Assembly: GCF_008107635.1 (NCBI RefSeq)
Contig: NZ_SDGZ01000008.1
Coordinates: 1 to 64,000, forward strand
Length of the DNA stretch: 64,000 nucleotides
Direction: 5' to 3'
Origin: Weissella muntiaci
Lineage (GTDB): Bacteria > Bacillota > Bacilli > Lactobacillales > Lactobacillaceae
Each line of letters starts with the position of its first letter. Position 1 is the first letter of the stretch. The translations under genes and the position numbers were made by a program. Below the pieces are notes generated by a model that saw only the letters and a program-made list of their open reading frames with translations, made no database searches and had not been told where the DNA came from. Shown here piece by piece: positions 1-64,000 of the stretch.

Positions 1-186
1 GGAACTAGCACAAGCGAAAGTGAGGCTGGAAGCGACACAACAGGAACGAGCACGAGTGAGAGTGAAGTCGGAAGCGACACAACTAGCACAAGCGAAAGTG
101 AAACTGGGAGTGATACAACAGGAACGAGCACAAGTGAGAGCGAAACTGGAAGTGAAACAGGTAGTGAAACAGGTAGTGAAACAGGG
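1..186 (+). repeat. Tandem repeats coding a Ser/Thr/Glu linker
   Basis: Imperfect 42-bp units (14 codons, roughly GTSTSESEAGSDTT) run through 1-150. Three 12-bp units agtgaaacaggt follow at 151-186. The repeats keep frame and encode the extracellular linker of the CAP protein. They are probably length-variable by slippage or recombination. Confidence 0.85.
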
Positions 187-810
187 TCAGATAATGGGTC
201 ATTTACTGGTAAGACCAACGCTACAATTGATTCCATTAACGACTCCGTTGCCATGCAAATTAAGGATGCAATGTTAACGGAAATAAATGACTATCGCGCG
301 CATTATGGAGTAGCTCCGCTTCAAAAAGATGATGTTGTTCAAAATTTTGCAGATACAAACATGCAATGGGGTGTTGACGTAGCAAACCAATCTGCAACAG
401 ATCATCAATACTTTAATACGCATGGAATTGATATTTTGATGAGTACCAATTTTAGCAAGATTGGAGAGAATGCTACCATTTCAGGTACAAGTTATGGTGT
501 AATGCTTAATGATGTTTTGTCTGAAAGTGTTAATACCAAGGATAGTATTACCTATTCGCAAAAAGTTATGAATGCTAACTTATTAAATGAAGCTGAACAT
601 AACAATTCAACAATTTCAGATATTGCAAAAACTCTAATTGCCTTATTTGGAAATGACGGGCAGCCAGTCGGATATCAAGGAACTACTAGCTTGACCCAAG
701 GCTCAGCTCATAAGCAAACTATGCTAAATTCTGCATATACTGCAGTTGGATTTGGAATTGGCTTGGATAAAGATGGGAATGTGCAAGTGTTAATTGATTT
801 TGCTGGATAA
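1..810 (+). CDS. Secreted CAP (SCP/PR-1)-domain protein, 5' end missing
   Basis: The reading frame is open from base 1 and ends with TAA at 808-810, so the start lies outside the window. The visible N-terminal part is a low-complexity Thr/Ser/Glu/Gly linker (GTSTSESE-type units). From about base 253 a globular domain follows with CAP-family features: EINDYRAHYGV, a DHQYFNTHG-like His segment and IGENATI. CAP proteins of Lactobacillales are extracellular and mostly of unknown biochemical role. The protein stops directly after the CAP domain, with no LPXTG motif or C-terminal membrane anchor, so any anchoring must come from the missing N-terminus. The ATG at 253 lies inside the domain and is not the true start. 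An intrinsic terminator follows at 825. The CAP call rests on motif resemblance only. Confidence 0.75.
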   Translation, partial: GTSTSESEAGSDTTGTSTSESEVGSDTTSTSESETGSDTTGTSTSESETGSETGSETGSETGSDNGSFTGKTNATIDSINDSVAMQIKDAMLTEINDYRAHYGVAPLQKDDVVQNFADTNMQWGVDVANQSATDHQYFNTHGIDILMSTNFSKIGENATISGTSYGVMLNDVLSESVNTKDSITYSQKVMNANLLNEAEHNNSTISDIAKTLIALFGNDGQPVGYQGTTSLTQGSAHKQTMLNSAYTAVGFGIGLDKDGNVQVLIDFAG

Positions 811-824
811 TTTAGAAGTTAATG

Positions 825-850
825 AAAGAGCACTTTGTGCTCTTTTTTGT
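825..850 (+). terminator. Terminator after the CAP-domain gene
   Basis: Perfect 9-bp stem aaagagcac/gtgctcttt with a TTT loop, followed by a T-rich run. Confidence 0.85.
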
Positions 851-1055
851 TTTAAAAAGGTATATGCATCAGAATCTATTTCAACATCAGATGGAACTTT
901 AGAATCTTATGGATATAGTCTATATGAGTTTTTGACTTTGTTAGATAATTGTCAAATAAACGAGATGTTTAAGATACCAAAAATCGGTGCTTCAATTGAA
1001 TCATTTATCAAGCCTATGATTGATTTGGTGAAAATGTCAACGTGAAATATAAACC

Positions 1056-1090
1056 AAAAAGGAGCAATTCATTTGAAATGTTCCTTTTTT
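1056..1090 (+). terminator. Terminator-like hairpin upstream of the giant adhesin
   Basis: Stem aaaaaggagcaattc pairs with gaaatgttccttttt with one mismatch and one G-U pair, and ends in a T run. No convincing gene lies between this hairpin and the terminator at 825. Confidence 0.6.
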
Positions 1091-1098
1091 ATGTTTAA

Positions 1099-1131
1099 AA
1101 AGGTTGTTAAAAGGTTTTTCATTGTTATATG
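1099..1131 (+). promoter_or_regulatory. 11-bp-phased AAAGGTT repeat array, site 1
   Basis: Three consecutive 11-bp units begin at 1099 (aaaggttgtta), 1110 (aaaggtttttc) and 1121 (attgttatatg). Weak -10-like sequences follow (TATATG at 1126, TATAAT near 1145). The same arrangement recurs at 9273, 24092 and 35968. Direct repeats on one face of the helix are typical of OmpR/PhoB-family activator sites; that reading is an inference. Confidence 0.5.
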
Positions 1132-1217
1132 AAGAGTAAAATAATATAATAAAATAGTAAGTCTTTCGTTTAGGGCTATTTGTAAAATTATTTGTTTTTG
1201 GAAAAAGGAGAAAGTGT

Positions 1218-4200
1218 ATGACGGCTAAGACGCTATCCCATCGCGCTATGTTAAAGCATGATGAATTGGATATGACCAGAAATCGCAAATATAAGTTGAT
1301 AAAGGTTGGGAAATTTTTAACAACTGCTTCAACTATGGCTATTACAGGTGTTCTGGTAAACACAAGTTTTGTAAGTGCTGATGTGCAAAATGCAACAGGA
1401 AGTAAGAATAGTGACACTAGTGTTACTGAAGTATCGAGTAGCAAAGTTTCAGATGTTTCTGGAGACAACCTTGATGCAAGTAGTAATACGACAGGTGATC
1501 ATTCTGAGGTAGTAGTCAAAGCAGGAACTGATACTACAGTTACAAAATCAAGTGAAACCAGTGCTAATTCGACAAGTTCATCTGAAAACAGCTCACAGAC
1601 TAATTCTGAAACAGTGAATACCAGTGAGACATCATCAACGGCAAGTACGAGTGAGTCGTCATCAACAGCTTCATCACAACAATCTTCAAGTCAATCACAA
1701 GAAGCTGATAAAGCAAGTTCGTTACATGTTGAAGCAAGTAACTTTTCGAGTATTGCTGCCTCAGCCCAATCTGCAATCGATTCGATGGCGATTGAAGATG
1801 GAAATGCTAATAAAGCTGCAGGATTTGTATCCAATGACGCTTTTGTCGCTTTAGGTCAACATCAAGAGACTGAGAGTAGTGTTGTTGCAGACAACGTAAA
1901 AAAAGCTGATGAATATATGGCCAAGGGTGATAATGAAGCAGCAAGCTCATTGATCGTTGCTACGGCAGGTATTATCGCAACTATGAATCAAGAGATTCAA
2001 TTAGCCGCTGCAATGGTCGAAGAGGACTCTTTCGGAGCCGATGCTAATGTAAAGGCTAGAGCTGATGAAGCGTTGAATAAGTTGCCAAATATTGACAAAA
2101 TCAAGTACCAAACTGATGCTTATGGAGATCTGATTGTTTCCGTTGATAAGTCAGCTGGGCTTGGAGCATATAACGACGCGATTGCCGCTATTACTAAGGC
2201 TGGCTTGAGCTCAAACTTCCGAAACATTGTTGACCCAATTGTTGGTGATGGATTAAATGGTGGGACAATAACTGATCCAAGTGGTATCAGCATTACATTG
2301 AGTGGTTCTCGAAATAATTCGACTGCTGCAAATATTAACTGGGGATCAGAGGGTTCGGCTCAACAAATTGAGCAAGGATTCAACCCTACTTTGACGATTA
2401 CGCCTACCCCTGGTAGCAAGCTAACGCAAGAAAATATGGAGGACATGTTAGTCAATGACAACGGTCTTTCATTCAATAGCGGGAATGTTCAAGTTACTGG
2501 ACAGGATGTGCGGACAGGTGCATCAAAAGATGCATATCTTTCGGCTGCTGGTGCAAATACAGGTGATAACAATGCAGTTGTTGCCGATTGGCAAACTGGG
2601 ACAGTCATTCATTTAGGGCAAGTTGGAACTACGGTGTCAGGTAAAGCTATTTCGGCCGATATTAAAATTACTGGTGTAAATGGAGGATCAGGACTATCTG
2701 CATTACCAAATACTGGTTCATTCTGGTTCGTTGGTGCTGGAGGTATTTCATATAATGGTGTCGGACTTTCAAGCGACCTGGAATGGTATGTTGATGGAAA
2801 GCCAGCTACATTAGTAACGATGGATATGATCACTGATTTAGATCAGGGACAAAGTGTTCAGTACCAGACAGGTGTTCCTACAGCCGTTCTAGCTGGATCT
2901 GCACTAACTTATGATGCTTCTACTCAAACATATAATGGGGGACTTCAAACTGGCGGTGGGAAAACAGCTGGAGCCCAAGCATTTATCTCAGTGACAGTTG
3001 GAACCCATATTGGGATGAGTTTTGTTGAGTACAATGGTTCAGCAACGTATGGTATTCAAAGCTATGGTAATTTAAGTCAAACTATTCGGAATATTTCCTA
3101 TCCACAAAAGCTACAAGTTCAGTATTATGACGATACTACCAAGACATACTTATCTGATGATCAGGTTAAGTCTATGGGATTGTCTAACGAAATTAACGGT
3201 TTGTCTGGTGAGTCCGGAACAGTTGTCTTGCCGATTCCGAAAAATTACGAAGTAAGTTGGGCAAACAATGGCCAACTGGTAGCAGATAAAGGTACCGTTA
3301 AAAACGGTTATGAATTAGTTGGAAGTGGCCTTTCAACTGATACATCTGGTATCAATGCCACAAGTAAGCCTTTGTCTGTAAATAAAAATTATTACGAGAC
3401 AACTGGAACTAGTAAATTGGCTTATACTTTCGATAACAACGAGGATAGCCAAGGAGATACTCAAAAAGTAATTGTCCATTTGGTTCATGCAACTGAGGAT
3501 GGTGTTGCAACCAATAACTATACAGTTAATTATAAGACTTCCGATGGGTCTAAATTACCAGCATACGTTCACTCAGTTACTCAAAGTGTGAACTGGACTG
3601 ATTCACATGACTTGTTGACAGACACTCATGTTTATACTCCAGATTATGATATTGTGAACACAACTTCTCCAAAAGTCCCAGGTTATGTAGCAGATCAAGA
3701 AGCGGTTACGTCTGGTTCATGGAATCAAAGGTCAACACAAACTGTCTTGCCTTCAAATGAAGTGAAGTTGGTGACTTACACACCTGCGACTGCCAAGGTG
3801 ATTGTAAAGTACCTTGATGATACTACTGGTGGGACGCAAGTTGGTACAACCCAAACGATTGATACCATCACAAACGGAAAGGGTAGCTATACTGTAGTTA
3901 ATCCAGACCCTAGCAAGTGGGTGATTTCTGATATGGTATCTGAGCCTGTACAACTTTTGTATGGCACTTCAGCAGATGGTGTAGGCTCTATGACTACGGA
4001 CGGTCAGAACTTTGGTTCAAAGATTTCTTATGTAGGATCTGATGGAGTAGGTGGAGTTCAAGAAATTGATATTCATCTAAGCCACAAAAATAATGTTACT
4101 GAATTTGCCAAAACACAATATGTTGTAGATTATAAATTCGGTGATGTCGGAAGTTCATTGACTGGTACAACGGCAGCGCCAAGTCATACAATGAACGTTG

Positions 4201-7200
4201 TATGGACAAAAACTATTGACGAAGTCACTGGAGCTATCACATTATCTCCAAATACTAGTCAATTTGAATCAGCGGTACCATCCCCTGAAATCAAAGGATT
4301 TACGCCTGATTCAAATCAGTCATCATTCACACAACCTATTGCTGTAACCTTCCCAAAGGGAACGCCTGATAGCAATATTGTTGCTGCTTTGCAAAATGAA
4401 CATATTCTAGTTCAGTACGATGGAGACCACCAATCAGCAAATGTACATTTTGTGGATGTTAATTCGAAGTATATGGGCGATGGAAATGGTAATGATCCGA
4501 AGGGACAAAAAGATGGCTTCGATGAAAAGGATGGCAATGAATTAACTGCCTATCAAGATACATTGACTGGAATTACTAGCCAAGGTTTGCAAACAAGTGT
4601 TCAGGATAAGATCAAGGCTCTTGAAGATAAGGGATACAAAGTTATTGAGACATCTGCTGGTGCGCAAACAAACGGAGCAATCAATTTAACTTTCGACAAT
4701 GATGATGCAACTAATCAAAATGTTGTATTCTATGTAATTCATGATGGTGGACCAGTAACAAAGGATGATGTTCCTGGACCAAATTTGCCAGATAAGAACG
4801 GTAACGTCAGCGTTTCTACTGAAATTGATTACGTTTATGGTGCAAATGCTGGGGATAAAGCTGGACAACAAGCTGCAAATCCATCAATTGAAAATTCAGT
4901 GATGAATGGTTGGAAGGACAAGGTAACCGGAGATATTGATTGGAACCCAGCTAGTGTGAAAACAGCTGATGTTAAGTCACCAATTATTAAAGGTTACACA
5001 CCTTCAGAGAGTGTTGTATCAGGTCGAGAAGTTACACCTTCTTCGAATAATTCAAAGAAGACAGTGACTTACTTCGCTGATGACCAAAAAGCTAACATCA
5101 CTTATCATGATGAGGACTCAAACAATCCACATGACAATATACCTGGACAGGTTATCACTGGTTCGACTGGCGAACATAAAACAGTGACGTTGACGCCACC
5201 AGATGGTTATGTGATTGATCCTTCTAACTTACCATCAGATGGTAAATATAATCCGGATGACAAGTCATGGACATTTGATATGGACGATGACGATAATGTA
5301 GATCAAAATTTCAATTTTGGACTAAAGCATGATTATCAAAATGCCAAAACTGGCCAACCGGGTGTTCCTGATGGTGTTGAACTTGATGCTGATGGTAACA
5401 AAGTTATCACGCGTACAGTTCACTATCTGTCTACTACAGGAGTTACTTTAGCTCCAGACGTAGTACAGACAGTTGTGTATCATGGAATTTATGATCCAGT
5501 CGAAAAAATGACTAAATTTGTAGTTTATCGTGATATGACTACGCTGACTACTATTCCAAATTCAGTCAAGAGTGTTACATCAGATACTAAGAATGAAATT
5601 GCTTACGGTCTTGGTGATGATGGATTAACATCAGGCATGGAAATGAACGATGTGCCATCACCATTTATTAAGGGGCATAATGCTTCGCAAAGCCAAGTGA
5701 CAAATTATGCTACAATTTTGACGACACCAAGTCAGGATGAAGTTGTAACGTATGATGGTTACAAGGATTCAACAATGTTTGTATACTATGATGATGTAAC
5801 AGGCAAGATTATCCCTGAGACAGAGCAAATGTTTAGTGGGGATGAAGGTCAAAAGTTTGTAAATCAAAGTTTGGACTTTGATATTTCAAAAAATCATTAT
5901 TCATACGTAGACACAACTGATGGTAGTGCTGCTGGAAATGTAGTAACTGATGTTGTAAATTCTGATGGAACGAAGGCAACATTTGTGACAGGTTCACATG
6001 TGTACTACATCCATTTAACACATCAATATATCCCCGCAAAAAATGGAGATACAGGGCTTCCCGAAGGTGTAACTCCTGATGAAAAGGGAAATTATGAAGT
6101 TACGCGCACGATTAAGGTTGTAAATGAGAACGGTGACGCATTGTTTAGTATTCCTCAGAAGGTACAATTCAATGCACAACTCGATCTTACAACAGGAACG
6201 GTCTCTTATACTCCAAGTGAGGGGATGTTTGAGGCATATACTGTACCTGAGATGAATGGTTATACTGCAGATAAGTCGTCTGTGGAAGCAATGAAGGTTA
6301 CGCCAGACACCAAATCATCGGAAGTGGTTATCACTGAAATTGCCCAAGGGCAAAAAGCTGAAATCTCGTATGAAGATGAGAGCGGTAACAAGATTGATTT
6401 GAGTTCTAAAACCCAGAATATTGCAGGTAAAACAGGTTCTCAGGCAAGTGTAGGTCTATGGGACTTCGCTAGTGCTGGATTTATGATTGATGAAGCTAAG
6501 GCCAAAGCAAACGGTTTGTCATTGTCAGATAACGGAAAAACACTCAATTTTGCGTATGATACAGATACAAGTAACACGCAAAAGTTTGTTATTCCGCTAA
6601 AGCATGTAATTCGTGGGGCAGTAACTGGTGATAAAGGTCTACCGGATGGAATGACTTTGGATAGTAATCATAACCATGTAGTATCACGTACGATTAATTA
6701 TGTTGATGCAAATGGTAAGGTAGTAAGTCCTAAATATGTTGAACAAGTTGCTTACCATGCAACAATTGATGTTGCATTAGGTAAAGTTTCTTGGACAGTA
6801 GATAAGGCAAACTCAGTGGACTCACAAACGTTGACACCAACATTGATCAGTTCTGATTCAATGGAGTCTACTTTCAACCGAGGTATTGTTGGAGGCAGCT
6901 TGCAGGATAGCTTGAATGAAGTTTCAGTTCCAACATTGTCAGGCATGAAACTTATTTCATCAGATGCTAGCGTTAGTGATCTAAAGGTATCACTTGGAAG
7001 AGATAATGCTGTTGTCAACGTTGTATATGCCGAGCAAGGTGCTACCGGTTCAGAAGTATCATCAGTAGTTGATAGTGCTGGAGCAAGCCAATCATCAAAT
7101 AATTCAAATGCCTCTGGAACTGAGAACTTAGCTACCGCACAACAGGATGCACAGTACTTCATTGACCTGGCATCTACTGCGACTTATACAACTCCTAATG

Positions 7201-8744
7201 TGGACAAAGCAATAGCAGTATTAAAGGCAATGTTGAGTAATTCTGATGTTACCGCCCAAATGATTATGGATGAATTAAATGCGAATAAACCAGCATTGAT
7301 GCAAATCAATTATGCAATCAAGGGAGCCGGTACTCCAATCGCAAATTCAGACTTCATTATGGGAACAGTTTCAGATACTGTTGCAGCGGGGGATGATCCA
7401 AACGCAGGATTTAAAATCCCATTGAAGAATATTCCAGGATATAAATTCGCAAATACCATCAACAATGGTTCAACCGAGTTTAAAACTGCATCAGGTAAGA
7501 CAATTAAGGTCGTAATTGGTGAAGGTGGCGCATACATTGAAGACGATATGGAGTCTATTAATTTGACTATGGATTATGTAGTAGACAATACTTCGGGTAC
7601 TAGCCAAGCAGGATCAAATTCGTCACAAGGTTCGCAATCACAAGCTCAATCACAAGGTTCAGCGGCGCATAGTAACGCAAATTCTCAACCTGTTGATAAC
7701 ACGTCAGGCGACAATAAGGGTGAAACTGGTAATCCAGTTGTTGATACAACAGTTACTCAACACTTTATTGACTCAACTACGGGTAAAGAGGTTGAAGTAT
7801 TGGCACAAACTAAGGCTGGAACACCAGGTAGTGATCATAAATTTGATCTACCAGATTTCGGTGCTCTAGGTTACGGTGACGATACCTCTAAAGCTTCAGA
7901 TCAAGACAGTTTGACCGGTAAGTTTGGAAACAAGAATAGTGATATCTATCATTACTTAGTTGAAAAAGAGGTCCCAGCTACATCGAAAGATGAGGGAGTA
8001 CCTTCAAATGTCGATGATAAGACTGGCATTGCCGAAGTCACTCAAACTGTGAATTTTGTGGATGAGAATGGTAAGAAAATCTCTGATTCAAATATTCAAA
8101 CTGCTAGTTTCAAATACATGAAGAATTTGGTTACTGGCAAGATCACAATGACTGTGGTTAAGAATAATTTTGTTGAGGTTAATGCTCCAAAGGTGGATGG
8201 TTATCAATTACTGACACCTTCATACGCTACAATTAAGCCCGTTAATGGGCTGACAGCTATGTCAGAGTCATCAGTGATTAATGTGCCATATCATCAAATT
8301 AAGACTATTTGGAATGATCAAAGTGGTAAGGAAATCAAATCTGTTGTAGGAACTGCAGTAGTTGGAGATGTTGATGGATACGTTTTGGTAAACACTAAGC
8401 AAACAGCTAAGGGCGATACTGTTTATACTATGGAAGCGGTTGATAAAGCCACTCCCGGAGCCGACAAGACAATCGATAATGGTAACGATAATGCGGGATC
8501 CCAAAACAACGGTGGTTCAACAAAGGCTGCTGTGAACGATTCACCAAGCACAAAGGCTACTATGCTACCAAACTCAGATACTGGCGTTCAAGCTGCAGGT
8601 ATTGGCGGAGCTGGCGGTACTAGTCAAGCAACTCTGCCTGACACAGGAATGACTGATAGTTGGTTCTTAGTTGAGGAAGTAGTAGGAGCTTTGACACTTG
8701 CTGGAGCTGCGGTAGTAGGAAAGAAAAATAAGCGTGAGATTTAA
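1218..8744 (+). CDS. Giant MucBP-repeat LPXTG adhesin with KxYKxGKxW-like signal
   Basis: A 2508-residue cell-wall adhesin; the ATG has an AAAGGAG ribosome binding site 6-12 bases upstream. Residues about 22-34 (KYKLIKVGKFL) are a variant of the KxYKxGKxW signal, with Phe for Trp, followed by a hydrophobic stretch ending in SFVSADVQ. Residues about 65-165 are Ser/Thr-rich. A globular N-terminal region, possibly ligand-binding, spans roughly 180-720. Residues about 750-2400 hold many MucBP/Mub-B2-type repeats with recurring signatures such as VTYTPATAKVIVKYLDD and KGYTPSES. The C-terminus has LPDTG at 2473-2477, a hydrophobic segment and a KKNKRE tail, the sortase A signal. KxYKxGKxW proteins are usually exported by SecA2/SecY2 and glycosylated; none of those genes is in this window. 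Function inferred: binding to mucus or matrix, or cell aggregation. Confidence 0.93.
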   Translation: MTAKTLSHRAMLKHDELDMTRNRKYKLIKVGKFLTTASTMAITGVLVNTSFVSADVQNATGSKNSDTSVTEVSSSKVSDVSGDNLDASSNTTGDHSEVVVKAGTDTTVTKSSETSANSTSSSENSSQTNSETVNTSETSSTASTSESSSTASSQQSSSQSQEADKASSLHVEASNFSSIAASAQSAIDSMAIEDGNANKAAGFVSNDAFVALGQHQETESSVVADNVKKADEYMAKGDNEAASSLIVATAGIIATMNQEIQLAAAMVEEDSFGADANVKARADEALNKLPNIDKIKYQTDAYGDLIVSVDKSAGLGAYNDAIAAITKAGLSSNFRNIVDPIVGDGLNGGTITDPSGISITLSGSRNNSTAANINWGSEGSAQQIEQGFNPTLTITPTPGSKLTQENMEDMLVNDNGLSFNSGNVQVTGQDVRTGASKDAYLSAAGANTGDNNAVVADWQTGTVIHLGQVGTTVSGKAISADIKITGVNGGSGLSALPNTGSFWFVGAGGISYNGVGLSSDLEWYVDGKPATLVTMDMITDLDQGQSVQYQTGVPTAVLAGSALTYDASTQTYNGGLQTGGGKTAGAQAFISVTVGTHIGMSFVEYNGSATYGIQSYGNLSQTIRNISYPQKLQVQYYDDTTKTYLSDDQVKSMGLSNEINGLSGESGTVVLPIPKNYEVSWANNGQLVADKGTVKNGYELVGSGLSTDTSGINATSKPLSVNKNYYETTGTSKLAYTFDNNEDSQGDTQKVIVHLVHATEDGVATNNYTVNYKTSDGSKLPAYVHSVTQSVNWTDSHDLLTDTHVYTPDYDIVNTTSPKVPGYVADQEAVTSGSWNQRSTQTVLPSNEVKLVTYTPATAKVIVKYLDDTTGGTQVGTTQTIDTITNGKGSYTVVNPDPSKWVISDMVSEPVQLLYGTSADGVGSMTTDGQNFGSKISYVGSDGVGGVQEIDIHLSHKNNVTEFAKTQYVVDYKFGDVGSSLTGTTAAPSHTMNVVWTKTIDEVTGAITLSPNTSQFESAVPSPEIKGFTPDSNQSSFTQPIAVTFPKGTPDSNIVAALQNEHILVQYDGDHQSANVHFVDVNSKYMGDGNGNDPKGQKDGFDEKDGNELTAYQDTLTGITSQGLQTSVQDKIKALEDKGYKVIETSAGAQTNGAINLTFDNDDATNQNVVFYVIHDGGPVTKDDVPGPNLPDKNGNVSVSTEIDYVYGANAGDKAGQQAANPSIENSVMNGWKDKVTGDIDWNPASVKTADVKSPIIKGYTPSESVVSGREVTPSSNNSKKTVTYFADDQKANITYHDEDSNNPHDNIPGQVITGSTGEHKTVTLTPPDGYVIDPSNLPSDGKYNPDDKSWTFDMDDDDNVDQNFNFGLKHDYQNAKTGQPGVPDGVELDADGNKVITRTVHYLSTTGVTLAPDVVQTVVYHGIYDPVEKMTKFVVYRDMTTLTTIPNSVKSVTSDTKNEIAYGLGDDGLTSGMEMNDVPSPFIKGHNASQSQVTNYATILTTPSQDEVVTYDGYKDSTMFVYYDDVTGKIIPETEQMFSGDEGQKFVNQSLDFDISKNHYSYVDTTDGSAAGNVVTDVVNSDGTKATFVTGSHVYYIHLTHQYIPAKNGDTGLPEGVTPDEKGNYEVTRTIKVVNENGDALFSIPQKVQFNAQLDLTTGTVSYTPSEGMFEAYTVPEMNGYTADKSSVEAMKVTPDTKSSEVVITEIAQGQKAEISYEDESGNKIDLSSKTQNIAGKTGSQASVGLWDFASAGFMIDEAKAKANGLSLSDNGKTLNFAYDTDTSNTQKFVIPLKHVIRGAVTGDKGLPDGMTLDSNHNHVVSRTINYVDANGKVVSPKYVEQVAYHATIDVALGKVSWTVDKANSVDSQTLTPTLISSDSMESTFNRGIVGGSLQDSLNEVSVPTLSGMKLISSDASVSDLKVSLGRDNAVVNVVYAEQGATGSEVSSVVDSAGASQSSNNSNASGTENLATAQQDAQYFIDLASTATYTTPNVDKAIAVLKAMLSNSDVTAQMIMDELNANKPALMQINYAIKGAGTPIANSDFIMGTVSDTVAAGDDPNAGFKIPLKNIPGYKFANTINNGSTEFKTASGKTIKVVIGEGGAYIEDDMESINLTMDYVVDNTSGTSQAGSNSSQGSQSQAQSQGSAAHSNANSQPVDNTSGDNKGETGNPVVDTTVTQHFIDSTTGKEVEVLAQTKAGTPGSDHKFDLPDFGALGYGDDTSKASDQDSLTGKFGNKNSDIYHYLVEKEVPATSKDEGVPSNVDDKTGIAEVTQTVNFVDENGKKISDSNIQTASFKYMKNLVTGKITMTVVKNNFVEVNAPKVDGYQLLTPSYATIKPVNGLTAMSESSVINVPYHQIKTIWNDQSGKEIKSVVGTAVVGDVDGYVLVNTKQTAKGDTVYTMEAVDKATPGADKTIDNGNDNAGSQNNGGSTKAAVNDSPSTKATMLPNSDTGVQAAGIGGAGGTSQATLPDTGMTDSWFLVEEVVGALTLAGAAVVGKKNKREI

Positions 8745-8768
8745 AGTTTTATTGAATTAAAGCACGTT

Positions 8769-8796
8769 AAGCACACCAGAGATGGTGTGCTTTTTT
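8769..8796 (+). terminator. Terminator of the giant adhesin gene
   Basis: Perfect 9-bp stem aagcacacc/ggtgtgctt with a 6-base loop and a T6 tract, 25 bases after the stop codon. Confidence 0.92.
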
Positions 8797-8827
8797 AGTA
8801 CAAAAAAACATAAAAATTTAATTGTAA

Positions 8828-9028
8828 ATTAGCGGTAATGGCGAAGGTGTTGCAGATTATAATACTGCCATTGATAACGGTGTAAACATTGGAAACTTTG
8901 CCATAGCAGGTGTGGTTATTGTAGGTGTCGTAGGAATGTTCTTTGCACCCGAAGCAATACCAGCTATTTCAGCGGCGATGACGGCGGTAGTTGCATCTGT
9001 GAAGGCATCCTTCGGTATGGGCGCTTAA
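8828..9028 (+). pseudogene. 3' remnant of a small hydrophobic protein gene
   Basis: An open frame of about 66 codons starts right after an in-frame stop at 8825 and ends in TAA at 9026-9028. It has no usable start codon and no ribosome binding site near its 5' end. The product would read NGEGVADYNTAIDNG, then two hydrophobic segments (around FAIAGVVIVGVVGMFFA and AISAAMTAVVASV). A proper intrinsic terminator follows 8 bases later, so this looks like the real 3' end of a gene whose 5' part was lost. The two short membrane helices recall small conjugation pilin-like or bacteriocin-like proteins, but I cannot assign a family. Confidence 0.5.
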
Positions 9029-9036
9029 ATAGTTTA

Positions 9037-9074
9037 AAAGATGCATCAGATAGAGTCTGTTGTATCTTTTTTTT
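9037..9074 (+). terminator. Terminator after the small hydrophobic remnant
   Basis: Stem aaagatgcatcaga pairs with tctgttgtatcttt (one mismatch, one G-U), followed by T8. Confidence 0.85.
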
Positions 9075-9117
9075 GTAGAAAACTATATTATTGGACTTTT
9101 AGAATCAATACAAATAA

Positions 9118-9148
9118 AACAGCCATTTGATTAAATCAAATGGCTGTT
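9118..9148. repeat. Perfect 15-bp inverted repeat
   Basis: aacagccatttgatt and aatcaaatggctgtt are perfect complements around a single central base. A T-rich run follows on the minus strand only, so this could be a minus-strand terminator or a protein-binding palindrome. No minus-strand gene ends here. Confidence 0.7.
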
Positions 9149-9244
9149 CGGAAGAAGAATAATTGGATTTATCACCCACGCTAATTGTAGGGCTCGCATA
9201 TATTCGGGGAAATATTATGCAACAACTTAATTGTAGTTGATCTT

Positions 9245-9258
9245 TTGTAATATTACAA
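9245..9258. promoter_or_regulatory. Perfect 14-bp palindrome TTGTAATATTACAA
   Basis: The palindrome lies 15 bp upstream of the AAAGGTT repeat array at 9273, a position expected for an operator. The cognate regulator is unknown. Confidence 0.4.
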
Positions 9259-9272
9259 CAAATACTTTTAAA

Positions 9273-9305
9273 AAAGGTTATTCAAAGGTATACTAAAGTA
9301 GTAAC
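9273..9305 (+). promoter_or_regulatory. 11-bp-phased AAAGGTT repeat array, site 2
   Basis: Consecutive units start at 9273 (aaaggttattc), 9284 (aaaggtatact) and 9295 (aaagtagtaac). A TATACT -10-like box lies at 9289-9294. No long gene follows; the next candidate is a 31-codon ORF at 9544 and a terminator at 9716. Confidence 0.5.
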
Positions 9306-9543
9306 ATCTTTAATTTATTTTTTTATTCTATCTATCCTTATAGATGAGCACTTAATTAATTTATTCTTTAATTAGTTTAATTAATGAATGGATATTCCAA
9401 AGTGTTATTTTTAAAAGATTTATCAACGATATTTTCGTTATGATTGGACATAATTGGTTTATGGAGACATAATTTATCAATCAATGCTAGTAACTGGTAA
9501 TAAGGAATACGGGGCTAACAGTTATTTTTTGCAGGAGATTATT
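9306..9543. other. AT-rich stretch with no recognised gene
   Basis: No convincing coding frame is visible. A short direct repeat, TTATGATTGGAC followed by an AATT-containing tail, occurs here at 9439 and again at 9542, where its ATG is the start of the small ORF. The stretch may be a long 5' leader or decayed sequence. Confidence 0.4.
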
Positions 9544-9639
9544 ATGATTGGACGTCAATTAGCCAGACGGTGGAGAATTTTTATGTTGTTTGATATGCCC
9601 TTTTTTGGTCATATTTGTGTTGAACAACACAACAGCTAG
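9544..9639 (+). CDS. Possible 31-residue peptide
   Basis: ATG preceded at a good distance by GCAGGAG (9531-9537). The peptide begins MIGRQLARRWRIFMLF: a basic N-terminus, then hydrophobic, with one Cys near the end. A longer in-frame version from 9454 lacks a ribosome binding site. The unit is bracketed by the repeat array at 9273 and a terminator at 9716, which supports a short transcript. Whether the peptide is made is unknown; it could be a leader, a signal peptide or chance. Confidence 0.3.
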   Translation: MIGRQLARRWRIFMLFDMPFFGHICVEQHNS

Positions 9640-9715
9640 AATGTTAATGTCACGATATTTACGTACTTTCATTCATTATTTTTACTTAGCTGCATTTTTT
9701 AATTTAGATTTATAG

Positions 9716-9749
9716 ACACTAGTTGAATTTTTTTGACTGGTGTTTTTTT
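9716..9749 (+). terminator. Terminator of the short 9.3-9.7 kb unit
   Basis: Stem acactagt/actggtgt (one G-U pair) with an A/T-rich 12-base loop, followed by T7. Confidence 0.7.
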
Positions 9750-9750
9750 G

Positions 9751-9847
9751 CGCTCAAAAATCACGACACTTTGATAGGACTATTTAGCATTTCACTTAAA
9801 ACTCCTATCAAAGGTGGTTTTGAGTGCGATGCTAAGTGGTTTTGTAC
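9751..9847 (+). promoter_or_regulatory. Nested inverted repeats ahead of the transfer-type operon
   Basis: Perfect 11-bp arms ctttgatagga (9769-9779) and tcctatcaaag (9803-9813). Outer arms are ctcaaaa (9753-9759) and ttttgag (9818-9824). A third pair, ttagcat (9784-9790) and atgctaa (9829-9835), interleaves with them. A direct repeat GTGGTTTTG occurs at about 9814 and 9837. It could be a structured 5' leader, a regulator target or an origin of transfer; position at the head of the operon fits any of these. Confidence 0.45.
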
Positions 9848-9875
9848 TACTTAAATCTTATAGGGAGGAACAATT

Positions 9876-9914
9876 ATGTTTAAAATTAGGAGGAATTATT
9901 ATGCGTTTAGCTAA
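9876..9914 (+). CDS. 12-residue leader peptide overlapping the next start
   Basis: ATG at 9876 has a strong GGGAGG site (9863-9868). The frame reads MFKIRRNYYAFS and stops with TAA at 9912-9914, 11 bases inside the next gene, which starts at 9901. Its codons for the two Arg residues are the AGGAGG ribosome binding site of that next gene. Ribosomes translating the leader would therefore cross and expose or mask the downstream site, an arrangement fitting translational coupling. Expression is not proven. Confidence 0.45.
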   Translation: MFKIRRNYYAFS

Positions 9915-10425
9915 AAATATTGTGATTAGCGCGATTGAAGTTGAAAAAGATATGCGGTTTATAAAATACACGTATCATTATCAACGCGGTCAAGCAGGTA
10001 AGGACTATAAGACTGTGAATTCTTATCATGACAAACTGGATCTTGTTGATGATTTGGTGAGTCTTGCTGAGAAGGTTGTCTTAAAGAAGGAACCAATCAC
10101 GGCTGTGGGCAGTGCTAAGGAGCTTTTTTGGCGACTTTTCGAACTATTACATTGGCATGCGGAAACGCCGAGTCAGGAGCTTATAAGTGGCGATTACGGA
10201 ATTACCGTAAACGAGCTTGCGAAGCTGATACAAAATAATAAGTTGAAAAGCGTCAGGGCAGCACGGTATGGAGTGAAGAATGAAGATCAGGGAAAGTACG
10301 TATGGTTTGCTGACAGCGGAAAGATAGAGATATCATCGCAAGTTAAAGCTAAGTATGCGTATGCTCAAGTCTATCAATTTCTAAACGCTAATGCCGAATT
10401 CAACTTAGTGCAATTGGAGGATTAA
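9901..10425 (+). CDS. Hypothetical protein, first gene of the 9.9-24 kb operon
   Basis: 174 residues. I chose ATG 9901 because AGGAGG (9888-9893) precedes it; the in-frame GTG at 9814 lies in the inverted-repeat region. The protein is soluble and mixed alpha/beta with a basic N-terminal part (RFIKYTYHYQRGQAGKDYKTV) and a middle segment EITVNELAKLI-like (GITVNELAKLIQNNKLK) that could be a short helix-turn-helix. No family was recognised. The next gene starts 1 base after the stop with its own GGAGG, so the two are co-translated. First in a long operon with SSB, primase-like and methyltransferase genes, it may belong to transfer or replication functions. Confidence 0.8.
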   Translation: MRLAKNIVISAIEVEKDMRFIKYTYHYQRGQAGKDYKTVNSYHDKLDLVDDLVSLAEKVVLKKEPITAVGSAKELFWRLFELLHWHAETPSQELISGDYGITVNELAKLIQNNKLKSVRAARYGVKNEDQGKYVWFADSGKIEISSQVKAKYAYAQVYQFLNANAEFNLVQLED

Positions 10426-10426
10426 T

Positions 10427-11635
10427 ATGTCAAATTACTTAGCAGAAAAATTACCTACAGTTATTGGTGAATTGTTTGGTATAGGAATTTCAGAGTATAC
10501 ACTTAATGGCCAGGAGGAACAGACAATTTTTGGGAAGTTCCGGGACACGAATTCTAAGAATATGTTTAGCAATGATAGACAAATTAATGTGCCTATCGTG
10601 TCTACGTATGATAAAGAGCCATTTGAACGCCTAAATAAAGTGTTCGAACGCCTTATTATGCAGACAGGTAAACACGTTAGTATGCCATCAGAAATTTCTT
10701 TAAATTCAATTTCAATATGCTTACATGATCTTATAGAGTCAAGAATACATGTTGAGTTGTATATAAAAGAAAGTACTGTGAAAAGGACCCAAACTGACGG
10801 TGGTGATGAATTCGTAACTAAAAAAACATACTCATTTTTTGAGACTGTTAATAGTACAAGTGTCTTTCCTAATGCAAGCATACAAGAACTTGTGGAGTTG
10901 AAACCTGATTCGGTGGGCAATGTATTCTATGGAAATTTGGCTTCTATCTTGGTCGAAAAGAATGATAGTGTTTATTCCAATCGTCAAATACAGGGTGCTG
11001 AAATTGAAAAAAATACAAAGACCCGGATGGGCCTAATGTTGTATATTGGCAAAACATTGAAAGATGATAAATCTCCAAATGCTATGAAACTTGCAAAAAG
11101 TCTCGCTGAGTATATGCAACAGGTTGATCCAGATAGATATACGACACTTGATATTTTGAAACATGGAGTATATTCCAGTAATGCAAGATTTGCAGAGGGC
11201 ATAAAAAGAGAAAATATTGATAAGTTAAAAAGACTCATTGATAAAAAGTCGGATTACGGCCGTGCAAATTTTGCAACTGTCAGGTTCTCTTTTACATTGC
11301 CAGATGTTGATCCAGGTAAAATTTTCAGGACCAAGGAATTACTACCTAATATATATTCTCCACTAAATGTTGAGAATGATTGGGAGGTGATTTTCAATCC
11401 TGACGATTTTACCATTCACGAATTTGCGAATATTCTTAATCCGTTAATTGAACGAGGCTTGCTTGATGATAACGATTTTCAAAACCTGCAGAAGGCTACA
11501 CACTACAGTACAGTGTTCGACGTTGTTGAGAAAGTGTTGCATAAGCAAAATGTAACTTTAAAATTTGCGTACACAAACTTAAAGAATGGTGCTACGACAG
11601 AAATGTCGGCGATCTCATTCTTAGGAACCTTATAG
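10427..11635 (+). CDS. Hypothetical 402-residue protein
   Basis: Start ATG 10427 has TTGGAGG 8 bases upstream, overlapping the end of the previous gene. The product is soluble, with no signal peptide or membrane helix. It contains segments such as IQGAEIEKNTKTRMGLMLYI and FATVRFSFTLPDVDPGKIF, but no nucleotide-binding or metal-binding motif that I can name. Length and charge suggest a cytoplasmic structural or DNA-associated factor. It stands between the operon's first gene and two small membrane proteins. No function is assigned; a structure-based search would be the informative test. Confidence 0.85.
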   Translation: MSNYLAEKLPTVIGELFGIGISEYTLNGQEEQTIFGKFRDTNSKNMFSNDRQINVPIVSTYDKEPFERLNKVFERLIMQTGKHVSMPSEISLNSISICLHDLIESRIHVELYIKESTVKRTQTDGGDEFVTKKTYSFFETVNSTSVFPNASIQELVELKPDSVGNVFYGNLASILVEKNDSVYSNRQIQGAEIEKNTKTRMGLMLYIGKTLKDDKSPNAMKLAKSLAEYMQQVDPDRYTTLDILKHGVYSSNARFAEGIKRENIDKLKRLIDKKSDYGRANFATVRFSFTLPDVDPGKIFRTKELLPNIYSPLNVENDWEVIFNPDDFTIHEFANILNPLIERGLLDDNDFQNLQKATHYSTVFDVVEKVLHKQNVTLKFAYTNLKNGATTEMSAISFLGTL

Positions 11636-11672
11636 TTGATTAATACTTGTTAAAGAGTAAAGGAGAAAAATT

Positions 11673-12038
11673 ATGAATAACCTAATGAAAAATTTAGTAC
11701 ACTTTTCCGTTGTGATTGTATTATCCATTTTGGTGAGTACAACAGTCTTAAAATACGCGGAGGAACAATATACAACACATCCAAGATTAGTAATAGTTAC
11801 ATTGCTAATACAATTGGTCTCGCCAACGATAATTGCGAGAATAATTGGTAATGAAAAGGCTAGAATTAACGTCGCGTGGACATTAGTTTTAACGTTCATC
11901 GTAATATTAGTTTCGGACATTTCAATTACTGCTTATTCATCAGTTTCCTCTGTGAAAAATACAGCGATTTTCGTTCTAGTCGGAGGTATTGTATTGTATA
12001 TTGTCCGTGCTTTAAGAAATAAAATGGAAATGAAATAA
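11673..12038 (+). CDS. Small four-helix membrane protein
   Basis: 121 residues from ATG 11673, preceded by AAAGGAGAAAAATT. Four hydrophobic segments are visible: about residues 8-27 (HFSVVIVLSILVSTTVL), 36-56, 65-90 (ARINVAWTLVLTFIVILVSDI) and 97-115. Short basic loops (NEKAR, RALRNKMEMK) suggest a cytoplasmic C-terminus. Integral membrane protein of unknown function. It may be part of the transfer apparatus or an immunity-type protein; neither is shown by the sequence. Confidence 0.75.
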   Translation: MNNLMKNLVHFSVVIVLSILVSTTVLKYAEEQYTTHPRLVIVTLLIQLVSPTIIARIIGNEKARINVAWTLVLTFIVILVSDISITAYSSVSSVKNTAIFVLVGGIVLYIVRALRNKMEMK

Positions 12039-12093
12039 CAGTGCTTGGATATATGCTAAAATAGTTAGTATATTTAATGAAAAGGTGACTAAG

Positions 12094-12297
12094 ATGACTT
12101 TTGTTTTTGTAATGATTGTAGTGGTATGTTCATTCATATTGGCATATCTATTTCGCAAATTAACAAGCATTGTAGAAACGAAAGTATCAAGTTTACCAGC
12201 ACAAAAACAATTACCAGTAACACTGGCGTATCTTGCATTTATACTGATATGCCTTGTCGTTCTTGTAATTTTGATATTAAAGATACTAAATTTTTAA
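12094..12297 (+). CDS. Small two-helix membrane protein
   Basis: 67 residues from ATG 12094, chosen over the in-frame GTG at 12085 because AAAAGG (12080-12085) is at the right distance. Hydrophobic segments lie at about residues 1-20 (MTFVFVMIVVVCSFILAYLF) and 43-66 (TLAYLAFILICLVVLVILIL), joined by a polar stretch with Lys and Glu. No family was recognised. A clean intrinsic terminator follows directly, so this gene closes the first transcript block of the operon. Confidence 0.7.
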   Translation: MTFVFVMIVVVCSFILAYLFRKLTSIVETKVSSLPAQKQLPVTLAYLAFILICLVVLVILILKILNF

Positions 12298-12305
12298 AAT
12301 ATTCT

Positions 12306-12342
12306 AAGCACTGACCAATTTAATATTGGTGAGTGCTTTTTG
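12306..12342 (+). terminator. Terminator-like hairpin inside the gene block
   Basis: 14-bp stem aagcactgaccaat/attggtgagtgctt with one internal mismatch, loop TTAAT and T5. It lies between co-oriented genes; a GGAGA ribosome-site-like sequence follows within 10 bases. Confidence 0.85.
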
Positions 12343-12427
12343 TTTGGAGAAAAAATTATTTCATATTTGGAATGATTTTATGAGATTTGGTAAGAATAAT
12401 TATCGAGAATTTAATGGGAGAATTGAA

Positions 12428-13084
12428 ATGAGTACACGTTTAGAAATTGCTATTAAGAAGATGCACAATTTGGAATCAGAACTTGAAAATGCACAGAGGC
12501 TTGCTCGTGAAGCTTCAAATGAAATTCCTTTTGGGCAGCCTAACATAATTGGGCGGAAAAACATCTATAGAGACGTCCAACATTATCATAATAAGGTAAT
12601 TAGTTTGGATATCGAATTAGAAGATCAGAAGAAATATGTGGAGAAGCTACAACAGTGGTCTGATAACAAGGATTCTGGACGTAGAAAAGATGGTAACGTC
12701 GACTTTAATAATGTCGCAAACATCGAAATGATTTCACAGATGATTGCTGATTTAGAACTTGAAAAGATTGAGCGAAAAGCCAAAGGGGATTGGACCTCAA
12801 ATTCTCAGACCAAGCTTCGTACTTGGAAAAAGAAATTGAGTATTTTAGAAGACCTGAAGGCACAAAGTGAGATTGGTCAAGATTCAATGAGTAGTCTTAC
12901 AAAAAGAATAATTGATTCAGGCCGAGTTAAACGTTGGGATAAAAAGCCTATGTTTTACTTTGTTCAGGGCCTTCAAAAAGTCGCGTTGCAACTGACGGAG
13001 CAAGGTGAATTCGTAATGTCATCACGTTATGCGGCTAAAAATGAAGATGATTTAAAAATTGTAAATTCGTTATTAGAAATGTAA
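12428..13084 (+). CDS. Coiled-coil hypothetical protein
   Basis: 218 residues. ATG 12428 is preferred because GGGAGA sits 7-12 bases upstream; in-frame ATGs at 12326 and 12380 have no good site, and the first lies in the terminator hairpin. The N-terminal half is heptad-like and charged (LEIAIKKMHNLESELENAQRLAREA, split here by motif; then DIELEDQKKYVEKLQQW). The C-terminal part includes a basic KRIIDSGRVKRWDKKP segment. Probably a soluble helical scaffold or DNA-binding accessory factor. The gene is immediately upstream of ssb, which suggests a role in single-strand DNA handling, by context only. Confidence 0.75.
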   Translation: MSTRLEIAIKKMHNLESELENAQRLAREASNEIPFGQPNIIGRKNIYRDVQHYHNKVISLDIELEDQKKYVEKLQQWSDNKDSGRRKDGNVDFNNVANIEMISQMIADLELEKIERKAKGDWTSNSQTKLRTWKKKLSILEDLKAQSEIGQDSMSSLTKRIIDSGRVKRWDKKPMFYFVQGLQKVALQLTEQGEFVMSSRYAAKNEDDLKIVNSLLEM

Positions 13085-13112
13085 TAAACAAAAGATCAAG
13101 GAGAAACAAATT

Positions 13113-13703
13113 ATGATTAATAGCACATCATTAACAGGACGATTGACGAGAGACGTAGAGCTAAAGTATACACAAAATGGAGCCGCTGTTGCCTCATTTA
13201 CTCTTGCTGTGGAACGGTCTTACACTAACGCTAATGGCGAAAGAGAAGCAGATTTTATTAACGGAGTAATTTGGCGCAAACCCGCTGAAACCTTTTCGAA
13301 TTTCTTTTCAAAAGGTTCTTTGGTTGGAATAGAAGGTAGGCTACAAACTAGGTCTTATACTGATCAAAGTGGTCAACGTAGGTATATCACGGAAGTTATT
13401 GTTGAAAACTTTACTCCTCTTGAGTCGAAAAACGATAATATGGCACGGAAAACAAATAGAGAACAAAATAATTCGCAAGCTAATAATGGTCAATATAATG
13501 CCGGAAACAATGCTAACGGCAATGTTAATGGTAATGGTCAATACAATGCCAGAAACAATGTCGCTGGTAATGGTAGTGATAATGGCTTTAATACAGGCGG
13601 AAATAGTAATTTTGGATCTGGATTTGATGGAAACAAGGGTAACCCTGGAGGATTTAACGGGGCGACTGAGGTAAATGTATCAGATGATGATTTGCCATTT
13701 TAA
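13113..13703 (+). CDS. ssb: Single-stranded DNA-binding protein
   Basis: 196 residues with AAGGAG before ATG 13113. Residues 1-105 are a typical bacterial OB fold: NSTSLTGRLTRDVELKYTQNG, VASFTLAVERSY, ADFINGVIWRKPAETFSNFFSKGSLVGIEGRLQTRSY (shown in part). The Asn/Gly-rich linker contains duplicated GQYNA units. The C-terminus ends DDDLPF, the conserved acidic tip that recruits replication and repair proteins. It coats single-stranded DNA during replication or conjugative transfer. A plasmid or element paralogue of chromosomal SSB is expected here; neighbours are element-type hypothetical and primase-like genes. Confidence 0.97.
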   Translation: MINSTSLTGRLTRDVELKYTQNGAAVASFTLAVERSYTNANGEREADFINGVIWRKPAETFSNFFSKGSLVGIEGRLQTRSYTDQSGQRRYITEVIVENFTPLESKNDNMARKTNREQNNSQANNGQYNAGNNANGNVNGNGQYNARNNVAGNGSDNGFNTGGNSNFGSGFDGNKGNPGGFNGATEVNVSDDDLPF

Positions 13704-13739
13704 TTTCTGATTTTAGATGTTTTTTATAGGAGATAAATT

Positions 13740-13844
13740 ATGACTGAATTAATTAAATACTTGATTATTGCTTTGTTCGCTGTATTCGTATCAAAGGCTT
13801 ACGATCAAATCGTAAAACCGCGTAATCATAACGATAAAAAGTAA
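13740..13844 (+). CDS. 34-residue membrane peptide
   Basis: ATG 13740 has TAGGAG 8-13 bases upstream. The peptide is TELIKYLIIALFAVFVSKAY followed by a basic tail ending NHNDKK: one membrane helix, then a charged cytoplasmic end. Size and shape resemble small holin-like or type I toxin peptides of Lactobacillales, but sequence alone does not decide. A hairpin (13857-13879) and a second small membrane ORF follow. Confidence 0.55.
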   Translation: MTELIKYLIIALFAVFVSKAYDQIVKPRNHNDKK

Positions 13845-13856
13845 TTAGAAGATTAA

Positions 13857-13879
13857 CCAACCAAGGCAACTTAGGTTGG
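13857..13879 (+). other. Hairpin between two small ORFs
   Basis: ccaacc/ggttgg stem with an 11-base loop, in an unusually G+C-rich intergenic stretch (13857-13920) that also carries a GGGAGGTG element. Possibly a structured RNA or translation control element for the ORF at 13949. Confidence 0.4.
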
Positions 13880-13948
13880 CTGTCCAAAGCTATCAACCCG
13901 GAAGGGAGGTGCGGCTGGCATGGAAACACTTTGAAAGGAGTGATGCCA

Positions 13949-14107
13949 ATGTATCATGATAGTAAAGGACCGCAAAAAGAAAACGACTTTGCAGAGAACG
14001 CAAAAGCCGTTTTGATTGCGGTACTAAGTACCTATTTAGCTGATCATATTGACAGTATGATCAACTTTTTAGTGAACTGTATCAGCCACCTAATACAACT
14101 TAGGTAA
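13949..14107 (+). CDS. 52-residue small membrane protein
   Basis: ATG 13949 lies 8 bases after AAAGGAG; the in-frame ATG 13943 is too close to that site. The N-terminal 18 residues are polar (YHDSKGPQKENDFAEN), followed by hydrophobic AKAVLIAVLSTYL and a second apolar stretch SMINFLVNCISHLI. It could span the membrane once or twice. No family recognised. The pairing with the 34-residue peptide upstream could be a toxin-like pair or two transfer accessory proteins. Confidence 0.5.
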   Translation: MYHDSKGPQKENDFAENAKAVLIAVLSTYLADHIDSMINFLVNCISHLIQLR

Positions 14108-14256
14108 ATTATAACATATTAATTAATTAGTTAGTTATAAAGGTTGATCGTCGCAAAATTATTTACTAAAAAGTTATGTCAGCTAGGTTGATAGCTTTGG
14201 AGAGCCAATTTAATTGTTATTTCATAGGAAATCAGCAATTGAAGAGGAGATACGTT

Positions 14257-14679
14257 ATGAGTGCATTTGCAATCTCAAAATTTTTTTCGGATAGAATCAA
14301 GGATACGCTAAGTATCTTTAGTACATCGACAGATTGGCCTCAGACTAACGTGAAGTTATTTGAGAATGACTGTTATGAGTTGAAACTGAAATGGAATGTA
14401 ATTCATGGAGATCAGGAAATTTCGTTGTTTGAAATTGATGATGAGTCAAGAATTGATGCATCCTTTATGACAACAAGAATTCATTTATCTATGAGTATTC
14501 TAGAGTCAAAATTCCCAGACTATATTCAAACTAAAGAATATGACTGGGAACTAAGAACTGATGGTCATAACATTGATTTTTTGAATAGTAGAATGGAAGT
14601 CGTGGGCTATTGGCTTGGTGCAATGATCCATCTTGGCAGTTATTTGCATCCAAAGCAAGTCGTGAAATCTGGTGAATAA
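14257..14679 (+). CDS. Hypothetical 140-residue protein
   Basis: ATG 14257 is preceded by AGAGGAG at 9 bases; the upstream in-frame ATG at 14176 lacks a site. The protein is soluble, with segments FSDRIKDTLSIFSTSTDWP and YDWELRTDGHNIDFLNSRM. No recognised motif. The stop overlaps the next start (TAATG at 14677-14681), a sign of translational coupling with the following hypothetical gene. Confidence 0.75.
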   Translation: MSAFAISKFFSDRIKDTLSIFSTSTDWPQTNVKLFENDCYELKLKWNVIHGDQEISLFEIDDESRIDASFMTTRIHLSMSILESKFPDYIQTKEYDWELRTDGHNIDFLNSRMEVVGYWLGAMIHLGSYLHPKQVVKSGE

Positions 14680-15218
14680 TGGAAAATAATGTACTGAATG
14701 AAATTATATTTCCAGAATTGCCAAAAATGGTTTTTGACGAAAGATTTGGTATTACTGGTAATCCTGAAACGATATTATGCGTAATGGCTGATATTAGAGC
14801 TTCAATATTTCAGAATTCTGATGGAAAAGTTGTGGGAGGAGTAGCTGTTGAATTTGAAGAGTATCTTGATCGAGATACACCGATTAAGGCAAACGGTACT
14901 GTGAGACAACGTGGAGCTGGGGATTTACCAGGATACATGTATTTGAAAAAGTCAGAGAATGTTAATGGTTTCTATCCAAAATTTGATATTGTCACAAATG
15001 GAGTTAATTTCTCAAACTGGGAAGAGTATAAATTTCTAAGAGAGATGTATGAGCGCCTTGAGAATATCAATGACTTATTAGCTGTACAAATTCGTATTGC
15101 TGTAGATAAGGTGGAAGATCTGTTGAGTTCAATAAGACAGAAACAAATCAATCTTGATTTGAAAATCAAAAAAAATGTAACACAAAACAAAGTGAACAAA
15201 TATTATATTGTTGACTGA
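14679..15218 (+). CDS. Hypothetical 179-residue protein, coupled to the preceding gene
   Basis: Starts at ATG 14679, sharing one base with the preceding stop codon. Contains ILCVMADIRASIFQNSDGKVVGG, a DRDTPIKANGTVRQRGAGDL stretch and a helical C-terminal part rich in Lys (NLDLKIKKNVTQNKVNK). No signal peptide or membrane segment. Family unknown. Close packing with 14257 suggests the two act together. Confidence 0.75.
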   Translation: MENNVLNEIIFPELPKMVFDERFGITGNPETILCVMADIRASIFQNSDGKVVGGVAVEFEEYLDRDTPIKANGTVRQRGAGDLPGYMYLKKSENVNGFYPKFDIVTNGVNFSNWEEYKFLREMYERLENINDLLAVQIRIAVDKVEDLLSSIRQKQINLDLKIKKNVTQNKVNKYYIVD

Positions 15219-15247
15219 ATGTAAAATTAAAAAATTGGAGAAAAATT

Positions 15248-15514
15248 ATGAATGAAGTAGTTTTGTTCAAAAATGGGAGTGATGAGAACGAGGCAAAAAA
15301 AATCATTGAGGCATTTAAAGACGCAGGTCTTGAAATAGCCGAGATTGATATTCAAGGTGATGAGGACGCGCAAGCAACATTAAAAAATGTTTGTGATTTC
15401 AAAACACCTGTTATTTTGTCAAATCTGATTGAAACATTCCAAGGTTATGATGCTAACAAAGTTAGCACGCTAATCGCTAGAGTAAAACAAGTTAGGGAGA
15501 GAAATTATGTCTAA
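15248..15514 (+). CDS. Thioredoxin/glutaredoxin-fold small protein lacking CxxC
   Basis: 88 residues; TTGGAG precedes ATG 15248. The pattern VVLFKNGSDENEAKKIIEAF, then IAEIDIQGDEDAQ, then CDFKTPVIL follows the beta-alpha-beta order and cis-proline position (TPV) of glutaredoxin-like folds. The usual CxxC is replaced by NGSDEN, so thiol redox chemistry in the standard way is unlikely. The last codons overlap the next start by 8 bases, so it is coupled to the primase-like gene. Role unknown. Confidence 0.6.
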   Translation: MNEVVLFKNGSDENEAKKIIEAFKDAGLEIAEIDIQGDEDAQATLKNVCDFKTPVILSNLIETFQGYDANKVSTLIARVKQVRERNYV

Positions 15515-16799
15515 AAGTATACTTGAAATAGATGTTTCAGATTTGAGTAGAATGACGCATCCCCGTGGGGGTGGTGAATTTACTGATGAACAGGGCAAAG
15601 TAGTAAAAAAACATTTCTGGTATGTAATCGATAAAGGAGTTTGTCCGATTTGTGGTAAAGGTGGCAAAAAGAATAATTGGTGTGAGGTCAGAGATGATGG
15701 CATGGCAGTTATTTGCAATCACGATTTATCTGGGGAATCAATATATGGTGAAGATGTCTATCCAACCAGAATGAAGCAAGGTTTTAATCATTATTTTGGT
15801 AAGAAATCAAACATCAGTGTTAAACCAGTTAAATTTAATAATATCCCCACAATCAAACAGCTTCCTTTGGCTGATGCTTCTACAAGGGATATCGTTTATA
15901 GATTAGTATTGAAATATTATCCGCTAGTTGAGAAAGATAGAGAAAATCTTCTTGCACGCGGGTTGAACAATGAAGATGTAGACGGTAAACTATTTGGTTC
16001 TTTAGTTTCAACAAAACCGATTGATAGATGGTCAAAAATATTTGCTGAAAATAATTTACCTTCTGACATTTGGAAAGGCGTACCAGGCTTTGCAGAACAA
16101 GTCTTTGGAGACAAAACACTGGTATCTTTTGGTTATAGTTCGCTGACCTACGAAAAAGATGGAAAGCGCGTGAATTCACTTAAAGATGGTGATTCAATGT
16201 TAATGGTCCCCTATCGAAATAATTCGCTTCAAATAGTTGGTATTCAACTAAGAAGTGCAAATTATACAGGTAACGGATCAAAATATTTTTGGGTATCATC
16301 ATCGAGTGAAAATAATGGAGCTAGTGTTTCACAAGAAGTAAACTTTGCATTGCCTACCGCTGGAATGAAAAGGTTGGAGCAACAAGACGGCAAGCTGAGC
16401 ACAAAAACAGTTTGGCTAACCGAAGGTGGCTTGAAGTCAGAGGTGGCGGTGCGACAACTAGTAAATATCGCAACTGATATTACAAAATTGCCAAACCAGG
16501 AAGACAAGCTGGCTCGCTTTCTTGATGACTATGGATTAACAGTAATTGCTGTTGCCGGTACAGCTGTTTGGAGAAAGTTCATTGATGTTCTTCAAGAGTC
16601 ACAGGTCAAGCGTGTAATCGTCGCTTATGACTCTGATTGGAAAACAAATGAAACTGTTGCTGCAAGACGTAATGAATTAATTGAGGCATTAAGAATTATG
16701 GATGTCACATTAATTGTTGCCGATTGGGATGGCTCAAATGGTAAAGGAATAGATGATTTATTAGCCAATGGTTATTGGCCAAGCCTGGAAACTCTTTAG
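15507..16799 (+). CDS. Primase-like Zn-finger/Toprim-like (DUF3854-type) protein
   Basis: 430 residues from ATG 15507, inside the end of the preceding gene, with AGGGAGAG upstream. Near residues 45-70 lies a Cys cluster (CPICGKGG, then C and C about 12 and 24 residues on), a primase-type zinc finger preceded by FWYVIDKG. Toward the C-terminus, RVIVAYDSDWKTNE (about residue 368) and ADWDGSNGKGIDDLL match the acidic DxD and the GKGIDDLL signature of Toprim-like DUF3854 domains found in phage and plasmid primase relatives. No helicase domain is fused. Likely role: priming or DNA-end handling in element replication, working with the nearby SSB. Inference from motifs and context. Confidence 0.75.
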   Translation: MSKSILEIDVSDLSRMTHPRGGGEFTDEQGKVVKKHFWYVIDKGVCPICGKGGKKNNWCEVRDDGMAVICNHDLSGESIYGEDVYPTRMKQGFNHYFGKKSNISVKPVKFNNIPTIKQLPLADASTRDIVYRLVLKYYPLVEKDRENLLARGLNNEDVDGKLFGSLVSTKPIDRWSKIFAENNLPSDIWKGVPGFAEQVFGDKTLVSFGYSSLTYEKDGKRVNSLKDGDSMLMVPYRNNSLQIVGIQLRSANYTGNGSKYFWVSSSSENNGASVSQEVNFALPTAGMKRLEQQDGKLSTKTVWLTEGGLKSEVAVRQLVNIATDITKLPNQEDKLARFLDDYGLTVIAVAGTAVWRKFIDVLQESQVKRVIVAYDSDWKTNETVAARRNELIEALRIMDVTLIVADWDGSNGKGIDDLLANGYWPSLETL

Positions 16800-16824
16800 A
16801 TTTAAAAAAGTATACAAATAACTC

Positions 16825-16856
16825 AAACCGAGATAGCTATGCTACTCGGTTTTTTA
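16825..16856 (+). terminator. Terminator-like hairpin just before a gene start
   Basis: aaaccgag/ctcggttt stem with a further TAGC/GCTA-type inner pairing, then T6. It ends about 20 bases before the ATG at 16877, leaving no room for a promoter. Confidence 0.8.
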
Positions 16857-16876
16857 TTATAGAAAAGAGAAAAATT

Positions 16877-17416
16877 ATGGATAAGTTTACTGTAGCAGTC
16901 GGTGTTGTATCAATGTTTGATGTTCAACCATCCTCGGATGGCTCTGATAGTTGGACATTAGTGATTAATCTTCCTCAAACTTCACAAACAGAAAATGACC
17001 TTGACTCGCGTTTAGAAGCGCTTGACGGCGCTGAATACGACAAGATGTCAGACAAGTTTTCGTTCCTCCTTAATGAGGACATATTAGGCAAAGATATTAG
17101 GCCAATGATGGATCCGGAAGTGTTGAAGGAATATTTTGTGTCTAAAAAAGCTAATGAAGATATTTATGATGAATTAGAAATTCAAGATTGGGAAAAACAG
17201 ATTTCGTTGGCAGAAAAGAATTTCAACGAAGGTCACAAGCCAATCAGAACCGTTGGAGATCTAATATCACAGATAACAATTCAAGATTTCACTCTATATC
17301 TGAAAAATGAAGAAGACAAAGAATCTTTGATTACATGGGCAGATTTAGATTGGGATGCAAATTACTTCACGGAGTACTCGAATCGGTCAATATTTGATTT
17401 CTTTGGAGAATATTAA
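16877..17416 (+). CDS. Hypothetical acidic protein
   Basis: 179 residues; ATG 16877 preceded by AAGAGAAAAATT. An in-frame ATG at 16775 overlaps the previous gene and the hairpin, so it is rejected. The protein is acidic, begins KFTVAVGVVSMFDVQPSSDG and ends FDFFGEY. It contains no recognised motif or membrane segment. DNA-mimic anti-restriction proteins share such acidity, but nothing specific supports that. Lies between the primase-like and methyltransferase genes. Confidence 0.75.
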   Translation: MDKFTVAVGVVSMFDVQPSSDGSDSWTLVINLPQTSQTENDLDSRLEALDGAEYDKMSDKFSFLLNEDILGKDIRPMMDPEVLKEYFVSKKANEDIYDELEIQDWEKQISLAEKNFNEGHKPIRTVGDLISQITIQDFTLYLKNEEDKESLITWADLDWDANYFTEYSNRSIFDFFGEY

Positions 17417-17455
17417 TTATCACTTCATCAAAAAGCTTAATCAGGAGAAAAGATT

Positions 17456-17707
17456 ATGAATACCAAGCAAAAGTTAAATATCACTCATAAACTTGAATTG
17501 ATAAATTACAGTATTAAAGCAATAGGTTTGAGAATTGTTCAGTATAAGGAGATAACTTCTACAGAAAGACAAGTCGATAAAGCGGCAAATTTCTATGTAT
17601 GTCGAGACCGAGAAAAAGAAACGGATAAAGTAATTTATTCGACAAACTACTTTTGGGATCTTAAAAATTATCTTCGTTATCATGGCGTTGACGTATCTAT
17701 GCTTTAA
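17456..17707 (+). CDS. Hypothetical 83-residue protein
   Basis: CAGGAGAAAAGATT precedes ATG 17456. Small, basic and soluble (LNITHKLELINYSIKAIGLRI; YVCRDREKETDK). No family recognised. It is followed by a structured 80-base gap before the methyltransferase gene. Confidence 0.65.
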   Translation: MNTKQKLNITHKLELINYSIKAIGLRIVQYKEITSTERQVDKAANFYVCRDREKETDKVIYSTNYFWDLKNYLRYHGVDVSML

Positions 17708-17734
17708 AAATTTATGAAGTGGAATTTAAATACG

Positions 17735-17779
17735 CAGTCAGGCGATTACAGACTGATGAACGGGTTGGGAGCACCCAAT
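17735..17779 (+). other. Two small hairpins upstream of the methyltransferase ribosome site
   Basis: cagtc/gactg (17735-17755) and ttggg/cccaa around AGCA (17765-17778). The second ends at the ribosome binding site TAGGAG. Could modulate translation of the methyltransferase or mark an mRNA processing point. Confidence 0.35.
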
Positions 17780-17790
17780 AGGAGAAAATT

Positions 17791-18780
17791 ATGACTAACA
17801 AAACAATTGTCACAAAATTAATTGCAGTATTTGTTGATTCTCAATTCACTTTGAAACAAGCATATACAGCCAATAATGACAGTAATGAGACTAGTGTAAG
17901 AGCTCGTATATATGAAAATTTGGGTACAACCTTTGAACGCATTGAGCGAGGAGTATACGCAGTGTCTGATGATGCAGCAAAAATCTTCTTATTAGAAGGG
18001 GATGGCCGTGATCTTTCATTTATAGACGATAATTCTATTGACTTGATTTTGACTGATCATCCATATTCTTTTGACAAGAAATCGTTAAAAGGTGGAAATC
18101 GGAACTTTGCAGATTACGAAGGGTTTCAATATACAATGCAAGACTTTGTTGAAAAGTACAGGGTTTTGAAACCAGGTCATTTCTTGGTTGAATTTTTGCC
18201 TGAATTCAATGCAGAAAATTTTGACTATGTAACTAAAGTTATCAAATTTGCAACTCAGGTTGGCTTTCAGATATACACTGAGGTTGATTGGAAGAAAGGC
18301 AATTTTGTTTCTAATACAGGTCGGAAAGCAAAGAATAAAGAGCAAATTTGGATGTTCTCCAAAGGCAAGGCTGTATCTATGAGGGCTGACAAAAAGAAGG
18401 ACTTGGCAGAACCTGGTAAAAGACATTATATGTCTGGTACTTCGGGTATGTTGCCTACAGCTTTTGATGTTCAGCCTCCAGGTCGCCTAGAAAGAATACA
18501 TCAGAGTGAGAAACCAGTTGAATTAATTTCGGAGATTTTAGCATACGTGCTACCAAAATCGAGGTTTGATATGCCTGTAGTATTGGATCAGTTTGCTGGT
18601 TCAGGCAGCACCGGTATTTCAGCTGCATTAAGTGGCTATCTTGCTATCATGATTGAAAAATCGCACGAGTATTGTGAGAAAATCATAAACCGTTTTGAAT
18701 CGCAAAATATCGAGATATTTAGTGTTTTAAAAAGTAAGGTTGTGAATGAGTTTTATGATGATGAAATTTATTTGTTTTAG
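17791..18780 (+). CDS. Beta-class DNA methyltransferase with DHPY motif
   Basis: 329 residues; TAGGAG before ATG 17791. The catalytic motif IV region ILTDHPYSFDKKS is at about residues 84-96. The AdoMet-binding motif I VLDQFAGSGSTGISAAL lies near 263-279, followed by IEKSHEYCEKI. Motif IV before motif I defines the beta order used by many N6-adenine and N4-cytosine DNA methyltransferases. The usual DPPY or SPPY reads DHPY, an unusual change at the catalytic motif. No restriction endonuclease gene is adjacent, so it is a solitary enzyme, probably protecting the element from host restriction or marking its DNA. Confidence 0.88.
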   Translation: MTNKTIVTKLIAVFVDSQFTLKQAYTANNDSNETSVRARIYENLGTTFERIERGVYAVSDDAAKIFLLEGDGRDLSFIDDNSIDLILTDHPYSFDKKSLKGGNRNFADYEGFQYTMQDFVEKYRVLKPGHFLVEFLPEFNAENFDYVTKVIKFATQVGFQIYTEVDWKKGNFVSNTGRKAKNKEQIWMFSKGKAVSMRADKKKDLAEPGKRHYMSGTSGMLPTAFDVQPPGRLERIHQSEKPVELISEILAYVLPKSRFDMPVVLDQFAGSGSTGISAALSGYLAIMIEKSHEYCEKIINRFESQNIEIFSVLKSKVVNEFYDDEIYLF

Positions 18781-18789
18781 ATGAGTAGC

Positions 18790-18818
18790 GGGCCAACTAA
18801 TTTTAGTTGGTCCTTTTT
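18790..18818 (+). terminator. Terminator-like hairpin fused to a ribosome binding site
   Basis: 10-bp stem gggccaacta/tagttggtcc (one G-U), loop ATTT, then T5 running straight into GGAGG of the next gene (ATG 18829). There is no space for a separate promoter. Confidence 0.85.
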
Positions 18819-18828
18819 GGAGGATATT

Positions 18829-19302
18829 ATGACTTTTAAAGAAGACGAGCAATTTGTATTTTCAGTGTTACACAAGGCTGTAAAAATCAAACAACGAAAG
18901 TTGCGAGAATTTATGAGCCAAGATGTTAGCTCACTAGAAAATAACACATTAGTAGGTGAATTAATTACATTGGCGAAATTGCATAGTCAATTAGATCGCA
19001 TACAGAGTATCCAAGAGTATTATGACGTAATCAATTTTACTTACACTTCGATTAGTGTAGGTAGTTCGAATACCATTAAAGCTATGTTGGATAATTCAGT
19101 ACAAAAATTATTTAATCTTGCAGAAAATGTTGACGATTCATCCTTGGCCAGCGACTTATACATGTCCGCAATCGAAACAACTAATGTGCTGCTTGGAAAC
19201 ATGCTTAGTACAGAAGTTGCTAGGGAGCAATGCAAAGGAAGTGAGCTAAATGCAAAATATAATTTGCCTGCATCAAAGAATAATAGTTACACAACTATCT
19301 AA
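18829..19302 (+). CDS. Hypothetical helical protein
   Basis: 157 residues. ATG 18829 follows TTGGAGG by 5-11 bases; the in-frame ATG at 18781 would put the terminator hairpin inside the coding region and is rejected. The protein looks all-helical (EDEQFVFSVLHKAVKIKQRKL; LITLAKLHSQLDRIQSIQEYY). No recognised family. It lies between two methyltransferases and may be an accessory subunit; that is context only. Confidence 0.7.
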   Translation: MTFKEDEQFVFSVLHKAVKIKQRKLREFMSQDVSSLENNTLVGELITLAKLHSQLDRIQSIQEYYDVINFTYTSISVGSSNTIKAMLDNSVQKLFNLAENVDDSSLASDLYMSAIETTNVLLGNMLSTEVAREQCKGSELNAKYNLPASKNNSYTTI

Positions 19303-19314
19303 AGGAGAATGATT

Positions 19315-20514
19315 ATGAGAATAAACAATGGAAGTGGACGAATCGGAAATCAACTGATGATGGGATATTATGCGACACCAGAATTTGGTGTTGGTGATGT
19401 TCTAGTGAACAAATTGTTGAATTGGGGAGACCCATCTGACGAAAATTTTTACCATAGATTATTTGATCCAACTGCCGGAAAAGGGAAAATATTAGCTTAT
19501 ATCGTTAATAATTCTAAAAATGTGAATGTTGAATTGATGGATACGTTTGGGGTTGAATTAGATGCGTATAGAGCTAGTGAAGCAAAAAGTGTGCTTAACC
19601 ATGTTCTACATTCACCAATTGAAAAAACTCGTTTGTCTCCAGAGATGTTTGACTTTGTTTTTAGTAACCCTCCATATTTAGCAGATGGAGATGGTAATAA
19701 TTTTGAATACACTGTGCTTGATAGAGCTACAAATGTTCTGAAAGCAACTGGTATACACGTATTTATTGATAGATGGGATAGATTTACATTACCAAAGTTT
19801 CAAAACCACTTTTTGAGTTTGTACGAAGATGGCATGCTTATGCGTTTTAATGATGAGCAGTTTGAAGATTTTGAACAGGTTATATTTATTGGTAAAAAGA
19901 GACGTAGTCAAACTGTTATTGACCCAAAATATCAAGACAATGATGTGTTGTTAAGAAAACAATTTTCAAAGCTAAATGAGTTAGGATCTACCCGATTTGG
20001 CGATATCCACCAGATGGTTAAAGAGTATTTACCTACTATTGGTGATATTAACCACGAATGGACAGTTCCCTTTTCAAAACAGGGAAAATATACGTTTTCA
20101 TCAGTTGTCGATTATCCAGAAGATTATCAAGGAGTTGGTAATTCTGCTCCACTACAAAGTTTGTTTGAACGCTTTGTTGAGAGTTCTAAACCATTAGACC
20201 AAAGCAATCCACTTAATAGACCCAAATCATTAATTAATTCGGGGCAAATAGGTGTGATGATAATGTCTGGTTTAGCAAAGGGATCTTTTGGTGAAGGTAG
20301 TACATTTCATTTAGCTCAAGGATCTGAGAGCGTATCGACTAGCACGAGAAGTGAAATTAGTTCAGATAACGAAGGTCGTGTTTCAAGTATCAAAGAAATT
20401 GAAACCACCTCACGTCAGGCGAGCTTCGTAATTGCTACAAAGGCGTTTGGATTTAGAAGGCTTTATAATAAAATGCCGGAACCAGAACGGAATGTTGATG
20501 AAATTGAAGAATGA
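19315..20514 (+). CDS. N6-adenine-type DNA methyltransferase (DUF6094-like)
   Basis: 399 residues. ATG 19315 is 7 bases after AAAGGAG; ATG 19309 is too close. Motif I FDPTAGKGKILAYI (about residues 49-62) precedes motif IV FVFSNPPYLADGDG (about 113-126), the gamma order of type I-like and SNF2-linked adenine methylases. A later segment HVFIDRWDRFTLPKF fits the family's C-terminal part of the Rossmann fold. It is followed, after a hairpin region, by a large SNF2-like helicase. Methylase and helicase neighbours of this kind occur on conjugative elements and phages. Possible roles: protection from host restriction or element DNA remodelling. Confidence 0.82.
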   Translation: MRINNGSGRIGNQLMMGYYATPEFGVGDVLVNKLLNWGDPSDENFYHRLFDPTAGKGKILAYIVNNSKNVNVELMDTFGVELDAYRASEAKSVLNHVLHSPIEKTRLSPEMFDFVFSNPPYLADGDGNNFEYTVLDRATNVLKATGIHVFIDRWDRFTLPKFQNHFLSLYEDGMLMRFNDEQFEDFEQVIFIGKKRRSQTVIDPKYQDNDVLLRKQFSKLNELGSTRFGDIHQMVKEYLPTIGDINHEWTVPFSKQGKYTFSSVVDYPEDYQGVGNSAPLQSLFERFVESSKPLDQSNPLNRPKSLINSGQIGVMIMSGLAKGSFGEGSTFHLAQGSESVSTSTRSEISSDNEGRVSSIKEIETTSRQASFVIATKAFGFRRLYNKMPEPERNVDEIEE

Positions 20515-20555
20515 GAACATTTATGTGTAAAAACTATTAATTAAAGTTTTAGTTT

Positions 20556-20612
20556 AAACCCAATAGGGACAATTATTATCCCTATTGGGTTTAATAATTG
20601 TCCCTTTTTTTT
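20556..20612 (+). promoter_or_regulatory. Overlapping double hairpin (attenuator or pseudoknot) before the helicase gene
   Basis: Hairpin 1: perfect 14-bp arms 20556-20569 and 20579-20592. Hairpin 2: perfect 14-bp arms 20565-20578 and 20592-20605, followed by T7, a terminator. The arms of hairpin 2 start inside and in the loop of hairpin 1, so the two compete or form a pseudoknot. The helicase ribosome site (GAAGGA) follows at once. Confidence 0.75.
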
Positions 20613-20626
20613 GAAAGAAGGACATT

Positions 20627-23600
20627 ATGACTGAAAAGATTACTACTAACAACTTTGTGTTCACAACAAATTGGAATTATACACGCGATTATCATGCTGA
20701 AAATCAGCAGGGTACCGAAGACGATGCAAGTTTTTTGTATTATGAAGGGGCAGATAAGTTAATTAAGGCTCAGATATTGTCTTTGACATTAGATAAACTT
20801 GATTATGAAAAGTTTGCTTTAGTATTTGGTGTATTTGGTGGTTCATCTTCCGAACTGCAAGCTCTAAGAAGTATTTTATCTATGAATACAAAGGTTTATG
20901 CTCAAGGTGCTAATTGGGATGAAGATAGTAATGATTATGACTTAAAGGCGAGAAAATATGATAGAGCGATTGTTTCAAGGCCAGCGAGTGATGCTGGTAA
21001 ACTAGCATTTAATTTTGTTAGAGAAGACAACGGAAGACATATTCTTGTAGCCTATAACACTCAATTAATTGATGAAGGTTATATAACATCTAATGCCGGG
21101 CAACGGTATGGAATTATTGCCAACAAATTAAGAAATGCACCATTTGGAATACCAATTCTCGAAGAGTGGGAAGAACCAATATTTAAGTATTTAGTAGATA
21201 AACACGAATTAATTGAATATGAAAGTTGGATACAAAGGAAAGCAATTGATACACCATTCTATGCCGGGAAATTAGTGATTAGTCCTGATGAAGCAATTCA
21301 ATCTCTGAATGAAATGCTGAATGAAGGTTTAATAAAATTACCTGATAGAGGTGACGGATCCGCGATGTCCGATATTAAGTTGATAGATGAGTACATGGCT
21401 GAACAAGGTCCCGTCTTACTCGATACTGTTCGTAATGAATATCAACCGCTATATCGACCTGGTCAAGATGAAGGATATACTGATGAAATTTCGCAATTGC
21501 AACCAGGCCTGAAACTTTATCCTAAACAAGAAGAAATCGTTAACTCGGTTGTGACGGCATTTAATGCGAAGCAGAAGGCCATTATTGTTCAAGGAGAGAT
21601 GAGTACAGGTAAAACAATTGTTATGAGCGCAATAGCCCAAGTTACAGCTTTATCTAGAGGCCAAAAGGGGTACTTCGCGTTTATTGACTCACCTTCCATT
21701 ATGACTGATAAGTGGGCAAGTGAATTGAAGGTTGTAATTCCAGATGTTGAGTCAATAGTGTTGAAAAATACATTTGACTTAATAAAATTTCATAGACAAT
21801 GGCTTCGTGAAGGAAGTAAAAAACCAGATAGACCAACATTTGTAATATTTTCATTTGAGTTGAGCCGAAATTCTTACTCTATGGCATTTGCTGGAGTTAA
21901 ATCTACGTTGAAAATGGCAGATAAATTTGAAATTGTTGACGGAAAACTTGGCCAGTCAACCGGACTAGTTGGTGAATTAAAGTCTCAGGTGTTTAGATCA
22001 CCTATTACTGGAAAAGTATTAGTGACAGATGTTAAATCTGAGATGGTCACGGATGAGGAAGGTAAGCAGCAGGTTAAAGTAGAGAGCATGGTTCCACTAA
22101 CGTCGGAAGACTTGGAATCAGTAACTTCAAAGAACTATAAAGATCTTGATGGGAATGTCATGTGGACTCCGAAGGTCCCAACGAAATATAAAAGTTTCTC
22201 TGAATTTAATAGTATTTTCCAAGAAAAATATGTTAAGTCGGTTGAAAGTAATAATATTCGTCAGGCTGAATACTTGCTGAACCTTCATAGACAAAGGTCG
22301 GAACAGAACTTTTATAAATCTGGTGACAAATTCGACTTTTCTAATTCAAAGACTGCTTATCGACGTCTTAGCGTTGCATATTATATTTTTAAACAGATGA
22401 AAGACTTTTTCGATTTTGGTATCGTGGACGAAATCCATGAACTAAAAGCTGGGAACTCGTCGCAGGGAGCGGCTTTGGGTCAATTAGCAAAACGTGCAAA
22501 ACATATAATTGGTGGAACTGGAACTCTACTTGGAGGTTTTGCATCAGATGTGTATTACACGTTATGGCGGCTTTTCCCAAATCTTATGTCACAGAATAAT
22601 TATGAATATTCGAATGTAACACAGTGGGAACGTGACTTTGGAAATATTCAAAAGATCGTGTACAAAGATGCGAATGGAAATGAAAGGCATAAATTAACAA
22701 GTCGTGGTAAAACTACTTCCATGAACAGGATAAAAAAATTACCTGGAATTTCGCCAATTGTATTTGGTAAATTTTTGTTACAAAATACGGTTAATATGAG
22801 TTTGAAAGATGTATGGACAGATGCGGTAGAGCACGTTGAAATGCAGCCCATTTATGTACCTTATGGTCATGAACTTGGTGCTGTGATGCAAGAAACTACT
22901 CATCAGTTTGATAATTATCGAAAAGGATTAAATAAATTCTCCGATAATTTCAAATACTCTCAGGCCATGTTGAGGGAAATGGAAGTTTCACTGTCATTTC
23001 CTGATAATCCATTCACTGATAAGCAAGTTCGAATAGACGAAAAAATTGTGTTTGATGCTGAATCAGCTCGTTCTAAGTCTACTCTGCAAGAGGACAAGTT
23101 GTTACCTAAAGAAGAAAAGTTAGTTGCAATTGCTAAACTTGAGAAATCAATGGATAGACCAATGGTCGTTTATATCAAAGACGTGAACAATGGTTTGCCT
23201 GAGCGATTGACAAAAATTCTTTCGGATAGAGACTTCAAGGTTAGTGTACTTAAATCAAATACAACTGCTTTGACGAAACGGAGTCAATGGTTAGAGGACC
23301 AAGTCGTAAAAAAACATGTGGATATAATAATTACTAATTATTCACTAGTTAAGGTTGGTCTTGATTTAATTTCTACACCAACATTATTGTTTTACCAGTT
23401 GGGGTATTCATACTTTGATGTGGCACAAGCTGCAAGGCGGGCTTCAAGAATAGGCCAAAAGAGAAAAACTGAAACATATTATTTGGCATACGAAGGTGAA
23501 AAATCTTATCAGAAAATCTTACTTGCTTTGATTGCTAAAAAACAGCAAGCTACTAACCTAATAAATGGAAACACATCGTCTGATGGTCTATCGGCCATGT

Positions 23601-24010
23601 TAGGTGGGGAAGAAAGCGGTTCATTAGCCGATCAGGTATTAAAAGTCATTCAGGGGAAGGAAAAATTAGATGATAAACTTGGCCAAAAATCTAGTTCCGA
23701 ACTTTGGATACTGGATCATATAGGTAAAGAGGTAGAGCCAGTTGATCATCGACCAAAGTTTACGAAGGCAGAATTAAAAAAGCAAAAAGTTGAAGATACA
23801 AATAGTCTGAATAGACAAAGCGATGTAGATAGACAAACTAACAATGTAACACAGACTTTGCCGAAATCTGCTTCGATAACTAACCAGGTGACTGTTGATG
23901 TTACTGATTTATTTTCATTCACTGAAGATGGTGAAATACAGTATGAGTTTGTTAAAAATGAGAAAAAAGGAATACAGGAGATGGATTTGTTAGCAGGATT
24001 CTTTAATTAA
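20627..24010 (+). CDS. Large SNF2-like superfamily 2 helicase
   Basis: 1127 residues. Walker A is VQGEMSTGKTIVMSAI (about residue 322-337). The Walker B/DEAH box is IVDEIHEL (about 598-605), motif III-like IIGGTGTLLGG follows, and motif VI is AARRASRIGQKRKTETYYL (about 934), the RxxRxGQ form typical of SNF2 and related translocases. The first 300 residues are a non-helicase N-terminal region; the C-terminal 120 are low-complexity and charged. It likely uses ATP to translocate on duplex DNA. Paired with the preceding DUF6094-like methylase, it resembles methylase-helicase modules of mobile elements. Direct defence or anti-defence function is not established. Confidence 0.85.
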   Translation: MTEKITTNNFVFTTNWNYTRDYHAENQQGTEDDASFLYYEGADKLIKAQILSLTLDKLDYEKFALVFGVFGGSSSELQALRSILSMNTKVYAQGANWDEDSNDYDLKARKYDRAIVSRPASDAGKLAFNFVREDNGRHILVAYNTQLIDEGYITSNAGQRYGIIANKLRNAPFGIPILEEWEEPIFKYLVDKHELIEYESWIQRKAIDTPFYAGKLVISPDEAIQSLNEMLNEGLIKLPDRGDGSAMSDIKLIDEYMAEQGPVLLDTVRNEYQPLYRPGQDEGYTDEISQLQPGLKLYPKQEEIVNSVVTAFNAKQKAIIVQGEMSTGKTIVMSAIAQVTALSRGQKGYFAFIDSPSIMTDKWASELKVVIPDVESIVLKNTFDLIKFHRQWLREGSKKPDRPTFVIFSFELSRNSYSMAFAGVKSTLKMADKFEIVDGKLGQSTGLVGELKSQVFRSPITGKVLVTDVKSEMVTDEEGKQQVKVESMVPLTSEDLESVTSKNYKDLDGNVMWTPKVPTKYKSFSEFNSIFQEKYVKSVESNNIRQAEYLLNLHRQRSEQNFYKSGDKFDFSNSKTAYRRLSVAYYIFKQMKDFFDFGIVDEIHELKAGNSSQGAALGQLAKRAKHIIGGTGTLLGGFASDVYYTLWRLFPNLMSQNNYEYSNVTQWERDFGNIQKIVYKDANGNERHKLTSRGKTTSMNRIKKLPGISPIVFGKFLLQNTVNMSLKDVWTDAVEHVEMQPIYVPYGHELGAVMQETTHQFDNYRKGLNKFSDNFKYSQAMLREMEVSLSFPDNPFTDKQVRIDEKIVFDAESARSKSTLQEDKLLPKEEKLVAIAKLEKSMDRPMVVYIKDVNNGLPERLTKILSDRDFKVSVLKSNTTALTKRSQWLEDQVVKKHVDIIITNYSLVKVGLDLISTPTLLFYQLGYSYFDVAQAARRASRIGQKRKTETYYLAYEGEKSYQKILLALIAKKQQATNLINGNTSSDGLSAMLGGEESGSLADQVLKVIQGKEKLDDKLGQKSSSELWILDHIGKEVEPVDHRPKFTKAELKKQKVEDTNSLNRQSDVDRQTNNVTQTLPKSASITNQVTVDVTDLFSFTEDGEIQYEFVKNEKKGIQEMDLLAGFFN

Positions 24011-24027
24011 TAGAATTTGATATTTTC

Positions 24028-24085
24028 GTAGATGATGATTCGTCATCATCTACATACATATAGACCGGCTTGGCTGGTCTTTTTT
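24028..24085 (+). terminator. Hairpin pair ending the helicase operon
   Basis: A perfect 11-bp stem gtagatgatga/tcatcatctac with a TTCG loop (24028-24053) lies just before a terminator stem agaccggc/gctggtct (24062-24080) with T6. The gene block from 9.9 kb ends here. Confidence 0.85.
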
Positions 24086-24091
24086 GTGCAG

Positions 24092-24136
24092 TAAGGTTAT
24101 TAGATGTATATAGAAAGGTTTTTAAAATGTTATAAT
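24092..24136 (+). promoter_or_regulatory. 11-bp-phased AAAGGTT repeat array, site 3, with -10 box
   Basis: Units begin at 24092 (taaggttatta), 24103, 24114 (aaaggttttta) and 24125 (aaatgttataa); TATAAT is at 24131-24136, 17 bases after the start of the 24114 unit. This is the promoter region of the type IV secretion operon. Confidence 0.55.
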
Positions 24137-24167
24137 TTATAGTAAAGAGTTTTTGTAGGAGTATGTA

Positions 24168-25202
24168 ATGGAAGAGAATAGCAATGAAAAGGGCCAAGAA
24201 ATTCAAGACCTTGATGAAAAAGGTGAGAATACTGAGCTAGAAGAACAATTTATCGAACAAATTGAGAAGAAAGAATTAGATGATGAGGAATATTACGATG
24301 ATCTAATGCAAGTAGTTAGGGACGGCGAATATTACTTTAGTGATTTTGTCCCATTTATTGATTTTCTACTTGAGATGGGAATATTGTACATCCGGGACTC
24401 AATGGTTATTTATGAAATTCCTAATGGTTATCGTTTTGAAATTCTATATGAACAATCGACTATGAACCCCTATTTGAAGTCTCCAAAAGAACTTGAACTG
24501 GATCAAGCAATGCGTCAACAATTTTTGTCGACGTTAGATAACAGAAATAGAACTGACTTTTATGTTCAATCAGAGAAGATTGATATGTCCACATACACAA
24601 AGAAGTTGATAAGACAAACTGAGGAACGTTGGTCGAAACCTGACCAAATTGCCCTAAAAGAACGTGCACTAGAAATAATTCAGCACACTAGTGAATATCA
24701 AAGACAAGAGGAACGATTCGAGCCCAGGGCGTATGTTGGTCTGTCCTATAAAGTGTATTTTGAAGAAGTCAATGACTATGAAGAAGACGAGAAACTAGAT
24801 GCAATGATTCAAATCGCATTTATGCACCTAACTAGTAAAGGTGAATATTACAATCAGACTTTATCAACTGTTGGTCGAAGTTTGAAATTTGTTGATACAG
24901 AGGCACTTGTAAATATACTATATAGAACATTTAATCCTGAAATGGCTAATAAATTACCATTACACAAGCTACGCGAAAACTCGAATTTTTCACTCATTCC
25001 CGTTTCTGAACAAACTGAGAAAACACTTGTTTTAGTGAAAGAACTTGGTGAGATATTTAGGAAATCCTTCAAGAGTTCGATCGAGGAATTAAGAAAAACA
25101 AGGAAAACAGATGAGCTAATTGTTGATGAATTCACAGGAAAGACTTTCAACGATGTATTGGCTAATGTATCAGACGATGTATTTAATAACACTAATGGAT
25201 AG
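24168..25202 (+). CDS. Acidic protein preceding VirB4, probable T4SS component
   Basis: 344 residues; TAGGAG precedes ATG 24168. The N-terminal 50 residues are very acidic (EENSNEKGQEIQDLDEKGEN). The rest is soluble, with a segment YVGLSYKVYFEEVNDYEED that recalls the N-terminal halves of VirB4/TraC-family ATPases. No Walker motifs. It lies 8 bases before the VirB4 gene, so the two are surely co-expressed. I infer a cytoplasmic or membrane-associated partner of the secretion ATPase. The family assignment is uncertain. Confidence 0.7.
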   Translation: MEENSNEKGQEIQDLDEKGENTELEEQFIEQIEKKELDDEEYYDDLMQVVRDGEYYFSDFVPFIDFLLEMGILYIRDSMVIYEIPNGYRFEILYEQSTMNPYLKSPKELELDQAMRQQFLSTLDNRNRTDFYVQSEKIDMSTYTKKLIRQTEERWSKPDQIALKERALEIIQHTSEYQRQEERFEPRAYVGLSYKVYFEEVNDYEEDEKLDAMIQIAFMHLTSKGEYYNQTLSTVGRSLKFVDTEALVNILYRTFNPEMANKLPLHKLRENSNFSLIPVSEQTEKTLVLVKELGEIFRKSFKSSIEELRKTRKTDELIVDEFTGKTFNDVLANVSDDVFNNTNG

Positions 25203-25210
25203 GCGGAAAG

Positions 25211-27334
25211 ATGGGATTATTAGATAAAATTTTTAACAGGAATAATGATGAAGAAGACGTTAACGATATCGAAGTGGGATACCAATTTGGTGAAGGAGAA
25301 GATGCCATCCCCTCTGTGACGCTATCTAATGTTATCGGGCCTTCGGTCATAACAACTAATGATAACTATAGGGATGTGGTTCTTATAAGCGATACTGTGG
25401 GACATCACACAGTTTGGTTACCATTTTTTATGACCCCAACCGGTTATCCGCATATATTTAAGCCGGATATGCTGGATCAAGTCCTAGCAAATGGATTTGT
25501 AAATATGCACTTGGCCGTCAATGCCTTCTCAACTAGAGAGTCTGTTAAGAAGTTTCAAGATCAAGAACAAAACATGATGGTAGATACTATTACGAAGTCA
25601 CAACAAGGTCAAATAGCTAAGGTTGAAGCGAATAGGCGGCAAATGGATGAAGTTACTGCACATTTAAGAGCAGCAGACATGCAATTGAATCAATTATTTG
25701 AAATATCGCTTACAGGCGTTATTACAGCCGATAGTATTCGTGAAGCAGATATGAGGGCAGCAAGTATTGAAGGTCAATTTGCATCAGTAAATGGTTCGAT
25801 AGCAAGGTTCGATCAACAAGCGTTGACGGGTGTGAAATTAGCTTTGCCATTAGGCTATCACGAGGATAATACCGAAGCATGGCATACTTATCGAGAAGTA
25901 AGCCGAAGTGCAGTAGCTATGATTGATTTTGCCCGCTCAGGTGCATCAGTTTTTAACGAAGGCTTTCCATTTATCAAAAACCTTTCCACTCCAGCAAAGA
26001 ACATTGAGTATTATAACCATGCTGGTACGGATATTATGCCTGTCGATAGTTACAGCATGATAGTTACTGGGTCGACTGGAGGTGGTAAATCCTTTGCAGT
26101 CAAAGTATTCCTTTACAGAGATATTTTAATGACTGGGAATCCCAAAAGAGGATTTGATCCAGATGGTGAATATATAAGTCTTGCAAAAGCATTAGGAAAA
26201 CACGGCTTAAATCTAACATTTGACCATGATTCTCCTTTTGTAATTAATGTTATCGAGGCTAATATTACAGAAATTGACATAGAAGAGCTTACAGGTGAAA
26301 GAGACGCAGATGGTGAACCGTTGGAGACAGATGCCTTAGTAAATAGTTTGAGATCAGCAGGTAAAAAAGTTGTCTATCGAAACAACAATTATTATGTACA
26401 ACGTGTCAGCATCAATGAGGCGATAGATATGGGTGTTTTAGTAATGAACACTTTCCTAACGACTTTAAAACAAGAGCCAATGAACGAGAGAGAAAACAGA
26501 TTAGTTTTGAACATTATGCGCAAGTTGTTTGAAGAACGCGGAATTAATTCTGATCCAGACTCTTTGTATTCTGGAACTCCAGGAACGAGAAACGGACTTT
26601 ACTATAAATCACTACCGAAGGATCAACCAACATTAACTGATTTATTTATCAAATTAAATGAGGAAAAGGGAGCCGAACGGTTAGTGAATACACTTGCTGA
26701 GTTTGTTTCTGGGATTGGTACTTATACACTGTTTGATGGACAAACAAACTATGGAAATAATATCAGTACTAAATTAGAAGAATTTCTCTATGTAAACTAC
26801 GATATGTCCAAATTAGACGGGGAAAATACACGTTTAAAATTTATCACAATGACGTTACTTGGTTACCAAGTATCGAATTCATGGATGAAGGCACCTAATG
26901 TAGCAGATAAGATAAAACTGATTATGTTTGAAGAACTTACGACTTTTACGACTTACGAGCCAATCAAAGACCTAGCGGCATATATTGCACAACGTGGACG
27001 CAAATATTCTGCTGGCGGAATTTATGTAACGCAGGACATGAGCCAATTTGAAACGGATCAAAAATATATAAGTATAAAGAACAATTCTTACAACTATATG
27101 TTTTTTAAGACACAGAGTACGCAAGCAGAAATTGTTCAAAATTTGTTTAACTTGTCTGATGGAGCTACAAGGATAATCTCATCAACTGATACTTCCATTG
27201 ATACGCGAAGTAAGGACCACGCAGGCTTATTCATTCAAGGAAATCAGGTGACTCACGGTATAGTGGACGCTACTGAGACTGAAATTAAGTTGTTCGAGAG
27301 TAACCGTAAGAAGCGCATGGAAGCTAAGTTATAA
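25211..27334 (+). CDS. virB4: VirB4-family conjugation ATPase
   Basis: 707 residues; GGCGGAAAG before ATG 25211 partly overlaps the preceding stop. Walker A is MIVTGSTGGGKSFAVKV (about residues 281-297). KRGFDPDGEY follows, the usual 'D-P-x-G-E-Y/F' VirB4 element. Walker B is IKLIMFEELTTF (about 569-580). QRGRKYSAGGIYVTQD matches the conserved motif before the C-terminal ATPase part. VirB4 powers assembly and substrate transfer in type IV secretion systems. Its neighbours, a VirB6/TrbL-like protein and small membrane proteins, fit a Gram-positive conjugation apparatus. Confidence 0.93.
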   Translation: MGLLDKIFNRNNDEEDVNDIEVGYQFGEGEDAIPSVTLSNVIGPSVITTNDNYRDVVLISDTVGHHTVWLPFFMTPTGYPHIFKPDMLDQVLANGFVNMHLAVNAFSTRESVKKFQDQEQNMMVDTITKSQQGQIAKVEANRRQMDEVTAHLRAADMQLNQLFEISLTGVITADSIREADMRAASIEGQFASVNGSIARFDQQALTGVKLALPLGYHEDNTEAWHTYREVSRSAVAMIDFARSGASVFNEGFPFIKNLSTPAKNIEYYNHAGTDIMPVDSYSMIVTGSTGGGKSFAVKVFLYRDILMTGNPKRGFDPDGEYISLAKALGKHGLNLTFDHDSPFVINVIEANITEIDIEELTGERDADGEPLETDALVNSLRSAGKKVVYRNNNYYVQRVSINEAIDMGVLVMNTFLTTLKQEPMNERENRLVLNIMRKLFEERGINSDPDSLYSGTPGTRNGLYYKSLPKDQPTLTDLFIKLNEEKGAERLVNTLAEFVSGIGTYTLFDGQTNYGNNISTKLEEFLYVNYDMSKLDGENTRLKFITMTLLGYQVSNSWMKAPNVADKIKLIMFEELTTFTTYEPIKDLAAYIAQRGRKYSAGGIYVTQDMSQFETDQKYISIKNNSYNYMFFKTQSTQAEIVQNLFNLSDGATRIISSTDTSIDTRSKDHAGLFIQGNQVTHGIVDATETEIKLFESNRKKRMEAKL

Positions 27335-27346
27335 GGTGAGTAAACG

Positions 27347-27922
27347 ATGACAAAAAAATCAAAAATTATTGCAGTTGGTTCAATAATAGTTGTGATCCTT
27401 TCGGTCATAGGACTATCTATCCATTTTTCTAATAACGGGGATGCACACAATAATCATTCCACAGTTAAAAAAAATACGGTAAGTAGAACTAAAAATAAAA
27501 AGGATACCAATAATAGCGAGGAAAGCCACGGAAGTATTGGGGAAATAGCTGGTTATAGCTATTCAGAGAGAGTGGAAAAAGCAGAGACCTATACTGATTA
27601 CGATACGCCTACTCTAAATAATATTTTTGGAAAAGTCCTATCAACATATCAACAAGACATAGCGGACCACAAATATAGTGATAATACTGATTATTCTGTG
27701 GGATTAAAAATTGATGTAAAAACTCAAACCCTAGTTATCTCTTTTCCAATTGCTAAAAAGGCTAGTACATCTACAAAACAAGCTATAGCCATTGAATTGT
27801 TAAAAACTGCAGTTCAACAAAGTGAAACTGTTGTACAAAACAGTCCAACTTTTATCGTAAAAATGAATGGAAAAGAAGTGGCATCAATTCTCAGTGGTGA
27901 GGATGTTGTGAATTATTTTTAG
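27347..27922 (+). CDS. Membrane-anchored extracytoplasmic protein of the T4SS operon
   Basis: 191 residues from ATG 27347. Basic TKKSK, then one membrane helix AVGSIIVVILSVIGLSI (about residues 9-26). A Ser/Asn/Lys-rich linker (about 30-65) precedes a C-terminal globular domain with KIDVKTQTLVISFPI. No lipobox Cys, so it is anchored by the N-terminal helix with the bulk outside. Topology parallels the minus-strand gene at 31982. It may be a VirB8-like or wall-spanning component, but homology is not visible. Confidence 0.75.
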   Translation: MTKKSKIIAVGSIIVVILSVIGLSIHFSNNGDAHNNHSTVKKNTVSRTKNKKDTNNSEESHGSIGEIAGYSYSERVEKAETYTDYDTPTLNNIFGKVLSTYQQDIADHKYSDNTDYSVGLKIDVKTQTLVISFPIAKKASTSTKQAIAIELLKTAVQQSETVVQNSPTFIVKMNGKEVASILSGEDVVNYF

Positions 27923-27934
27923 AAAGGAGATAGG

Positions 27935-30900
27935 ATGAGTTCTAAATATAAAACCATATTGTTTCCGGCCCTAATATTATTATCTGTGTTAATGGCTTCT
28001 ATGCTGGTATCTAAGTCGAGTATTGTTCAAGCTTATGATACTTCGGCACCTAACTACCAGAAAGGTTCTGGAGAAGCGGAAGAAGCCGAGGGTCACATCA
28101 AAGGTACGATTATTGATAACACAATCAATAAGGGATCTGAAATATTAAGTAATATTGGTGCGGATATATCTGGCGCCTTGGGAAATAAGACCGCCGCTGA
28201 GGTTTCGAGTGAAAAAGCAAAGAATGCAAGTTCATTGAGCGCTAAAACTGAATCAAACAAATCTGTTCAGGCATCAAATGCTTCTACAATTTCAAGTGAA
28301 GCGAAACAAAATGGTGTTGATGATTATAGCGAAATTCCGCTCTGGAGCAAAATTAAAAGCGCAATTTTGAATATGATCTTTCCTGTTGAAGAATTGAATA
28401 ATGTAATGTCATTCTTTGGATTATCTAGATTCATCTTGATGCTCGATAGTGGTGAATTAGTAAATAAGGATGGTTCCAATCCCACCAAGTTACGTGGAGT
28501 ATTTTCGAGTGACGCATCAAATGAGGATATGCTGAAAACTTTAGGCGCAAATCCTTTGGTTGTGATTTTCTTGGCCTTTGATCAGGATGGTAAGTTAATT
28601 AGTTCACTGATGGATATTTATCAAAGATTCTCATTATTGTTTACTTATCTAGCAGGAATAATATCAGTAATTGTATTAATTTTCCTTGGTATGAGGTTAG
28701 TTAAATCAGGGGTGTTAATGGCTCCCTTAGAAAGAGTAAAAGCGATATATTCGTTATTAGACTTTGTAGTAGTGGCAACAGTCGAGGTCACATATACTAA
28801 GATTGTTGGAATATTATTATACTTTGATGGCATATTTGTGATACTAGTGCGAAATACGATGAAAGCCATCCCCGTGGGAAATGGAAATCTGCTACTATTA
28901 GCAGAAAACTTGTTCAGTACAGTTGCGGGTAAAACTGTTGAAGCCGGAGTGGCAACAGGTGCATCAATGGCACTTGCAACATTATTTCCGGGTGTTGGAG
29001 CTATTTTGACAGGTACTTCAGCTATGTCATCCATAGCTATTCTATTTGCTCTGATGGCATTAGCAGGTCTGATGGTCTATAATTCATTTTTCTATTTTTC
29101 AAGAATGATCTCATTTGGTTTTTTGTTTGTCATTGGCCCAGTGATGATAATATTTGCGGTAGTCCCACAGTTAAGAGGGCGATTCTACAATTGGATTAAG
29201 GAACTATTGGGTACAATATTCTATCAAGCAATTCAGGCATTCGTATGGGCAATTTGTCTGGTTATCATTGGTGTAGGCTTGACAAGCATGAATATCATTA
29301 AGGATCTTTCAGGTTCAAGCATGATTGATGCGTTGCTAATGATTATAGGCGTTAGTATGTTAAGACCCGCTACTAATGCAATAATGAGTATCTTACAAAT
29401 AACTTTCAACATGGTTGGGGACATTAATAAAGCAACATCAACAAGTACTATTGCAGCTGCTACAACATCAGTTGTAAGTGGTGTAACAGCTGGAGTAGGA
29501 GCCGCAGGTCTCTTATCAGGGTTAAGCGGAACAGCATTGGGTGAAGCTGATATTTTATCTAAGATTGGAGACTTTGGTGGACTTGCTAAGAAATTTGGTG
29601 CTGGAAATATCGGCAATAGTCTTAAAAATTTGGAATCTGCAATGGCTCTGGGTAAAAATGGTGCTTCAGAAAGTGCTTTGGAAGCAGCTAAGGAATTACC
29701 CGATGATGCGTTAGATAAATCTAAAAAAGCAGCAAATTCTAAGATAGAACAGTGGAAGTCAGATGGATATGATGTTGAGAATGGTCAAATTCCCAAAGGT
29801 GGTATTGCTGAGCTTTCAGATGCGATGAATGAGGGCTTTGAACATAATGACGTTCGGAATGATCTTGCACTAGATAAAATGGAAGATGATAGTCCTGGAA
29901 TGAAAACCAAGAGACGTTTTGGGCAAATGTTTGGTAACAATGAGAACTCGAATTTTAAAAATTACGTGGATAAGGTAGCTGGTTGGCAAGGTTTGAGTAA
30001 GATGAGCTCAGTAGTTTCAGGTGCTGCAACTGCTGGATTTGTAACTGGCTTAACAGATAATGGAATCTATGGATCTGCGGCTGGAGCAAAAGTAGCTCAG
30101 TTGACGGGGAAAAAAGTAGAAGAATTTGGTAATGATAAGGTTGGTCGATGGTTAAGTACATTACAACCGACAGTCGAAGGTGAACCTACAGATATTGACG
30201 ATTCCCTTGATGAAGCAAGAATATTGCAAGCAAATGATTCAACAAGTGAGTTTATGGATTCATTAGGGCGTACATCCACAGATATGCCTACTAGGAGTGG
30301 CAACAAGGGCTTCGCCATAGATGCTAGTACAATTAAGTCTCCTAGGCCTTCGGGTGTTTCTGAGGCGGGAATGACGTTCAAAGCTATGGGGCTTCCAGAT
30401 AATATATCTGACTCAATGGCAGACGGTTTGCCTGACGGAGTGTCCGCTTGGGGAGTACAAACTAATAAAGGGCTCTCAATAAAGGGGGATGACGGTCAGC
30501 TTTATGGTGGTATTGGTCGCGCTGATATGCAATTAGGAAATTCTCAGGTTAAAATGCAGCCCCTTGTTTCTCGCAATGGTACATTTGAACCTAAAGGCAA
30601 CTACGCAAAGATATTAACATCAGCAGGAGCTTCCGCGATCTTGTCAAACTCTAGGACATTTGATAGTTTGGATGGCATTTTGGACCAGCCTCTCTCAGCT
30701 GATGGAATCAATTCAACAGGTATAGGAGCAATGAACTCAGTTGGAGGAATTGCACCAGGAACATCTACAATTACCCCCATGCAGTTTGGTTTTGATTATT
30801 CTAATCCGCCAGTGGCAAACGGTAATGTATTGAAGACAATGTTTGATACTGGTGCTGATGCCATGATTGTAACTGGTAAGAATGGTGCAAACCAATTCTA

Positions 30901-31264
30901 CAATGGTCGTATTTCTGGAAATGGCGTCATTCAAACAACAAACTTCAATCCCATTTCATCAGGATATTCGTCAAATATGGAAACGATTGCTGCAAAAGGC
31001 AACAGGCCGTCAGTTAATCGAGCAATGTCTAGCATCAGTTTGCATCCGGGTGAAGCGATGTTGTATGACTATAAATCTTCTGCCTGGGGCCTTACAGTAG
31101 ATGGTGAGCGACAACCAATTGTTTCGGATCGTTTGAAAACAACAGCAAACGCATTGGAGACTCTGCGGAATAACGGGGTTTTTGATACACCGACCCCAGT
31201 ACAAGCTATTGCAGATGATATGGCTAATGGTATCATGTTTGATATTCCATATCGCCTGCAGTAA
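27935..31264 (+). CDS. VirB6/TrbL-like polytopic conjugation channel protein
   Basis: 1109 residues; AGAAAGGAG before ATG 27935. An N-terminal signal-like helix (TILFPALILLSVLMASMLV) is followed by an Ala/Ser/Lys-rich external segment. A membrane domain of five to six helices covers about residues 230-455, including FTYLAGIISVIVLIFLGMRLV and FFYFSRMISFGFLFVIGPVM. The large C-terminal region (about 500-1109) is hydrophilic with Ala/Gly-rich stretches. This layout is that of TrbL/VirB6 proteins of Gram-positive conjugative plasmids, which form the membrane pore. Position right after VirB4 and a one-helix protein supports the call. Confidence 0.85.
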   Translation: MSSKYKTILFPALILLSVLMASMLVSKSSIVQAYDTSAPNYQKGSGEAEEAEGHIKGTIIDNTINKGSEILSNIGADISGALGNKTAAEVSSEKAKNASSLSAKTESNKSVQASNASTISSEAKQNGVDDYSEIPLWSKIKSAILNMIFPVEELNNVMSFFGLSRFILMLDSGELVNKDGSNPTKLRGVFSSDASNEDMLKTLGANPLVVIFLAFDQDGKLISSLMDIYQRFSLLFTYLAGIISVIVLIFLGMRLVKSGVLMAPLERVKAIYSLLDFVVVATVEVTYTKIVGILLYFDGIFVILVRNTMKAIPVGNGNLLLLAENLFSTVAGKTVEAGVATGASMALATLFPGVGAILTGTSAMSSIAILFALMALAGLMVYNSFFYFSRMISFGFLFVIGPVMIIFAVVPQLRGRFYNWIKELLGTIFYQAIQAFVWAICLVIIGVGLTSMNIIKDLSGSSMIDALLMIIGVSMLRPATNAIMSILQITFNMVGDINKATSTSTIAAATTSVVSGVTAGVGAAGLLSGLSGTALGEADILSKIGDFGGLAKKFGAGNIGNSLKNLESAMALGKNGASESALEAAKELPDDALDKSKKAANSKIEQWKSDGYDVENGQIPKGGIAELSDAMNEGFEHNDVRNDLALDKMEDDSPGMKTKRRFGQMFGNNENSNFKNYVDKVAGWQGLSKMSSVVSGAATAGFVTGLTDNGIYGSAAGAKVAQLTGKKVEEFGNDKVGRWLSTLQPTVEGEPTDIDDSLDEARILQANDSTSEFMDSLGRTSTDMPTRSGNKGFAIDASTIKSPRPSGVSEAGMTFKAMGLPDNISDSMADGLPDGVSAWGVQTNKGLSIKGDDGQLYGGIGRADMQLGNSQVKMQPLVSRNGTFEPKGNYAKILTSAGASAILSNSRTFDSLDGILDQPLSADGINSTGIGAMNSVGGIAPGTSTITPMQFGFDYSNPPVANGNVLKTMFDTGADAMIVTGKNGANQFYNGRISGNGVIQTTNFNPISSGYSSNMETIAAKGNRPSVNRAMSSISLHPGEAMLYDYKSSAWGLTVDGERQPIVSDRLKTTANALETLRNNGVFDTPTPVQAIADDMANGIMFDIPYRLQ

Positions 31265-31281
31265 CGAACGGTCAAGCATCT

Positions 31282-31770
31282 ATGAAAGAACACAATACTT
31301 TATATTTAAATGCTTGGATAGGGATGTCCATAATAATAGTTATAGTGACTATCCTTGCAGTGTGGAATGAAGATGCAAAGCTGATCATAGTATTCTTGCT
31401 TCCACCATTACGTTATACGTTGCTTCCTGTTTCAACTGTGCTGACAAACAGATTAGGAGACACGTTTACTTTTTTGGGATTATTTCAGGGCTATAGAAAT
31501 GCGTCAGCATCAAAGATTCCTAATGTAAGTAAGATGGATAATAGGATTAGAACGATTTTAAAGGGAACTGGTAGTCTTTTGGTCAAGTCCTATATTATGT
31601 GGGTTGCAGAGGGAACGATGATAATTTCTGGTCAGTATATGAAGACTGAGAAGCGTACTCATGCCATAACAAAAAGTCCGTATAGGCTAAAAAATGGATT
31701 GAATGACCCGTCAATAGATCATATATTAGATAGTACGATAGTGAGCCAGGATAAACAGGTTGATAAATAA
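31282..31770 (+). CDS. Small membrane protein at the end of the T4SS operon
   Basis: 162 residues from ATG 31282, 18 bases after the channel gene. Two hydrophobic segments near the N-terminus (AWIGMSIIIVIVTILAVW and KLIIVFLLPPLRYTLLPV), then a basic soluble part (MDNRIRTILKGTGSLLVKSY). The short spacing and shared terminator place it in the T4SS operon. Possibly a VirB3-like small subunit; no diagnostic motif was found. Confidence 0.7.
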   Translation: MKEHNTLYLNAWIGMSIIIVIVTILAVWNEDAKLIIVFLLPPLRYTLLPVSTVLTNRLGDTFTFLGLFQGYRNASASKIPNVSKMDNRIRTILKGTGSLLVKSYIMWVAEGTMIISGQYMKTEKRTHAITKSPYRLKNGLNDPSIDHILDSTIVSQDKQVDK

Positions 31771-31840
31771 AACTTCTACAATGATACTTTATCGTTGTGG
31801 TACACAATACAGGTGTTTCAGTAGTTAGAAACGCAGTGAT

Positions 31841-31885
31841 AAAAAGGAGTTGTGAGACTTTAAAATCTCACAACTCCTTTTTTAT
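31841..31885. terminator. Terminator of the T4SS operon, possibly bidirectional
   Basis: Perfect 17-bp stem aaaaaggagttgtgaga/tctcacaactccttttt with an 8-base loop. T-rich on both strands, serving the plus operon and possibly the minus-strand gene ending at 31982. Confidence 0.92.
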
Positions 31886-31981
31886 TTAGAATAACTATAA
31901 AATTATTTAAAAAAATGTTACTTCAACTTTTGAAGTGCACATTATTGATTAATAGCAGGACATTTTTATCAATATATACCC

Positions 31982-32596
31982 TTAGTTATTCACCGGTGCC
32001 TTCTTACCCGTCATTATATATCCAAGGTCTTGTGTTATTTGTTGATTATTATTTTGATTTGTAAACGTATAAGAGTCGTTTTTATTATCAATTGCAACAA
32101 CATGATCACCATTTGTAAATTTGATATCAAAGCCACCGGGTATCTCGGTTAATGCGTAACTATCTGGATCAAACTGTTGTGCATAAGGTTCCGCAAACGA
32201 TAGAGCGTAACTAGCAATATGTTCTCTTATGTTGTGAATAGCCAGCATTTTATCTTCATTACCAGTGTATATCGAACTGGTAGATGAGACTACGCTGGAA
32301 GAACTAGCTATTCTAGAACCGTCAGAATTATTTGATTTATCAGTGTTTGAGTTACTAGATGATTTTGTATTTGAACTGACAGATGACTTTGTGTCTACAT
32401 TTGAGCTGGATTTTTTGGAATGCTTATTTACAGATTTATTTGTTGAAGGGGATTCTATTTTTGAATCTACTTTCGTATTTACATTCAAAAAATAAGCAGC
32501 AAGTGCCGCAACAATAACTACGAAAAAAACTATTGCCGAAATTATTAGAGGCTTTCTCTTCCTGGGCGACTTATTTTTATCAGATCGACTTTCCAT
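31982..32596 (-). CDS. Single-pass membrane protein with Ser-rich linker
   Basis: 204 residues on the minus strand; AAAGGA precedes the ATG at 32596. The N-terminus is basic (SDKNKSPRKRKP), followed by one helix SAIVFFVVIVAALAAYFL. A long Ser/Asn/Lys linker (about residues 40-110) precedes a C-terminal domain (YAQQFDPDSYALTEIPGGFD). Its layout matches the T4SS-operon gene at 27347, suggesting related extracytoplasmic function. Oppositely oriented to its neighbours, with its own promoter region upstream of 32600. No family recognised. Confidence 0.72.
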   Translation of the reverse strand: MESRSDKNKSPRKRKPLIISAIVFFVVIVAALAAYFLNVNTKVDSKIESPSTNKSVNKHSKKSSSNVDTKSSVSSNTKSSSNSNTDKSNNSDGSRIASSSSVVSSTSSIYTGNEDKMLAIHNIREHIASYALSFAEPYAQQFDPDSYALTEIPGGFDIKFTNGDHVVAIDNKNDSYTFTNQNNNQQITQDLGYIMTGKKAPVNN

Positions 32597-32794
32597 TGCA
32601 ATATCCTATCCTTTAAGTGTTTAAAAATAATATTACCATAAACTATGCATAAATTTATAAGGAATGAGTATAAGTGATAAGGATATAACATTGTTCGTAC
32701 CACTTATAAACGGAAAACTCAATCCTTTAAATACACTTTTACTTGATGTATCATAAAAATATTAACTTAAATCTAATATGATGAGGGCGGAATT

Positions 32795-34120
32795 ATGCAG
32801 GATAAAGATGTAACTGCTAACGAGACTCGAAGAAAGATTATGCTTATTGATTCGAAGAGTTTTTACGCCAGCGTTGAAAGCGTATCTCTCGGTTTAAATC
32901 CAATGAAGTCGCTTTTAGTAGTTATGAGTCAACAGAAGAATACTAATGGCGGGCTGGTGTTGGCGGCGTCTCCAAGGGCTAAAAGTGAGCTTGGCGTTAA
33001 AAATGTAATGCGTCAACGTGATTTACCTAAAGATCAAAGACTAATTATAGTTAACCCACGTATGAATTTTTACATTGCAATGAATAAAAAAGTTAATGAT
33101 ATTTTCCGGCAATACGTGGCAGAGGAAGACTTACAGCTGTATTCAATTGATGAATCAGTTCTTGACCTTACAAACAGTTGGGAGTACTTACGTGTTAAAT
33201 TTGGCGCTGATTTGACCATGCACAAACTTGCACGAATAATTCAATTGCATGTAAAACGTGAACTCGGATTATATTTGACTGTTGGCATCGGTGACACTGC
33301 AGCAATGGCAAAAATGGCTTTAGATATTGAATCAAAACACAATCATTCATTAATAGGTGAATGGAGTTTTGAAACTATACCAGATAAACTTTGGCCTATT
33401 GAGGATCTTGATGAGGTATGGAGTATTGGTAGGCGAACGGCCAAGAAACTACGTCAGTTAGGTATTTTGTCAATGGGTGAACTTGCCAGGACAAATCCTT
33501 TCTACTTAAAGAGTAAGTTAGGCATCAGAGGGGAAGAGCTATATGCTTTAGCTTGGGGAGTTGACCGAAGCGTAGTTGCAAATAAATACCACGTTAAAGA
33601 GGGTAATATATCCAATAGCCAGGTCTTACCAAGAGACTATGCCAAGTCATCAGAAATTAAAAATGTCATTCGAGAGATAGGAGAGCAAGTTGCTTCGCGA
33701 CTGAGAGCAAAGCACAAAAATGCAGGTGTCGTCTCGTTATATGTTGGGCCGTCTTATGCTAGTTCTGTGAACGGACACAAGGGGTTCAGTGCACAAATTG
33801 CTATCCAGCCAACCAATAAGTCACGGCCAATCGTGCAGGCATTATGGCAGATCTTTGATACACATTATGATGACGCTGTTGTTCGTAATCTTGGGGTATC
33901 GGCTGGAAAATTGTCAGATGACGGAGTAGAACAAATGGATCTCTTCACACCTGTGCCAAAACAGTTAGAGGAATCTATTTTAGAAAAAACAATTGATGCA
34001 ATCAGAAGTAAGTACGGAGTTACATCATTAGTCAAACTATCGTCACTTAGTAATGGAGGCACAATGATTCAACGTGCGGGATTAGTTGGTGGCCATAACG
34101 GTGGAAACGCTTATGGATAA
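32795..34120 (+). CDS. umuC: Y-family DNA polymerase (UmuC/UvrX type)
   Basis: 441 residues; GAGGGCGG lies before ATG 32795. IDSKSFYASVES (about 18-29) is the first catalytic segment with the Asp of the palm. LYSIDESVLDL (about 117-127) has the SIDE-type second metal site. SIGRRTAKKLRQLGI is the HhH thumb motif. The C-terminal little-finger domain ends near MDLFTP. These polymerases copy damaged DNA. It overlaps by 8 bases a YolD-like gene, the usual partner on Gram-positive plasmids and phages. No canonical Gram-positive LexA box was seen upstream. Confidence 0.95.
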   Translation: MQDKDVTANETRRKIMLIDSKSFYASVESVSLGLNPMKSLLVVMSQQKNTNGGLVLAASPRAKSELGVKNVMRQRDLPKDQRLIIVNPRMNFYIAMNKKVNDIFRQYVAEEDLQLYSIDESVLDLTNSWEYLRVKFGADLTMHKLARIIQLHVKRELGLYLTVGIGDTAAMAKMALDIESKHNHSLIGEWSFETIPDKLWPIEDLDEVWSIGRRTAKKLRQLGILSMGELARTNPFYLKSKLGIRGEELYALAWGVDRSVVANKYHVKEGNISNSQVLPRDYAKSSEIKNVIREIGEQVASRLRAKHKNAGVVSLYVGPSYASSVNGHKGFSAQIAIQPTNKSRPIVQALWQIFDTHYDDAVVRNLGVSAGKLSDDGVEQMDLFTPVPKQLEESILEKTIDAIRSKYGVTSLVKLSSLSNGGTMIQRAGLVGGHNGGNAYG

Positions 34121-34490
34121 TGAAGAAGAATATAGAATAATAGCAAAAGATTATTTTGAGAAATATTACGTTGATCGAGGCATGGTTAAATGGAACGGTT
34201 ATTATTTGTCGGATCATACTGAAAGCGCTGGTAAGCATTCTGCTGACGAAGCGCACAAACGTAGTCAAGTTGCTATGCCGGAAATGGCGGTTGAAGAAGT
34301 TACAGAAATTATATTTAAAGCTTATGCACAAAACGCTGAGATTAGTGTTCAGGCAAACTCCAAAAGTAAGATGGGTTTCAATAGCCCAATAATCAGTGGT
34401 AAAGTTAAAGGCTTTGATGATACTCATATATATATTGGTGAGCACAAATTTGAGTTAGATGATATATTGTGGTGTGAATTAAGAAGATAA
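34113..34490 (+). CDS. YolD-like protein
   Basis: 125 residues starting at ATG 34113, inside the last codons of the polymerase gene; upstream TTG and GTG codons are less likely. Contains ADEAHKRSQVAMPEMAVEEV and a C-terminal GKVKGFDDTHIYIGEHKFELDDI, the pattern of YolD family members, which are nearly always coupled to UvrX/UmuC-like polymerases. Its biochemical role is poorly known; regulation of the polymerase is likely. Strong context support. Confidence 0.85.
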   Translation: MDNEEEYRIIAKDYFEKYYVDRGMVKWNGYYLSDHTESAGKHSADEAHKRSQVAMPEMAVEEVTEIIFKAYAQNAEISVQANSKSKMGFNSPIISGKVKGFDDTHIYIGEHKFELDDILWCELRR

Positions 34491-34592
34491 TTTATAGTTA
34501 GGTACAAATCAAAAAAATCAGAGACGTTTAAAATCCATATTTGCTGTATAACGGCCTAAATCTAAAAAATCCGCTAGAGTCACAATATAAAT

Positions 34593-34625
34593 AAAGGGTC
34601 AGAATTTAAGTTTCTGACCCTTTTT
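34593..34625. terminator. Bidirectional terminator between YolD and the XRE gene
   Basis: aaagggtcagaa/ttctgaccctttt stem with a short loop and T5; A-rich on the other side, so it can end both converging genes. Confidence 0.85.
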
Positions 34626-34956
34626 ATTTATCTGAGTAACGAGAAAGGAGAGTTAGAATTACTTGCCAATCATCATCATTTATAGGTTTACCGAAAGCAT
34701 TGACGTATGAAGTCTGTTCAGTAACTGAAAGCTCTGCAATATTGATCGGAAGGCTGTTAGGAGAATCATTTCCAATTAAGTAGTCAACATTAACATCCAA
34801 TTTTTTTGCTACAGCAATTACGTTATTCAAACTTGGTGCGTGTTTCTTCCAGTCATAAATAGCGTTAGTCCCTAAGCCAACGGCTTTAGAAAGCTCAGAT
34901 AGATTTCGATAGCCTTTCTGTTTGGCTAAAGTTGATACTCTTTCATAGATACTCAT
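34624..34956 (-). CDS. XRE-family transcriptional repressor
   Basis: 110 residues. I start at ATG 34956 because AGGAGCG lies at the right distance; longer in-frame starts upstream lack a site. The N-terminal 60 residues form a lambda-Cro-type HTH: ERVSTLAKQKGYRNLSELSKAVGLGTNAIYDWKK, LNNVIAVAKKLDVNVDYLIG (shown in parts). The C-terminal 45 residues are a short extra domain. It probably controls the divergent gene at 35216 or the polymerase unit. The spacer 34957-35215 holds several short inverted repeats that could be its operators. Confidence 0.9.
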   Translation of the reverse strand: MSIYERVSTLAKQKGYRNLSELSKAVGLGTNAIYDWKKHAPSLNNVIAVAKKLDVNVDYLIGNDSPNSLPINIAELSVTEQTSYVNAFGKPINDDDWQVILTLLSRYSDK

Positions 34957-35215
34957 GAAAAGCGCTCCTGATATACATGAAATATAATTAAAAAAACGGC
35001 TTGCATTAAGGAAATATCGTGTTATATTTATATATATACAAGCGGAAACTATGAATGAATTCAAAGTGAGAATATATATAAACTTGCGCTGTTTGAGAAT
35101 AAAAAACAGCCGACAATATTTTTTTCAATCAACGTTAGTATATCATAGATTGGCACATTGATGGATTTTATAGAATCATGTTTGTATACAAAATATATTT
35201 GTTGAGGTGAATACA
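34957..35215. promoter_or_regulatory. Divergent promoter region between XRE and tandem-HTH genes
   Basis: AT-rich 259-base spacer with no gene. It contains a gctgttt/aaacagc hairpin around 35090-35113 followed later by a T7 run on the plus strand. CTTGC and GCAAG-like elements are repeated near 35001 and 35080. Expected to carry both promoters and XRE operators; exact boxes are not certain. Confidence 0.45.
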
Positions 35216-35689
35216 GTGAAAATTGATTCTACTTCGCAATATCATGTTGAACGTATAGGTTCATTACTCGGAAACATCTATTCCGCTGGTTTACGTGAGA
35301 AAGATGTATTCGATTATTTAAAAATTTCCAAGATGTCCTGGTGGAATTTGAAAAACAACAAAGCTGGTGTATCTATCAATTTGTATCTTACACAAGCTGA
35401 ATTGTACGTTTCTAGAATCAATGACGAAGTTGATTTAAAGGAGTCATATTCTACAAGGGTTTGGAGTAAAACGGTTGGCAAAATGACTGCACTCATATAT
35501 TCGGCAAGAATAAAAGAAGCTGATGTATATGAGCAAGTGGGAATTAGTAGGCCAACGTGGTTGCAATTCAAATATGGAGATTTATCAAAAAATCGAATGC
35601 AGTATGTCTTTGATCAAGCGAAAAAAATTATAATGCAGAACCTAGATGAAGTTCGCTGTAAGGCCGGATACGTTCGAATCATAGAATAG
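35216..35689 (+). CDS. Protein with two tandem HTH-like repeats
   Basis: 157 residues from GTG 35216, which has TGAGGTG 7-13 bases upstream (the alternative GTG at 35207 lies in the site). Two similar units are visible: IGSLLGNIYSAGLREKDVFD with LKISKMSWWNLK, and VGKMTALIYSARIKEADVYE with VGISRPTWLQFK. Each looks like a helix-turn-helix ending in a Trp-rich recognition helix. Internal duplication would let one chain bind two half-sites. The RelB-like gene follows 9 bases downstream. Possibly a regulator of replication or partition. Confidence 0.72.
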   Translation: MKIDSTSQYHVERIGSLLGNIYSAGLREKDVFDYLKISKMSWWNLKNNKAGVSINLYLTQAELYVSRINDEVDLKESYSTRVWSKTVGKMTALIYSARIKEADVYEQVGISRPTWLQFKYGDLSKNRMQYVFDQAKKIIMQNLDEVRCKAGYVRIIE

Positions 35690-35698
35690 GAGAAAAGT

Positions 35699-35860
35699 AT
35701 GTCAGAAAAGCTAATTCAGTTGAGAATCGACGGAGAACTTAAAGACAGTGCGGATGAAATATTCAAAAAGCAAGGCCTTTCAACTCAAACCGCCATTAAG
35801 ATCTTTTTGACTCAAGTGGCAAATTCGGGAACAAGTCCGTTTGATAATATTTTTATTTAG
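35699..35860 (+). CDS. RelB/DinJ-like antitoxin, no toxin adjacent
   Basis: 53 residues; TAGGAG before ATG 35699. The order SEKLIQLRIDGELKDSADEIF, then QGLSTQTAIKIFLTQV and SPFDNIF matches the RelB/DinJ ribbon-helix-helix family (RxDxxLK, AIxxFLxQV, PF). These normally neutralise RelE/YafQ RNases. No toxin gene follows; a terminator comes next. A close paralogue lies at 59310, also alone. It may act as a repressor or a safeguard against a toxin elsewhere. Confidence 0.8.
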   Translation: MSEKLIQLRIDGELKDSADEIFKKQGLSTQTAIKIFLTQVANSGTSPFDNIFI

Positions 35861-35923
35861 TAACTAATTTGAGTATTTTCCACGTATATGTAAAATACAA
35901 ACCTAAACAAGGTCTGCAAGGAT

Positions 35924-35959
35924 ACTCCTATCTAATAAATTTTAGATAGGAGTGTTTTT
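35924..35959 (+). terminator. Terminator after the RelB-like gene
   Basis: Perfect 12-bp stem actcctatctaa/ttagataggagt with a 6-base loop and T5. Confidence 0.9.
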
Positions 35960-35967
35960 AGTTTATA

Positions 35968-36002
35968 AAAGGTTTATAAAAGGTTATATATTGGTTTATA
36001 AT
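35968..36002 (+). promoter_or_regulatory. 11-bp-phased AAAGGTT repeat array, site 4, with -10 box
   Basis: Units begin at 35968 (aaaggtttata), 35979 (aaaggttatat) and 35990 (attggtttata); TATAAT overlaps the third at 35997-36002. Only about 30 bases separate the -10 box from the adhesin ATG. Confidence 0.55.
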
Positions 36003-36032
36003 AAGTAATTATAAATCAATAAGGGGTAAGTA

Positions 36033-37283
36033 ATGAATATCAAGAAGGCAAGTGTAGTAGGAATTCAGCTGATTGGATCGTTTGTACTAATGGCTACGCC
36101 AGTCATCGATTTAGGAGTTTATGCCGATACAACTAAGAGCAGTATCAGTGAATCTCAGAAGAGTGCTCCTATTACAGTAAAATATGTAGATCAGGAAAAT
36201 AATGAATTCTTGACTGAAGATACGTTAGTTGGCCAGGTCGGCGAAGATATAGATTTTCGTCCGAAAATGCACGATGATATGGAGCTTATTAACGTAGAAG
36301 GAAACCCAAAAGGGAAATATACCACTGAACCACAACAAATTGTGTATCATTTCAAGCGTATTCCAATTAATTTTCCTGTCCAATATTCAGATGAGAATGG
36401 ACATGCATTAACTAATGCTAATGGTGTTGCAATAAAGCCAAATCAAACATATTCATATACGGGATACAACACTGATTTGTTTCCAGATGATCTACTTAAT
36501 GTTCCCGGGTGGCAATTAGATCTTGATAAATCCATGTATGGCGACTCTTCTGTTAACCAACTAATGTCATTCAGGCAGTTATTAGAGTATACCGGACTTC
36601 CTTCAATTTATGACCTGCCAATGATGCTAAATTACCAGTTAAACTCATTTCCCATTGATGATACTCACACCTATAAAATGCCTGAACCTATCATCAAACC
36701 TGTCTATAAACGGATACCTAACTCAACTGGTGCAATCACGGTAAAGTACGTGGATGCAGAAGGTAAAACTATTATTGCTGATCAGACAAATTCAGGAGTC
36801 ATCGGCTCACAATACTCAGTATCACCTCGAAATATCGACGGCTATAAATTATTAAAAGTCGTCGGTTCATCTACAGGAAGTTATTCAGGTACAGGTCAAA
36901 TTGTTGAATACGTGTACGAAAAACAACCTATTGCAGATAATCAGGAAAAAAATGAATTAAGTAATGAGGAAAGCAATTTGGTTAATTCAGAGAAGAATAT
37001 ATCGGGTAATCACAGCAACAATAGTGAGACTACCATTAAGAATAATTTCGAACAGTCTGCTGGCCATGAGAATGTAATTGTTACAAGTAACAACCCATTA
37101 CAATCGGTTGGGCTTCAGAACAAGCGAGTTAGTTCTCAAAAGACAATTAATCAAGAAATGTCACAAGAAAAACTCCCTAACACTGGCCAATCTGAATCGA
37201 CCGGCATTACAATCGCTGGAATTCTTTTTGTCCTTGCTGGATCTATCGTATATTTAGTTAAGGTGCCATTTTCAAAGAAATAA
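36033..37283 (+). CDS. MucBP-domain LPXTG adhesin
   Basis: 416 residues; AAGGGGTAAGTA lies before ATG 36033. The signal peptide is about residues 1-33 (KASVVGIQLIGSFVLMATPV). Two MucBP repeats are clear: ITVKYVDQENNEFL (about 48) and ITVKYVDAEGKTIIADQ (about 235). A Ser/Asn-rich stalk (about 305-380) precedes KLPNTGQSES, a membrane helix and a basic tail, the sortase signal. Predicted to be anchored to the peptidoglycan and to bind mucin or cell surfaces. It shares the AAAGGTT promoter element with the giant adhesin. Confidence 0.92.
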   Translation: MNIKKASVVGIQLIGSFVLMATPVIDLGVYADTTKSSISESQKSAPITVKYVDQENNEFLTEDTLVGQVGEDIDFRPKMHDDMELINVEGNPKGKYTTEPQQIVYHFKRIPINFPVQYSDENGHALTNANGVAIKPNQTYSYTGYNTDLFPDDLLNVPGWQLDLDKSMYGDSSVNQLMSFRQLLEYTGLPSIYDLPMMLNYQLNSFPIDDTHTYKMPEPIIKPVYKRIPNSTGAITVKYVDAEGKTIIADQTNSGVIGSQYSVSPRNIDGYKLLKVVGSSTGSYSGTGQIVEYVYEKQPIADNQEKNELSNEESNLVNSEKNISGNHSNNSETTIKNNFEQSAGHENVIVTSNNPLQSVGLQNKRVSSQKTINQEMSQEKLPNTGQSESTGITIAGILFVLAGSIVYLVKVPFSKK

Positions 37284-37297
37284 AGAATCTTATAAAT

Positions 37298-37342
37298 AGC
37301 TCACTTAGTTAGAAGAAATGTCTACGTAGTGAGCTGTTTTCT
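37298..37342 (+). terminator. Terminator of the MucBP adhesin gene
   Basis: agctcact/agtgagct stem with a weaker inner extension, followed by gTTTTc. Confidence 0.7.
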
Positions 37343-37415
37343 ATTAACAAATAAAAAACATGATGTTAGAGTTTGTGTGTAGAAAAAACGCTTAAGTCTT
37401 TGCAGGTATCTTATA

Positions 37416-37728
37416 ATGGCAAAAGAGTTGTTTAAGAGTTCATGGAATCCATTTGATACTTTCGAGATGAACTTTGCTGTAAATCTACAAAATGTCGTGG
37501 ATTTATGAAAACCGATGTTTGGGATAATGATGATAAGTATGTTGAGAGTGTTGAATTACCAGGTCTGGAAAAGACAGATATTGGTATTGATTTTAAGAAT
37601 GATACACTTACATCTCTACAGTTAAGCAGGATATTGCAGATGATGGTCACAAGGCCGTTATGATCGATTACAAAAAGAAATGGCTAACAGCATTAATCGG
37701 CAGGGACAAACTTATAGGAGTAATTAAA
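37416..37728 (+). pseudogene. Decayed small heat-shock protein (Hsp20) gene
   Basis: In one frame from about 37508 the sequence reads MKTDVWDNDDKYVESVELPG, then LEKTDIGIDFKNDTLT, the start of an alpha-crystallin domain (compare 'KTDI-ETD-YVVSVDLPGMDKKDI' in lactobacilli). The frame is then broken after the NDTLT segment, and the preceding N-terminal piece (from ATG 37416) ends in TGA at 37506-37508. No intact Hsp20 frame exists. The remnant ends just before a small membrane-protein gene. Confidence 0.7.
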
Positions 37729-37729
37729 A

Positions 37730-37981
37730 ATGGATCAAAAATTAAAAAAAGTTCTATTATTTTTTAGCGAACATACTGTTGCAATTATGGTGGCAATACT
37801 GGGTGGAGCAGTCATATTAACTATCATTACAGCCGCTTTGGGTAAAGCAACTGAAATGTCAGTCTATTTATCTAATGTGAATGCGATACTATTCAAACTT
37901 TGCATCATATTAGCTATAATCCTAGGTATACTGGTGGTTTTACTTGGTATTAAGGTGTATTTTCAGAAGAAAAATAAATAA
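37730..37981 (+). CDS. Small two-helix membrane protein
   Basis: 83 residues; ATAGGAG before ATG 37730. Helices at about residues 15-37 (TVAIMVAILGGAVILTIITAA) and 50-76 (AILFKLCIILAIILGILVVLL), with basic ends. No family recognised. It lies right after the Hsp20 remnant; the gene itself looks intact. Confidence 0.65.
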   Translation: MDQKLKKVLLFFSEHTVAIMVAILGGAVILTIITAALGKATEMSVYLSNVNAILFKLCIILAIILGILVVLLGIKVYFQKKNK

Positions 37982-38106
37982 GGGTTCCTAACTATATTTA
38001 TACAACCATTAAATTTTTTTGTTATAATTCTGTAAACTAAATTAGATGATAAATCGAAATTTTCAGCTTATACTTTAATCATTCAATCTTTTAGGTGGGT
38101 TATAAC

Positions 38107-38388
38107 ATGATAAAAACGGTAGTGAATGTGAGTGAATTGGGTATAAATGACGGAAAGCATTTCTATGCCCTTATGAATAGCGATGAAGTAATAGAACGGG
38201 GCACCTTGCAGACTCAGTTAAATTTAGACAAGGGCTTACTATCTATATATATAGGTGATCAAGAACGTCATTTTAATTCAGAAGTAAAGGCAGAGATCTC
38301 AATCAATTCAGCTACTAATGAAAAAGTCGGTTTTAAGATTAAAGACGGTGATACTAAGGTGATTGTTTATTTCATGAATGAAAAGTAA
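38107..38388 (+). CDS. Hypothetical 93-residue protein
   Basis: ATG 38107 preceded by AGGTGGG; an in-frame upstream start at 38095 is inside that site. Soluble, beta-rich appearance (KTVVNVSELGINDGKHFYAL; EKVGFKIKDGDTKVIVYF). No known motif. A TATAAT box lies about 80 bases upstream. The region after it holds the candidate small RNA, which could alternatively be its 3' untranslated region. Confidence 0.65.
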   Translation: MIKTVVNVSELGINDGKHFYALMNSDEVIERGTLQTQLNLDKGLLSIYIGDQERHFNSEVKAEISINSATNEKVGFKIKDGDTKVIVYFMNEK

Positions 38389-38429
38389 AGATTTTTTTAG
38401 AGTTAAGCCAAAATTAAGGGCGTTGGCAT

Positions 38430-38564
38430 ATTATTAAGTTGTAGTAGTTACCCAGCTACTATACCTACTCCTAAGATAAAAACACATACCGTTAATTGTT
38501 TACCCAGAACAATTAACTATTTAGAGTCACTAGGTAGAGTTATTCTACTTAGTGACTTTTTTTG
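38430..38564 (+). ncRNA. Candidate small RNA with two TTACCCAG loops
   Basis: Hairpin 1: tagtag/ctacta (38442-38461) with loop TTACCCAG at 38448-38455. Hairpin 2: perfect 10-bp gttaattgtt/aacaattaac (38491-38517) with the octamer TTACCCAG at 38500-38507 in and next to its loop. A strong intrinsic terminator follows (38525-38557, then T7). No ORF covers the region. C-rich loop motifs in Gram-positive regulatory RNAs pair with GGG-containing ribosome binding sites. Coordinates of the 5' end are guessed. Confidence 0.5.
38525..38564 (+). terminator. Terminator after the candidate small RNA
   Basis: 14-bp stem agtcactaggtaga/tctacttagtgact with one G-U pair, loop GTTAT, T7. Confidence 0.9.
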
Positions 38565-38639
38565 CATTGTTAAATATGATAATCTAATCACAATGGATTT
38601 AATGTTTTTTCATTCATTAGTATAGGGAGAATACATATT

Positions 38640-39038
38640 ATGTTCAAAAAACATAAGAGGTTGGTAATAGCAATCATACTGGGTGTGATTGTCTTGTGTA
38701 TAGGAGGGAAGTTTGGAATGGACTATAAGAAGGACTATGACTGGCAACAGGAGAAAGATAGGCAGATAGCTGTAGCAAAAAAAATAAAGAATTCATATAG
38801 GGATATTTCTGAGATAAGGATATTAAGAGAAGGAGTTAAATTAGGGAGTGGGTCAACTTTGTATCACTCAGTTATTCTACAAAATGGAAAGAAAATAAAG
38901 ATTAGTGGCATAGGCTACTATTCAAATGACAATATTGATACTGGAGGATATATTCCTTCGGAGGGTGTACCTTCAGAAGGAATTACCAAAGCTACTACAA
39001 CAGTTGTACTAAGCGATGGTGAGAAGGTATCAGTATGA
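38640..39038 (+). CDS. Membrane-anchored small protein (DUF1310-like), candidate immunity protein
   Basis: 132 residues; AGGGAG before ATG 38640. Basic MFKKHKR, one helix LVIAIILGVIVLCIGGKF, then an extracytoplasmic domain (ISEIRILREGVKLGSGSTLY; VILQNGKKIKISGIGYYS). The layout recalls DUF1310 proteins of Lactobacillales. It overlaps the following lipase gene by 4 bases. Anchored external proteins encoded next to exported lipases often act as immunity factors; I infer that role here. Not proven. Confidence 0.65.
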   Translation: MFKKHKRLVIAIILGVIVLCIGGKFGMDYKKDYDWQQEKDRQIAVAKKIKNSYRDISEIRILREGVKLGSGSTLYHSVILQNGKKIKISGIGYYSNDNIDTGGYIPSEGVPSEGITKATTTVVLSDGEKVSV

Positions 39039-40399
39039 GTATAAATAATGAACAATATCAAGAAGATAAGTTTATTAGCGGAACGGCATATAAAGCTTCG
39101 CACTTGAGTGCTGGCGATGAAGCTTTTAAAAAGGGACAGGTCTTCCAGGATCCAGACACCAAAGAATACTATAAAGTAATATCGGCTGCGGATAATAATA
39201 AGCTTGATGGTAAGGAAAGTGCTGGGTATTCAAACAACGGGTTTCAAGGAATAGCAGTTGTACCAGTTTCAAATGATAAAGGTGATCATCCTAAATATTC
39301 AAATACTACAATCGGCTACGCGGGAACTGATTTTCCAGGTGAATTTATTAAGGATGCTGGAGTAGCCGATGGTGGTAATGTGGTAGGTGGATTGAAGACT
39401 GGAAATAGTCAATTCGACTCCGCAGAGAGCTTCTACAAAAATGTTTCAAAGATGAAAGGCGTTAAAGTGACAAAAATTACCGGTCACTCGCTTGGTGGAG
39501 CGTTGGCTCAAAAAGTAGCCGCAACACATCATGTTTCTGCAATGACATTCTCCAGTGCGGACGTCTCAAAGCAGTTAACACAAAAAGAAAAACAATGGTT
39601 GCTAATTGGTGGGAAGCAAAAGGTAACAAATATTGTTCATTATAATGATGTGATTGCACAGTGGACAGCAACACAGGGTTATGGAACAACAGTATTTTCA
39701 AAATCAACTTCAACAATTCCGATATTGAGTATACTTTCAACGCATATGTTGAGTTCGTATCCTCAAAAGTTTAAAGTTGATAATTCCCGCGTTGGAGATT
39801 TTTTGCTGTATCAATGGTCAAATAATTTTATAAGGCAAGTAACCGATCGGTTAGCGTATCCAATGGAGATGTTAGAAATAGACAGAAAAATTATCTCGAA
39901 AGGCGCTAGTTGGTTCAAAAAGGGTGCTAAGCTGGCCGAAAAAACAGGAAAGTCTATTCTGTCTGGTATTGAAGGGTTATTCGTTACAACTGCGAATGCT
40001 GATACTGTGGGTGGTAAAGTCGAGGTTGATAAAGACGAGTTAGATTCCGCAGCAAGCGCAGTGCTAAGCCTAAATAATCACTTAGATAATATTGAAAAGG
40101 TTAATCAGAGTATCATGTCCGATATGGATAAAATATTCAAAGACGTCAAATCAACTGTGTTTCACACGCTAAGTGGTGTGGGCGTTACTATGAGTGATCT
40201 CGATCAGATTGTTTATGAAACAAGAAGTGACGTTCAACACCACGTTGATCAAAATGCAATTATGCAAACACATAAATCCATTCAAGACCAAAAGGGACAT
40301 TTAAAGACAGTTGCTCAGGGATTAAAGAATACTGGTAATAATGCAGTAATGAATGATCAGAAGTGGGCGAGGGCTTTTGGGAAGGGTTATGGATTCTAA
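39035..40399 (+). CDS. Lipase-domain protein resembling a reverse-order T7SS effector
   Basis: 454 residues from ATG 39035. The N-terminal two thirds carry a lipase class 3 fold: IGYAGTDFPGEFIKD, and the nucleophile elbow KITGHSLGGALAQKVA with Ser near residue 151. No Sec signal peptide. The C-terminal ~115 residues are helical: GKVEVDKDELDSAASAV, then LSGVGVTMSDLDQIV. This resembles the LXG/WXG-like targeting module, but placed at the C-terminus as in the lipase TslA of Staphylococcus aureus. Downstream small helical proteins fit effector partners. No T7SS core gene is in this window. Confidence 0.72.
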   Translation: MSINNEQYQEDKFISGTAYKASHLSAGDEAFKKGQVFQDPDTKEYYKVISAADNNKLDGKESAGYSNNGFQGIAVVPVSNDKGDHPKYSNTTIGYAGTDFPGEFIKDAGVADGGNVVGGLKTGNSQFDSAESFYKNVSKMKGVKVTKITGHSLGGALAQKVAATHHVSAMTFSSADVSKQLTQKEKQWLLIGGKQKVTNIVHYNDVIAQWTATQGYGTTVFSKSTSTIPILSILSTHMLSSYPQKFKVDNSRVGDFLLYQWSNNFIRQVTDRLAYPMEMLEIDRKIISKGASWFKKGAKLAEKTGKSILSGIEGLFVTTANADTVGGKVEVDKDELDSAASAVLSLNNHLDNIEKVNQSIMSDMDKIFKDVKSTVFHTLSGVGVTMSDLDQIVYETRSDVQHHVDQNAIMQTHKSIQDQKGHLKTVAQGLKNTGNNAVMNDQKWARAFGKGYGF

Positions 40400-40401
40400 A
40401 A

Positions 40402-40668
40402 ATGTTTGAAAAAGAAATGCACGATATGGGAAAACGTATGGCCAAAGTAATCCTTCCTAGTGCTCTAAGAGTCGGATACGTTGGTTTAAAAGGCGTAGAC
40501 GAAGTTAAGATTATGGCTGATGAACAGGCATTCTCAATTAAGATCAAGAGTGAAGAAACCATAATTCAACAAAGTCTAAAAGGTAAGTCTGGTGATAAAG
40601 CTGTTGAAGCTGTTGGAAAGATTCATTCCGAATCAAAGTTTAAGAACGGAGTGAATTCTATCAAATGA
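40402..40668 (+). CDS. Hypothetical 88-residue protein of the lipase cassette
   Basis: ATG 40402 lies 2 bases after the lipase stop; a longer GTG start at 40363 would overlap the lipase. A basic, hydrophobic N-terminal part (HDMGKRMAKVILPSALRVGY) is followed by a beta-like segment (EQAFSIKIKSEETIIQQ). No known family. The tight position between the lipase and a coiled-coil protein suggests an effector chaperone or partner. Confidence 0.6.
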   Translation: MFEKEMHDMGKRMAKVILPSALRVGYVGLKGVDEVKIMADEQAFSIKIKSEETIIQQSLKGKSGDKAVEAVGKIHSESKFKNGVNSIK

Positions 40669-40964
40669 CAAAGCTTGAAGAAGACCAACGTTTGGCACGT
40701 GATAAAGCTAAGCGTAAAATACAAAAATTTGAAGATGATTTTGCTGACTATAAAAAGAAGTTTGAGGCACAGTTTAATCAAATACATTCAACTATCCAAA
40801 AGCTAGGTATTTCCGATGATGAAATGGTTCGTCATGAATATAATCAGCAGTTAGAATGGCATGATGAGCGAGTACGTGGCGCTAAGAAACAATTATCAGA
40901 GTTAAAAGATAACTATGAATCGTTGTTACGTGATCAAGAAAAAGAACGAGCAAATGAAGAGTAA
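40665..40964 (+). CDS. Coiled-coil small protein (DUF3958/Lap2-like)
   Basis: 99 residues; its ATG overlaps the previous TGA (ATGA). Almost wholly helical with Lys/Glu heptads: KIQKFEDDFADYKKKFEAQ, DERVRGAKKQLSELKDNYES. Size and pattern resemble DUF3958/Lap2 helper proteins that bind LXG effectors before type VII export. That fits the preceding lipase. Resemblance is by pattern only; a profile search would settle it. Confidence 0.62.
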   Translation: MTKLEEDQRLARDKAKRKIQKFEDDFADYKKKFEAQFNQIHSTIQKLGISDDEMVRHEYNQQLEWHDERVRGAKKQLSELKDNYESLLRDQEKERANEE

Positions 40965-41067
40965 TGTATTAAAAATGCACTACTGAATATCTATAAAGAG
41001 TCAAGTATCGAAAATCAGCATATTTGAACGTTCGAAACTGCAAATTTAAACACAATATAAAGGTAAT

Positions 41068-41102
41068 AAAAGACTCAGTGTAGTGCTGGGCCTTTTATTT
41101 TA
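41068..41102 (+). terminator. Probable terminator of the lipase cassette
   Basis: aaaagactcag pairs with ctgggcctttt (one A-C mismatch, one G-U) and is followed by a T-rich run. Confidence 0.6.
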
Positions 41103-41109
41103 GATTAAT

Positions 41110-41139
41110 ATAGCGTTAAAATGTCTATTTTAACGCTAT
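41110..41139. repeat. 30-bp quasi-palindrome, site A (recombination-site candidate)
   Basis: 13-bp perfect arms atagcgttaaaat and attttaacgctat around GTCT. The outer 10 bases of each arm are identical to the 30-bp element at 47568-47597. The shared extension TATGTTRTAA shows that site A (plus strand) and site B (minus strand) point toward each other. Confidence 0.7.
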
Positions 41140-41146
41140 GTTGTAA

Positions 41147-41419
41147 ACTGAAATCGGCCCACATATTCCTAACACAAACGCCTATACATCAGCATTTGAG
41201 CCATCTTTCTTTAACAGTAGGGCCGATGAAATTTTTACAACAATTCTTGATTGTGATTCATGTAACTATGTTGTTAAGAAGCATTTGTACCACTATCATA
41301 ATGAGGGAGGTGTGATATGGGCAAATCAACTTACGGAGACTCACAAAAACGTTACGATGCAGCACATGCTGAGGTCAGAAAGGTTCAGAGGCTTCGATCT
41401 CAGGCTAAAAGGTTCCTAA
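41147..41419 (+). pseudogene. Start-less coding-like fragment next to site A
   Basis: An open frame runs from just after a TAA inside the site A extension to TAA at 41417. It reads NAYTSAFEPSFFNSRADEIF, then ILDCDSCNYVVKKHLYHYHN: Cys-rich and protein-like. It has no start codon before the Cys segment and its 3' part overlaps the small gene at 41317. Probably the remnant of a gene cut at site A. Confidence 0.4.
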
Positions 41420-41496
41420 CAGAATTCGCGGATGAAGATGATATCGAGATTTTTAAAGAGATCATTAATGAAAGAAAAAATAAGATAAAATCTTAG
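41317..41496 (+). CDS. Small 59-residue basic protein
   Basis: GAGGGAGG precedes ATG 41317 at 8 bases, a very strong site. GKSTYGDSQKRYDAAHAEVR, then QAKRFLTEFADEDDIEIFKE: a small helical protein with a basic N-terminal half. No family recognised. The strong ribosome site argues that it is expressed. Confidence 0.65.
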   Translation: MGKSTYGDSQKRYDAAHAEVRKVQRLRSQAKRFLTEFADEDDIEIFKEIINERKNKIKS

Positions 41497-41575
41497 TTGC
41501 GTCAAGATTGGCGCTGAGAGAGAAAAAATTCTATTCAGTGTACGATTATAAAGAAACATTATGAAACGTCACTTG

Positions 41576-42181
41576 TTATTTTTTTAATCCCAATCGTTTT
41601 CTAGCCTGCTCTATCGCTTGACGTGATACGCCAAATTTTTCGCCAATTTGTCGGTCGTTCAGTCCTCGAATAAAGAATTTCTCAATTTCTGAATCTTTTT
41701 CAATTGATTTCGCACTTGGTCGCCTTGTTATATGAGGAAGTCCAAGTGCTTTTAATTTATATAAAATTGTACGTTTACTTATACTAGTTAGCTCAGATAT
41801 TTCTTGCACAGTATAATGTTGCGAATTCGAAGTTAACCAATTAGCTAATATTTTCTTGCTCGAAGGCATTTTGGGAAGTGGTTTAGATTCAATCGTAGAA
41901 TTTTCAATTTTCATTTGTTTAAGAAATCGTACGACATCGGATTGCGAAACGGACAAGAATGAACTTAAATCAGAAATACTATAGTTCATTCTATTTCTAA
42001 GAATAAACTCCTTCCAATATACGTCTGAAATTCCTAATTCAATTCTATGCTCGTGGATAACTTTTTTTATATTTCTTATGGATAATCCCGAACTTTCACT
42101 AAACTGTTTTAATGTAAAAGTAAACGCATGTGCCAGGATGTAATCATGCCAATATTCAGGTATACCAATTTGTGTTGTCAT
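41576..42181 (-). CDS. Protein with four predicted HTH units
   Basis: 201 residues on the minus strand. Start chosen at the ATG at 42181, 7 bases after AGGTGG; an in-frame ATG at 42187 touches that site. Four HTH-like segments are visible: LKQFSESSGLSIRNIKKVI, ISDLSSFLSVSQSDVVRFL, VQEISELTSISKRTILYKL and LNDRQIGEKFGVSRQAIEQA. The protein would read an extended DNA site, as sigma-like or replication regulators do. It sits beside site A. Confidence 0.75.
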   Translation of the reverse strand: MTTQIGIPEYWHDYILAHAFTFTLKQFSESSGLSIRNIKKVIHEHRIELGISDVYWKEFILRNRMNYSISDLSSFLSVSQSDVVRFLKQMKIENSTIESKPLPKMPSSKKILANWLTSNSQHYTVQEISELTSISKRTILYKLKALGLPHITRRPSAKSIEKDSEIEKFFIRGLNDRQIGEKFGVSRQAIEQARKRLGLKK

Positions 42182-42187
42182 TTCCAT

Positions 42188-42394
42188 ACCACCTAAAAAT
42201 ATGTGTGAGTAAAATAATATAACAATTGTACCTTAAATAGATTCCGCAATCTTTATTTCCATCCGATTATTTGTCATCGCATTGGATAGCAAAGAAATGC
42301 GTTAATATAGGTTTTTTGATACAACAACGTTATAAGAAAAAATTGTAAGATAAATAACATATACACATACTCCTAATTTGTATATGTTAATCGG
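42188..42394. other. Intergenic region between the multi-HTH gene and the sugar operon
   Basis: No gene seen. It should hold the minus-strand promoter of the multi-HTH gene. One half-site ATGCGTTAATAT at 42297 resembles the left arm of the 30-bp elements. Confidence 0.4.
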
Positions 42395-42446
42395 TTGACA
42401 TATAAAGTCACATAAGTATAATTTAAATTAATGAAAGCGCTTTTAT
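42395..42446 (+). promoter_or_regulatory. Sigma-A promoter with cre/LacI-type operator
   Basis: TTGACA (42395-42400), 16-base spacer, TATAAT (42417-42422). A LacI/GalR-type palindrome ATGAAAGCGCTTTTAT lies at 42431-42446, right at the start point. It differs by one base from the usual cre pattern. CcpA and/or the local LacI regulator (44579) could repress here. Confidence 0.75.
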
Positions 42447-42497
42447 TGGAAATATTTCAAGTTTATACTTACTCAGATGTAAAAGAAGGTGGATAGG

Positions 42498-43220
42498 ATG
42501 CTCAATCATAGAACACTTAATCGTTCTACAACTATTTCATTCAGCCAATCAATTTTTTATTTTACTATATCTATTTTGTTAAACTCTTTTGGAAATGTAT
42601 TAACTATTGTAACTAGTCAGAAAATGCATCCAGCAATCTTAGGATCTGCATACTGGACCGCAACTCAATCAGGCTTTAACAAGGCGATCTTTAACGGATC
42701 GGCAGTTATGCTTGGTTGGACGTTCTTTGGGTTTGGCGTTCTTACAGCATTACTGAATGTTATTCTCCAGGGTTACTTTGATTGGAAAAAGTTCTTTGGA
42801 AACATCGCCTTTATGGTGCCCTTTTCAATGCTCATTAGTTTTTTTGCCAGTGAGTTTTCAGGTCTATTCCCTGAGGTGCATCATCTTTTAGGAGGAATTG
42901 GATATACTGCTCTAAACTTTCTAGGGGTAATTTTTATAGCAATCGCTATTTCGATTTATCAAAGAGTAAACTTGGTATTACACCCTGCAGATGATCTGAT
43001 GCAAATTCTTAGATTTAAATACTTCAAGGGTAACGCTGTAGTCGCAATGTGGGCCTCATATATTCCACCAACAATCATTGGAATTATATCTATAGTAATT
43101 TTGCCAGACTTTACCAACTACGGATTAGGAACAATATTTGCATTTATTTTCCAAGGTGGAATTACTGGTTGGGCGGACAATCATATTATTCCAGGTTTAA
43201 AACATCAACGGATTAATTAG
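42498..43220 (+). CDS. YczE/YitT-like polytopic membrane protein
   Basis: 240 residues; AGAAGGTGG before ATG 42498 (the GTG at 42489 is inside it). About six membrane helices, e.g. SIFYFTISILLNSFGNVL and GYTALNFLGVIFIAIAISIY, with conserved-looking NSFGNVL and HPADDLMQIL. This resembles the YczE/YyaS family of integral membrane proteins, whose substrates are mostly unknown. It opens an operon with a fructokinase, so sugar uptake is a possible role. Confidence 0.75.
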   Translation: MLNHRTLNRSTTISFSQSIFYFTISILLNSFGNVLTIVTSQKMHPAILGSAYWTATQSGFNKAIFNGSAVMLGWTFFGFGVLTALLNVILQGYFDWKKFFGNIAFMVPFSMLISFFASEFSGLFPEVHHLLGGIGYTALNFLGVIFIAIAISIYQRVNLVLHPADDLMQILRFKYFKGNAVVAMWASYIPPTIIGIISIVILPDFTNYGLGTIFAFIFQGGITGWADNHIIPGLKHQRIN

Positions 43221-43230
43221 GAGATTTATA

Positions 43231-43611
43231 ATGTTAAAAAATGATTTTCATGGATTGCAACATATCGGTATTCCTACGTTAGAGCTTACCGAAGCTGAAA
43301 AGTTTTGGGGAAAACTTGGTTTTACTAAGATTGGTGACTTCCCAAGTGGTAACGTGATTTTTATGGAAAAAGATAAACTTGTAATTGAAACCTGGAAGCT
43401 AGATGAAGTTGCTGGTGCACCTGGAGCAATCAATCATATCTCGTTAGATGTTAGTGATATAGACCAAGCATTCATAGATGCAAAGGCTGAGGGATTTGCA
43501 CTGATAGATAAAGAAATTAAATTTCTTCCTTTCTGGGAGAATGGCATTAAGTATTTCAACGTCCAGGGTCCCGAAGGTATCATAGTCGAGTTTTGTGAAA
43601 TATTAAAATAA
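43231..43611 (+). CDS. VOC-superfamily (glyoxalase-like) protein
   Basis: 126 residues; TTAGGAG before ATG 43231. Two beta-alpha-beta-beta-beta modules: GLQHIGIPTLELTEAEKFW and NHISLDVSDIDQAFIDAK, with metal-ligand-like His in LQHIG and NHIS and Glu in VIETW and IIVEF. Typical single-domain glyoxalase/dioxygenase-fold enzyme; substrate unknown. It lies 10 bases after the membrane gene and 14 before the kinase, so it is part of the sugar operon. The name says nothing certain about chemistry. Confidence 0.82.
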   Translation: MLKNDFHGLQHIGIPTLELTEAEKFWGKLGFTKIGDFPSGNVIFMEKDKLVIETWKLDEVAGAPGAINHISLDVSDIDQAFIDAKAEGFALIDKEIKFLPFWENGIKYFNVQGPEGIIVEFCEILK

Positions 43612-43625
43612 ATGGGAGAAGAAAT

Positions 43626-44498
43626 ATGTTAATTGGAAGTATTGAGGCTGGTGGTACAAAGTTTGTTTGCGCAGTTGGTAATGAAGATTATCGTGTACTT
43701 GATAAAACATCATTCCCTACAACAGATCCTGAATCAACATTAAATAAAGTAATCGATTACTTCAATCAATTTGACCTAGAAGCCATTGGTGTTGCTTCAT
43801 TTGGACCGATTGAATTACGAAAAAACTCTGAAAAATATGGCTACATTACAAATACACCTAAGCCAGGCTGGCAAGACGTTGACTTTGTTGGAATTTTGAG
43901 AGATCACTTCAACGTACCTATCACCTGGACGACAGACGTGAATGGATCAGCCTACGGCGAATATGTAATGTCTACATTAGCTAATGAAAAGACTAAATCG
44001 TTAGTTTATTATACTATTGGAACTGGTGTTGGAGCAGGGGCTGTAGTAAATGGCGATTTCATTGGATCTCTTGGCCATCCTGAAATGGGCCACGTTCTTG
44101 TTAAAAGACACCCAGATGATTTGAATTTCGAAGGGATCTGTCCCTTCCATCATGATTGTTTAGAGGGACTTGTTGCTGGGCCAACATTTGAGGCACGAAT
44201 AGGTAAAAAGGGTGCAGATGTTGATATAAATGACCCTGTATGGAATATAATGGCATGGTATATTGCCCAGGCTGCAATGCAAACCACTCTTACTCTACGA
44301 CCTGATAAGATTGTATTTGGTGGGGGAGTAATCAATGATACTCTAATGGATAAAGTTAGGTCCCAGTTCTCAGACATGATGAATGGGTATATAGATATTC
44401 CAAACTTAGAACAATATCTAACTCGACCATTAATTAAAGACAACGGTTCTGCTAATCTAGGAAACTTTGCATTAGCTTATCAAGAACTAAAAGCATAA
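43626..44498 (+). CDS. scrK: ROK-family fructokinase
   Basis: 290 residues; GGGAG precedes ATG 43626. N-terminal phosphate loop IGSIEAGGTKFVCAVGN; IGTGVGAGAVVNGD around residue 139; and the zinc motif with GHPEMGHV, CPFHHDCLEGLVAGP. These are features of fructokinases such as ScrK/GmuE. The enzyme phosphorylates fructose (or mannose) from ATP. It is in one operon with the membrane protein, VOC protein and, probably, the LacI regulator. Confidence 0.9.
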   Translation: MLIGSIEAGGTKFVCAVGNEDYRVLDKTSFPTTDPESTLNKVIDYFNQFDLEAIGVASFGPIELRKNSEKYGYITNTPKPGWQDVDFVGILRDHFNVPITWTTDVNGSAYGEYVMSTLANEKTKSLVYYTIGTGVGAGAVVNGDFIGSLGHPEMGHVLVKRHPDDLNFEGICPFHHDCLEGLVAGPTFEARIGKKGADVDINDPVWNIMAWYIAQAAMQTTLTLRPDKIVFGGGVINDTLMDKVRSQFSDMMNGYIDIPNLEQYLTRPLIKDNGSANLGNFALAYQELKA

Positions 44499-44507
44499 GT
44501 ATACAGC

Positions 44508-44552
44508 CTTTAGAATTTATCCTCCTGGTTATATTCTGAGGGCATTTTTGTG
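44508..44552 (+). terminator. Weak terminator between fructokinase and LacI genes
   Basis: Imperfect stem gcctttagaatttat/ttatattctgagggc with several G-U pairs, followed by T5. Read-through into the regulator is likely. Confidence 0.5.
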
Positions 44553-44578
44553 TAAAATAGATTGTGCGGAGGACTACT

Positions 44579-45568
44579 ATGCCAACAATAAAATTAGAAG
44601 ATGTTGCTAAACTAGCAGGTGTATCAAAAACAACTGTATCGCGAGTTTTGAACCATCGAGGGTACCTAAGTCAAGCAACTATTGATAAAGTAAATTCTGC
44701 CATTAACGAACTTGGATACCACCCAAATATAGTTGCTAGACAGCTTTTAAAGACTAAAACAAACTTAATTGGTATTTTATTGCCAACCATATCGGACCCA
44801 TTCTTTGGTGAGTTAGCAAGCCTGTTAGAGAAAAAACTGTATAAAAAAGGCTATAAAGTGATAATTGGAAACTCTACAAATGACCCAGATAAAGAGATTG
44901 ATTACCTTAATCAATTACTTAGTAAGCAAGTTGATGGTCTGATCGTAGGAACCCATAATCAAAATATCCCTGAATATAAGCAAAAAAATTTACCAATAGT
45001 AGCAATTGACCGTATTGTAAATGAAGATATACCAATTATCGAGTCGGATAATTACGATGGAGGGAAACTGGCAACTGAACGGTTAATCGAGAATGGCGCA
45101 AAGCGAATCATTCATACTAACGTATCTCAAAGAGAAAGCCCAATGCAAAAACGTCGTTTAGGCTACGAAGCAGTTATGGAACTAAATGACTTAGAGAGTA
45201 AAACATACATTATAGATTTTGATATACCAACTACCAAAAAATTAAATTTACTAAACCAAATTTTCGTAGAGAATCCGAATATTGACGCAATATTTGCCGG
45301 TAATGATACAGATGCAGCATACGCCATGCAAGTGGCTCAAAAGCGTGGTATTTCAATACCTAAAGACCTATTAATCATCGGCTATGATGGTACTGAGTTA
45401 ATGCGGAACGTGTTACCTCAACTAACTACCATTGTGCAACCGTTAGATGAAATGACTGAACTTGCCGTAGATTTACTTGAGTCACGTATGAATGGTAGAG
45501 ATACGAGACATGAATATATATATCCCATCACTATTTGGGAAGGTTCCACAGACAAAAGAACAAATTAA
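44579..45568 (+). CDS. LacI/GalR-family transcriptional regulator
   Basis: 329 residues. ATG 44579 follows GCGGAGG by 6 bases; an earlier in-frame start at 44564 precedes that site. HTH IKLEDVAKLAGVSKTTVSRV and hinge VLNHRGYLSQATIDKVNSAI start the protein; a periplasmic-binding-like effector domain follows (IGILLPTISDPFFGELAS; FAGNDTDAAYAM; IGYDGTELMRNVLPQL). It should control the operon at 42498 through the palindrome at 42431, with a sugar or sugar phosphate as inducer. Confidence 0.93.
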   Translation: MPTIKLEDVAKLAGVSKTTVSRVLNHRGYLSQATIDKVNSAINELGYHPNIVARQLLKTKTNLIGILLPTISDPFFGELASLLEKKLYKKGYKVIIGNSTNDPDKEIDYLNQLLSKQVDGLIVGTHNQNIPEYKQKNLPIVAIDRIVNEDIPIIESDNYDGGKLATERLIENGAKRIIHTNVSQRESPMQKRRLGYEAVMELNDLESKTYIIDFDIPTTKKLNLLNQIFVENPNIDAIFAGNDTDAAYAMQVAQKRGISIPKDLLIIGYDGTELMRNVLPQLTTIVQPLDEMTELAVDLLESRMNGRDTRHEYIYPITIWEGSTDKRTN

Positions 45569-45605
45569 AAAAGTATCTTTATTATTTAAATAAAGATACT
45601 TTTTT
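45567..45605. terminator. Perfect bidirectional terminator
   Basis: 17-bp stem aaaaaagtatctttatt/aataaagatactttttt, separating the plus-strand LacI gene from the minus-strand recombinase gene. Confidence 0.95.
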
Positions 45606-46794
45606 AAATTAATTCATTTACTTTTGATGCACTATCTTCATATACGCTTATAGAAGGGAACGAGTCATTGGATTCAGCATTAAGATTAGCAACAACATCG
45701 CTTATCTCTCCATCAAGTATGTGAGTGTACTTTGTCGTAGCAGACGTAGTCGATTGGCCTAATGCATCAGCAACGAGCACTATATTTGAAGTGGCATTAT
45801 ACAGCTCAGTAGCAAATGTATGGCGTCCCTTATGAGGCGTCGAAGGGCGTCCAAACGCCGTGGACCACTTTTTCCACATTCGTTGTACAGCGCTCACTGT
45901 AATTCTATTGGCATGGTCATCAGTGCGGGAGAATGCTAAGAATAACGCTTTTTGCGATTTTTGTGGATTATATCGTGCATTTCTAATATCGAGATAATCT
46001 CGTATATATGGAATTGCCCATTGTGAAATAAATGCAGTATTAGTAAAACCACCTTTTCTTAAAACTCTAATTTCTCCACCATTTTTCTTGAACTCAATAG
46101 CGTCAACGTCAGCGCTTACCAATTCATTTACACGTATACCTGATCCTAGAATTAAAGCAAATATTGCAAGGTTTCGTTCGATGTCACGTTTATATGTTTT
46201 CTTTTGTTGAGGCTTCATATCCGATGATGCAGGGTACCTATTTTTTGCCCAATCTAGAAAATCGAATTTTATATCTCCAAGAAACATTTGCCGAACTAAA
46301 TCTTTATTTCTTTGATTACCTTTAGCTTCTTTATCTTTCAGTAATCCAGCTTTCTTAAAAGCATTCCTATCAAAATATACGTCTCCATCAATTTCAACAT
46401 CTTCAGTTAAATATCTATATAAAGATAAGAGTGCGGATAATTTATTGTTGATTGTTTTAGTTGTTAGGGTATTGTCGGCATTTTTTGCGCTTGCAGCATT
46501 ACGAACATCACCATAAGTACTTTGTCTTGGACGTTCACGCAGATAATATTTATAATCATTTGCCGTATTTTTATCTATATTGAGGTCTTTCGGTTTAATA
46601 TCTTTGATTTTCGAATAATCTAGTACACCCGACTCCAGAAGCCAAGAAAAGAATTCCCTTGTTGTTTTGAAGTATTGATATATCGTGGCATAAGATATTT
46701 CATTGATAACTAGTTCTCGATTCCAATCTTTCATAAATGGCGGAAAAACGGAGAGCATTGTTTCAACTTGCTCTTGATATTGTTCTCTGTTCAT
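45604..46794 (-). CDS. XerS-like tyrosine recombinase
   Basis: 396 residues on the minus strand. N-terminal SAM-like domain (MNREQYQEQVETMLSVF; YQYFKTTREFFSWLLESG; KYYLRERPR) resembles XerS of streptococci and lactococci. Catalytic residues: Arg in LGSGIRVNELVSADV (about 221), HKGRHTFATELY (about 320), and Tyr in SATTKYTHILDGE (about 355). XerS acts alone at a dif site in those bacteria. This one sits with a partner gene between two 30-bp palindromes, so it likely serves the element: dimer resolution, inversion or integration. Confidence 0.9.
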   Translation of the reverse strand: MNREQYQEQVETMLSVFPPFMKDWNRELVINEISYATIYQYFKTTREFFSWLLESGVLDYSKIKDIKPKDLNIDKNTANDYKYYLRERPRQSTYGDVRNAASAKNADNTLTTKTINNKLSALLSLYRYLTEDVEIDGDVYFDRNAFKKAGLLKDKEAKGNQRNKDLVRQMFLGDIKFDFLDWAKNRYPASSDMKPQQKKTYKRDIERNLAIFALILGSGIRVNELVSADVDAIEFKKNGGEIRVLRKGGFTNTAFISQWAIPYIRDYLDIRNARYNPQKSQKALFLAFSRTDDHANRITVSAVQRMWKKWSTAFGRPSTPHKGRHTFATELYNATSNIVLVADALGQSTTSATTKYTHILDGEISDVVANLNAESNDSFPSISVYEDSASKVNELI

Positions 46795-46814
46795 TAATAC
46801 ACTCCTAAATAGTC

Positions 46815-47525
46815 CTAAGCATCATAACTTTCCAAAAATTCTAAAACGTTTGGTGTTAATTGCTCTAGTGTTATTGGCAAGTTCAACATGGCAGCTGATC
46901 TCAAACGTTTCTTTTCATCTTCTGAAAATGGAAATGATTCAAATTCAGTATTACTAACCAAATTTTTCACTTTCGATAATAGAACCACCTCGGGTTTGTA
47001 TATATTGCTGTTAGCTGTAGCCTTGAAATAATTCTCGAAATTCTTTGATTTAGTCTGAATTTGTTTGTAAAAGTTCAATACCTTTTGAGTTGATACTTGC
47101 GTATTTGTTGATAGATTAGAAAGCCTTCTATCGTACTGTTTTGCTTTGAAGTCTTGAATATTAAGTATACTTTTTAATGCAGGAATACTTTGAGGGTGTT
47201 TCATTAGTTCTTCGATCTTGGTTTCGATTTTGAGTAACGTATTTTCATACCTATCAAGTTGTCGCTGATCCAATATATATTTTCCAAAGCCTCTAAATAT
47301 TCTTTTAAATGTCATCCAAGAAGGGGATATATTATCACGTAGATTAATTCTTTTTTTCAAAAAATACATATATTGATAATCCATATTACCTAAATCGGCA
47401 ACTTCACGAGGAGTATTGACCGTGAAGCACTTCTGAATATATGCAAGTAAGTCATGATATGTTTGTATCAATTCTAATAGATCTGTATCGTTAGAGAAAT
47501 CCTCGTGGCTTAATGACCTGATCAT
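46815..47525 (-). CDS. Hypothetical partner of the recombinase
   Basis: 236 residues on the minus strand, 20 bases before the recombinase gene and in the same transcript. TGGAG precedes the ATG. Helical and basic (YDRRLSNLSTNTQVSTQKVL; FSEDEKKRLRSAAMLNL). No known domain. Probably a DNA-binding accessory or directionality factor; its conserved pairing with the recombinase could be checked in other genomes. Confidence 0.72.
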   Translation of the reverse strand: MIRSLSHEDFSNDTDLLELIQTYHDLLAYIQKCFTVNTPREVADLGNMDYQYMYFLKKRINLRDNISPSWMTFKRIFRGFGKYILDQRQLDRYENTLLKIETKIEELMKHPQSIPALKSILNIQDFKAKQYDRRLSNLSTNTQVSTQKVLNFYKQIQTKSKNFENYFKATANSNIYKPEVVLLSKVKNLVSNTEFESFPFSEDEKKRLRSAAMLNLPITLEQLTPNVLEFLESYDA

Positions 47526-47567
47526 ACTTCGTGCTCCAATAAATGTTATTATATTTTAAATTATAAC

Positions 47568-47597
47568 ATAGCGTTAATATTTTAGCTTTAACGCTAT
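47568..47597. repeat. 30-bp quasi-palindrome, site B (recombination-site candidate)
   Basis: Arms atagcgttaatat and gctttaacgctat around TTTA; the outer 10 bases are identical to site A at 41110. It directly abuts the minus-strand -10 box (TATAAT, complement of 47560-47565) of the recombinase operon, so binding here would also regulate that operon. Confidence 0.7.
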
Positions 47598-47708
47598 TAT
47601 TACATGGCCTTTTTAAAAATAATTGCGTTTAATTCTATTTTATTACGGGAGTATAATTAATTACAATAAGTTAGTTTATGCTATTTCGTGATTTTTTGGA
47701 GGATTACA

Positions 47709-49928
47709 ATGGGTAAAATAAGGAAAATTTATAAGTATTTCTTTTTGCTTGCGGTCATTATATTCGGGGCATTCGTAAGTATCGTGCAAGTTCCGTCGAT
47801 TGTGGCATCATCTAGTGATGATCCTGGTGTAACAATAAGCGCCCCAGAAAGCATTAGTTCGAGTGGATTGGTCGATTTAAGTGTTAAGTTAAGCTCCTCA
47901 TCTGGAAAATTGAATAAAGATGGGTCAGTTCTCATAACAATACCTAAATCAATTGTTGCTGATACCTCACAATTGGCATCTAAAATTAATTTGACAGATC
48001 CATTTTACTTAGCGTCACCAGGAAACAAAACCGACGCAAACGGAAACTATATTTTGCAAGTTAAATATGATGCTTCAAAAATTGATCCAACTGAAGCTGT
48101 TGGATATACTTTTACAATTGAGTTTAATGCCGTATATTTTAAAGATCATTCAATAGTTGACCCTAATTTGACGTTTAGTGCTGATTTAAGTGTAGACAAT
48201 CAAGTTGTAAGTAAGGATAGTTCCACCTCAAAGACGGTACCAGCTCAGACAGGTAAGCCAGCATTTATCAAATACAGTAGTTCACCAAGTATTGAAATGA
48301 ATGGCCAACAACAATTTGTCATGTCACCAACTGATTCCCAGGCTAATCAATTTGTAGTGATTGTTAATTATAACAAGCAAAGTTATGATAACCTTTCAGT
48401 CAACGATAAACTGCCTGCAGGTTTAAATTTGGCCGATTCATATAGTGTGTTCGGTAATTCTTCAGGAGATAGCAGCAATATAGATCATTTGAAAATCTAT
48501 AAAGTACATTTTGATGACAATGGGAATATTGCCTCAACTGAATACGTCACATCTCAATTTAAAGATAATATTTCAGTAACCGATAATGCATTAAATGTTC
48601 ACTTTGGACAGGTAGGAGTGGATGACGCATACGTAATTAGTTATGGAGCATCTGTAAATCCAGGATATGATACTTCAAATTTTGGTACCCAGTATAATAA
48701 TGCAACCATGTTAAATGGTTCAGATACATCATATGAATCAAGTGTTCCAGTTACGATGCATGAGTCAATCTCAGGAGCAACTAGCTTACAAAAGTCTGTG
48801 GACCGTCCACAACTAGCAACTAATGCTTCAACATTGATTTATACATTAACTTTAAAGAATATGAGTGGTTCATTGAAGGCAGGTACTATTGTAAGCGATC
48901 CTCTGCCTGCTAACGTTTCCTATGAAAGTACTATTCAAAACAGCGGCTTTAGCGACGCTGAATATAATAAGTCATCCAATGCAGTTTCCTACAAACTGAA
49001 TGAAGACATTCCAATGGGACAAAGTCGAACAATTAAGGTCAAAGTTCATTTCAATAACCCTGGAGCTAATTCTGGTGATATTATAATGAACCGAGCAAGT
49101 TATACGTATGCTGGGGCCACTATTTATAGTAATGACGCCACCACATTGCTAAAGGGTTCTGCGATTTTGACAAAGAAAGATGTGAAAAATGATACACCTC
49201 TAGCTGGCGCAATATTTAAGCTAGTCGACGCTAATAATCAGCTTGTGAAAACTAATTTAACGACTGATAGCGATGGAAATGTTGACTCTGGATTATTAGC
49301 TCCAGGTGAATACTCATTTATCGAAACTAGTGCTCCAGAAGGTTATGCATTGGATCCAACACCCAATCGCTTTACAGTCGTTGACGGTCAATCTACGACT
49401 GTAAAACTAGTAATGTATAACAGCGAGAGTATTAACATTAACGGAAAAAAGACATGGGTTGATGGTAATAACGCAATGGGTGTTCGCCCAAGTACAATTA
49501 AAATTAATTTGTTTGCTGACGGTATGCTACAGAAGTCTCTGAGCGTGAGTGCAAAGACAAACTGGGCATATTTTTTCAACGGAGTACCGAAGTATGACAG
49601 TAAGGGAACAGCCATTAAGTATGACGTTAGCGAAGATAGCGTGGACGGGTATAAAAGCACTAAGAATGGCTATAATTTTACTAATATGCTAATTCCAAGT
49701 GGACTTACACCAAATACCCCAAGTAAACCAAAGAAGCCAGCTATACCGTCTGTATTTGAAAATAAACCAAAGCAAAATATGGCAAAAAATCCGTTTACGT
49801 ACAATACGCAATCGCATACTACTCACGCTGAAGAACTACCTAAGACCGGCGTAAACGGTGAAGTATGGTTGTCAATAATTGGAGTAATATTAACGGCTGG
49901 ACTAATCGTTTATCTACGTTGGCACTAA
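47709..49928 (+). CDS. LPXTG adhesin with DUF11-like and Cna-B/SpaA-like domains
   Basis: 739 residues; TTGGAGGA before ATG 47709. Signal peptide about 1-32 (IYKYFFLLAVIIFGAFVSIV). Globular N-terminal region to ~330. A DUF11-like repeat (SVDRPQLATNASTLIYTLTL) follows. A SpaA-like isopeptide domain starts near LTKKDVKNDTPLAGAIFKLV. A Cna-B domain (INGKKTWVDGNNAMGVRPS) spans to NGYNFTN. Proline-rich spacer, LPKTGVNGE, helix and short tail end it. Wall-anchored, probably collagen or matrix binding. A decayed copy of its 3' half lies at 60055. Confidence 0.9.
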   Translation: MGKIRKIYKYFFLLAVIIFGAFVSIVQVPSIVASSSDDPGVTISAPESISSSGLVDLSVKLSSSSGKLNKDGSVLITIPKSIVADTSQLASKINLTDPFYLASPGNKTDANGNYILQVKYDASKIDPTEAVGYTFTIEFNAVYFKDHSIVDPNLTFSADLSVDNQVVSKDSSTSKTVPAQTGKPAFIKYSSSPSIEMNGQQQFVMSPTDSQANQFVVIVNYNKQSYDNLSVNDKLPAGLNLADSYSVFGNSSGDSSNIDHLKIYKVHFDDNGNIASTEYVTSQFKDNISVTDNALNVHFGQVGVDDAYVISYGASVNPGYDTSNFGTQYNNATMLNGSDTSYESSVPVTMHESISGATSLQKSVDRPQLATNASTLIYTLTLKNMSGSLKAGTIVSDPLPANVSYESTIQNSGFSDAEYNKSSNAVSYKLNEDIPMGQSRTIKVKVHFNNPGANSGDIIMNRASYTYAGATIYSNDATTLLKGSAILTKKDVKNDTPLAGAIFKLVDANNQLVKTNLTTDSDGNVDSGLLAPGEYSFIETSAPEGYALDPTPNRFTVVDGQSTTVKLVMYNSESININGKKTWVDGNNAMGVRPSTIKINLFADGMLQKSLSVSAKTNWAYFFNGVPKYDSKGTAIKYDVSEDSVDGYKSTKNGYNFTNMLIPSGLTPNTPSKPKKPAIPSVFENKPKQNMAKNPFTYNTQSHTTHAEELPKTGVNGEVWLSIIGVILTAGLIVYLRWH

Positions 49929-49938
49929 AAATAGTCTA

Positions 49939-49968
49939 AAAACGACTACACTATTGTGTAGCCGTTTT
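49939..49968 (+). terminator. Terminator of the Cna-B adhesin gene
   Basis: aaaacgactacac/gtgtagccgtttt stem (one mismatch), loop TATT, then T-rich. Confidence 0.85.
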
Positions 49969-49992
49969 AATTTGTTCTGAATATTTTATTAA

Positions 49993-50199
49993 TGCGTGAA
50001 AATGCACAATAATTATGTGAATACCTTTAGTTAGATCCATATATGAATATACATTTATAAAACATTTTGGGTGTATTTCAGATAACAAGAAATTGGGAGT
50101 AATGCAAATTAAATAATGAGTAGAGTATGGCGTGTTTTAGTGGCAGTGGAATTATTCTCTATTATCACTTTTGGGAATGCTTTGGTTTTTTAATGGCCA
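49993..50199 (+). repeat. Direct repeat copy 1 (with 63561-63766)
   Basis: About 207 bases strongly similar to 63561-63766. They include the non-coding leader and the first 25-30 codons of the gene that begins at 63684. Confidence 0.85.
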
Positions 50200-50206
50200 G
50201 CAATTG
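50115..50206 (+). pseudogene. Frameshifted 5' fragment of a membrane-anchored protein gene
   Basis: ATG 50115 begins MSRVWRVLVAVELFSI, matching the gene at 63684. One extra base near 50170 shifts the frame to a stop after ALVF. The rest of the gene is missing. Remnant of a duplication. Confidence 0.75.
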
Positions 50207-50329
50207 TTATACGCTGCAGTAGACGGACAACGAAGAATAACTAGTTCGACAAGTAAATACGATTAAGAGGCTTGCCCATCTTGATAGGTACAATTTAGCA
50301 TTTACTAGGGGTTAGCACAAATGCAAAAA
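50207..50329. other. Non-coding stretch after the gene fragment
   Basis: No gene or strong motif seen; probably decayed sequence from the same duplication, closed by the terminator at 50330. Confidence 0.4.
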
Positions 50330-50363
50330 AACAACCTTACATTTTTGTAAGGTTGTTTTTTTT
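50330..50363 (+). terminator. Strong intrinsic terminator
   Basis: Perfect 12-bp stem aacaaccttaca/tgtaaggttgtt with a TTTT loop and T8. No intact gene precedes it, so it outlived its gene. Confidence 0.9.
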
Positions 50364-50408
50364 GTATTGGCACTATACTTTAGGCAGTGAGAGATTTCAT
50401 GTTGGTCG

Positions 50409-50445
50409 AATAATTCTTATCTTCAAATTGATGATAAGAATTATT
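50409..50445. promoter_or_regulatory. Inverted repeat at the TetR-family gene start
   Basis: Perfect 13-bp arms aataattcttatc/gataagaattatt with an 11-base centre, ending 2 bases before the ATG at 50448. Placement fits an autoregulatory operator or an mRNA hairpin that limits translation. Confidence 0.5.
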
Positions 50446-50447
50446 TT

Positions 50448-51047
50448 ATGGGTGAACAATCAATGGGGGACTGGAAGTTGAGTGATGAAGTTAAACAGCG
50501 AATCTTGGATTCGGCGCGACAATTGGTAGTACAAAATGGTTTTTCTAATTTATCTATAAGCAAAGTTGCACACGAGGCTAATATTTCTAAGAGCCAAGTT
50601 TATTATTATTTTATTTCTAAACTTGATTTAATTGGCCAAATGATAGACGAACAAATTGAAGAATATATGTTCGTCAAAAATTTAATTGACGATGCTGATA
50701 ATGTGTCTGAAAAAATTGAGATATTGTTTAGTTACATTAAGAAGCCGCTTAACGATATGAATGATATTTATACGAACGGATCAATGTTGTTACATTTTGC
50801 TGTAGAAACTGTAGGTGATGACCCAGTATTGAATGAAAAGAATAGAAAGCTTGGGAGGCTGATTTTTGAAGATATATCTTTCTTAATAGCAGTAAGCAAT
50901 ATATTCTCAAAAAATGATGATGAAAATGATTACGCGAAAAAAGTATTGGCAATGATTTTAGGCGCGCTTGTAGTTGATCAAGTCCTTGTTAGCCAGGTAG
51001 CTACTAAATACATACAGGATGAATTGACCATAAAATTAACAAATTAG
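50448..51047 (+). CDS. TetR-family transcriptional regulator
   Basis: 199 residues from ATG 50448 (ATG 50463 is a possible alternative; neither has a strong ribosome site). HTH at about residues 15-60: VKQRILDSARQLVVQNGFSN, LSISKVAHEANISKSQVYYYF. The C-terminal ligand domain is helical (FSYIKKPLNDMNDIYTNGSM). It lies immediately upstream of the WxL operon and is the best candidate for its regulator; a TetR-type palindrome at 51170 supports this. Confidence 0.9.
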   Translation: MGEQSMGDWKLSDEVKQRILDSARQLVVQNGFSNLSISKVAHEANISKSQVYYYFISKLDLIGQMIDEQIEEYMFVKNLIDDADNVSEKIEILFSYIKKPLNDMNDIYTNGSMLLHFAVETVGDDPVLNEKNRKLGRLIFEDISFLIAVSNIFSKNDDENDYAKKVLAMILGALVVDQVLVSQVATKYIQDELTIKLTN

Positions 51048-51056
51048 ATGATTATG

Positions 51057-51101
51057 AATATGGGGATAATTTTTCAAATTATCCCCATATTTTCATTTTT
51101 T
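51057..51101 (+). terminator. Terminator of the TetR-family gene
   Basis: Perfect 16-bp stem aatatggggataattt/aaattatccccatatt with a 3-base loop, followed by a T-rich run. Confidence 0.92.
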
Positions 51102-51169
51102 AATTTAGGCTGAACGTAAAAAAATATGATTATTTTGTATATTCATTGCACTTATTTTGTAATTTATAA

Positions 51170-51187
51170 AACGACTGTTCGGTCGTT
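51170..51187. promoter_or_regulatory. TetR-type operator candidate
   Basis: AACGACTGTTCGGTCGTT: 8-bp arms with one mismatch around TT, of the GACNGNNCGGTC type many TetR-family repressors bind. It lies between the TetR gene and the WxL operon. Confidence 0.6.
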
Positions 51188-51368
51188 CTTTAATATTTAA
51201 ATTTTACCACAATGGTTATTAATTGTCATTGCATGATAAAGTATTAATACTTGCGTATATATTTTATTCATGCTATTTTTTTAAAAATTATTAAATTGAT
51301 TAACTAAATCGCTGTTAGGCACCTTTATTATAACATTTAAAAGCCTAGAAATTCACCTTAAACAAAAC

Positions 51369-51397
51369 TTGAACAAATGTTCTAACAATGCTATAGT
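51369..51397 (+). promoter_or_regulatory. WxL operon promoter overlapped by a LexA-like box
   Basis: TTGAAC (51369-51374), 17-base spacer, TATAGT (51392-51397). The palindrome GAACAAATGTTC at 51371-51382 overlaps the -35 box and fits the core of the Gram-positive LexA/DinR box (GAAC-RNRY-GTTC). The outer bases are less good. Confidence 0.6.
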
Positions 51398-51450
51398 TAT
51401 ACCTGTAGTATGTTACTTACATAAAGTTATTTAAAGAAGAGGGTAGGGTT

Positions 51451-52089
51451 ATGTTTAGTAAGAAAATGACTGTTTTTGCTTCTGCAATCGCACTAAGTAC
51501 TGTCGCTGTTACTCCAGCAGTATTGGCGGATACATTGACATCAACAGGTGATGTATCATTTACAGCACCGACAGATGTAGTTCCTCCAGTTAATCCTGGT
51601 GATGGTGATACAGGTACTGGTTCAGCTGGTGATTTGGTAATTTCAACTATTCCTAATTTGGAATATGGAACGCATGAAATTTCTGGAAAGAACGAGACTT
51701 ATGATTTGACTCGTGACAACCAATTGCAAGTTGCTGATCGTCGTGGTGCTTCTGCAACAACTGGTAAGGCACAAGGATGGACTGTTTCTGTTAAGGCTAG
51801 CGATTTTTCAAATGGAACGAACACGTTACCAGGCGCTTCAATTAACTTTAACAAGGGAACTGTTGCGGCTTTAGCTGGTGAAACAGGAAATGCACCAACA
51901 GTTGTTGCAAATAGCGTTGATTCAACTAAGGGTGCTACACCAGTATTTGCCGCTGCTGTTGATCAAGGTCTTGGTCAATGGGGTGCAAAGTTCTCAACTA
52001 GTGATGTTCAGTTAGCTGTTCCAACGCAAGTTGCTGGTAACTTTAAGTCAACACTTACATGGTCAATCGCTAATACTCCAAATGCATAA
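51451..52089 (+). CDS. WxL-domain cell-surface protein
   Basis: 212 residues; AGAGGGTAGGG before ATG 51451. Signal peptide ends about TPAVLADT. GDVSFTAPTDVVPPVNPG, Gly/Asp linker, then the WxL domain with QGWTVSVKASDF and the distal TLTWSIANTP. WxL proteins bind non-covalently to peptidoglycan. First gene of a five-gene cluster; an internal terminator after it would make it the most expressed member. Confidence 0.93.
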   Translation: MFSKKMTVFASAIALSTVAVTPAVLADTLTSTGDVSFTAPTDVVPPVNPGDGDTGTGSAGDLVISTIPNLEYGTHEISGKNETYDLTRDNQLQVADRRGASATTGKAQGWTVSVKASDFSNGTNTLPGASINFNKGTVAALAGETGNAPTVVANSVDSTKGATPVFAAAVDQGLGQWGAKFSTSDVQLAVPTQVAGNFKSTLTWSIANTPNA

Positions 52090-52108
52090 ATGGGGCTGAT
52101 CATTTTGA

Positions 52109-52138
52109 GGAGAGAAGCCCCAGCTTCTCTCCTTTTTT
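52109..52138 (+). terminator. Partial terminator inside the WxL operon
   Basis: 10-bp stem ggagagaagc/gcttctctcc with a CCCA loop and T6, between the first and second WxL cluster genes, 20 bases before the next ATG. Confidence 0.88.
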
Positions 52139-52157
52139 AAATAAGAAAGAATAGTTT

Positions 52158-53189
52158 ATGAAAATCAAAAAAAACTTAATGACACTGTTATCCATTATTA
52201 GTTTTATCGGCATTGGATTTGCTCAAGGTTCAAATGTGCATGCGGATGATAATCCTGGTCAGTTCAGTGTAAAGGCAATTATCCCTGATAATCAGGTTGA
52301 TAAAAATGTGACTTATTTTGATTTATTAGTTACGCCTGATCAAGAAGAAACTATCGAGTTTGAAGTACAAAATCTTGCTAACAAGGATCGGACATTTGAT
52401 ATTAATGTTAATCCAGCAATTACGAGTGACGGTGGCACAATTGATTACAGTCAAAGTAACGCTAAGTTGGATAAAACGATCCCCTTTGATGTCCGAAAGT
52501 ATCTCAAGTTAGATCAAACAAAAGTAACTATTAAGGCAAATTCGACTGCACGAATTCCAATTAAAATGTCCTTGCCTTCAAAGCAGTTTGATGGTCGAGT
52601 GTTAGCTGGTGTGAATGTTGCTCCAGAAGATAATGAAAGCTCAAGCAGTTCAAGTTTGAATAAGTCAAATACTGGAACTACGATTGAAAATCGACTAGCT
52701 TATACCCTTGCTATTGTATTACAACAAAATACGAACAAAGTTGAGCCTAATCTTAATTTAGTTTCAGCAAATGGTAAAGCATACAACAGTAAGCCATATG
52801 TAACGATGAACTTTCAAAATCCTTCAGGAACGATCATTAATGATCTAAAATTTTCAACGAAGCTTTATAAGGATGGAAAGTTGTACATTAAAAACGATTC
52901 AAATCCATTCCTTGTAGCACCTAATACCAATTTTAATTTACGTCTCGATTTGAATGGGCATACATTAGAAGCTGGCAAATATTCAGCTGAAGTAACAGCA
53001 AAGAATAGTGAACATACTTGGAAGTTTAAAAAGTCGTTTACCATTTCAGATAGTCAAGCTAAGGACGTAAATCGGAATACTGTTTACGATACTAATAGTA
53101 ATCGCTGGTGGATCTGGTTAATTGTAATTATCGTGGTTGGTGCAGCTGGTGCGGGTGTATATATTTATATGAAACGGCGTAAGAAGTAA
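52158..53189 (+). CDS. WxL-interacting protein (DUF916/DUF3324)
   Basis: 343 residues from ATG 52158 with AAGAAAGAATAG upstream. Signal peptide (LMTLLSIISFIGIGFAQG). DUF916 begins FSVKAIIPDNQVDKNVTYFD; the DUF3324 part contains PYVTMNFQNPSGTIINDLKF. A C-terminal helix WWIWLIVIIVVGAAGAGVYIY and KRRKK tail anchor it to the membrane. Family members bridge WxL proteins and peptidoglycan or host ligands. It is the standard companion of WxL genes. Confidence 0.93.
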   Translation: MKIKKNLMTLLSIISFIGIGFAQGSNVHADDNPGQFSVKAIIPDNQVDKNVTYFDLLVTPDQEETIEFEVQNLANKDRTFDINVNPAITSDGGTIDYSQSNAKLDKTIPFDVRKYLKLDQTKVTIKANSTARIPIKMSLPSKQFDGRVLAGVNVAPEDNESSSSSSLNKSNTGTTIENRLAYTLAIVLQQNTNKVEPNLNLVSANGKAYNSKPYVTMNFQNPSGTIINDLKFSTKLYKDGKLYIKNDSNPFLVAPNTNFNLRLDLNGHTLEAGKYSAEVTAKNSEHTWKFKKSFTISDSQAKDVNRNTVYDTNSNRWWIWLIVIIVVGAAGAGVYIYMKRRKK

Positions 53190-53225
53190 ATTCAAATTTT
53201 GAAATAACTTCAGAGGAGGAGGAGC

Positions 53226-55781
53226 ATGTTTAAAAAAAGAAATATCATACTATTTTTAGTTATGATTATTGGTCTCGTTTCCTTGCCGAGTCAGCAAGTA
53301 CATGCGGCTTACACAAGTACTGGGTGGGATTATACTAATATTCCTGCTGGGTCAAATGGATCGAGTTACGATTCTGTGAACCCAAAAGATAATTTATATG
53401 CAAACAGTGTTGGAGCAGTTCCTATTAGACTGGCATCTGGAACTACTCCAACTGCTAGTTTTACATATACACCAGAAGATGCTTCAAAGGATCCATGGTA
53501 CGGCGGAAATATAAAAATCGGATGGCAAGGAATTGTTAGTGCTGATATAACACTAGGTACTGTTCTTAATATTTGGAATGGACTAGGTTTCGTCGCTAAT
53601 GTAAATCTACCAGAAACAATTTATTCTGGAGATGTTCAAGATTCAATTAATAACGCTGCAGTACCGCCAGTGATAAATATTGCGGGTGTTGATGTAACAC
53701 TGAGCGGGCAGAATTTTGTCCCCATTGGTCCACATACGCTTAGATTAACGCTAACTAAAAATAATATTCAGGGTATTGCCGGAAAGTTAGTGGATATAGC
53801 CAGTAAAAATATTTTTAATTTAAATAATTTGCCGATTAATTTTTCTATAACTGTCCCAGTTAAAGACATAACGAAAAATGGAGCATGGAACCCAGCTACT
53901 AAAACTTACTACACAGGCGCTCAAAAGACATTGACACAAAATAGATTCCCGCCAATGGTGGGTAAGACTGATGAGTTTAGCGTTGATTTTTATGGATATG
54001 ATGATATTCGGGAAGGTGGAACAAAGGGACCACTAGGTTTTAATATTTTTGGAACTGGTAATTTGTATGCAAAATTAAATGCTGATAATACATTTATGTC
54101 TAAGAATCGAGTCTACCCGACAAATCCCATAAAATCTTGGGATCAATATATCTCTCCATCAGATAACACTGGTTATTACAATACTGCAACAACCAGCGAA
54201 ACAGTTGATGGATCAAACAAGGAAATTTCAGACTTTAGTTTCACGAATAACTATTTGCGAAACTATAACTTGAATTTGGATGTGTTCAACGGTACCTGGG
54301 ATCAGGTTAATCAAAATACTCCGTCGCGTTTTGATAGAATCGTGAATTTCTTTACTCAAAAGAGTACAAGTGGTGGAACTGTTTCTCACACACCAACGAC
54401 TGGTGGATCAATTGGTTCAACCTTGCCGGTCCAATATACTGGTAAGGACTCAGACGGAACAACTCTTTCACCAGTTCAAGTAAACGTTGGGGAAAAATAT
54501 CAAACGTCAGACATAAAGGCGAATGGAGTAACTACTTATGGCGCCTTCAAGAGTGGTTCTACACCAACAGCAATACAAAGTAATAAACCAACTCAGTTGA
54601 GTATATCTTGGAAGGCACCTTCGCTTAAATCAGGTAAGATTGTGTACTCTATTGTGGATAATAGTTTTCAAAATAATGTACCTGAGACAACCTTCGTAAG
54701 TAAGATTTCAAATACGGCTGATACAGTTAATACTTATCAAACAGTAACTGGTACGATTCCTGGTTTGAAACCTGGAAATTATGCTGTAATGTTCAAAATT
54801 GTTGACGATGACTATCCGACTCAGAATGCATATATGTCAATTGATAATTCTGCATACTTAGCTTCATTGGATACACCGAAGTTTGATGTAAGTAACATAA
54901 TTACAAATGAAAGAACGAATGCAAGTGATAGTAGCAGCATTAATGCATTATGGGGCGATACTATTGATGAGAAAGTAAAGTATTCTGTCACGGATACCGG
55001 ACAAAATACTCTTAAAGATCAAACTTTGACAATAACAACTCCTAAGAATACTTCATTTGTAGCTGATTCATTGTCTATCAAGGTAAATGGTAGTTCAGTT
55101 GATTTATCAAGCGCTGACTATTCAAAAATCTCCTCAGGAATGAACGTCACATTGAATGGTGTGACATTTAAATCGGGAGATACTGTAGATATCGCTTACA
55201 AGTACAAGGTTGGAAATGTTTCCAACCAGACTATTAATACAATTCCGGTGGTGTTTAACGCCAAAGCTCAATTTACAGATGCAAGTGGTGCAAGTAATTA
55301 TACAGACCTGCTTCCAATTACGTCTCAACAAATGGCAATCAAGCTTCCTGCAGAAGGTCTATTGTTTGTAAGTGCTCCAAGTTCATTATCTTTTGGAACA
55401 GTAAATCGGCCATATCAAAGTACTGATTTCCCAACTATTAGTAAAAATCTACAATTTGTAATTAACAATACTATGGTAGGAACGGCTAACAGTAATTGGC
55501 AGTTAAGTGCCACGCTCTCTCAAGAGTTCCATACAAGTAGCGGACAAACATTAAATTCAGAATTTGCAAATCTTACTTATAATGATGGAAAGTCAACATC
55601 GACAATCAAAAATGGCCAAACAACGCCAATTTATAACGGTAGCGGCAAGGGAGAGCAGACATTTAGCTTGGACAATCGTTTTAAGTTGCATGTGGATCCA
55701 AATGGTTTGAATCTAGGACTAACAAATGATACCTATACAAGTCAGATAACATGGAATTTGAGTAATGGGCCAACAAGTTAG
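53226..55781 (+). CDS. Large surface protein with C-terminal WxL domain
   Basis: 851 residues; GAGGAGGAG before ATG 53226. Signal peptide ends near QQVHAAYTS. The middle is a long series of beta-type regions (WKAPSLKSGKIVYSIVDN; DIAYKYKVGNVSNQTINTI). The C-terminal ~130 residues form a WxL domain with SNWQLSATLSQEF and the distal TSQITWNLSNGP. Probably the tip or structural adhesin of the WxL complex, tethered through the DUF916 protein. Confidence 0.9.
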   Translation: MFKKRNIILFLVMIIGLVSLPSQQVHAAYTSTGWDYTNIPAGSNGSSYDSVNPKDNLYANSVGAVPIRLASGTTPTASFTYTPEDASKDPWYGGNIKIGWQGIVSADITLGTVLNIWNGLGFVANVNLPETIYSGDVQDSINNAAVPPVINIAGVDVTLSGQNFVPIGPHTLRLTLTKNNIQGIAGKLVDIASKNIFNLNNLPINFSITVPVKDITKNGAWNPATKTYYTGAQKTLTQNRFPPMVGKTDEFSVDFYGYDDIREGGTKGPLGFNIFGTGNLYAKLNADNTFMSKNRVYPTNPIKSWDQYISPSDNTGYYNTATTSETVDGSNKEISDFSFTNNYLRNYNLNLDVFNGTWDQVNQNTPSRFDRIVNFFTQKSTSGGTVSHTPTTGGSIGSTLPVQYTGKDSDGTTLSPVQVNVGEKYQTSDIKANGVTTYGAFKSGSTPTAIQSNKPTQLSISWKAPSLKSGKIVYSIVDNSFQNNVPETTFVSKISNTADTVNTYQTVTGTIPGLKPGNYAVMFKIVDDDYPTQNAYMSIDNSAYLASLDTPKFDVSNIITNERTNASDSSSINALWGDTIDEKVKYSVTDTGQNTLKDQTLTITTPKNTSFVADSLSIKVNGSSVDLSSADYSKISSGMNVTLNGVTFKSGDTVDIAYKYKVGNVSNQTINTIPVVFNAKAQFTDASGASNYTDLLPITSQQMAIKLPAEGLLFVSAPSSLSFGTVNRPYQSTDFPTISKNLQFVINNTMVGTANSNWQLSATLSQEFHTSSGQTLNSEFANLTYNDGKSTSTIKNGQTTPIYNGSGKGEQTFSLDNRFKLHVDPNGLNLGLTNDTYTSQITWNLSNGPTS

Positions 55782-55836
55782 ACCTAAATGTGTAATTTTG
55801 CATGGATTTAAGTGTTGAAATATTTGGGAGGACAAT

Positions 55837-56169
55837 ATGAAGTATAAGATTTTCGGCTTAGGCATGGCGCTTGGGTTGGCACTGGTTCTTCAAACTGGCT
55901 ATCCTGGCGTCAAAGCAGATAACGTTGACTATTCAACGAGCGGAGATGTTGGTTTCGTGGGGAAGTATCCTGAAAAAAACAAAGATACTGAAATCAATAA
56001 TCGCCTTAGTCCGTACTATGGTAGACAGAACTATCAAAATGGTCATCCAGTATTACCAAACACAGGTGATGTACCAATAACACAGAATATCTTAATACCA
56101 GCAGGGGTGTTAAGTATGGGTATTGGTTTATTAATATTTAAAAAACGTTGGTTAAGTCGAAGTAGTTAA
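55837..56169 (+). CDS. Small LPXTG wall-anchored protein
   Basis: 110 residues; GGGAGG before ATG 55837. Signal peptide ends GVKADNVDYS. The short mature part shares SGDVGFVGKYPEKN with WxL proteins, then VLPNTGDVPITQNI, a hydrophobic helix and FKKRWLSRSS. Small LPXTG proteins of this kind occur in WxL clusters and probably fix the complex to peptidoglycan covalently. Confidence 0.9.
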   Translation: MKYKIFGLGMALGLALVLQTGYPGVKADNVDYSTSGDVGFVGKYPEKNKDTEINNRLSPYYGRQNYQNGHPVLPNTGDVPITQNILIPAGVLSMGIGLLIFKKRWLSRSS

Positions 56170-56255
56170 GCTTCTTAACTACAGAAGGATGATATTCTTC
56201 TAGACTTAAGTCTATTACTTGGTTACTTTATATACATTTTTAGGAGAGAATGATT

Positions 56256-57080
56256 ATGCATAAAATTATTACCTTGGCATCAATTGCTACATTAGCCACA
56301 CTATCACTCGGTACTGCAGTTGCAATGGCCGATAACGTTAATAACTATACTTCTAACGGTCAAGTTGGGTTTGTAAGCTCAACGTCTACGGTTAATCCTA
56401 CTGATCCTTTGGATCCATCAAATCCAAATCCTGGGACACCAACAGATCCTACTGATCCAACAAAGCCAGTTCAACCTGGCACAAGTGGTCCACTGTCATT
56501 AGACTTTGCATCATCACTTGATTTTGGAACTCAAAAGATTACAACTGATGATCAAACTTATCAAGCTGCATCACAAGGGTTCAAACAAGCTGATAATTCA
56601 ATAACCTATAGTCCTGACTATGCACAAATTACGGATAATCGTGGAACATTTAAGGGTTGGACTTTGTCAGTTGCGCAACAAGGTGATTTTAAGACTGCAG
56701 GCGGTGCAGCTTTGACTGGAGCGAAGGTTACACTTGGTGGACAAACACACTCAACTGCCGCAGATCTTGATGGATCAGTTACGAATGCTTCAAGTACCAC
56801 GTTAACACCAGACGGCGCAAGCATTAACCTTATGTCCGGTGCTGCGGCTGATGCAGGCAAGACTAATGGAACATCTGGAACTCATTCTTTGGTCTTTGGA
56901 GATAAGTCATCATTAAAGACGGACCAAGTTAGTTATAAGTCAGATGATACTACTGTAGCGCGTCCATCAACTGATAGTGCGGTCACACTTTCAGTACCAG
57001 GTGCAACGCCTAAGTTGGCTGAAACTTATACAACTACGTTCCAATGGACTTTAGGAGATACACCATCTGTAGTTAAGTAA
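56256..57080 (+). CDS. WxL-domain cell-surface protein
   Basis: 274 residues. ATG 56256 is 8 bases after AGGAGA; ATG 56250 is too near. Signal peptide ends AVAMADNVNN. A Pro/Asp/Thr repeat linker (TDPLDPSNPNPGTPTDPTDP) precedes the WxL domain with FKGWTLSVAQQGDF and FQWTLGDTP. Last member of the cluster, closed by a terminator. Confidence 0.92.
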   Translation: MHKIITLASIATLATLSLGTAVAMADNVNNYTSNGQVGFVSSTSTVNPTDPLDPSNPNPGTPTDPTDPTKPVQPGTSGPLSLDFASSLDFGTQKITTDDQTYQAASQGFKQADNSITYSPDYAQITDNRGTFKGWTLSVAQQGDFKTAGGAALTGAKVTLGGQTHSTAADLDGSVTNASSTTLTPDGASINLMSGAAADAGKTNGTSGTHSLVFGDKSSLKTDQVSYKSDDTTVARPSTDSAVTLSVPGATPKLAETYTTTFQWTLGDTPSVVK

Positions 57081-57088
57081 AACAATAG

Positions 57089-57127
57089 AAAAGGACGTTT
57101 GCTTTATCGCAAGCGCTCTTTTTTATT
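57089..57127 (+). terminator. Terminator of the WxL operon
   Basis: aaaaggacgtttgc/gcaagcgctctttt stem with two mismatches and one G-U pair, then T6. Confidence 0.75.
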
Positions 57128-57220
57128 TAAGATGATTAAGCTAAATCGAATTCTAACACCTTGAAAATATAATACTAACCTTACCATTTTGTAAGGATTA
57201 GTATTTGAATTTTGTCTTAC

Positions 57221-57262
57221 AATTTATTAGTAAAGTTACAAGGGAAACTTTACTAATAAATT
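57221..57262 (+). promoter_or_regulatory. Perfect 17-bp hairpin against the YxeA ribosome site
   Basis: aatttattagtaaagtt pairs with aactttactaataaatt, loop ACAAGGGA. The ribosome site (TAGGGGAT) follows directly. A second, bulged hairpin of similar kind lies at 57171-57205. Either an operator or an RNA structure controlling translation. Confidence 0.6.
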
Positions 57263-57276
57263 TAGGGGATAGAACA

Positions 57277-57660
57277 ATGAGTAAAGGTTTGAAAATTATA
57301 TTATCAATTTTAGTAGTTATAGTGGGTTTGAAATTTGGTCTCGATTTTGCTTTAGACAGCTATTGGAAAGCGAATTATGGTGGACCTGCCTATTATACGA
57401 AAATCACCAGCAGTACTCCGTTTAATAAGAAGCAGTATGAGGATGGAAGTGGTAACTATTATGAGTATAAAGTTGAAGCTATTAATGCAAGTGGAAAAGT
57501 GAAAGAAATAAATTTCAATGAATCAATGGATCGACCTTTAAAAGTAAATGCGTATATTAAATTTGTGGTTAACAACAAAAAGGGAGTGACAGAGTGGAAG
57601 TCTGTGAAATTGTCTGAAATACCTAAAAAAATACAAACAAAGGTTGACAGTGATAAATAG
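57277..57660 (+). CDS. YxeA-family (DUF1093) protein
   Basis: 127 residues. ATG 57277 with TTAGGGGAT at the right distance; the longer frame from 57205 runs through the hairpin. One N-terminal helix (GLKIILSILVVIVGLKFGL) is followed by an external beta domain: GGPAYYTKITSS, YEYKVEAINASGKVKEINFN, LKVNAYIKFVVN. This is the YxeA fold, a small exported or anchored protein of unclear role. It precedes two CPBP proteases. Confidence 0.85.
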   Translation: MSKGLKIILSILVVIVGLKFGLDFALDSYWKANYGGPAYYTKITSSTPFNKKQYEDGSGNYYEYKVEAINASGKVKEINFNESMDRPLKVNAYIKFVVNNKKGVTEWKSVKLSEIPKKIQTKVDSDK

Positions 57661-57692
57661 TTTAACTTAGTTAAAAGAATGAGGATCAGATT

Positions 57693-58367
57693 ATGAATGA
57701 AAAAGGTTGGAGTAGAGAAGATTACTTATTAGTAGTGTTATTTCCGATATTTATTTTTGCAGGAATTGTTGCGAAAAAATTTATTACAAATAGCCCATTA
57801 TTATTGAGTTCAGTTGGCTTTATTTTGAGTAGCTTAATATTTGGACTAGTAATATATTTTCGGAGAAATTTGTTAAGAGAAGATTGGGGAAAATTTAAAG
57901 AACATAGGCTTAGAAATTGGGGGTATATCGTCTTAGCTGTTATTGTATTCGAAATCATGCAGACAATAACAAGTAAGGTACCCAATGTCGCATCAATTCA
58001 AGTACTACCGATTACTTCGTCAAATACTTTAGGCATCTTAATGGGGGCGGTTGGTTCTATAATGGCGCCTTTCTCTGAGGAAGTTATATTCCGTCATGAA
58101 TTGGTTTACAAATTTAGGAATAGTAATATTTTGACTTTGATTGGTATGATTGTATTTTCGGCTTTATTTTTCGGACTGGGCCACTTTATTTCCGGTGATA
58201 GGTTGAATTCGCTTCTAGCCTTATCACTAACTGGTTTAGTACTTTCTTTAATTTACCTGCACGTTAAAAATATTTGGGTAACAATTTTTGCCCATTTTAT
58301 CTGGAACTTCTTTCTCTCAGCTACAGTATTAGCTGTGTATATCTTGCAAGTGCCAGCGGGTAGATAG
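57693..58367 (+). CDS. CPBP intramembrane metalloprotease (CAAX/Abi family)
   Basis: 224 residues; ATG 57693, GAGGA upstream. About six helices. The conserved motifs are FSEEVIFRHELVYKF, FFGLGHFISGD and VTIFAHFIWNF, which supply the EE-xxxR, FxxxH and HxxxN metal and catalytic residues. In Lactobacillales such proteins are linked to bacteriocin self-immunity and peptide processing. It forms an operon with the next CPBP gene. Confidence 0.88.
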   Translation: MNEKGWSREDYLLVVLFPIFIFAGIVAKKFITNSPLLLSSVGFILSSLIFGLVIYFRRNLLREDWGKFKEHRLRNWGYIVLAVIVFEIMQTITSKVPNVASIQVLPITSSNTLGILMGAVGSIMAPFSEEVIFRHELVYKFRNSNILTLIGMIVFSALFFGLGHFISGDRLNSLLALSLTGLVLSLIYLHVKNIWVTIFAHFIWNFFLSATVLAVYILQVPAGR

Positions 58368-58370
58368 ATT

Positions 58371-59132
58371 ATGGAAAGTGTCAAAAAAGGATCATGGAGT
58401 AGATTATTAATATTTTTTATTTTTTATCTAATGCTCTATTTAATTGTAGGCTCAGTAATTGCTCAATTATTTGGTGTTCCTCATAATCTATTAACGATAA
58501 CTACCCAAACGTTAGTGATTGGTTATGGTTTAATCTTTGGACATGTAATTATTAACAGAAAAATTTCATTCATACCGAATAAATCTCAGGTTTTACGGAG
58601 TTTTCCTCTGTTTTTATTTACCTTGGTACCTATGGTAACGGATCTTTTGTTCAGCAGTCAAAACAGAATGAATTTTCCAGAATTCTCGAAAGCATTACCA
58701 AGTGCAATTTTTGCAGGTGTTTCTGAAGAATTAATTTTAAGAGGCATTATATTAGTTGCTCTAATCAACTTATTCAGAGATCGTCGTTATTCTAATCTGA
58801 TTAGCATAAATTTAAGTAGTATGGTATTTGCACTCTTGCATTTACTAAATCTCTTTTCTTCATCATCTAGTTTTACAATGACTGTAGGGCAGGTTATTTA
58901 TGCGTATATGTTGGGAGTATTTTTAAGTGTATTGTTCATTTCTAGTGGATCTCTATTAATGCCTATAATTAGTCATATTTTGATTGATTCTACAGCGTTT
59001 TTAGAACATGATTTGCCCATGAGCAATTTAGTCCTCTTTATACTTATGTATGGTCTTATCCCGATGGTAGCCGCATTAATTTTAAAAAAAGAAGAACTTT
59101 TACAGAACTTTAACCAGAAAAATCAACCTTAG
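58371..59132 (+). CDS. CPBP intramembrane metalloprotease, second copy
   Basis: 253 residues from ATG 58371, 3 bases after the preceding stop; coupling is likely because its own ribosome site is weak. Motifs: GVSEELILRGIILVAL, VFALLHLLNLF and PIISHILIDSTAF, keeping EE-xxxR, H and HxxxD. Divergent from its neighbour, so not a recent tandem copy. Substrates unknown; a bacteriocin or peptide immunity role is possible with the YxeA protein. Confidence 0.87.
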   Translation: MESVKKGSWSRLLIFFIFYLMLYLIVGSVIAQLFGVPHNLLTITTQTLVIGYGLIFGHVIINRKISFIPNKSQVLRSFPLFLFTLVPMVTDLLFSSQNRMNFPEFSKALPSAIFAGVSEELILRGIILVALINLFRDRRYSNLISINLSSMVFALLHLLNLFSSSSSFTMTVGQVIYAYMLGVFLSVLFISSGSLLMPIISHILIDSTAFLEHDLPMSNLVLFILMYGLIPMVAALILKKEELLQNFNQKNQP

Positions 59133-59309
59133 TAATTTTAAATGGCAATATCGAAAGCCTACACAATGTTCTGAGAAAGCTTTTAACACATAGATTAATA
59201 TGAAAATATCTAAAAAAAATTTTGTGCAATTCACGGAGCTTAAATATTGCATTTATATAAAAATTAGAATATAATAGTATATGTAATAAAATTAAAGGGA
59301 GTTAACAAA

Positions 59310-59480
59310 ATGGCAGAAAAATTGATTCAATTACGTATTGATGAGGATATTAAAAACAAATCAGATGAAATATTCGCAAAACAAGGTTTAACTACACAAG
59401 GAGCAATTAAAGTGTTCTTAACACAGGTAGGAAACACTGGTTATTCGCCATTTGATAATCTATTCCGCCCAAAAAATTAA
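59310..59480 (+). CDS. RelB/DinJ-like antitoxin, orphan paralogue
   Basis: 56 residues; AAAGGGAG before ATG 59310. AEKLIQLRIDEDIKNKSDEIF, QGLTTQGAIKVFLTQV and YSPFDNLF closely match the protein at 35699. Monocistronic with a TATAAT box nearby. No RelE/YafQ toxin gene is adjacent. Two orphan copies on one element suggest a regulatory or anti-addiction role. Confidence 0.8.
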   Translation: MAEKLIQLRIDEDIKNKSDEIFAKQGLTTQGAIKVFLTQVGNTGYSPFDNLFRPKN

Positions 59481-59660
59481 TATACACTGTAATTGGGTTC
59501 ACGGAATAGTATTATTCATAATCTTACTAGGTTGATATACACTTAAAGACAGCTTCATGTCGAAATTTATGGTTGATATTGAAAAAAATTTCATCAAAAA
59601 GCATCTTAGTTAGATTGGAAATTCGAATATAGTCAAATAGGGTAATATAAAAACACTAAC
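59481..59660. other. Non-coding stretch after the second RelB-like gene
   Basis: AT-rich, no gene seen; ends at the strong terminator at 59661, so it may be a long 3' untranslated region or a short RNA. Confidence 0.35.
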
Positions 59661-59692
59661 AAGGCCAGGTGAAATAGATCACCTGGCCTTTT
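59661..59692 (+). terminator. Strong intrinsic terminator
   Basis: Perfect 12-bp stem aaggccaggtga/tcacctggcctt with a 6-base loop, then TT-rich tail. Confidence 0.85.
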
Positions 59693-59870
59693 GTTTAGTA
59701 AGTGTGGACGTCCCAAGTGAAATTAGTTAGTCGTTTTGTGAATCACAAAATATAATACTGGAAATTTGTGATCCAAGTATTATACCTTAAAAACTCTGAA
59801 ATTCTGCCATATTAACAAAACGTATTTATAATACCGCAAGCTAAACGTTAAAATATAAATATTTAAGATA

Positions 59871-60546
59871 TTTGATGAAGATAATCAAGCAATAAAGCCC
59901 GATCAAAAGATGAATTCTTGGTTGTTGCTACAGGGAAATAAATTTATAGGCAACGTTCTAGCTAAGAGTTATACATTAGGTTCTATGCAAAATAACTTTA
60001 CAGTTCCTGACAAGAAGTTTTCTACTAATTTATAACTTCAAGAGTGAGTGGTAACATTGCGGAGCAAGTACTTGGATTAACGATCGCTATGTAGATGCGT
60101 TTGCCCAAATGCAATTAATGTTAATTTATTTGTCAATGGTATTCCGCAGACACCTTTGGGCGTAAATCTAGTAATACCCGGGCATATTTTTTCGTCGAAT
60201 TACCAAAGTATGACAGTAAGGGAACAGCCATCAAAGATAACGTTAGCGAGGATATCGTGAACAGGTTATAAAAAGCACTAAGAATGGCTATAATTTCACT
60301 AATACGCTAATTCCAAGTAGTCTTACACCAAATACCCCGAGTGAACCAAAGAAGCCTGATGTACCGTCTGTATTTGAAAATAAACCAAAGCAAAATATGG
60401 CAAAAAATCCATTTACATACAATACGCAATGGCATACTACTCATGGTAATGAACTACCTAAGACCGGCATGAATGGTGAATTATGGTTGTCATTAATTGG
60501 TGTAATATTAACGACTGGGATAATAATATATAGTCGCCGTTATTAA
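59871..60546 (+). pseudogene. Decayed copy of the Cna-B LPXTG adhesin
   Basis: From about 60080 the DNA parallels the 3' end of the adhesin at 47709: the YFF-PKYDSKGTAIK segment, ENKPKQNMAKNPFTYNTQ, LPKTGMNGE and the C-terminal helix are all recognisable but in shifting frames with stops. A separate open fragment at 59871-60034 (KIFDEDNQAIKPDQKMNSW) is also start-less. A remnant of a surface-protein duplication. Confidence 0.85.
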
Positions 60547-60573
60547 AGTATTTATAACATAAATTTAAAAAGG

Positions 60574-60598
60574 GTCGCACAATAGTGCGGCTTTTTTT
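60574..60598 (+). terminator. Terminator after the decayed adhesin copy
   Basis: gtcgcac/gtgcggc stem (one G-U), loop AATA, then T7. The AATA/TATT-type loop parallels the terminator at 49939, so the duplication included the terminator. Confidence 0.85.
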
Positions 60599-60905
60599 AT
60601 TATCCATTTAACACAATGATAAGAATAGATTCATACTCGTGTGTTGATATTTAGATAGATGTATCTAGTTACTTATTGATAATGTATTACAATTACTCAA
60701 AGAAAAACTTAATTAACTAAGTTTTGATTCAGATTTTTACCTATATTTATGATATACAAACGGTTATAATCAATATAGATCTTTAGCTTACTGAAAATTT
60801 AAAGACTTATTCTAAGAATTTATTAGAATAAATAATAGAACAATAATTAAATATTTGTGTGAGTATTAGCTTTGACGTAAATGCAACTATTGAAGGAGGG
60901 TTAAA
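60599..60905. promoter_or_regulatory. Promoter region of the secreted-protein gene pair
   Basis: AT-rich 300-base region without a gene. A TATAAT box near 60767 (in CGGTTATAATC) is the best -10 candidate; no good -35 box stands out. GGAGGG precedes the ATG at 60906. Confidence 0.4.
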
Positions 60906-62276
60906 ATGAAATTGTTTAAATTAGGCATCATTGGAATTCTTTTTTGTACCGCTATGTTTGGAAACTCAAAAGTAAGTGCTGCTGAGTCTACATCTGAACA
61001 GACTCAGCAGGCACAAGATGTAGTTGCTCAAGATAGAAGATTAGTTAGTGAAAATTTTGGAGGAATGACCGTTTATCGTTCAAAACTAGAATCATCTGAT
61101 CCAACGGATACTTCTTTCGATATACAACAAGCCACAGATGACTACCAAATTAAACCGAAATATTTACGCTCCATCCCAGCAGACAAATATCCGAATGCGC
61201 TGATATTTGGGTCAGTAGTGAAGCTGGACATGACTGGCTTCTATGAATTTTTTTCTACGGGCAGCGATGTTAAAACACTTAAAGCCTACACAGCAGAGTT
61301 TGATGCAAAGGGAAATTTATTGAAAGTAACTCCTAATGAAGAAGGTAAAACAGTCTTATTGTCGGGCTTACGCAGTTCTGATTCTGTCGCGAGAGCAAAA
61401 AATGTCATTGAAAAGTATTGTACCCTCCATAATCTTTCTTTAGCTGAATACTATGACAAAAATAAAGAAACAAACCCAATGATCCAAGAAATCGTTGAAT
61501 CTGGTGCATCTGAAGTCACTGTGCGGGCCAATGAAGATACGAATAATTATACTTTTAAATTGAATTATGTTGATGTTGCAAAAGGAGGGGATCTTTCGTT
61601 TGATCTCCATTCTGCTCAAATGAATCAGTATACTAATTCTTTGAATAGAAAATACGCGAAAGTATCCGTCAATGAGAAATATCTATCAGACGGGAGGATC
61701 CATTCAAATGAGTATGTTATCATCTCAGGACGAACAGTGAATGATCTAGTCAATTTATTTAGTGATGTATGGGTTGATTACTTACAGGCTAATCAGAATG
61801 CAACACTCACTGGTACTAATATACCAGTTGAAACGAGTCAAACAACAGAAATATTGCCCCAAGAGCTTCAGCCAGGAACACTTCTTTCAAACGGAACAAA
61901 TGGCACCTTTCTAAACGAATTAGGAGCCGCAAAAAAATATATTAGCGGAAATACAAAAGCTGCACAGTTTGGATTAGCGGACGGGACTGATTGGGATACC
62001 CTTGGCAAAGCTGGTACCACCTTTCAAAAAATTACCAATTCAACTGGAACGACAGATTCTGCTGGAATAGCCGTATCGCCTACCCAAAAAGGGTACGCAG
62101 GATTAACAACTTACAATGCACTAATCTTCGATCCAGCAATGGGAGCAAAGCGAGCTTCTGAAAAGACTTACTTCAGCGGCATACCGAAATTATCAGTAGA
62201 TGCTTATCATTACGATTTTAGTGTAGAGTATCCAGCGGGCAATATTGTTGACCCTAGGCCGCCGGCTAACCAGTGA
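60906..62276 (+). CDS. Secreted protein of unknown function
   Basis: 456 residues; GGAGGG before ATG 60906. Signal peptide MKLFKLGIIGILFCTAMFGN with cleavage near KVSAAE. The mature part is soluble, mixed alpha/beta: GFYEFFSTGSDVKTLKAY; TFKLNYVDVAKGGDLSFDL; ANQNATLTGTNIPVETS. No LPXTG, WxL or membrane anchor. It is transcribed with the LPXTG protein gene at 62348, so it may be a partner or tip subunit presented by it. No family recognised. Confidence 0.8.
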   Translation: MKLFKLGIIGILFCTAMFGNSKVSAAESTSEQTQQAQDVVAQDRRLVSENFGGMTVYRSKLESSDPTDTSFDIQQATDDYQIKPKYLRSIPADKYPNALIFGSVVKLDMTGFYEFFSTGSDVKTLKAYTAEFDAKGNLLKVTPNEEGKTVLLSGLRSSDSVARAKNVIEKYCTLHNLSLAEYYDKNKETNPMIQEIVESGASEVTVRANEDTNNYTFKLNYVDVAKGGDLSFDLHSAQMNQYTNSLNRKYAKVSVNEKYLSDGRIHSNEYVIISGRTVNDLVNLFSDVWVDYLQANQNATLTGTNIPVETSQTTEILPQELQPGTLLSNGTNGTFLNELGAAKKYISGNTKAAQFGLADGTDWDTLGKAGTTFQKITNSTGTTDSAGIAVSPTQKGYAGLTTYNALIFDPAMGAKRASEKTYFSGIPKLSVDAYHYDFSVEYPAGNIVDPRPPANQ

Positions 62277-62347
62277 ATAATAAGCGAAATTAGACTGTAA
62301 GCAATCTTTAACTAAGTCTATAATTCATAAAGAAAGTTGGAGATAGA

Positions 62348-63382
62348 ATGAAAAGAAAAATAGCTTCTGGTGTATTCCTGATGTTTTTCGCCTTCATCGG
62401 GTTGATATTCAGCACGCAAAGAGCTTTTGCAAGTACAGACTTAGATCAAGCAGTCGCGGCTTACAATAAAGGCGAAGGAACCTATCAAGAGCGTCTAGAT
62501 ACCTATGATAAAATTGCAGGTATGCTGAAATTTGAAATACAAGTTGATAGAGACAGGTTGCAACAGGGTATCAGTAACTTGACTGTTTCAGGCGATTTAA
62601 CAGAAGATGATCCTGTAATTAATACATTGAACGGTGATCTGGACAAAGACCTGAACAAGCTCTATGGCTCCTATAAAGGGAGCTCACTAGAAGTAATCGA
62701 TGGATTATCTAGTCAAAAGAAAATCGATTTTTATAATGATTTTGTGAACCTATATAACCAATTTTTGCAAAATAGTTTGACCAGTAAGTATGACCAACTA
62801 GTGGATTATGCAAAGGCAGTAAAAAGATTAAATACTGCCACTTATCCATTTCAAGATAACAAATCACAACAATATCTCAATCAATGGGACACACCGCTTT
62901 TTGCTACGAAAGATATTCCTGATTTACCCTCAACTATTACACCGATAGCACTAACACCACCAGAGCAAGACAATAAAGTGACCATTAATGTTCTAAAAAA
63001 ATGGCAGGATAACAATGATAATAATCGGCCGAAGGAAATTGTGGTTGTACTAACTTTGCCAGGTAAAGAAAAGCCAATTGCATCAATAACGCTATCTAAA
63101 AAAAATGAGTGGAAAGGTAATTTTAAGGACATACCAGTCAATGATAAGTACCAAGTAAAAGAAGAAAAAGTTTCGGGTTATAATGTTTCTTATTCGGATC
63201 TAAAAAAAGTCGATGATCAGAATTATGAGGTAACCATTACGAATACTGCTGTAACACCGCCTAGTCCTGATAGAGATGATAGCTTACCTAAAACTGGTTA
63301 TAGGCTAACTTTGTTGCTTTCAATTGTTGGAATAATTTCAATTATCACTGCAATAAGTCTTAAAAGGAATAAAGGAAATTAA
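62348..63382 (+). CDS. LPXTG surface protein with Cna-B domain
   Basis: 344 residues; TTGGAG before ATG 62348. Signal peptide ends near RAFASTDLD. A helical N-terminal domain (about 35-200; AVAAYNKGEGTYQERLDTYD) precedes a Cna-B domain with INVLKKWQDNNDNNRPKEIV and YQVKEEKVSGYNVSYSDLKK. SLPKTGYRLT, a hydrophobic helix and KRNKGN end it. Cna-B domains form stalks stabilised by isopeptide bonds. It probably displays the preceding secreted protein or acts as a minor pilin; no sortase is in view. Confidence 0.88.
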   Translation: MKRKIASGVFLMFFAFIGLIFSTQRAFASTDLDQAVAAYNKGEGTYQERLDTYDKIAGMLKFEIQVDRDRLQQGISNLTVSGDLTEDDPVINTLNGDLDKDLNKLYGSYKGSSLEVIDGLSSQKKIDFYNDFVNLYNQFLQNSLTSKYDQLVDYAKAVKRLNTATYPFQDNKSQQYLNQWDTPLFATKDIPDLPSTITPIALTPPEQDNKVTINVLKKWQDNNDNNRPKEIVVVLTLPGKEKPIASITLSKKNEWKGNFKDIPVNDKYQVKEEKVSGYNVSYSDLKKVDDQNYEVTITNTAVTPPSPDRDDSLPKTGYRLTLLLSIVGIISIITAISLKRNKGN

Positions 63383-63513
63383 CAATTATTCAAAATAGTA
63401 ACGGTTATACTTCCTAAGAGCTTGAAGAGCTACCACAAAAAAGGTGGAGACTATTCGATAGTTATCTAAATAATAAATTTATCAAAGTCAGCGTTTTGTA
63501 GATTCACTATATC

Positions 63514-63539
63514 AGACCACACAGCCGTGTGGTCTTTTT
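63514..63539 (+). terminator. Terminator of the 60.9-63.4 kb gene pair
   Basis: Perfect 9-bp stem agaccacac/gtgtggtct with AGCC loop and T5. Confidence 0.9.
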
Positions 63540-63560
63540 ATTTAGTTCAATTTTTTATAG

Positions 63561-63766
63561 TGCGTAAAGTTTCACAATGATTATGTGAATCACTTTAGTT
63601 AGGTTAATATATGAATATACAGTTATCAAAAATTTTGGGTGAATTTCCGATAACAATAAATTGGGAGTAAGGGAAATTAAATAATGAGTAGAGTATGGCG
63701 TATTTTAGGGGCAGTGGGATTATTCTCTATTTTTACTTTGGGGATGCTTTGGTTTTTTAATGGCCG
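63561..63766 (+). repeat. Direct repeat copy 2 (with 49993-50199)
   Basis: Strongly similar to 49993-50199 over about 206 bases, covering the leader and the first codons of the gene at 63684. Here the gene is intact. Confidence 0.85.
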
Positions 63767-64000
63767 TCAAGTACACACAAGTGATAGTAATACAAAAACA
63801 ATAACCATGACTGCAGTTAATTACAATACAAAAGTCGTGAATTTGAGTGGTGGCCAAAAGAACGAAAATATAGACACTGATAAAAATGGTGTTTTCGTAC
63901 TAACTGACCTGGTGATTGATAAAGAGTATACAGTTAAGGGATCGAGCTTTGAAGCAAAATTCAAAATCAACAAAAAAGGTGCAGTAAAAATATTCGAAGG
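63684..64000 (+). CDS. Membrane-anchored extracytoplasmic protein, 3' end outside the window
   Basis: The frame from ATG 63684 is open to the end of the window (105 codons visible). A helix near the N-terminus (ILGAVGLFSIFTLGMLWFF) precedes an external part (ITMTAVNYNTKVVNLSGGQ; FKINKKGAVKIFE). Ribosome site AAGGG is moderate. The 5' part is duplicated in broken form at 50115. Both copies follow Cna-B LPXTG genes, so this may be a partner of such adhesins or a sensor. No family recognised. Confidence 0.72.
   Translation, partial: MSRVWRILGAVGLFSIFTLGMLWFFNGRQVHTSDSNTKTITMTAVNYNTKVVNLSGGQKNENIDTDKNGVFVLTDLVIDKEYTVKGSSFEAKFKINKKGAVKIFE

Follow-up and report, generated by a model that had tools for sequence, protein, structure and literature searches.

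Do the arrays of 11-bp direct repeats that precede adhesin and conjugation genes in this DNA belong to one regulon, and what kind of protein would read them? To our knowledge the control of conjugation in large plasmids of lactic acid bacteria has been little studied, and no account of it was found among the titles and abstracts searched. Nor did any of these describe the AAAGGTT motif, the one match for it with direct repeat and promoter being a paper on Listeria DegU. The window, that is, the whole stretch of 64,000 bases, corresponds to bases 1-64000 of contig C34 (112,625 bases, 112.6 kb), which makes up 4.9% of the DNA of a genome of 2.29 Mb and 35 contigs. Both ends of C34 fall in similar Ser/Thr-rich coding sequence, at the right end in a stretch after a LysM domain and at the left end before a CAP domain; therefore, C34 is probably a whole circular plasmid broken within a repeat.

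Arrays of 11-bp units in register with -10-like boxes

The first-pass annotation had placed four arrays of three or four units at promoters of the window. All four are found there, and they are half of the eight present on C34:

1099..1131, + strand: array 1, AAAGGTTGTTA AAAGGTTTTTC ATTGTTATATG, with the -10-like box TATATG at 1126-1131
9273..9294, + strand: array 2, AAAGGTTATTC AAAGGTA, with the -10-like box TATACT at 9289-9294
24092..24136, + strand: array 3, units TAAGGTT, GATGTAT (poor), AAAGGTT and AAATGTT, with the -10 box TATAAT at 24131-24136
35968..36002, + strand: array 4, AAAGGTTTATA AAAGGTTATAT ATTGGTT, with the -10 box TATAAT at 35997-36002

The other four lie beyond the window, at positions 80129(-), 95817(-), 100095(+) and 105163(+) of C34. 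Each array of the window has two good units, while some of the units counted at first are poor. Array 1 reads AAAGGTT/AAAGGTT/ATTGTTA, the third unit being weaker, and has a second -10, TATAAT, about 35 bases past the start of its second unit; array 2 reads AAAGGTT/AAAGGTA, both good, followed by a poor third unit, AAAGTAG; array 4 reads AAAGGTT/AAAGGTT/ATTGGTT. The eight sites were aligned on their best-conserved unit, n-1, and are given below in the order n-2 / n-1 / n / -10:

1110: AAAGGTT / AAAGGTT / ATTGTTA / TATATG
9273: none / AAAGGTT / AAAGGTA / TATACT
24114: GATGTAT (TAAGGTT one unit further up) / AAAGGTT / AAATGTT / TATAAT
35979: AAAGGTT / AAAGGTT / ATTGGTT / TATAAT
80129(-): AATTGTT / AAAGGTT / AAAGATT / TGTAAT
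95817(-): AAAGATT / AAAGGTT / AAAGGTT / TATAAA
100095: AAAGGTT / AATGGTT / TATGGTT / TATACA
105163: AAAGATT (TATGGTT further up) / AAAGGTT / ATTGCAT / TTTTAA

All eight arrays are oriented as the next gene. From the start of n-1 to the start of the -10 box there are, in C34 order, 16, 16, 17, 18, 17, 17, 17 and 17 bases, and the first four values, for TATATG, TATACT, TATAAT and TATAAT, agree with the 16-18 bases first noted for the window. The match to a -10 hexamer is maximal at offset 17 (mean best-of-three 4.88 of 6 against an intergenic background of 3.07), a value equalled by none of 20,000 random draws, this statistic being qualified by a register that was fixed only after inspection of the sites. 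The weakest -10 is that of 105163 (TTTTAA, 3 of 6; one base further on, 4 of 6), and three sites (80129, 100095 and 105163) have their first usable ATG only a very short way past the -10. At most sites the -10 box is adjoined or overlapped by a unit; six of the eight have an n-2 unit good enough for use (no more than 2 mismatches), the exceptions, with n-2 poor or lacking, being 9273 and 24114. The -35 positions match TTGACA at 3-4 of 6 bases (mean 3.5, with the TT partly supplied by the units; best match at any array 4 of 6), whereas other -10-like boxes of C34 have a mean of 2.6, so that a missing -35 cannot be claimed.

The sequences around the arrays are unrelated to one another (mean identity 0.285 upstream and 0.323 downstream, against 0.287 for random sequence with a 95% point of 0.388), and hence the arrays correspond to a repeated operator rather than to a copied cassette. 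The N4 spacers are A+T-rich (84% versus 70%). A ninth, weaker place at 103592, before a putative Rep gene, was dropped, as no -10 fits it.

Restriction of the motif to the plasmid

A search of the whole genome for AAAGGTT-N4-AAAGGTT with at most one mismatch gave ten matches, nine of them at eight loci of C34 and the tenth inside a 65-aa chromosomal ORF; the reversed pattern, used as control, gave one. When two mismatches were allowed, 13 of the 50 matches in the genome fell on C34 and 37 on other contigs. The reversed control reached 59 genome-wide, and hence there is no excess of the motif outside C34. The exact pair occurs in 15 of 397 genomes of the family, once in each of 14 and three times in the present genome, always on C34; it is absent from the 25 other genomes of the genus examined.

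Spacing and word were both specific. In the intergenic DNA of C34 (about 22 kb) eight loci contain two copies of AAAGGTT at an 11-bp spacing, with one mismatch at most over both copies; no 7-mer has more than three loci at any other spacing in the range 8-24, and the remaining words of the top five at 11 bp were the reverse complement of AAAGGTT and its shifted forms (AAAAGGT, 4 loci; AAGGTTG, 3). With exact 6-mers four loci were obtained, versus one for all other combinations except the shifted word. Forty Markov shuffles yielded a maximum of two loci (36 shuffles) or three (4 shuffles).

A composite score, which combines the units with the -10, separates eight loci above 20 from the next independent locus, at 17.5 and within an ORF; above 21 nothing appeared in five shuffles, which together had two places between 18 and 21. 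As the matrix was built from the eight sites themselves, this score speaks for the completeness of the set and is not independent proof. The composite pattern matched the chromosome twice (reversed control, 0), and both places were treated as chance: one lacks a likely gene further along its strand, and the other stands some 200 bp upstream of a 100-aa ORF. Throughout the order (395 genomes), six genomes contain one match each and the reversed pattern gives five. From sequence, then, the predicted operators form a real set, plasmid-wide and borne by promoters.

Genes that follow the arrays

The genes behind the arrays of the window are the following:

1218..8744, + strand: surface adhesin of 2508 aa with 6 Muc_B2 and 3 MucBP_2 stretches, first gene past array 1
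9454..9639, + strand: short ORF past array 2, of 61 aa if read from a TTG and of 31 aa if begun at the ATG at 9544
24168..25202, + strand: 344-aa protein that opens the array 3 operon and whose relatives adjoin VirB4 in related plasmids
25211..27334, + strand: VirB4-like T4SS ATPase (DUF87 over the cut-off, AAA_10 below)
27935..31264, + strand: VirB6/TrbL-like membrane protein of 1109 aa (TrbL below the Pfam cut-off, E 3e-4)
36033..37283, + strand: LPXTG-anchored MucBP adhesin of 416 aa, first gene past array 4

The ATG at 9544 is preceded by GGAG, as judged by eye, and neither the 61-aa nor the 31-aa form has a Pfam match. The operon behind array 3 encodes the 344-aa protein, the VirB4-like ATPase, a 191-aa protein, the VirB6/TrbL-like protein, whose relatives are placed after VirB4 in related plasmids, and a 162-aa protein. 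It is the single clear T4SS operon among the targets.

Beyond the window, 80129(-) precedes a run of genes for 276-, 418-, 411-, 229-, 121-, 145- and 455-aa proteins and others, with a weak TPR signal in the 418-aa protein, which has weak relatives in two plasmids, a weak HTH signal in the 229-aa protein and phage-lysozyme2/M23 signals in the 455-aa protein. The run after 105163(+) encodes proteins of 71, 165, 373, 239, 166, 137, 111, 359 and 342 aa; the 166-aa protein resembles T4SS_pilin only at E 0.4 and the 137-aa protein PrgI at E 0.025, and relatives of both stand just before VirB4 in L. reuteri and PV037 plasmids. Both runs are likely T4SS operons. The target of 95817(-) is a type IA topoisomerase of 888 aa, likely a transfer unit as well, and that of 100095(+) is a nuclease, an Endonuclease_NS protein. 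The latter array, at 100084, sits in the intergenic region common to the nuclease gene and the VirD4-side operon; no array is aimed at the VirD4-like coupling gene itself (918 aa) or at parAB on C34. One type of operator is shared by the VirB4/VirB6 operon and three likely transfer units. The proposal of a regulon joining adhesins and conjugation has gained from these results, with eight co-oriented arrays on one plasmid, no excess elsewhere and, outside the window, two likely T4SS operons, the topoisomerase and the nuclease as further targets.

Distant relatives of the transfer system

Relatives of the VirB4-like ATPase occur in 52 plasmid records; none reaches 60% identity, the 40 matches listed being at about 21-30%, and identity to seven aligned relatives is 27-30%. 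Fifty of the 52 plasmids are typed as non-mobilizable, as are all eight that were opened, seven of these being analysed at full sequence, with W05 as the exception. The eight contained 31 motif matches with at most two mismatches, against 37 for the control, and one of the 31 had a single mismatch. Absence of enrichment in such distant relatives says little on conservation. Among 396 other genomes of the family three relatives of VirB4 were found (at most 29% identity), and among 27 other genomes of the genus one relative of the VirD4-like protein (26%). In GTDB contigs the single VirB4 protein found none and a profile found six loci (at most 27%); viral contigs yielded no closer relative of the plasmid. 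A de novo search for operators in seven related plasmids and parts of three genomes revealed no comparable dispersed 11-bp regulon.

Candidate regulators

The first-pass annotation had likened the arrays to targets of OmpR/PhoB-family activators while seeing no such regulator in the window, and this absence extends to all of C34, on which no match to PF00486 (Trans_reg_C) appears even at E<=10. The nine matches of the genome are all on other contigs. Several proteins of the plasmid are candidates in its place, three of them in the window:

35207..35689, + strand: 160-aa orphan upstream of array 4, with two HTH-like halves seen by eye only
41576..42187, - strand: 203-aa protein with HTH_11, HTH_6 and HTH_23 over the cut-off
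46815..47525, - strand: 236-aa orphan, very weakly like C34 69819-70559 (blastp E 0.25)

The 160-aa orphan has no confident family and no plasmid relative, and the 236-aa orphan no family match showing DNA binding. Further candidates on C34 are proteins of 229, 246 and 247 aa, with HTH signals at best weak or seen by eye, a 99-aa HTH protein and a 137-aa tandem-RHH protein (C34 95898-96311), in which one RelB-type match is accompanied by a second RHH-like half seen by eye; the inverted repeat CTCTGATA/TATCAGAG, also noticed by eye, precedes the start of its gene. Among 72,556 plasmids no relatives of four candidate regulators were found. The 229-aa HTH-like protein is encoded within the array-driven 80129 operon, which would allow autoregulation; its AlphaFold2 model (mean pLDDT 43.5) was too poor for use. 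ParB was rejected as the binder of the arrays, since the parA region carries its own, different repeat. On sequence grounds no single candidate can be picked out.

Comparison with known operators

According to PMC10936776, the AfsR box is 22 bp long and centred at -29.5; its upstream 11-bp repeat, from -40 to -30, covers a poor -35, and its second 11-bp repeat extends from -29 to -19. Taking the -10 hexamer as -12 to -7, n-2 covers -40 to -30 and n-1 covers -29 to -19, and the layout on C34 fits the SARP/AfsR box of Streptomyces within a base at six of the eight sites. The C34 arrays differ from that box in sequence, in having up to four units and in often having one that abuts the -10, and C34 has no PF00486 protein. 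PhoB units are 11-bp direct repeats of seven conserved and four less conserved bp (PMC2648988), and PhoB promoters are without a canonical -35 (PMC4496699). The C34 units share the 7+4-bp build and the 11-bp phase of the pho box, but AAAGGTT takes the place of CTGTCAT, C34 is without a PhoB-type regulator and the chromosome has no excess of the C34 motif. The initial likening to OmpR/PhoB is supported for the layout (7+4 bp, 11-bp phase, position over -35 and spacer) and unsupported for the identity of the regulator.

The omega protein of pSM19035 binds non-palindromic repeats over plasmid promoters (PMC9499535); it resembles the arrangement proposed for C34 in that several promoters of a plasmid are served, through such repeats, by one protein of that plasmid. 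Its operators are consecutive 7-bp heptads at partition and copy-control promoters, whereas the C34 arrays have an 11-bp phase and stand at transfer and adhesin promoters. Contiguous 7-bp heptads are absent from the C34 arrays, and no array lies at the parA region. The layout on C34 differs also from that of enterococcal pCF10-type plasmids. There, adhesin and T4SS are expressed together from one long operon under PrgX/PrgQ, whereas on C34 an adhesin and T4SS combination would be served by eight dispersed promoters with a shared operator.

Activation and its alternatives

The reading that we prefer, tentatively and at close to an even chance, is that the arrays are the operators of one eight-unit regulon whose activator, likely plasmid-encoded, recruits RNA polymerase. 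It is the geometry of the sites, by analogy with the AfsR-box layout at six of the eight, that favours activation rather than repression. Plasmid repressors often hold genes off until an inducer or a peptide lifts them, and a plasmid-encoded repressor could coat the core promoters of C34, keeping the conjugation and adhesin genes off until it is removed in such a way. At most sites the spacer is covered by units that extend as far as the -10, and the -35 positions are somewhat better than those of the control boxes, which weighs slightly for a repressor and against an activator; pSM19035 omega (PMC9499535) offers a precedent on repeats over plasmid promoters. Repression nevertheless seems less likely than activation, as the arrays do not cover a consensus -35/-10 promoter and the best-conserved units (n-1, then n-2) occupy AfsR-box positions and not the -10.

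Co-option by the plasmid of a chromosomal OmpR/PhoB-type response regulator, by which conjugation would follow a host signal, would account for the OmpR/PhoB-like layout with one of the nine OmpR-type domains encoded on other contigs. This is improbable to a greater degree, given the lack of excess in the rest of the genome, the absence of the exact pair from the 25 other genomes of the genus examined and the fact that pairs of units in the neighbourhood of the nine domains (about 1.5 kb) all have two or more mismatches. Direct-repeat arrays are also typical of RHH-ParB centromeres (PMC9499535), and the arrays might be parS-like or other structural sites unconnected with transcription. They are, however, spread over the plasmid, one per promoter and in register with -10 boxes, and the parA region has a different repeat, ACATTRT/AYAATGT, with 79 copies on C34, 6 and 7 of them in two 500-bp bins at 101.0-102.0 kb. 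None of these copies lies within 200 bp of seven of the eight arrays, and four are near that of 100095; a structural role is accordingly very unlikely. Chance similarity or a copied promoter cassette is the least credible explanation, scarcely to be entertained: the DNA is AT-rich and 14 of 396 other genomes of the family have one exact pair, but the shuffle and spacing controls, the gap in the composite score and the unrelated flanks contradict it.

A proposed switch for contact and transfer

Under activation, a protein recognising AAAGGTT would occupy two or more adjacent units on the same face of the DNA, near -40 to -34 and -29 to -23 and, at some sites, near -18 to -12 as well. It would sit over the non-consensus -35, just upstream of the -10, and recruit RNA polymerase as PhoB or SARP activators do. 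The two MucBP adhesins, the VirB4/VirB6 operon, the two further likely T4SS operons, the type IA topoisomerase, the nuclease and one short unit would then be switched on as one block, with contact coming first and DNA transfer next. Cell contact and DNA transfer are thus probably under the common control of one protein, and this activator is most likely encoded by the plasmid. That it belongs to an undescribed family without an OmpR-type domain, having reached the pho/afs-box layout as a single master switch, is conceivable though on balance doubtful; if so, different and plasmid-specific operators would be expected on the other plasmids of this lactobacillus T4SS family, which is poorly known. 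The orphan multi-HTH proteins of C34 are an example of the source from which an activator of this type could come.

With the operator of the transfer and adhesin promoters defined, there is a handle on the regulator, which a single DNA fragment could fish out. The co-regulated 276-, 418- and 411-aa proteins, together with the short unit after 9273, constitute a list of likely transfer functions.

Repeated elements outside the Weissella plasmid

The Lactobacillus iners plasmid pC0094A1 (NZ_CP049224.1), a distant relative of the Weissella contig C34, carries a promoter-like element, CTGAATTGTTkTCAGTTGTTAATT, unlike the C34 arrays in sequence and present in nine dispersed copies with at most two mismatches.

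Copies of the pC0094A1 element
16144, 52927, 54778, 55275, 69250, 70473, 73885, 76623, + strand, element copies
1905, - strand, element copy

Most copies are followed by AAAGGAATT, and eight of the nine share one strand, each being located upstream of same-strand genes. The element is possibly a plasmid-wide operator of pC0094A1's own. A stretch of roughly 0.5 kb on the same plasmid (38162-38690) holds seven clusters of 11-bp TAATCGTGAGT repeats and is likely to be a centromere or an iteron region.

An exact AAAGGTT-N4-AAAGGTT-N10-TATAAT was observed at L110 1501-1534 (G466:C51:13196-13229), in a different family of the same order. It occurs as one copy, and this single match is probably due to chance. 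The ORF downstream of it is 122 aa long and, judged by eye, looks similar to a phage small terminase.

Further features of C34

After the arrays at C34 80129, 100095 and 105163 a distance of about 0-15 bases separates the -10 box from the first usable ATG, and for this reason these units may give rise to leaderless or very short-leader mRNAs. Repeats of the form ACATTRT/AYAATGT cluster upstream of parA (C34 101000-102000), with a second group at about 99960-100050 upstream of the operon carrying the VirD4-like coupling gene. The small ParB-like protein (C34 102513-102836) likely has its site at these repeats, and it is possible that they connect partition with the coupling-protein operon.

Within the window, 41576-42187 encodes a 203-aa protein built from several helix-turn-helix motifs in succession, for which no relatives were found among plasmids. 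The unit downstream of array 2 is gene-poor apart from a 31-aa ORF (window 9544-9639), preceded by GGAG, which is a candidate for a small peptide belonging to the regulon.
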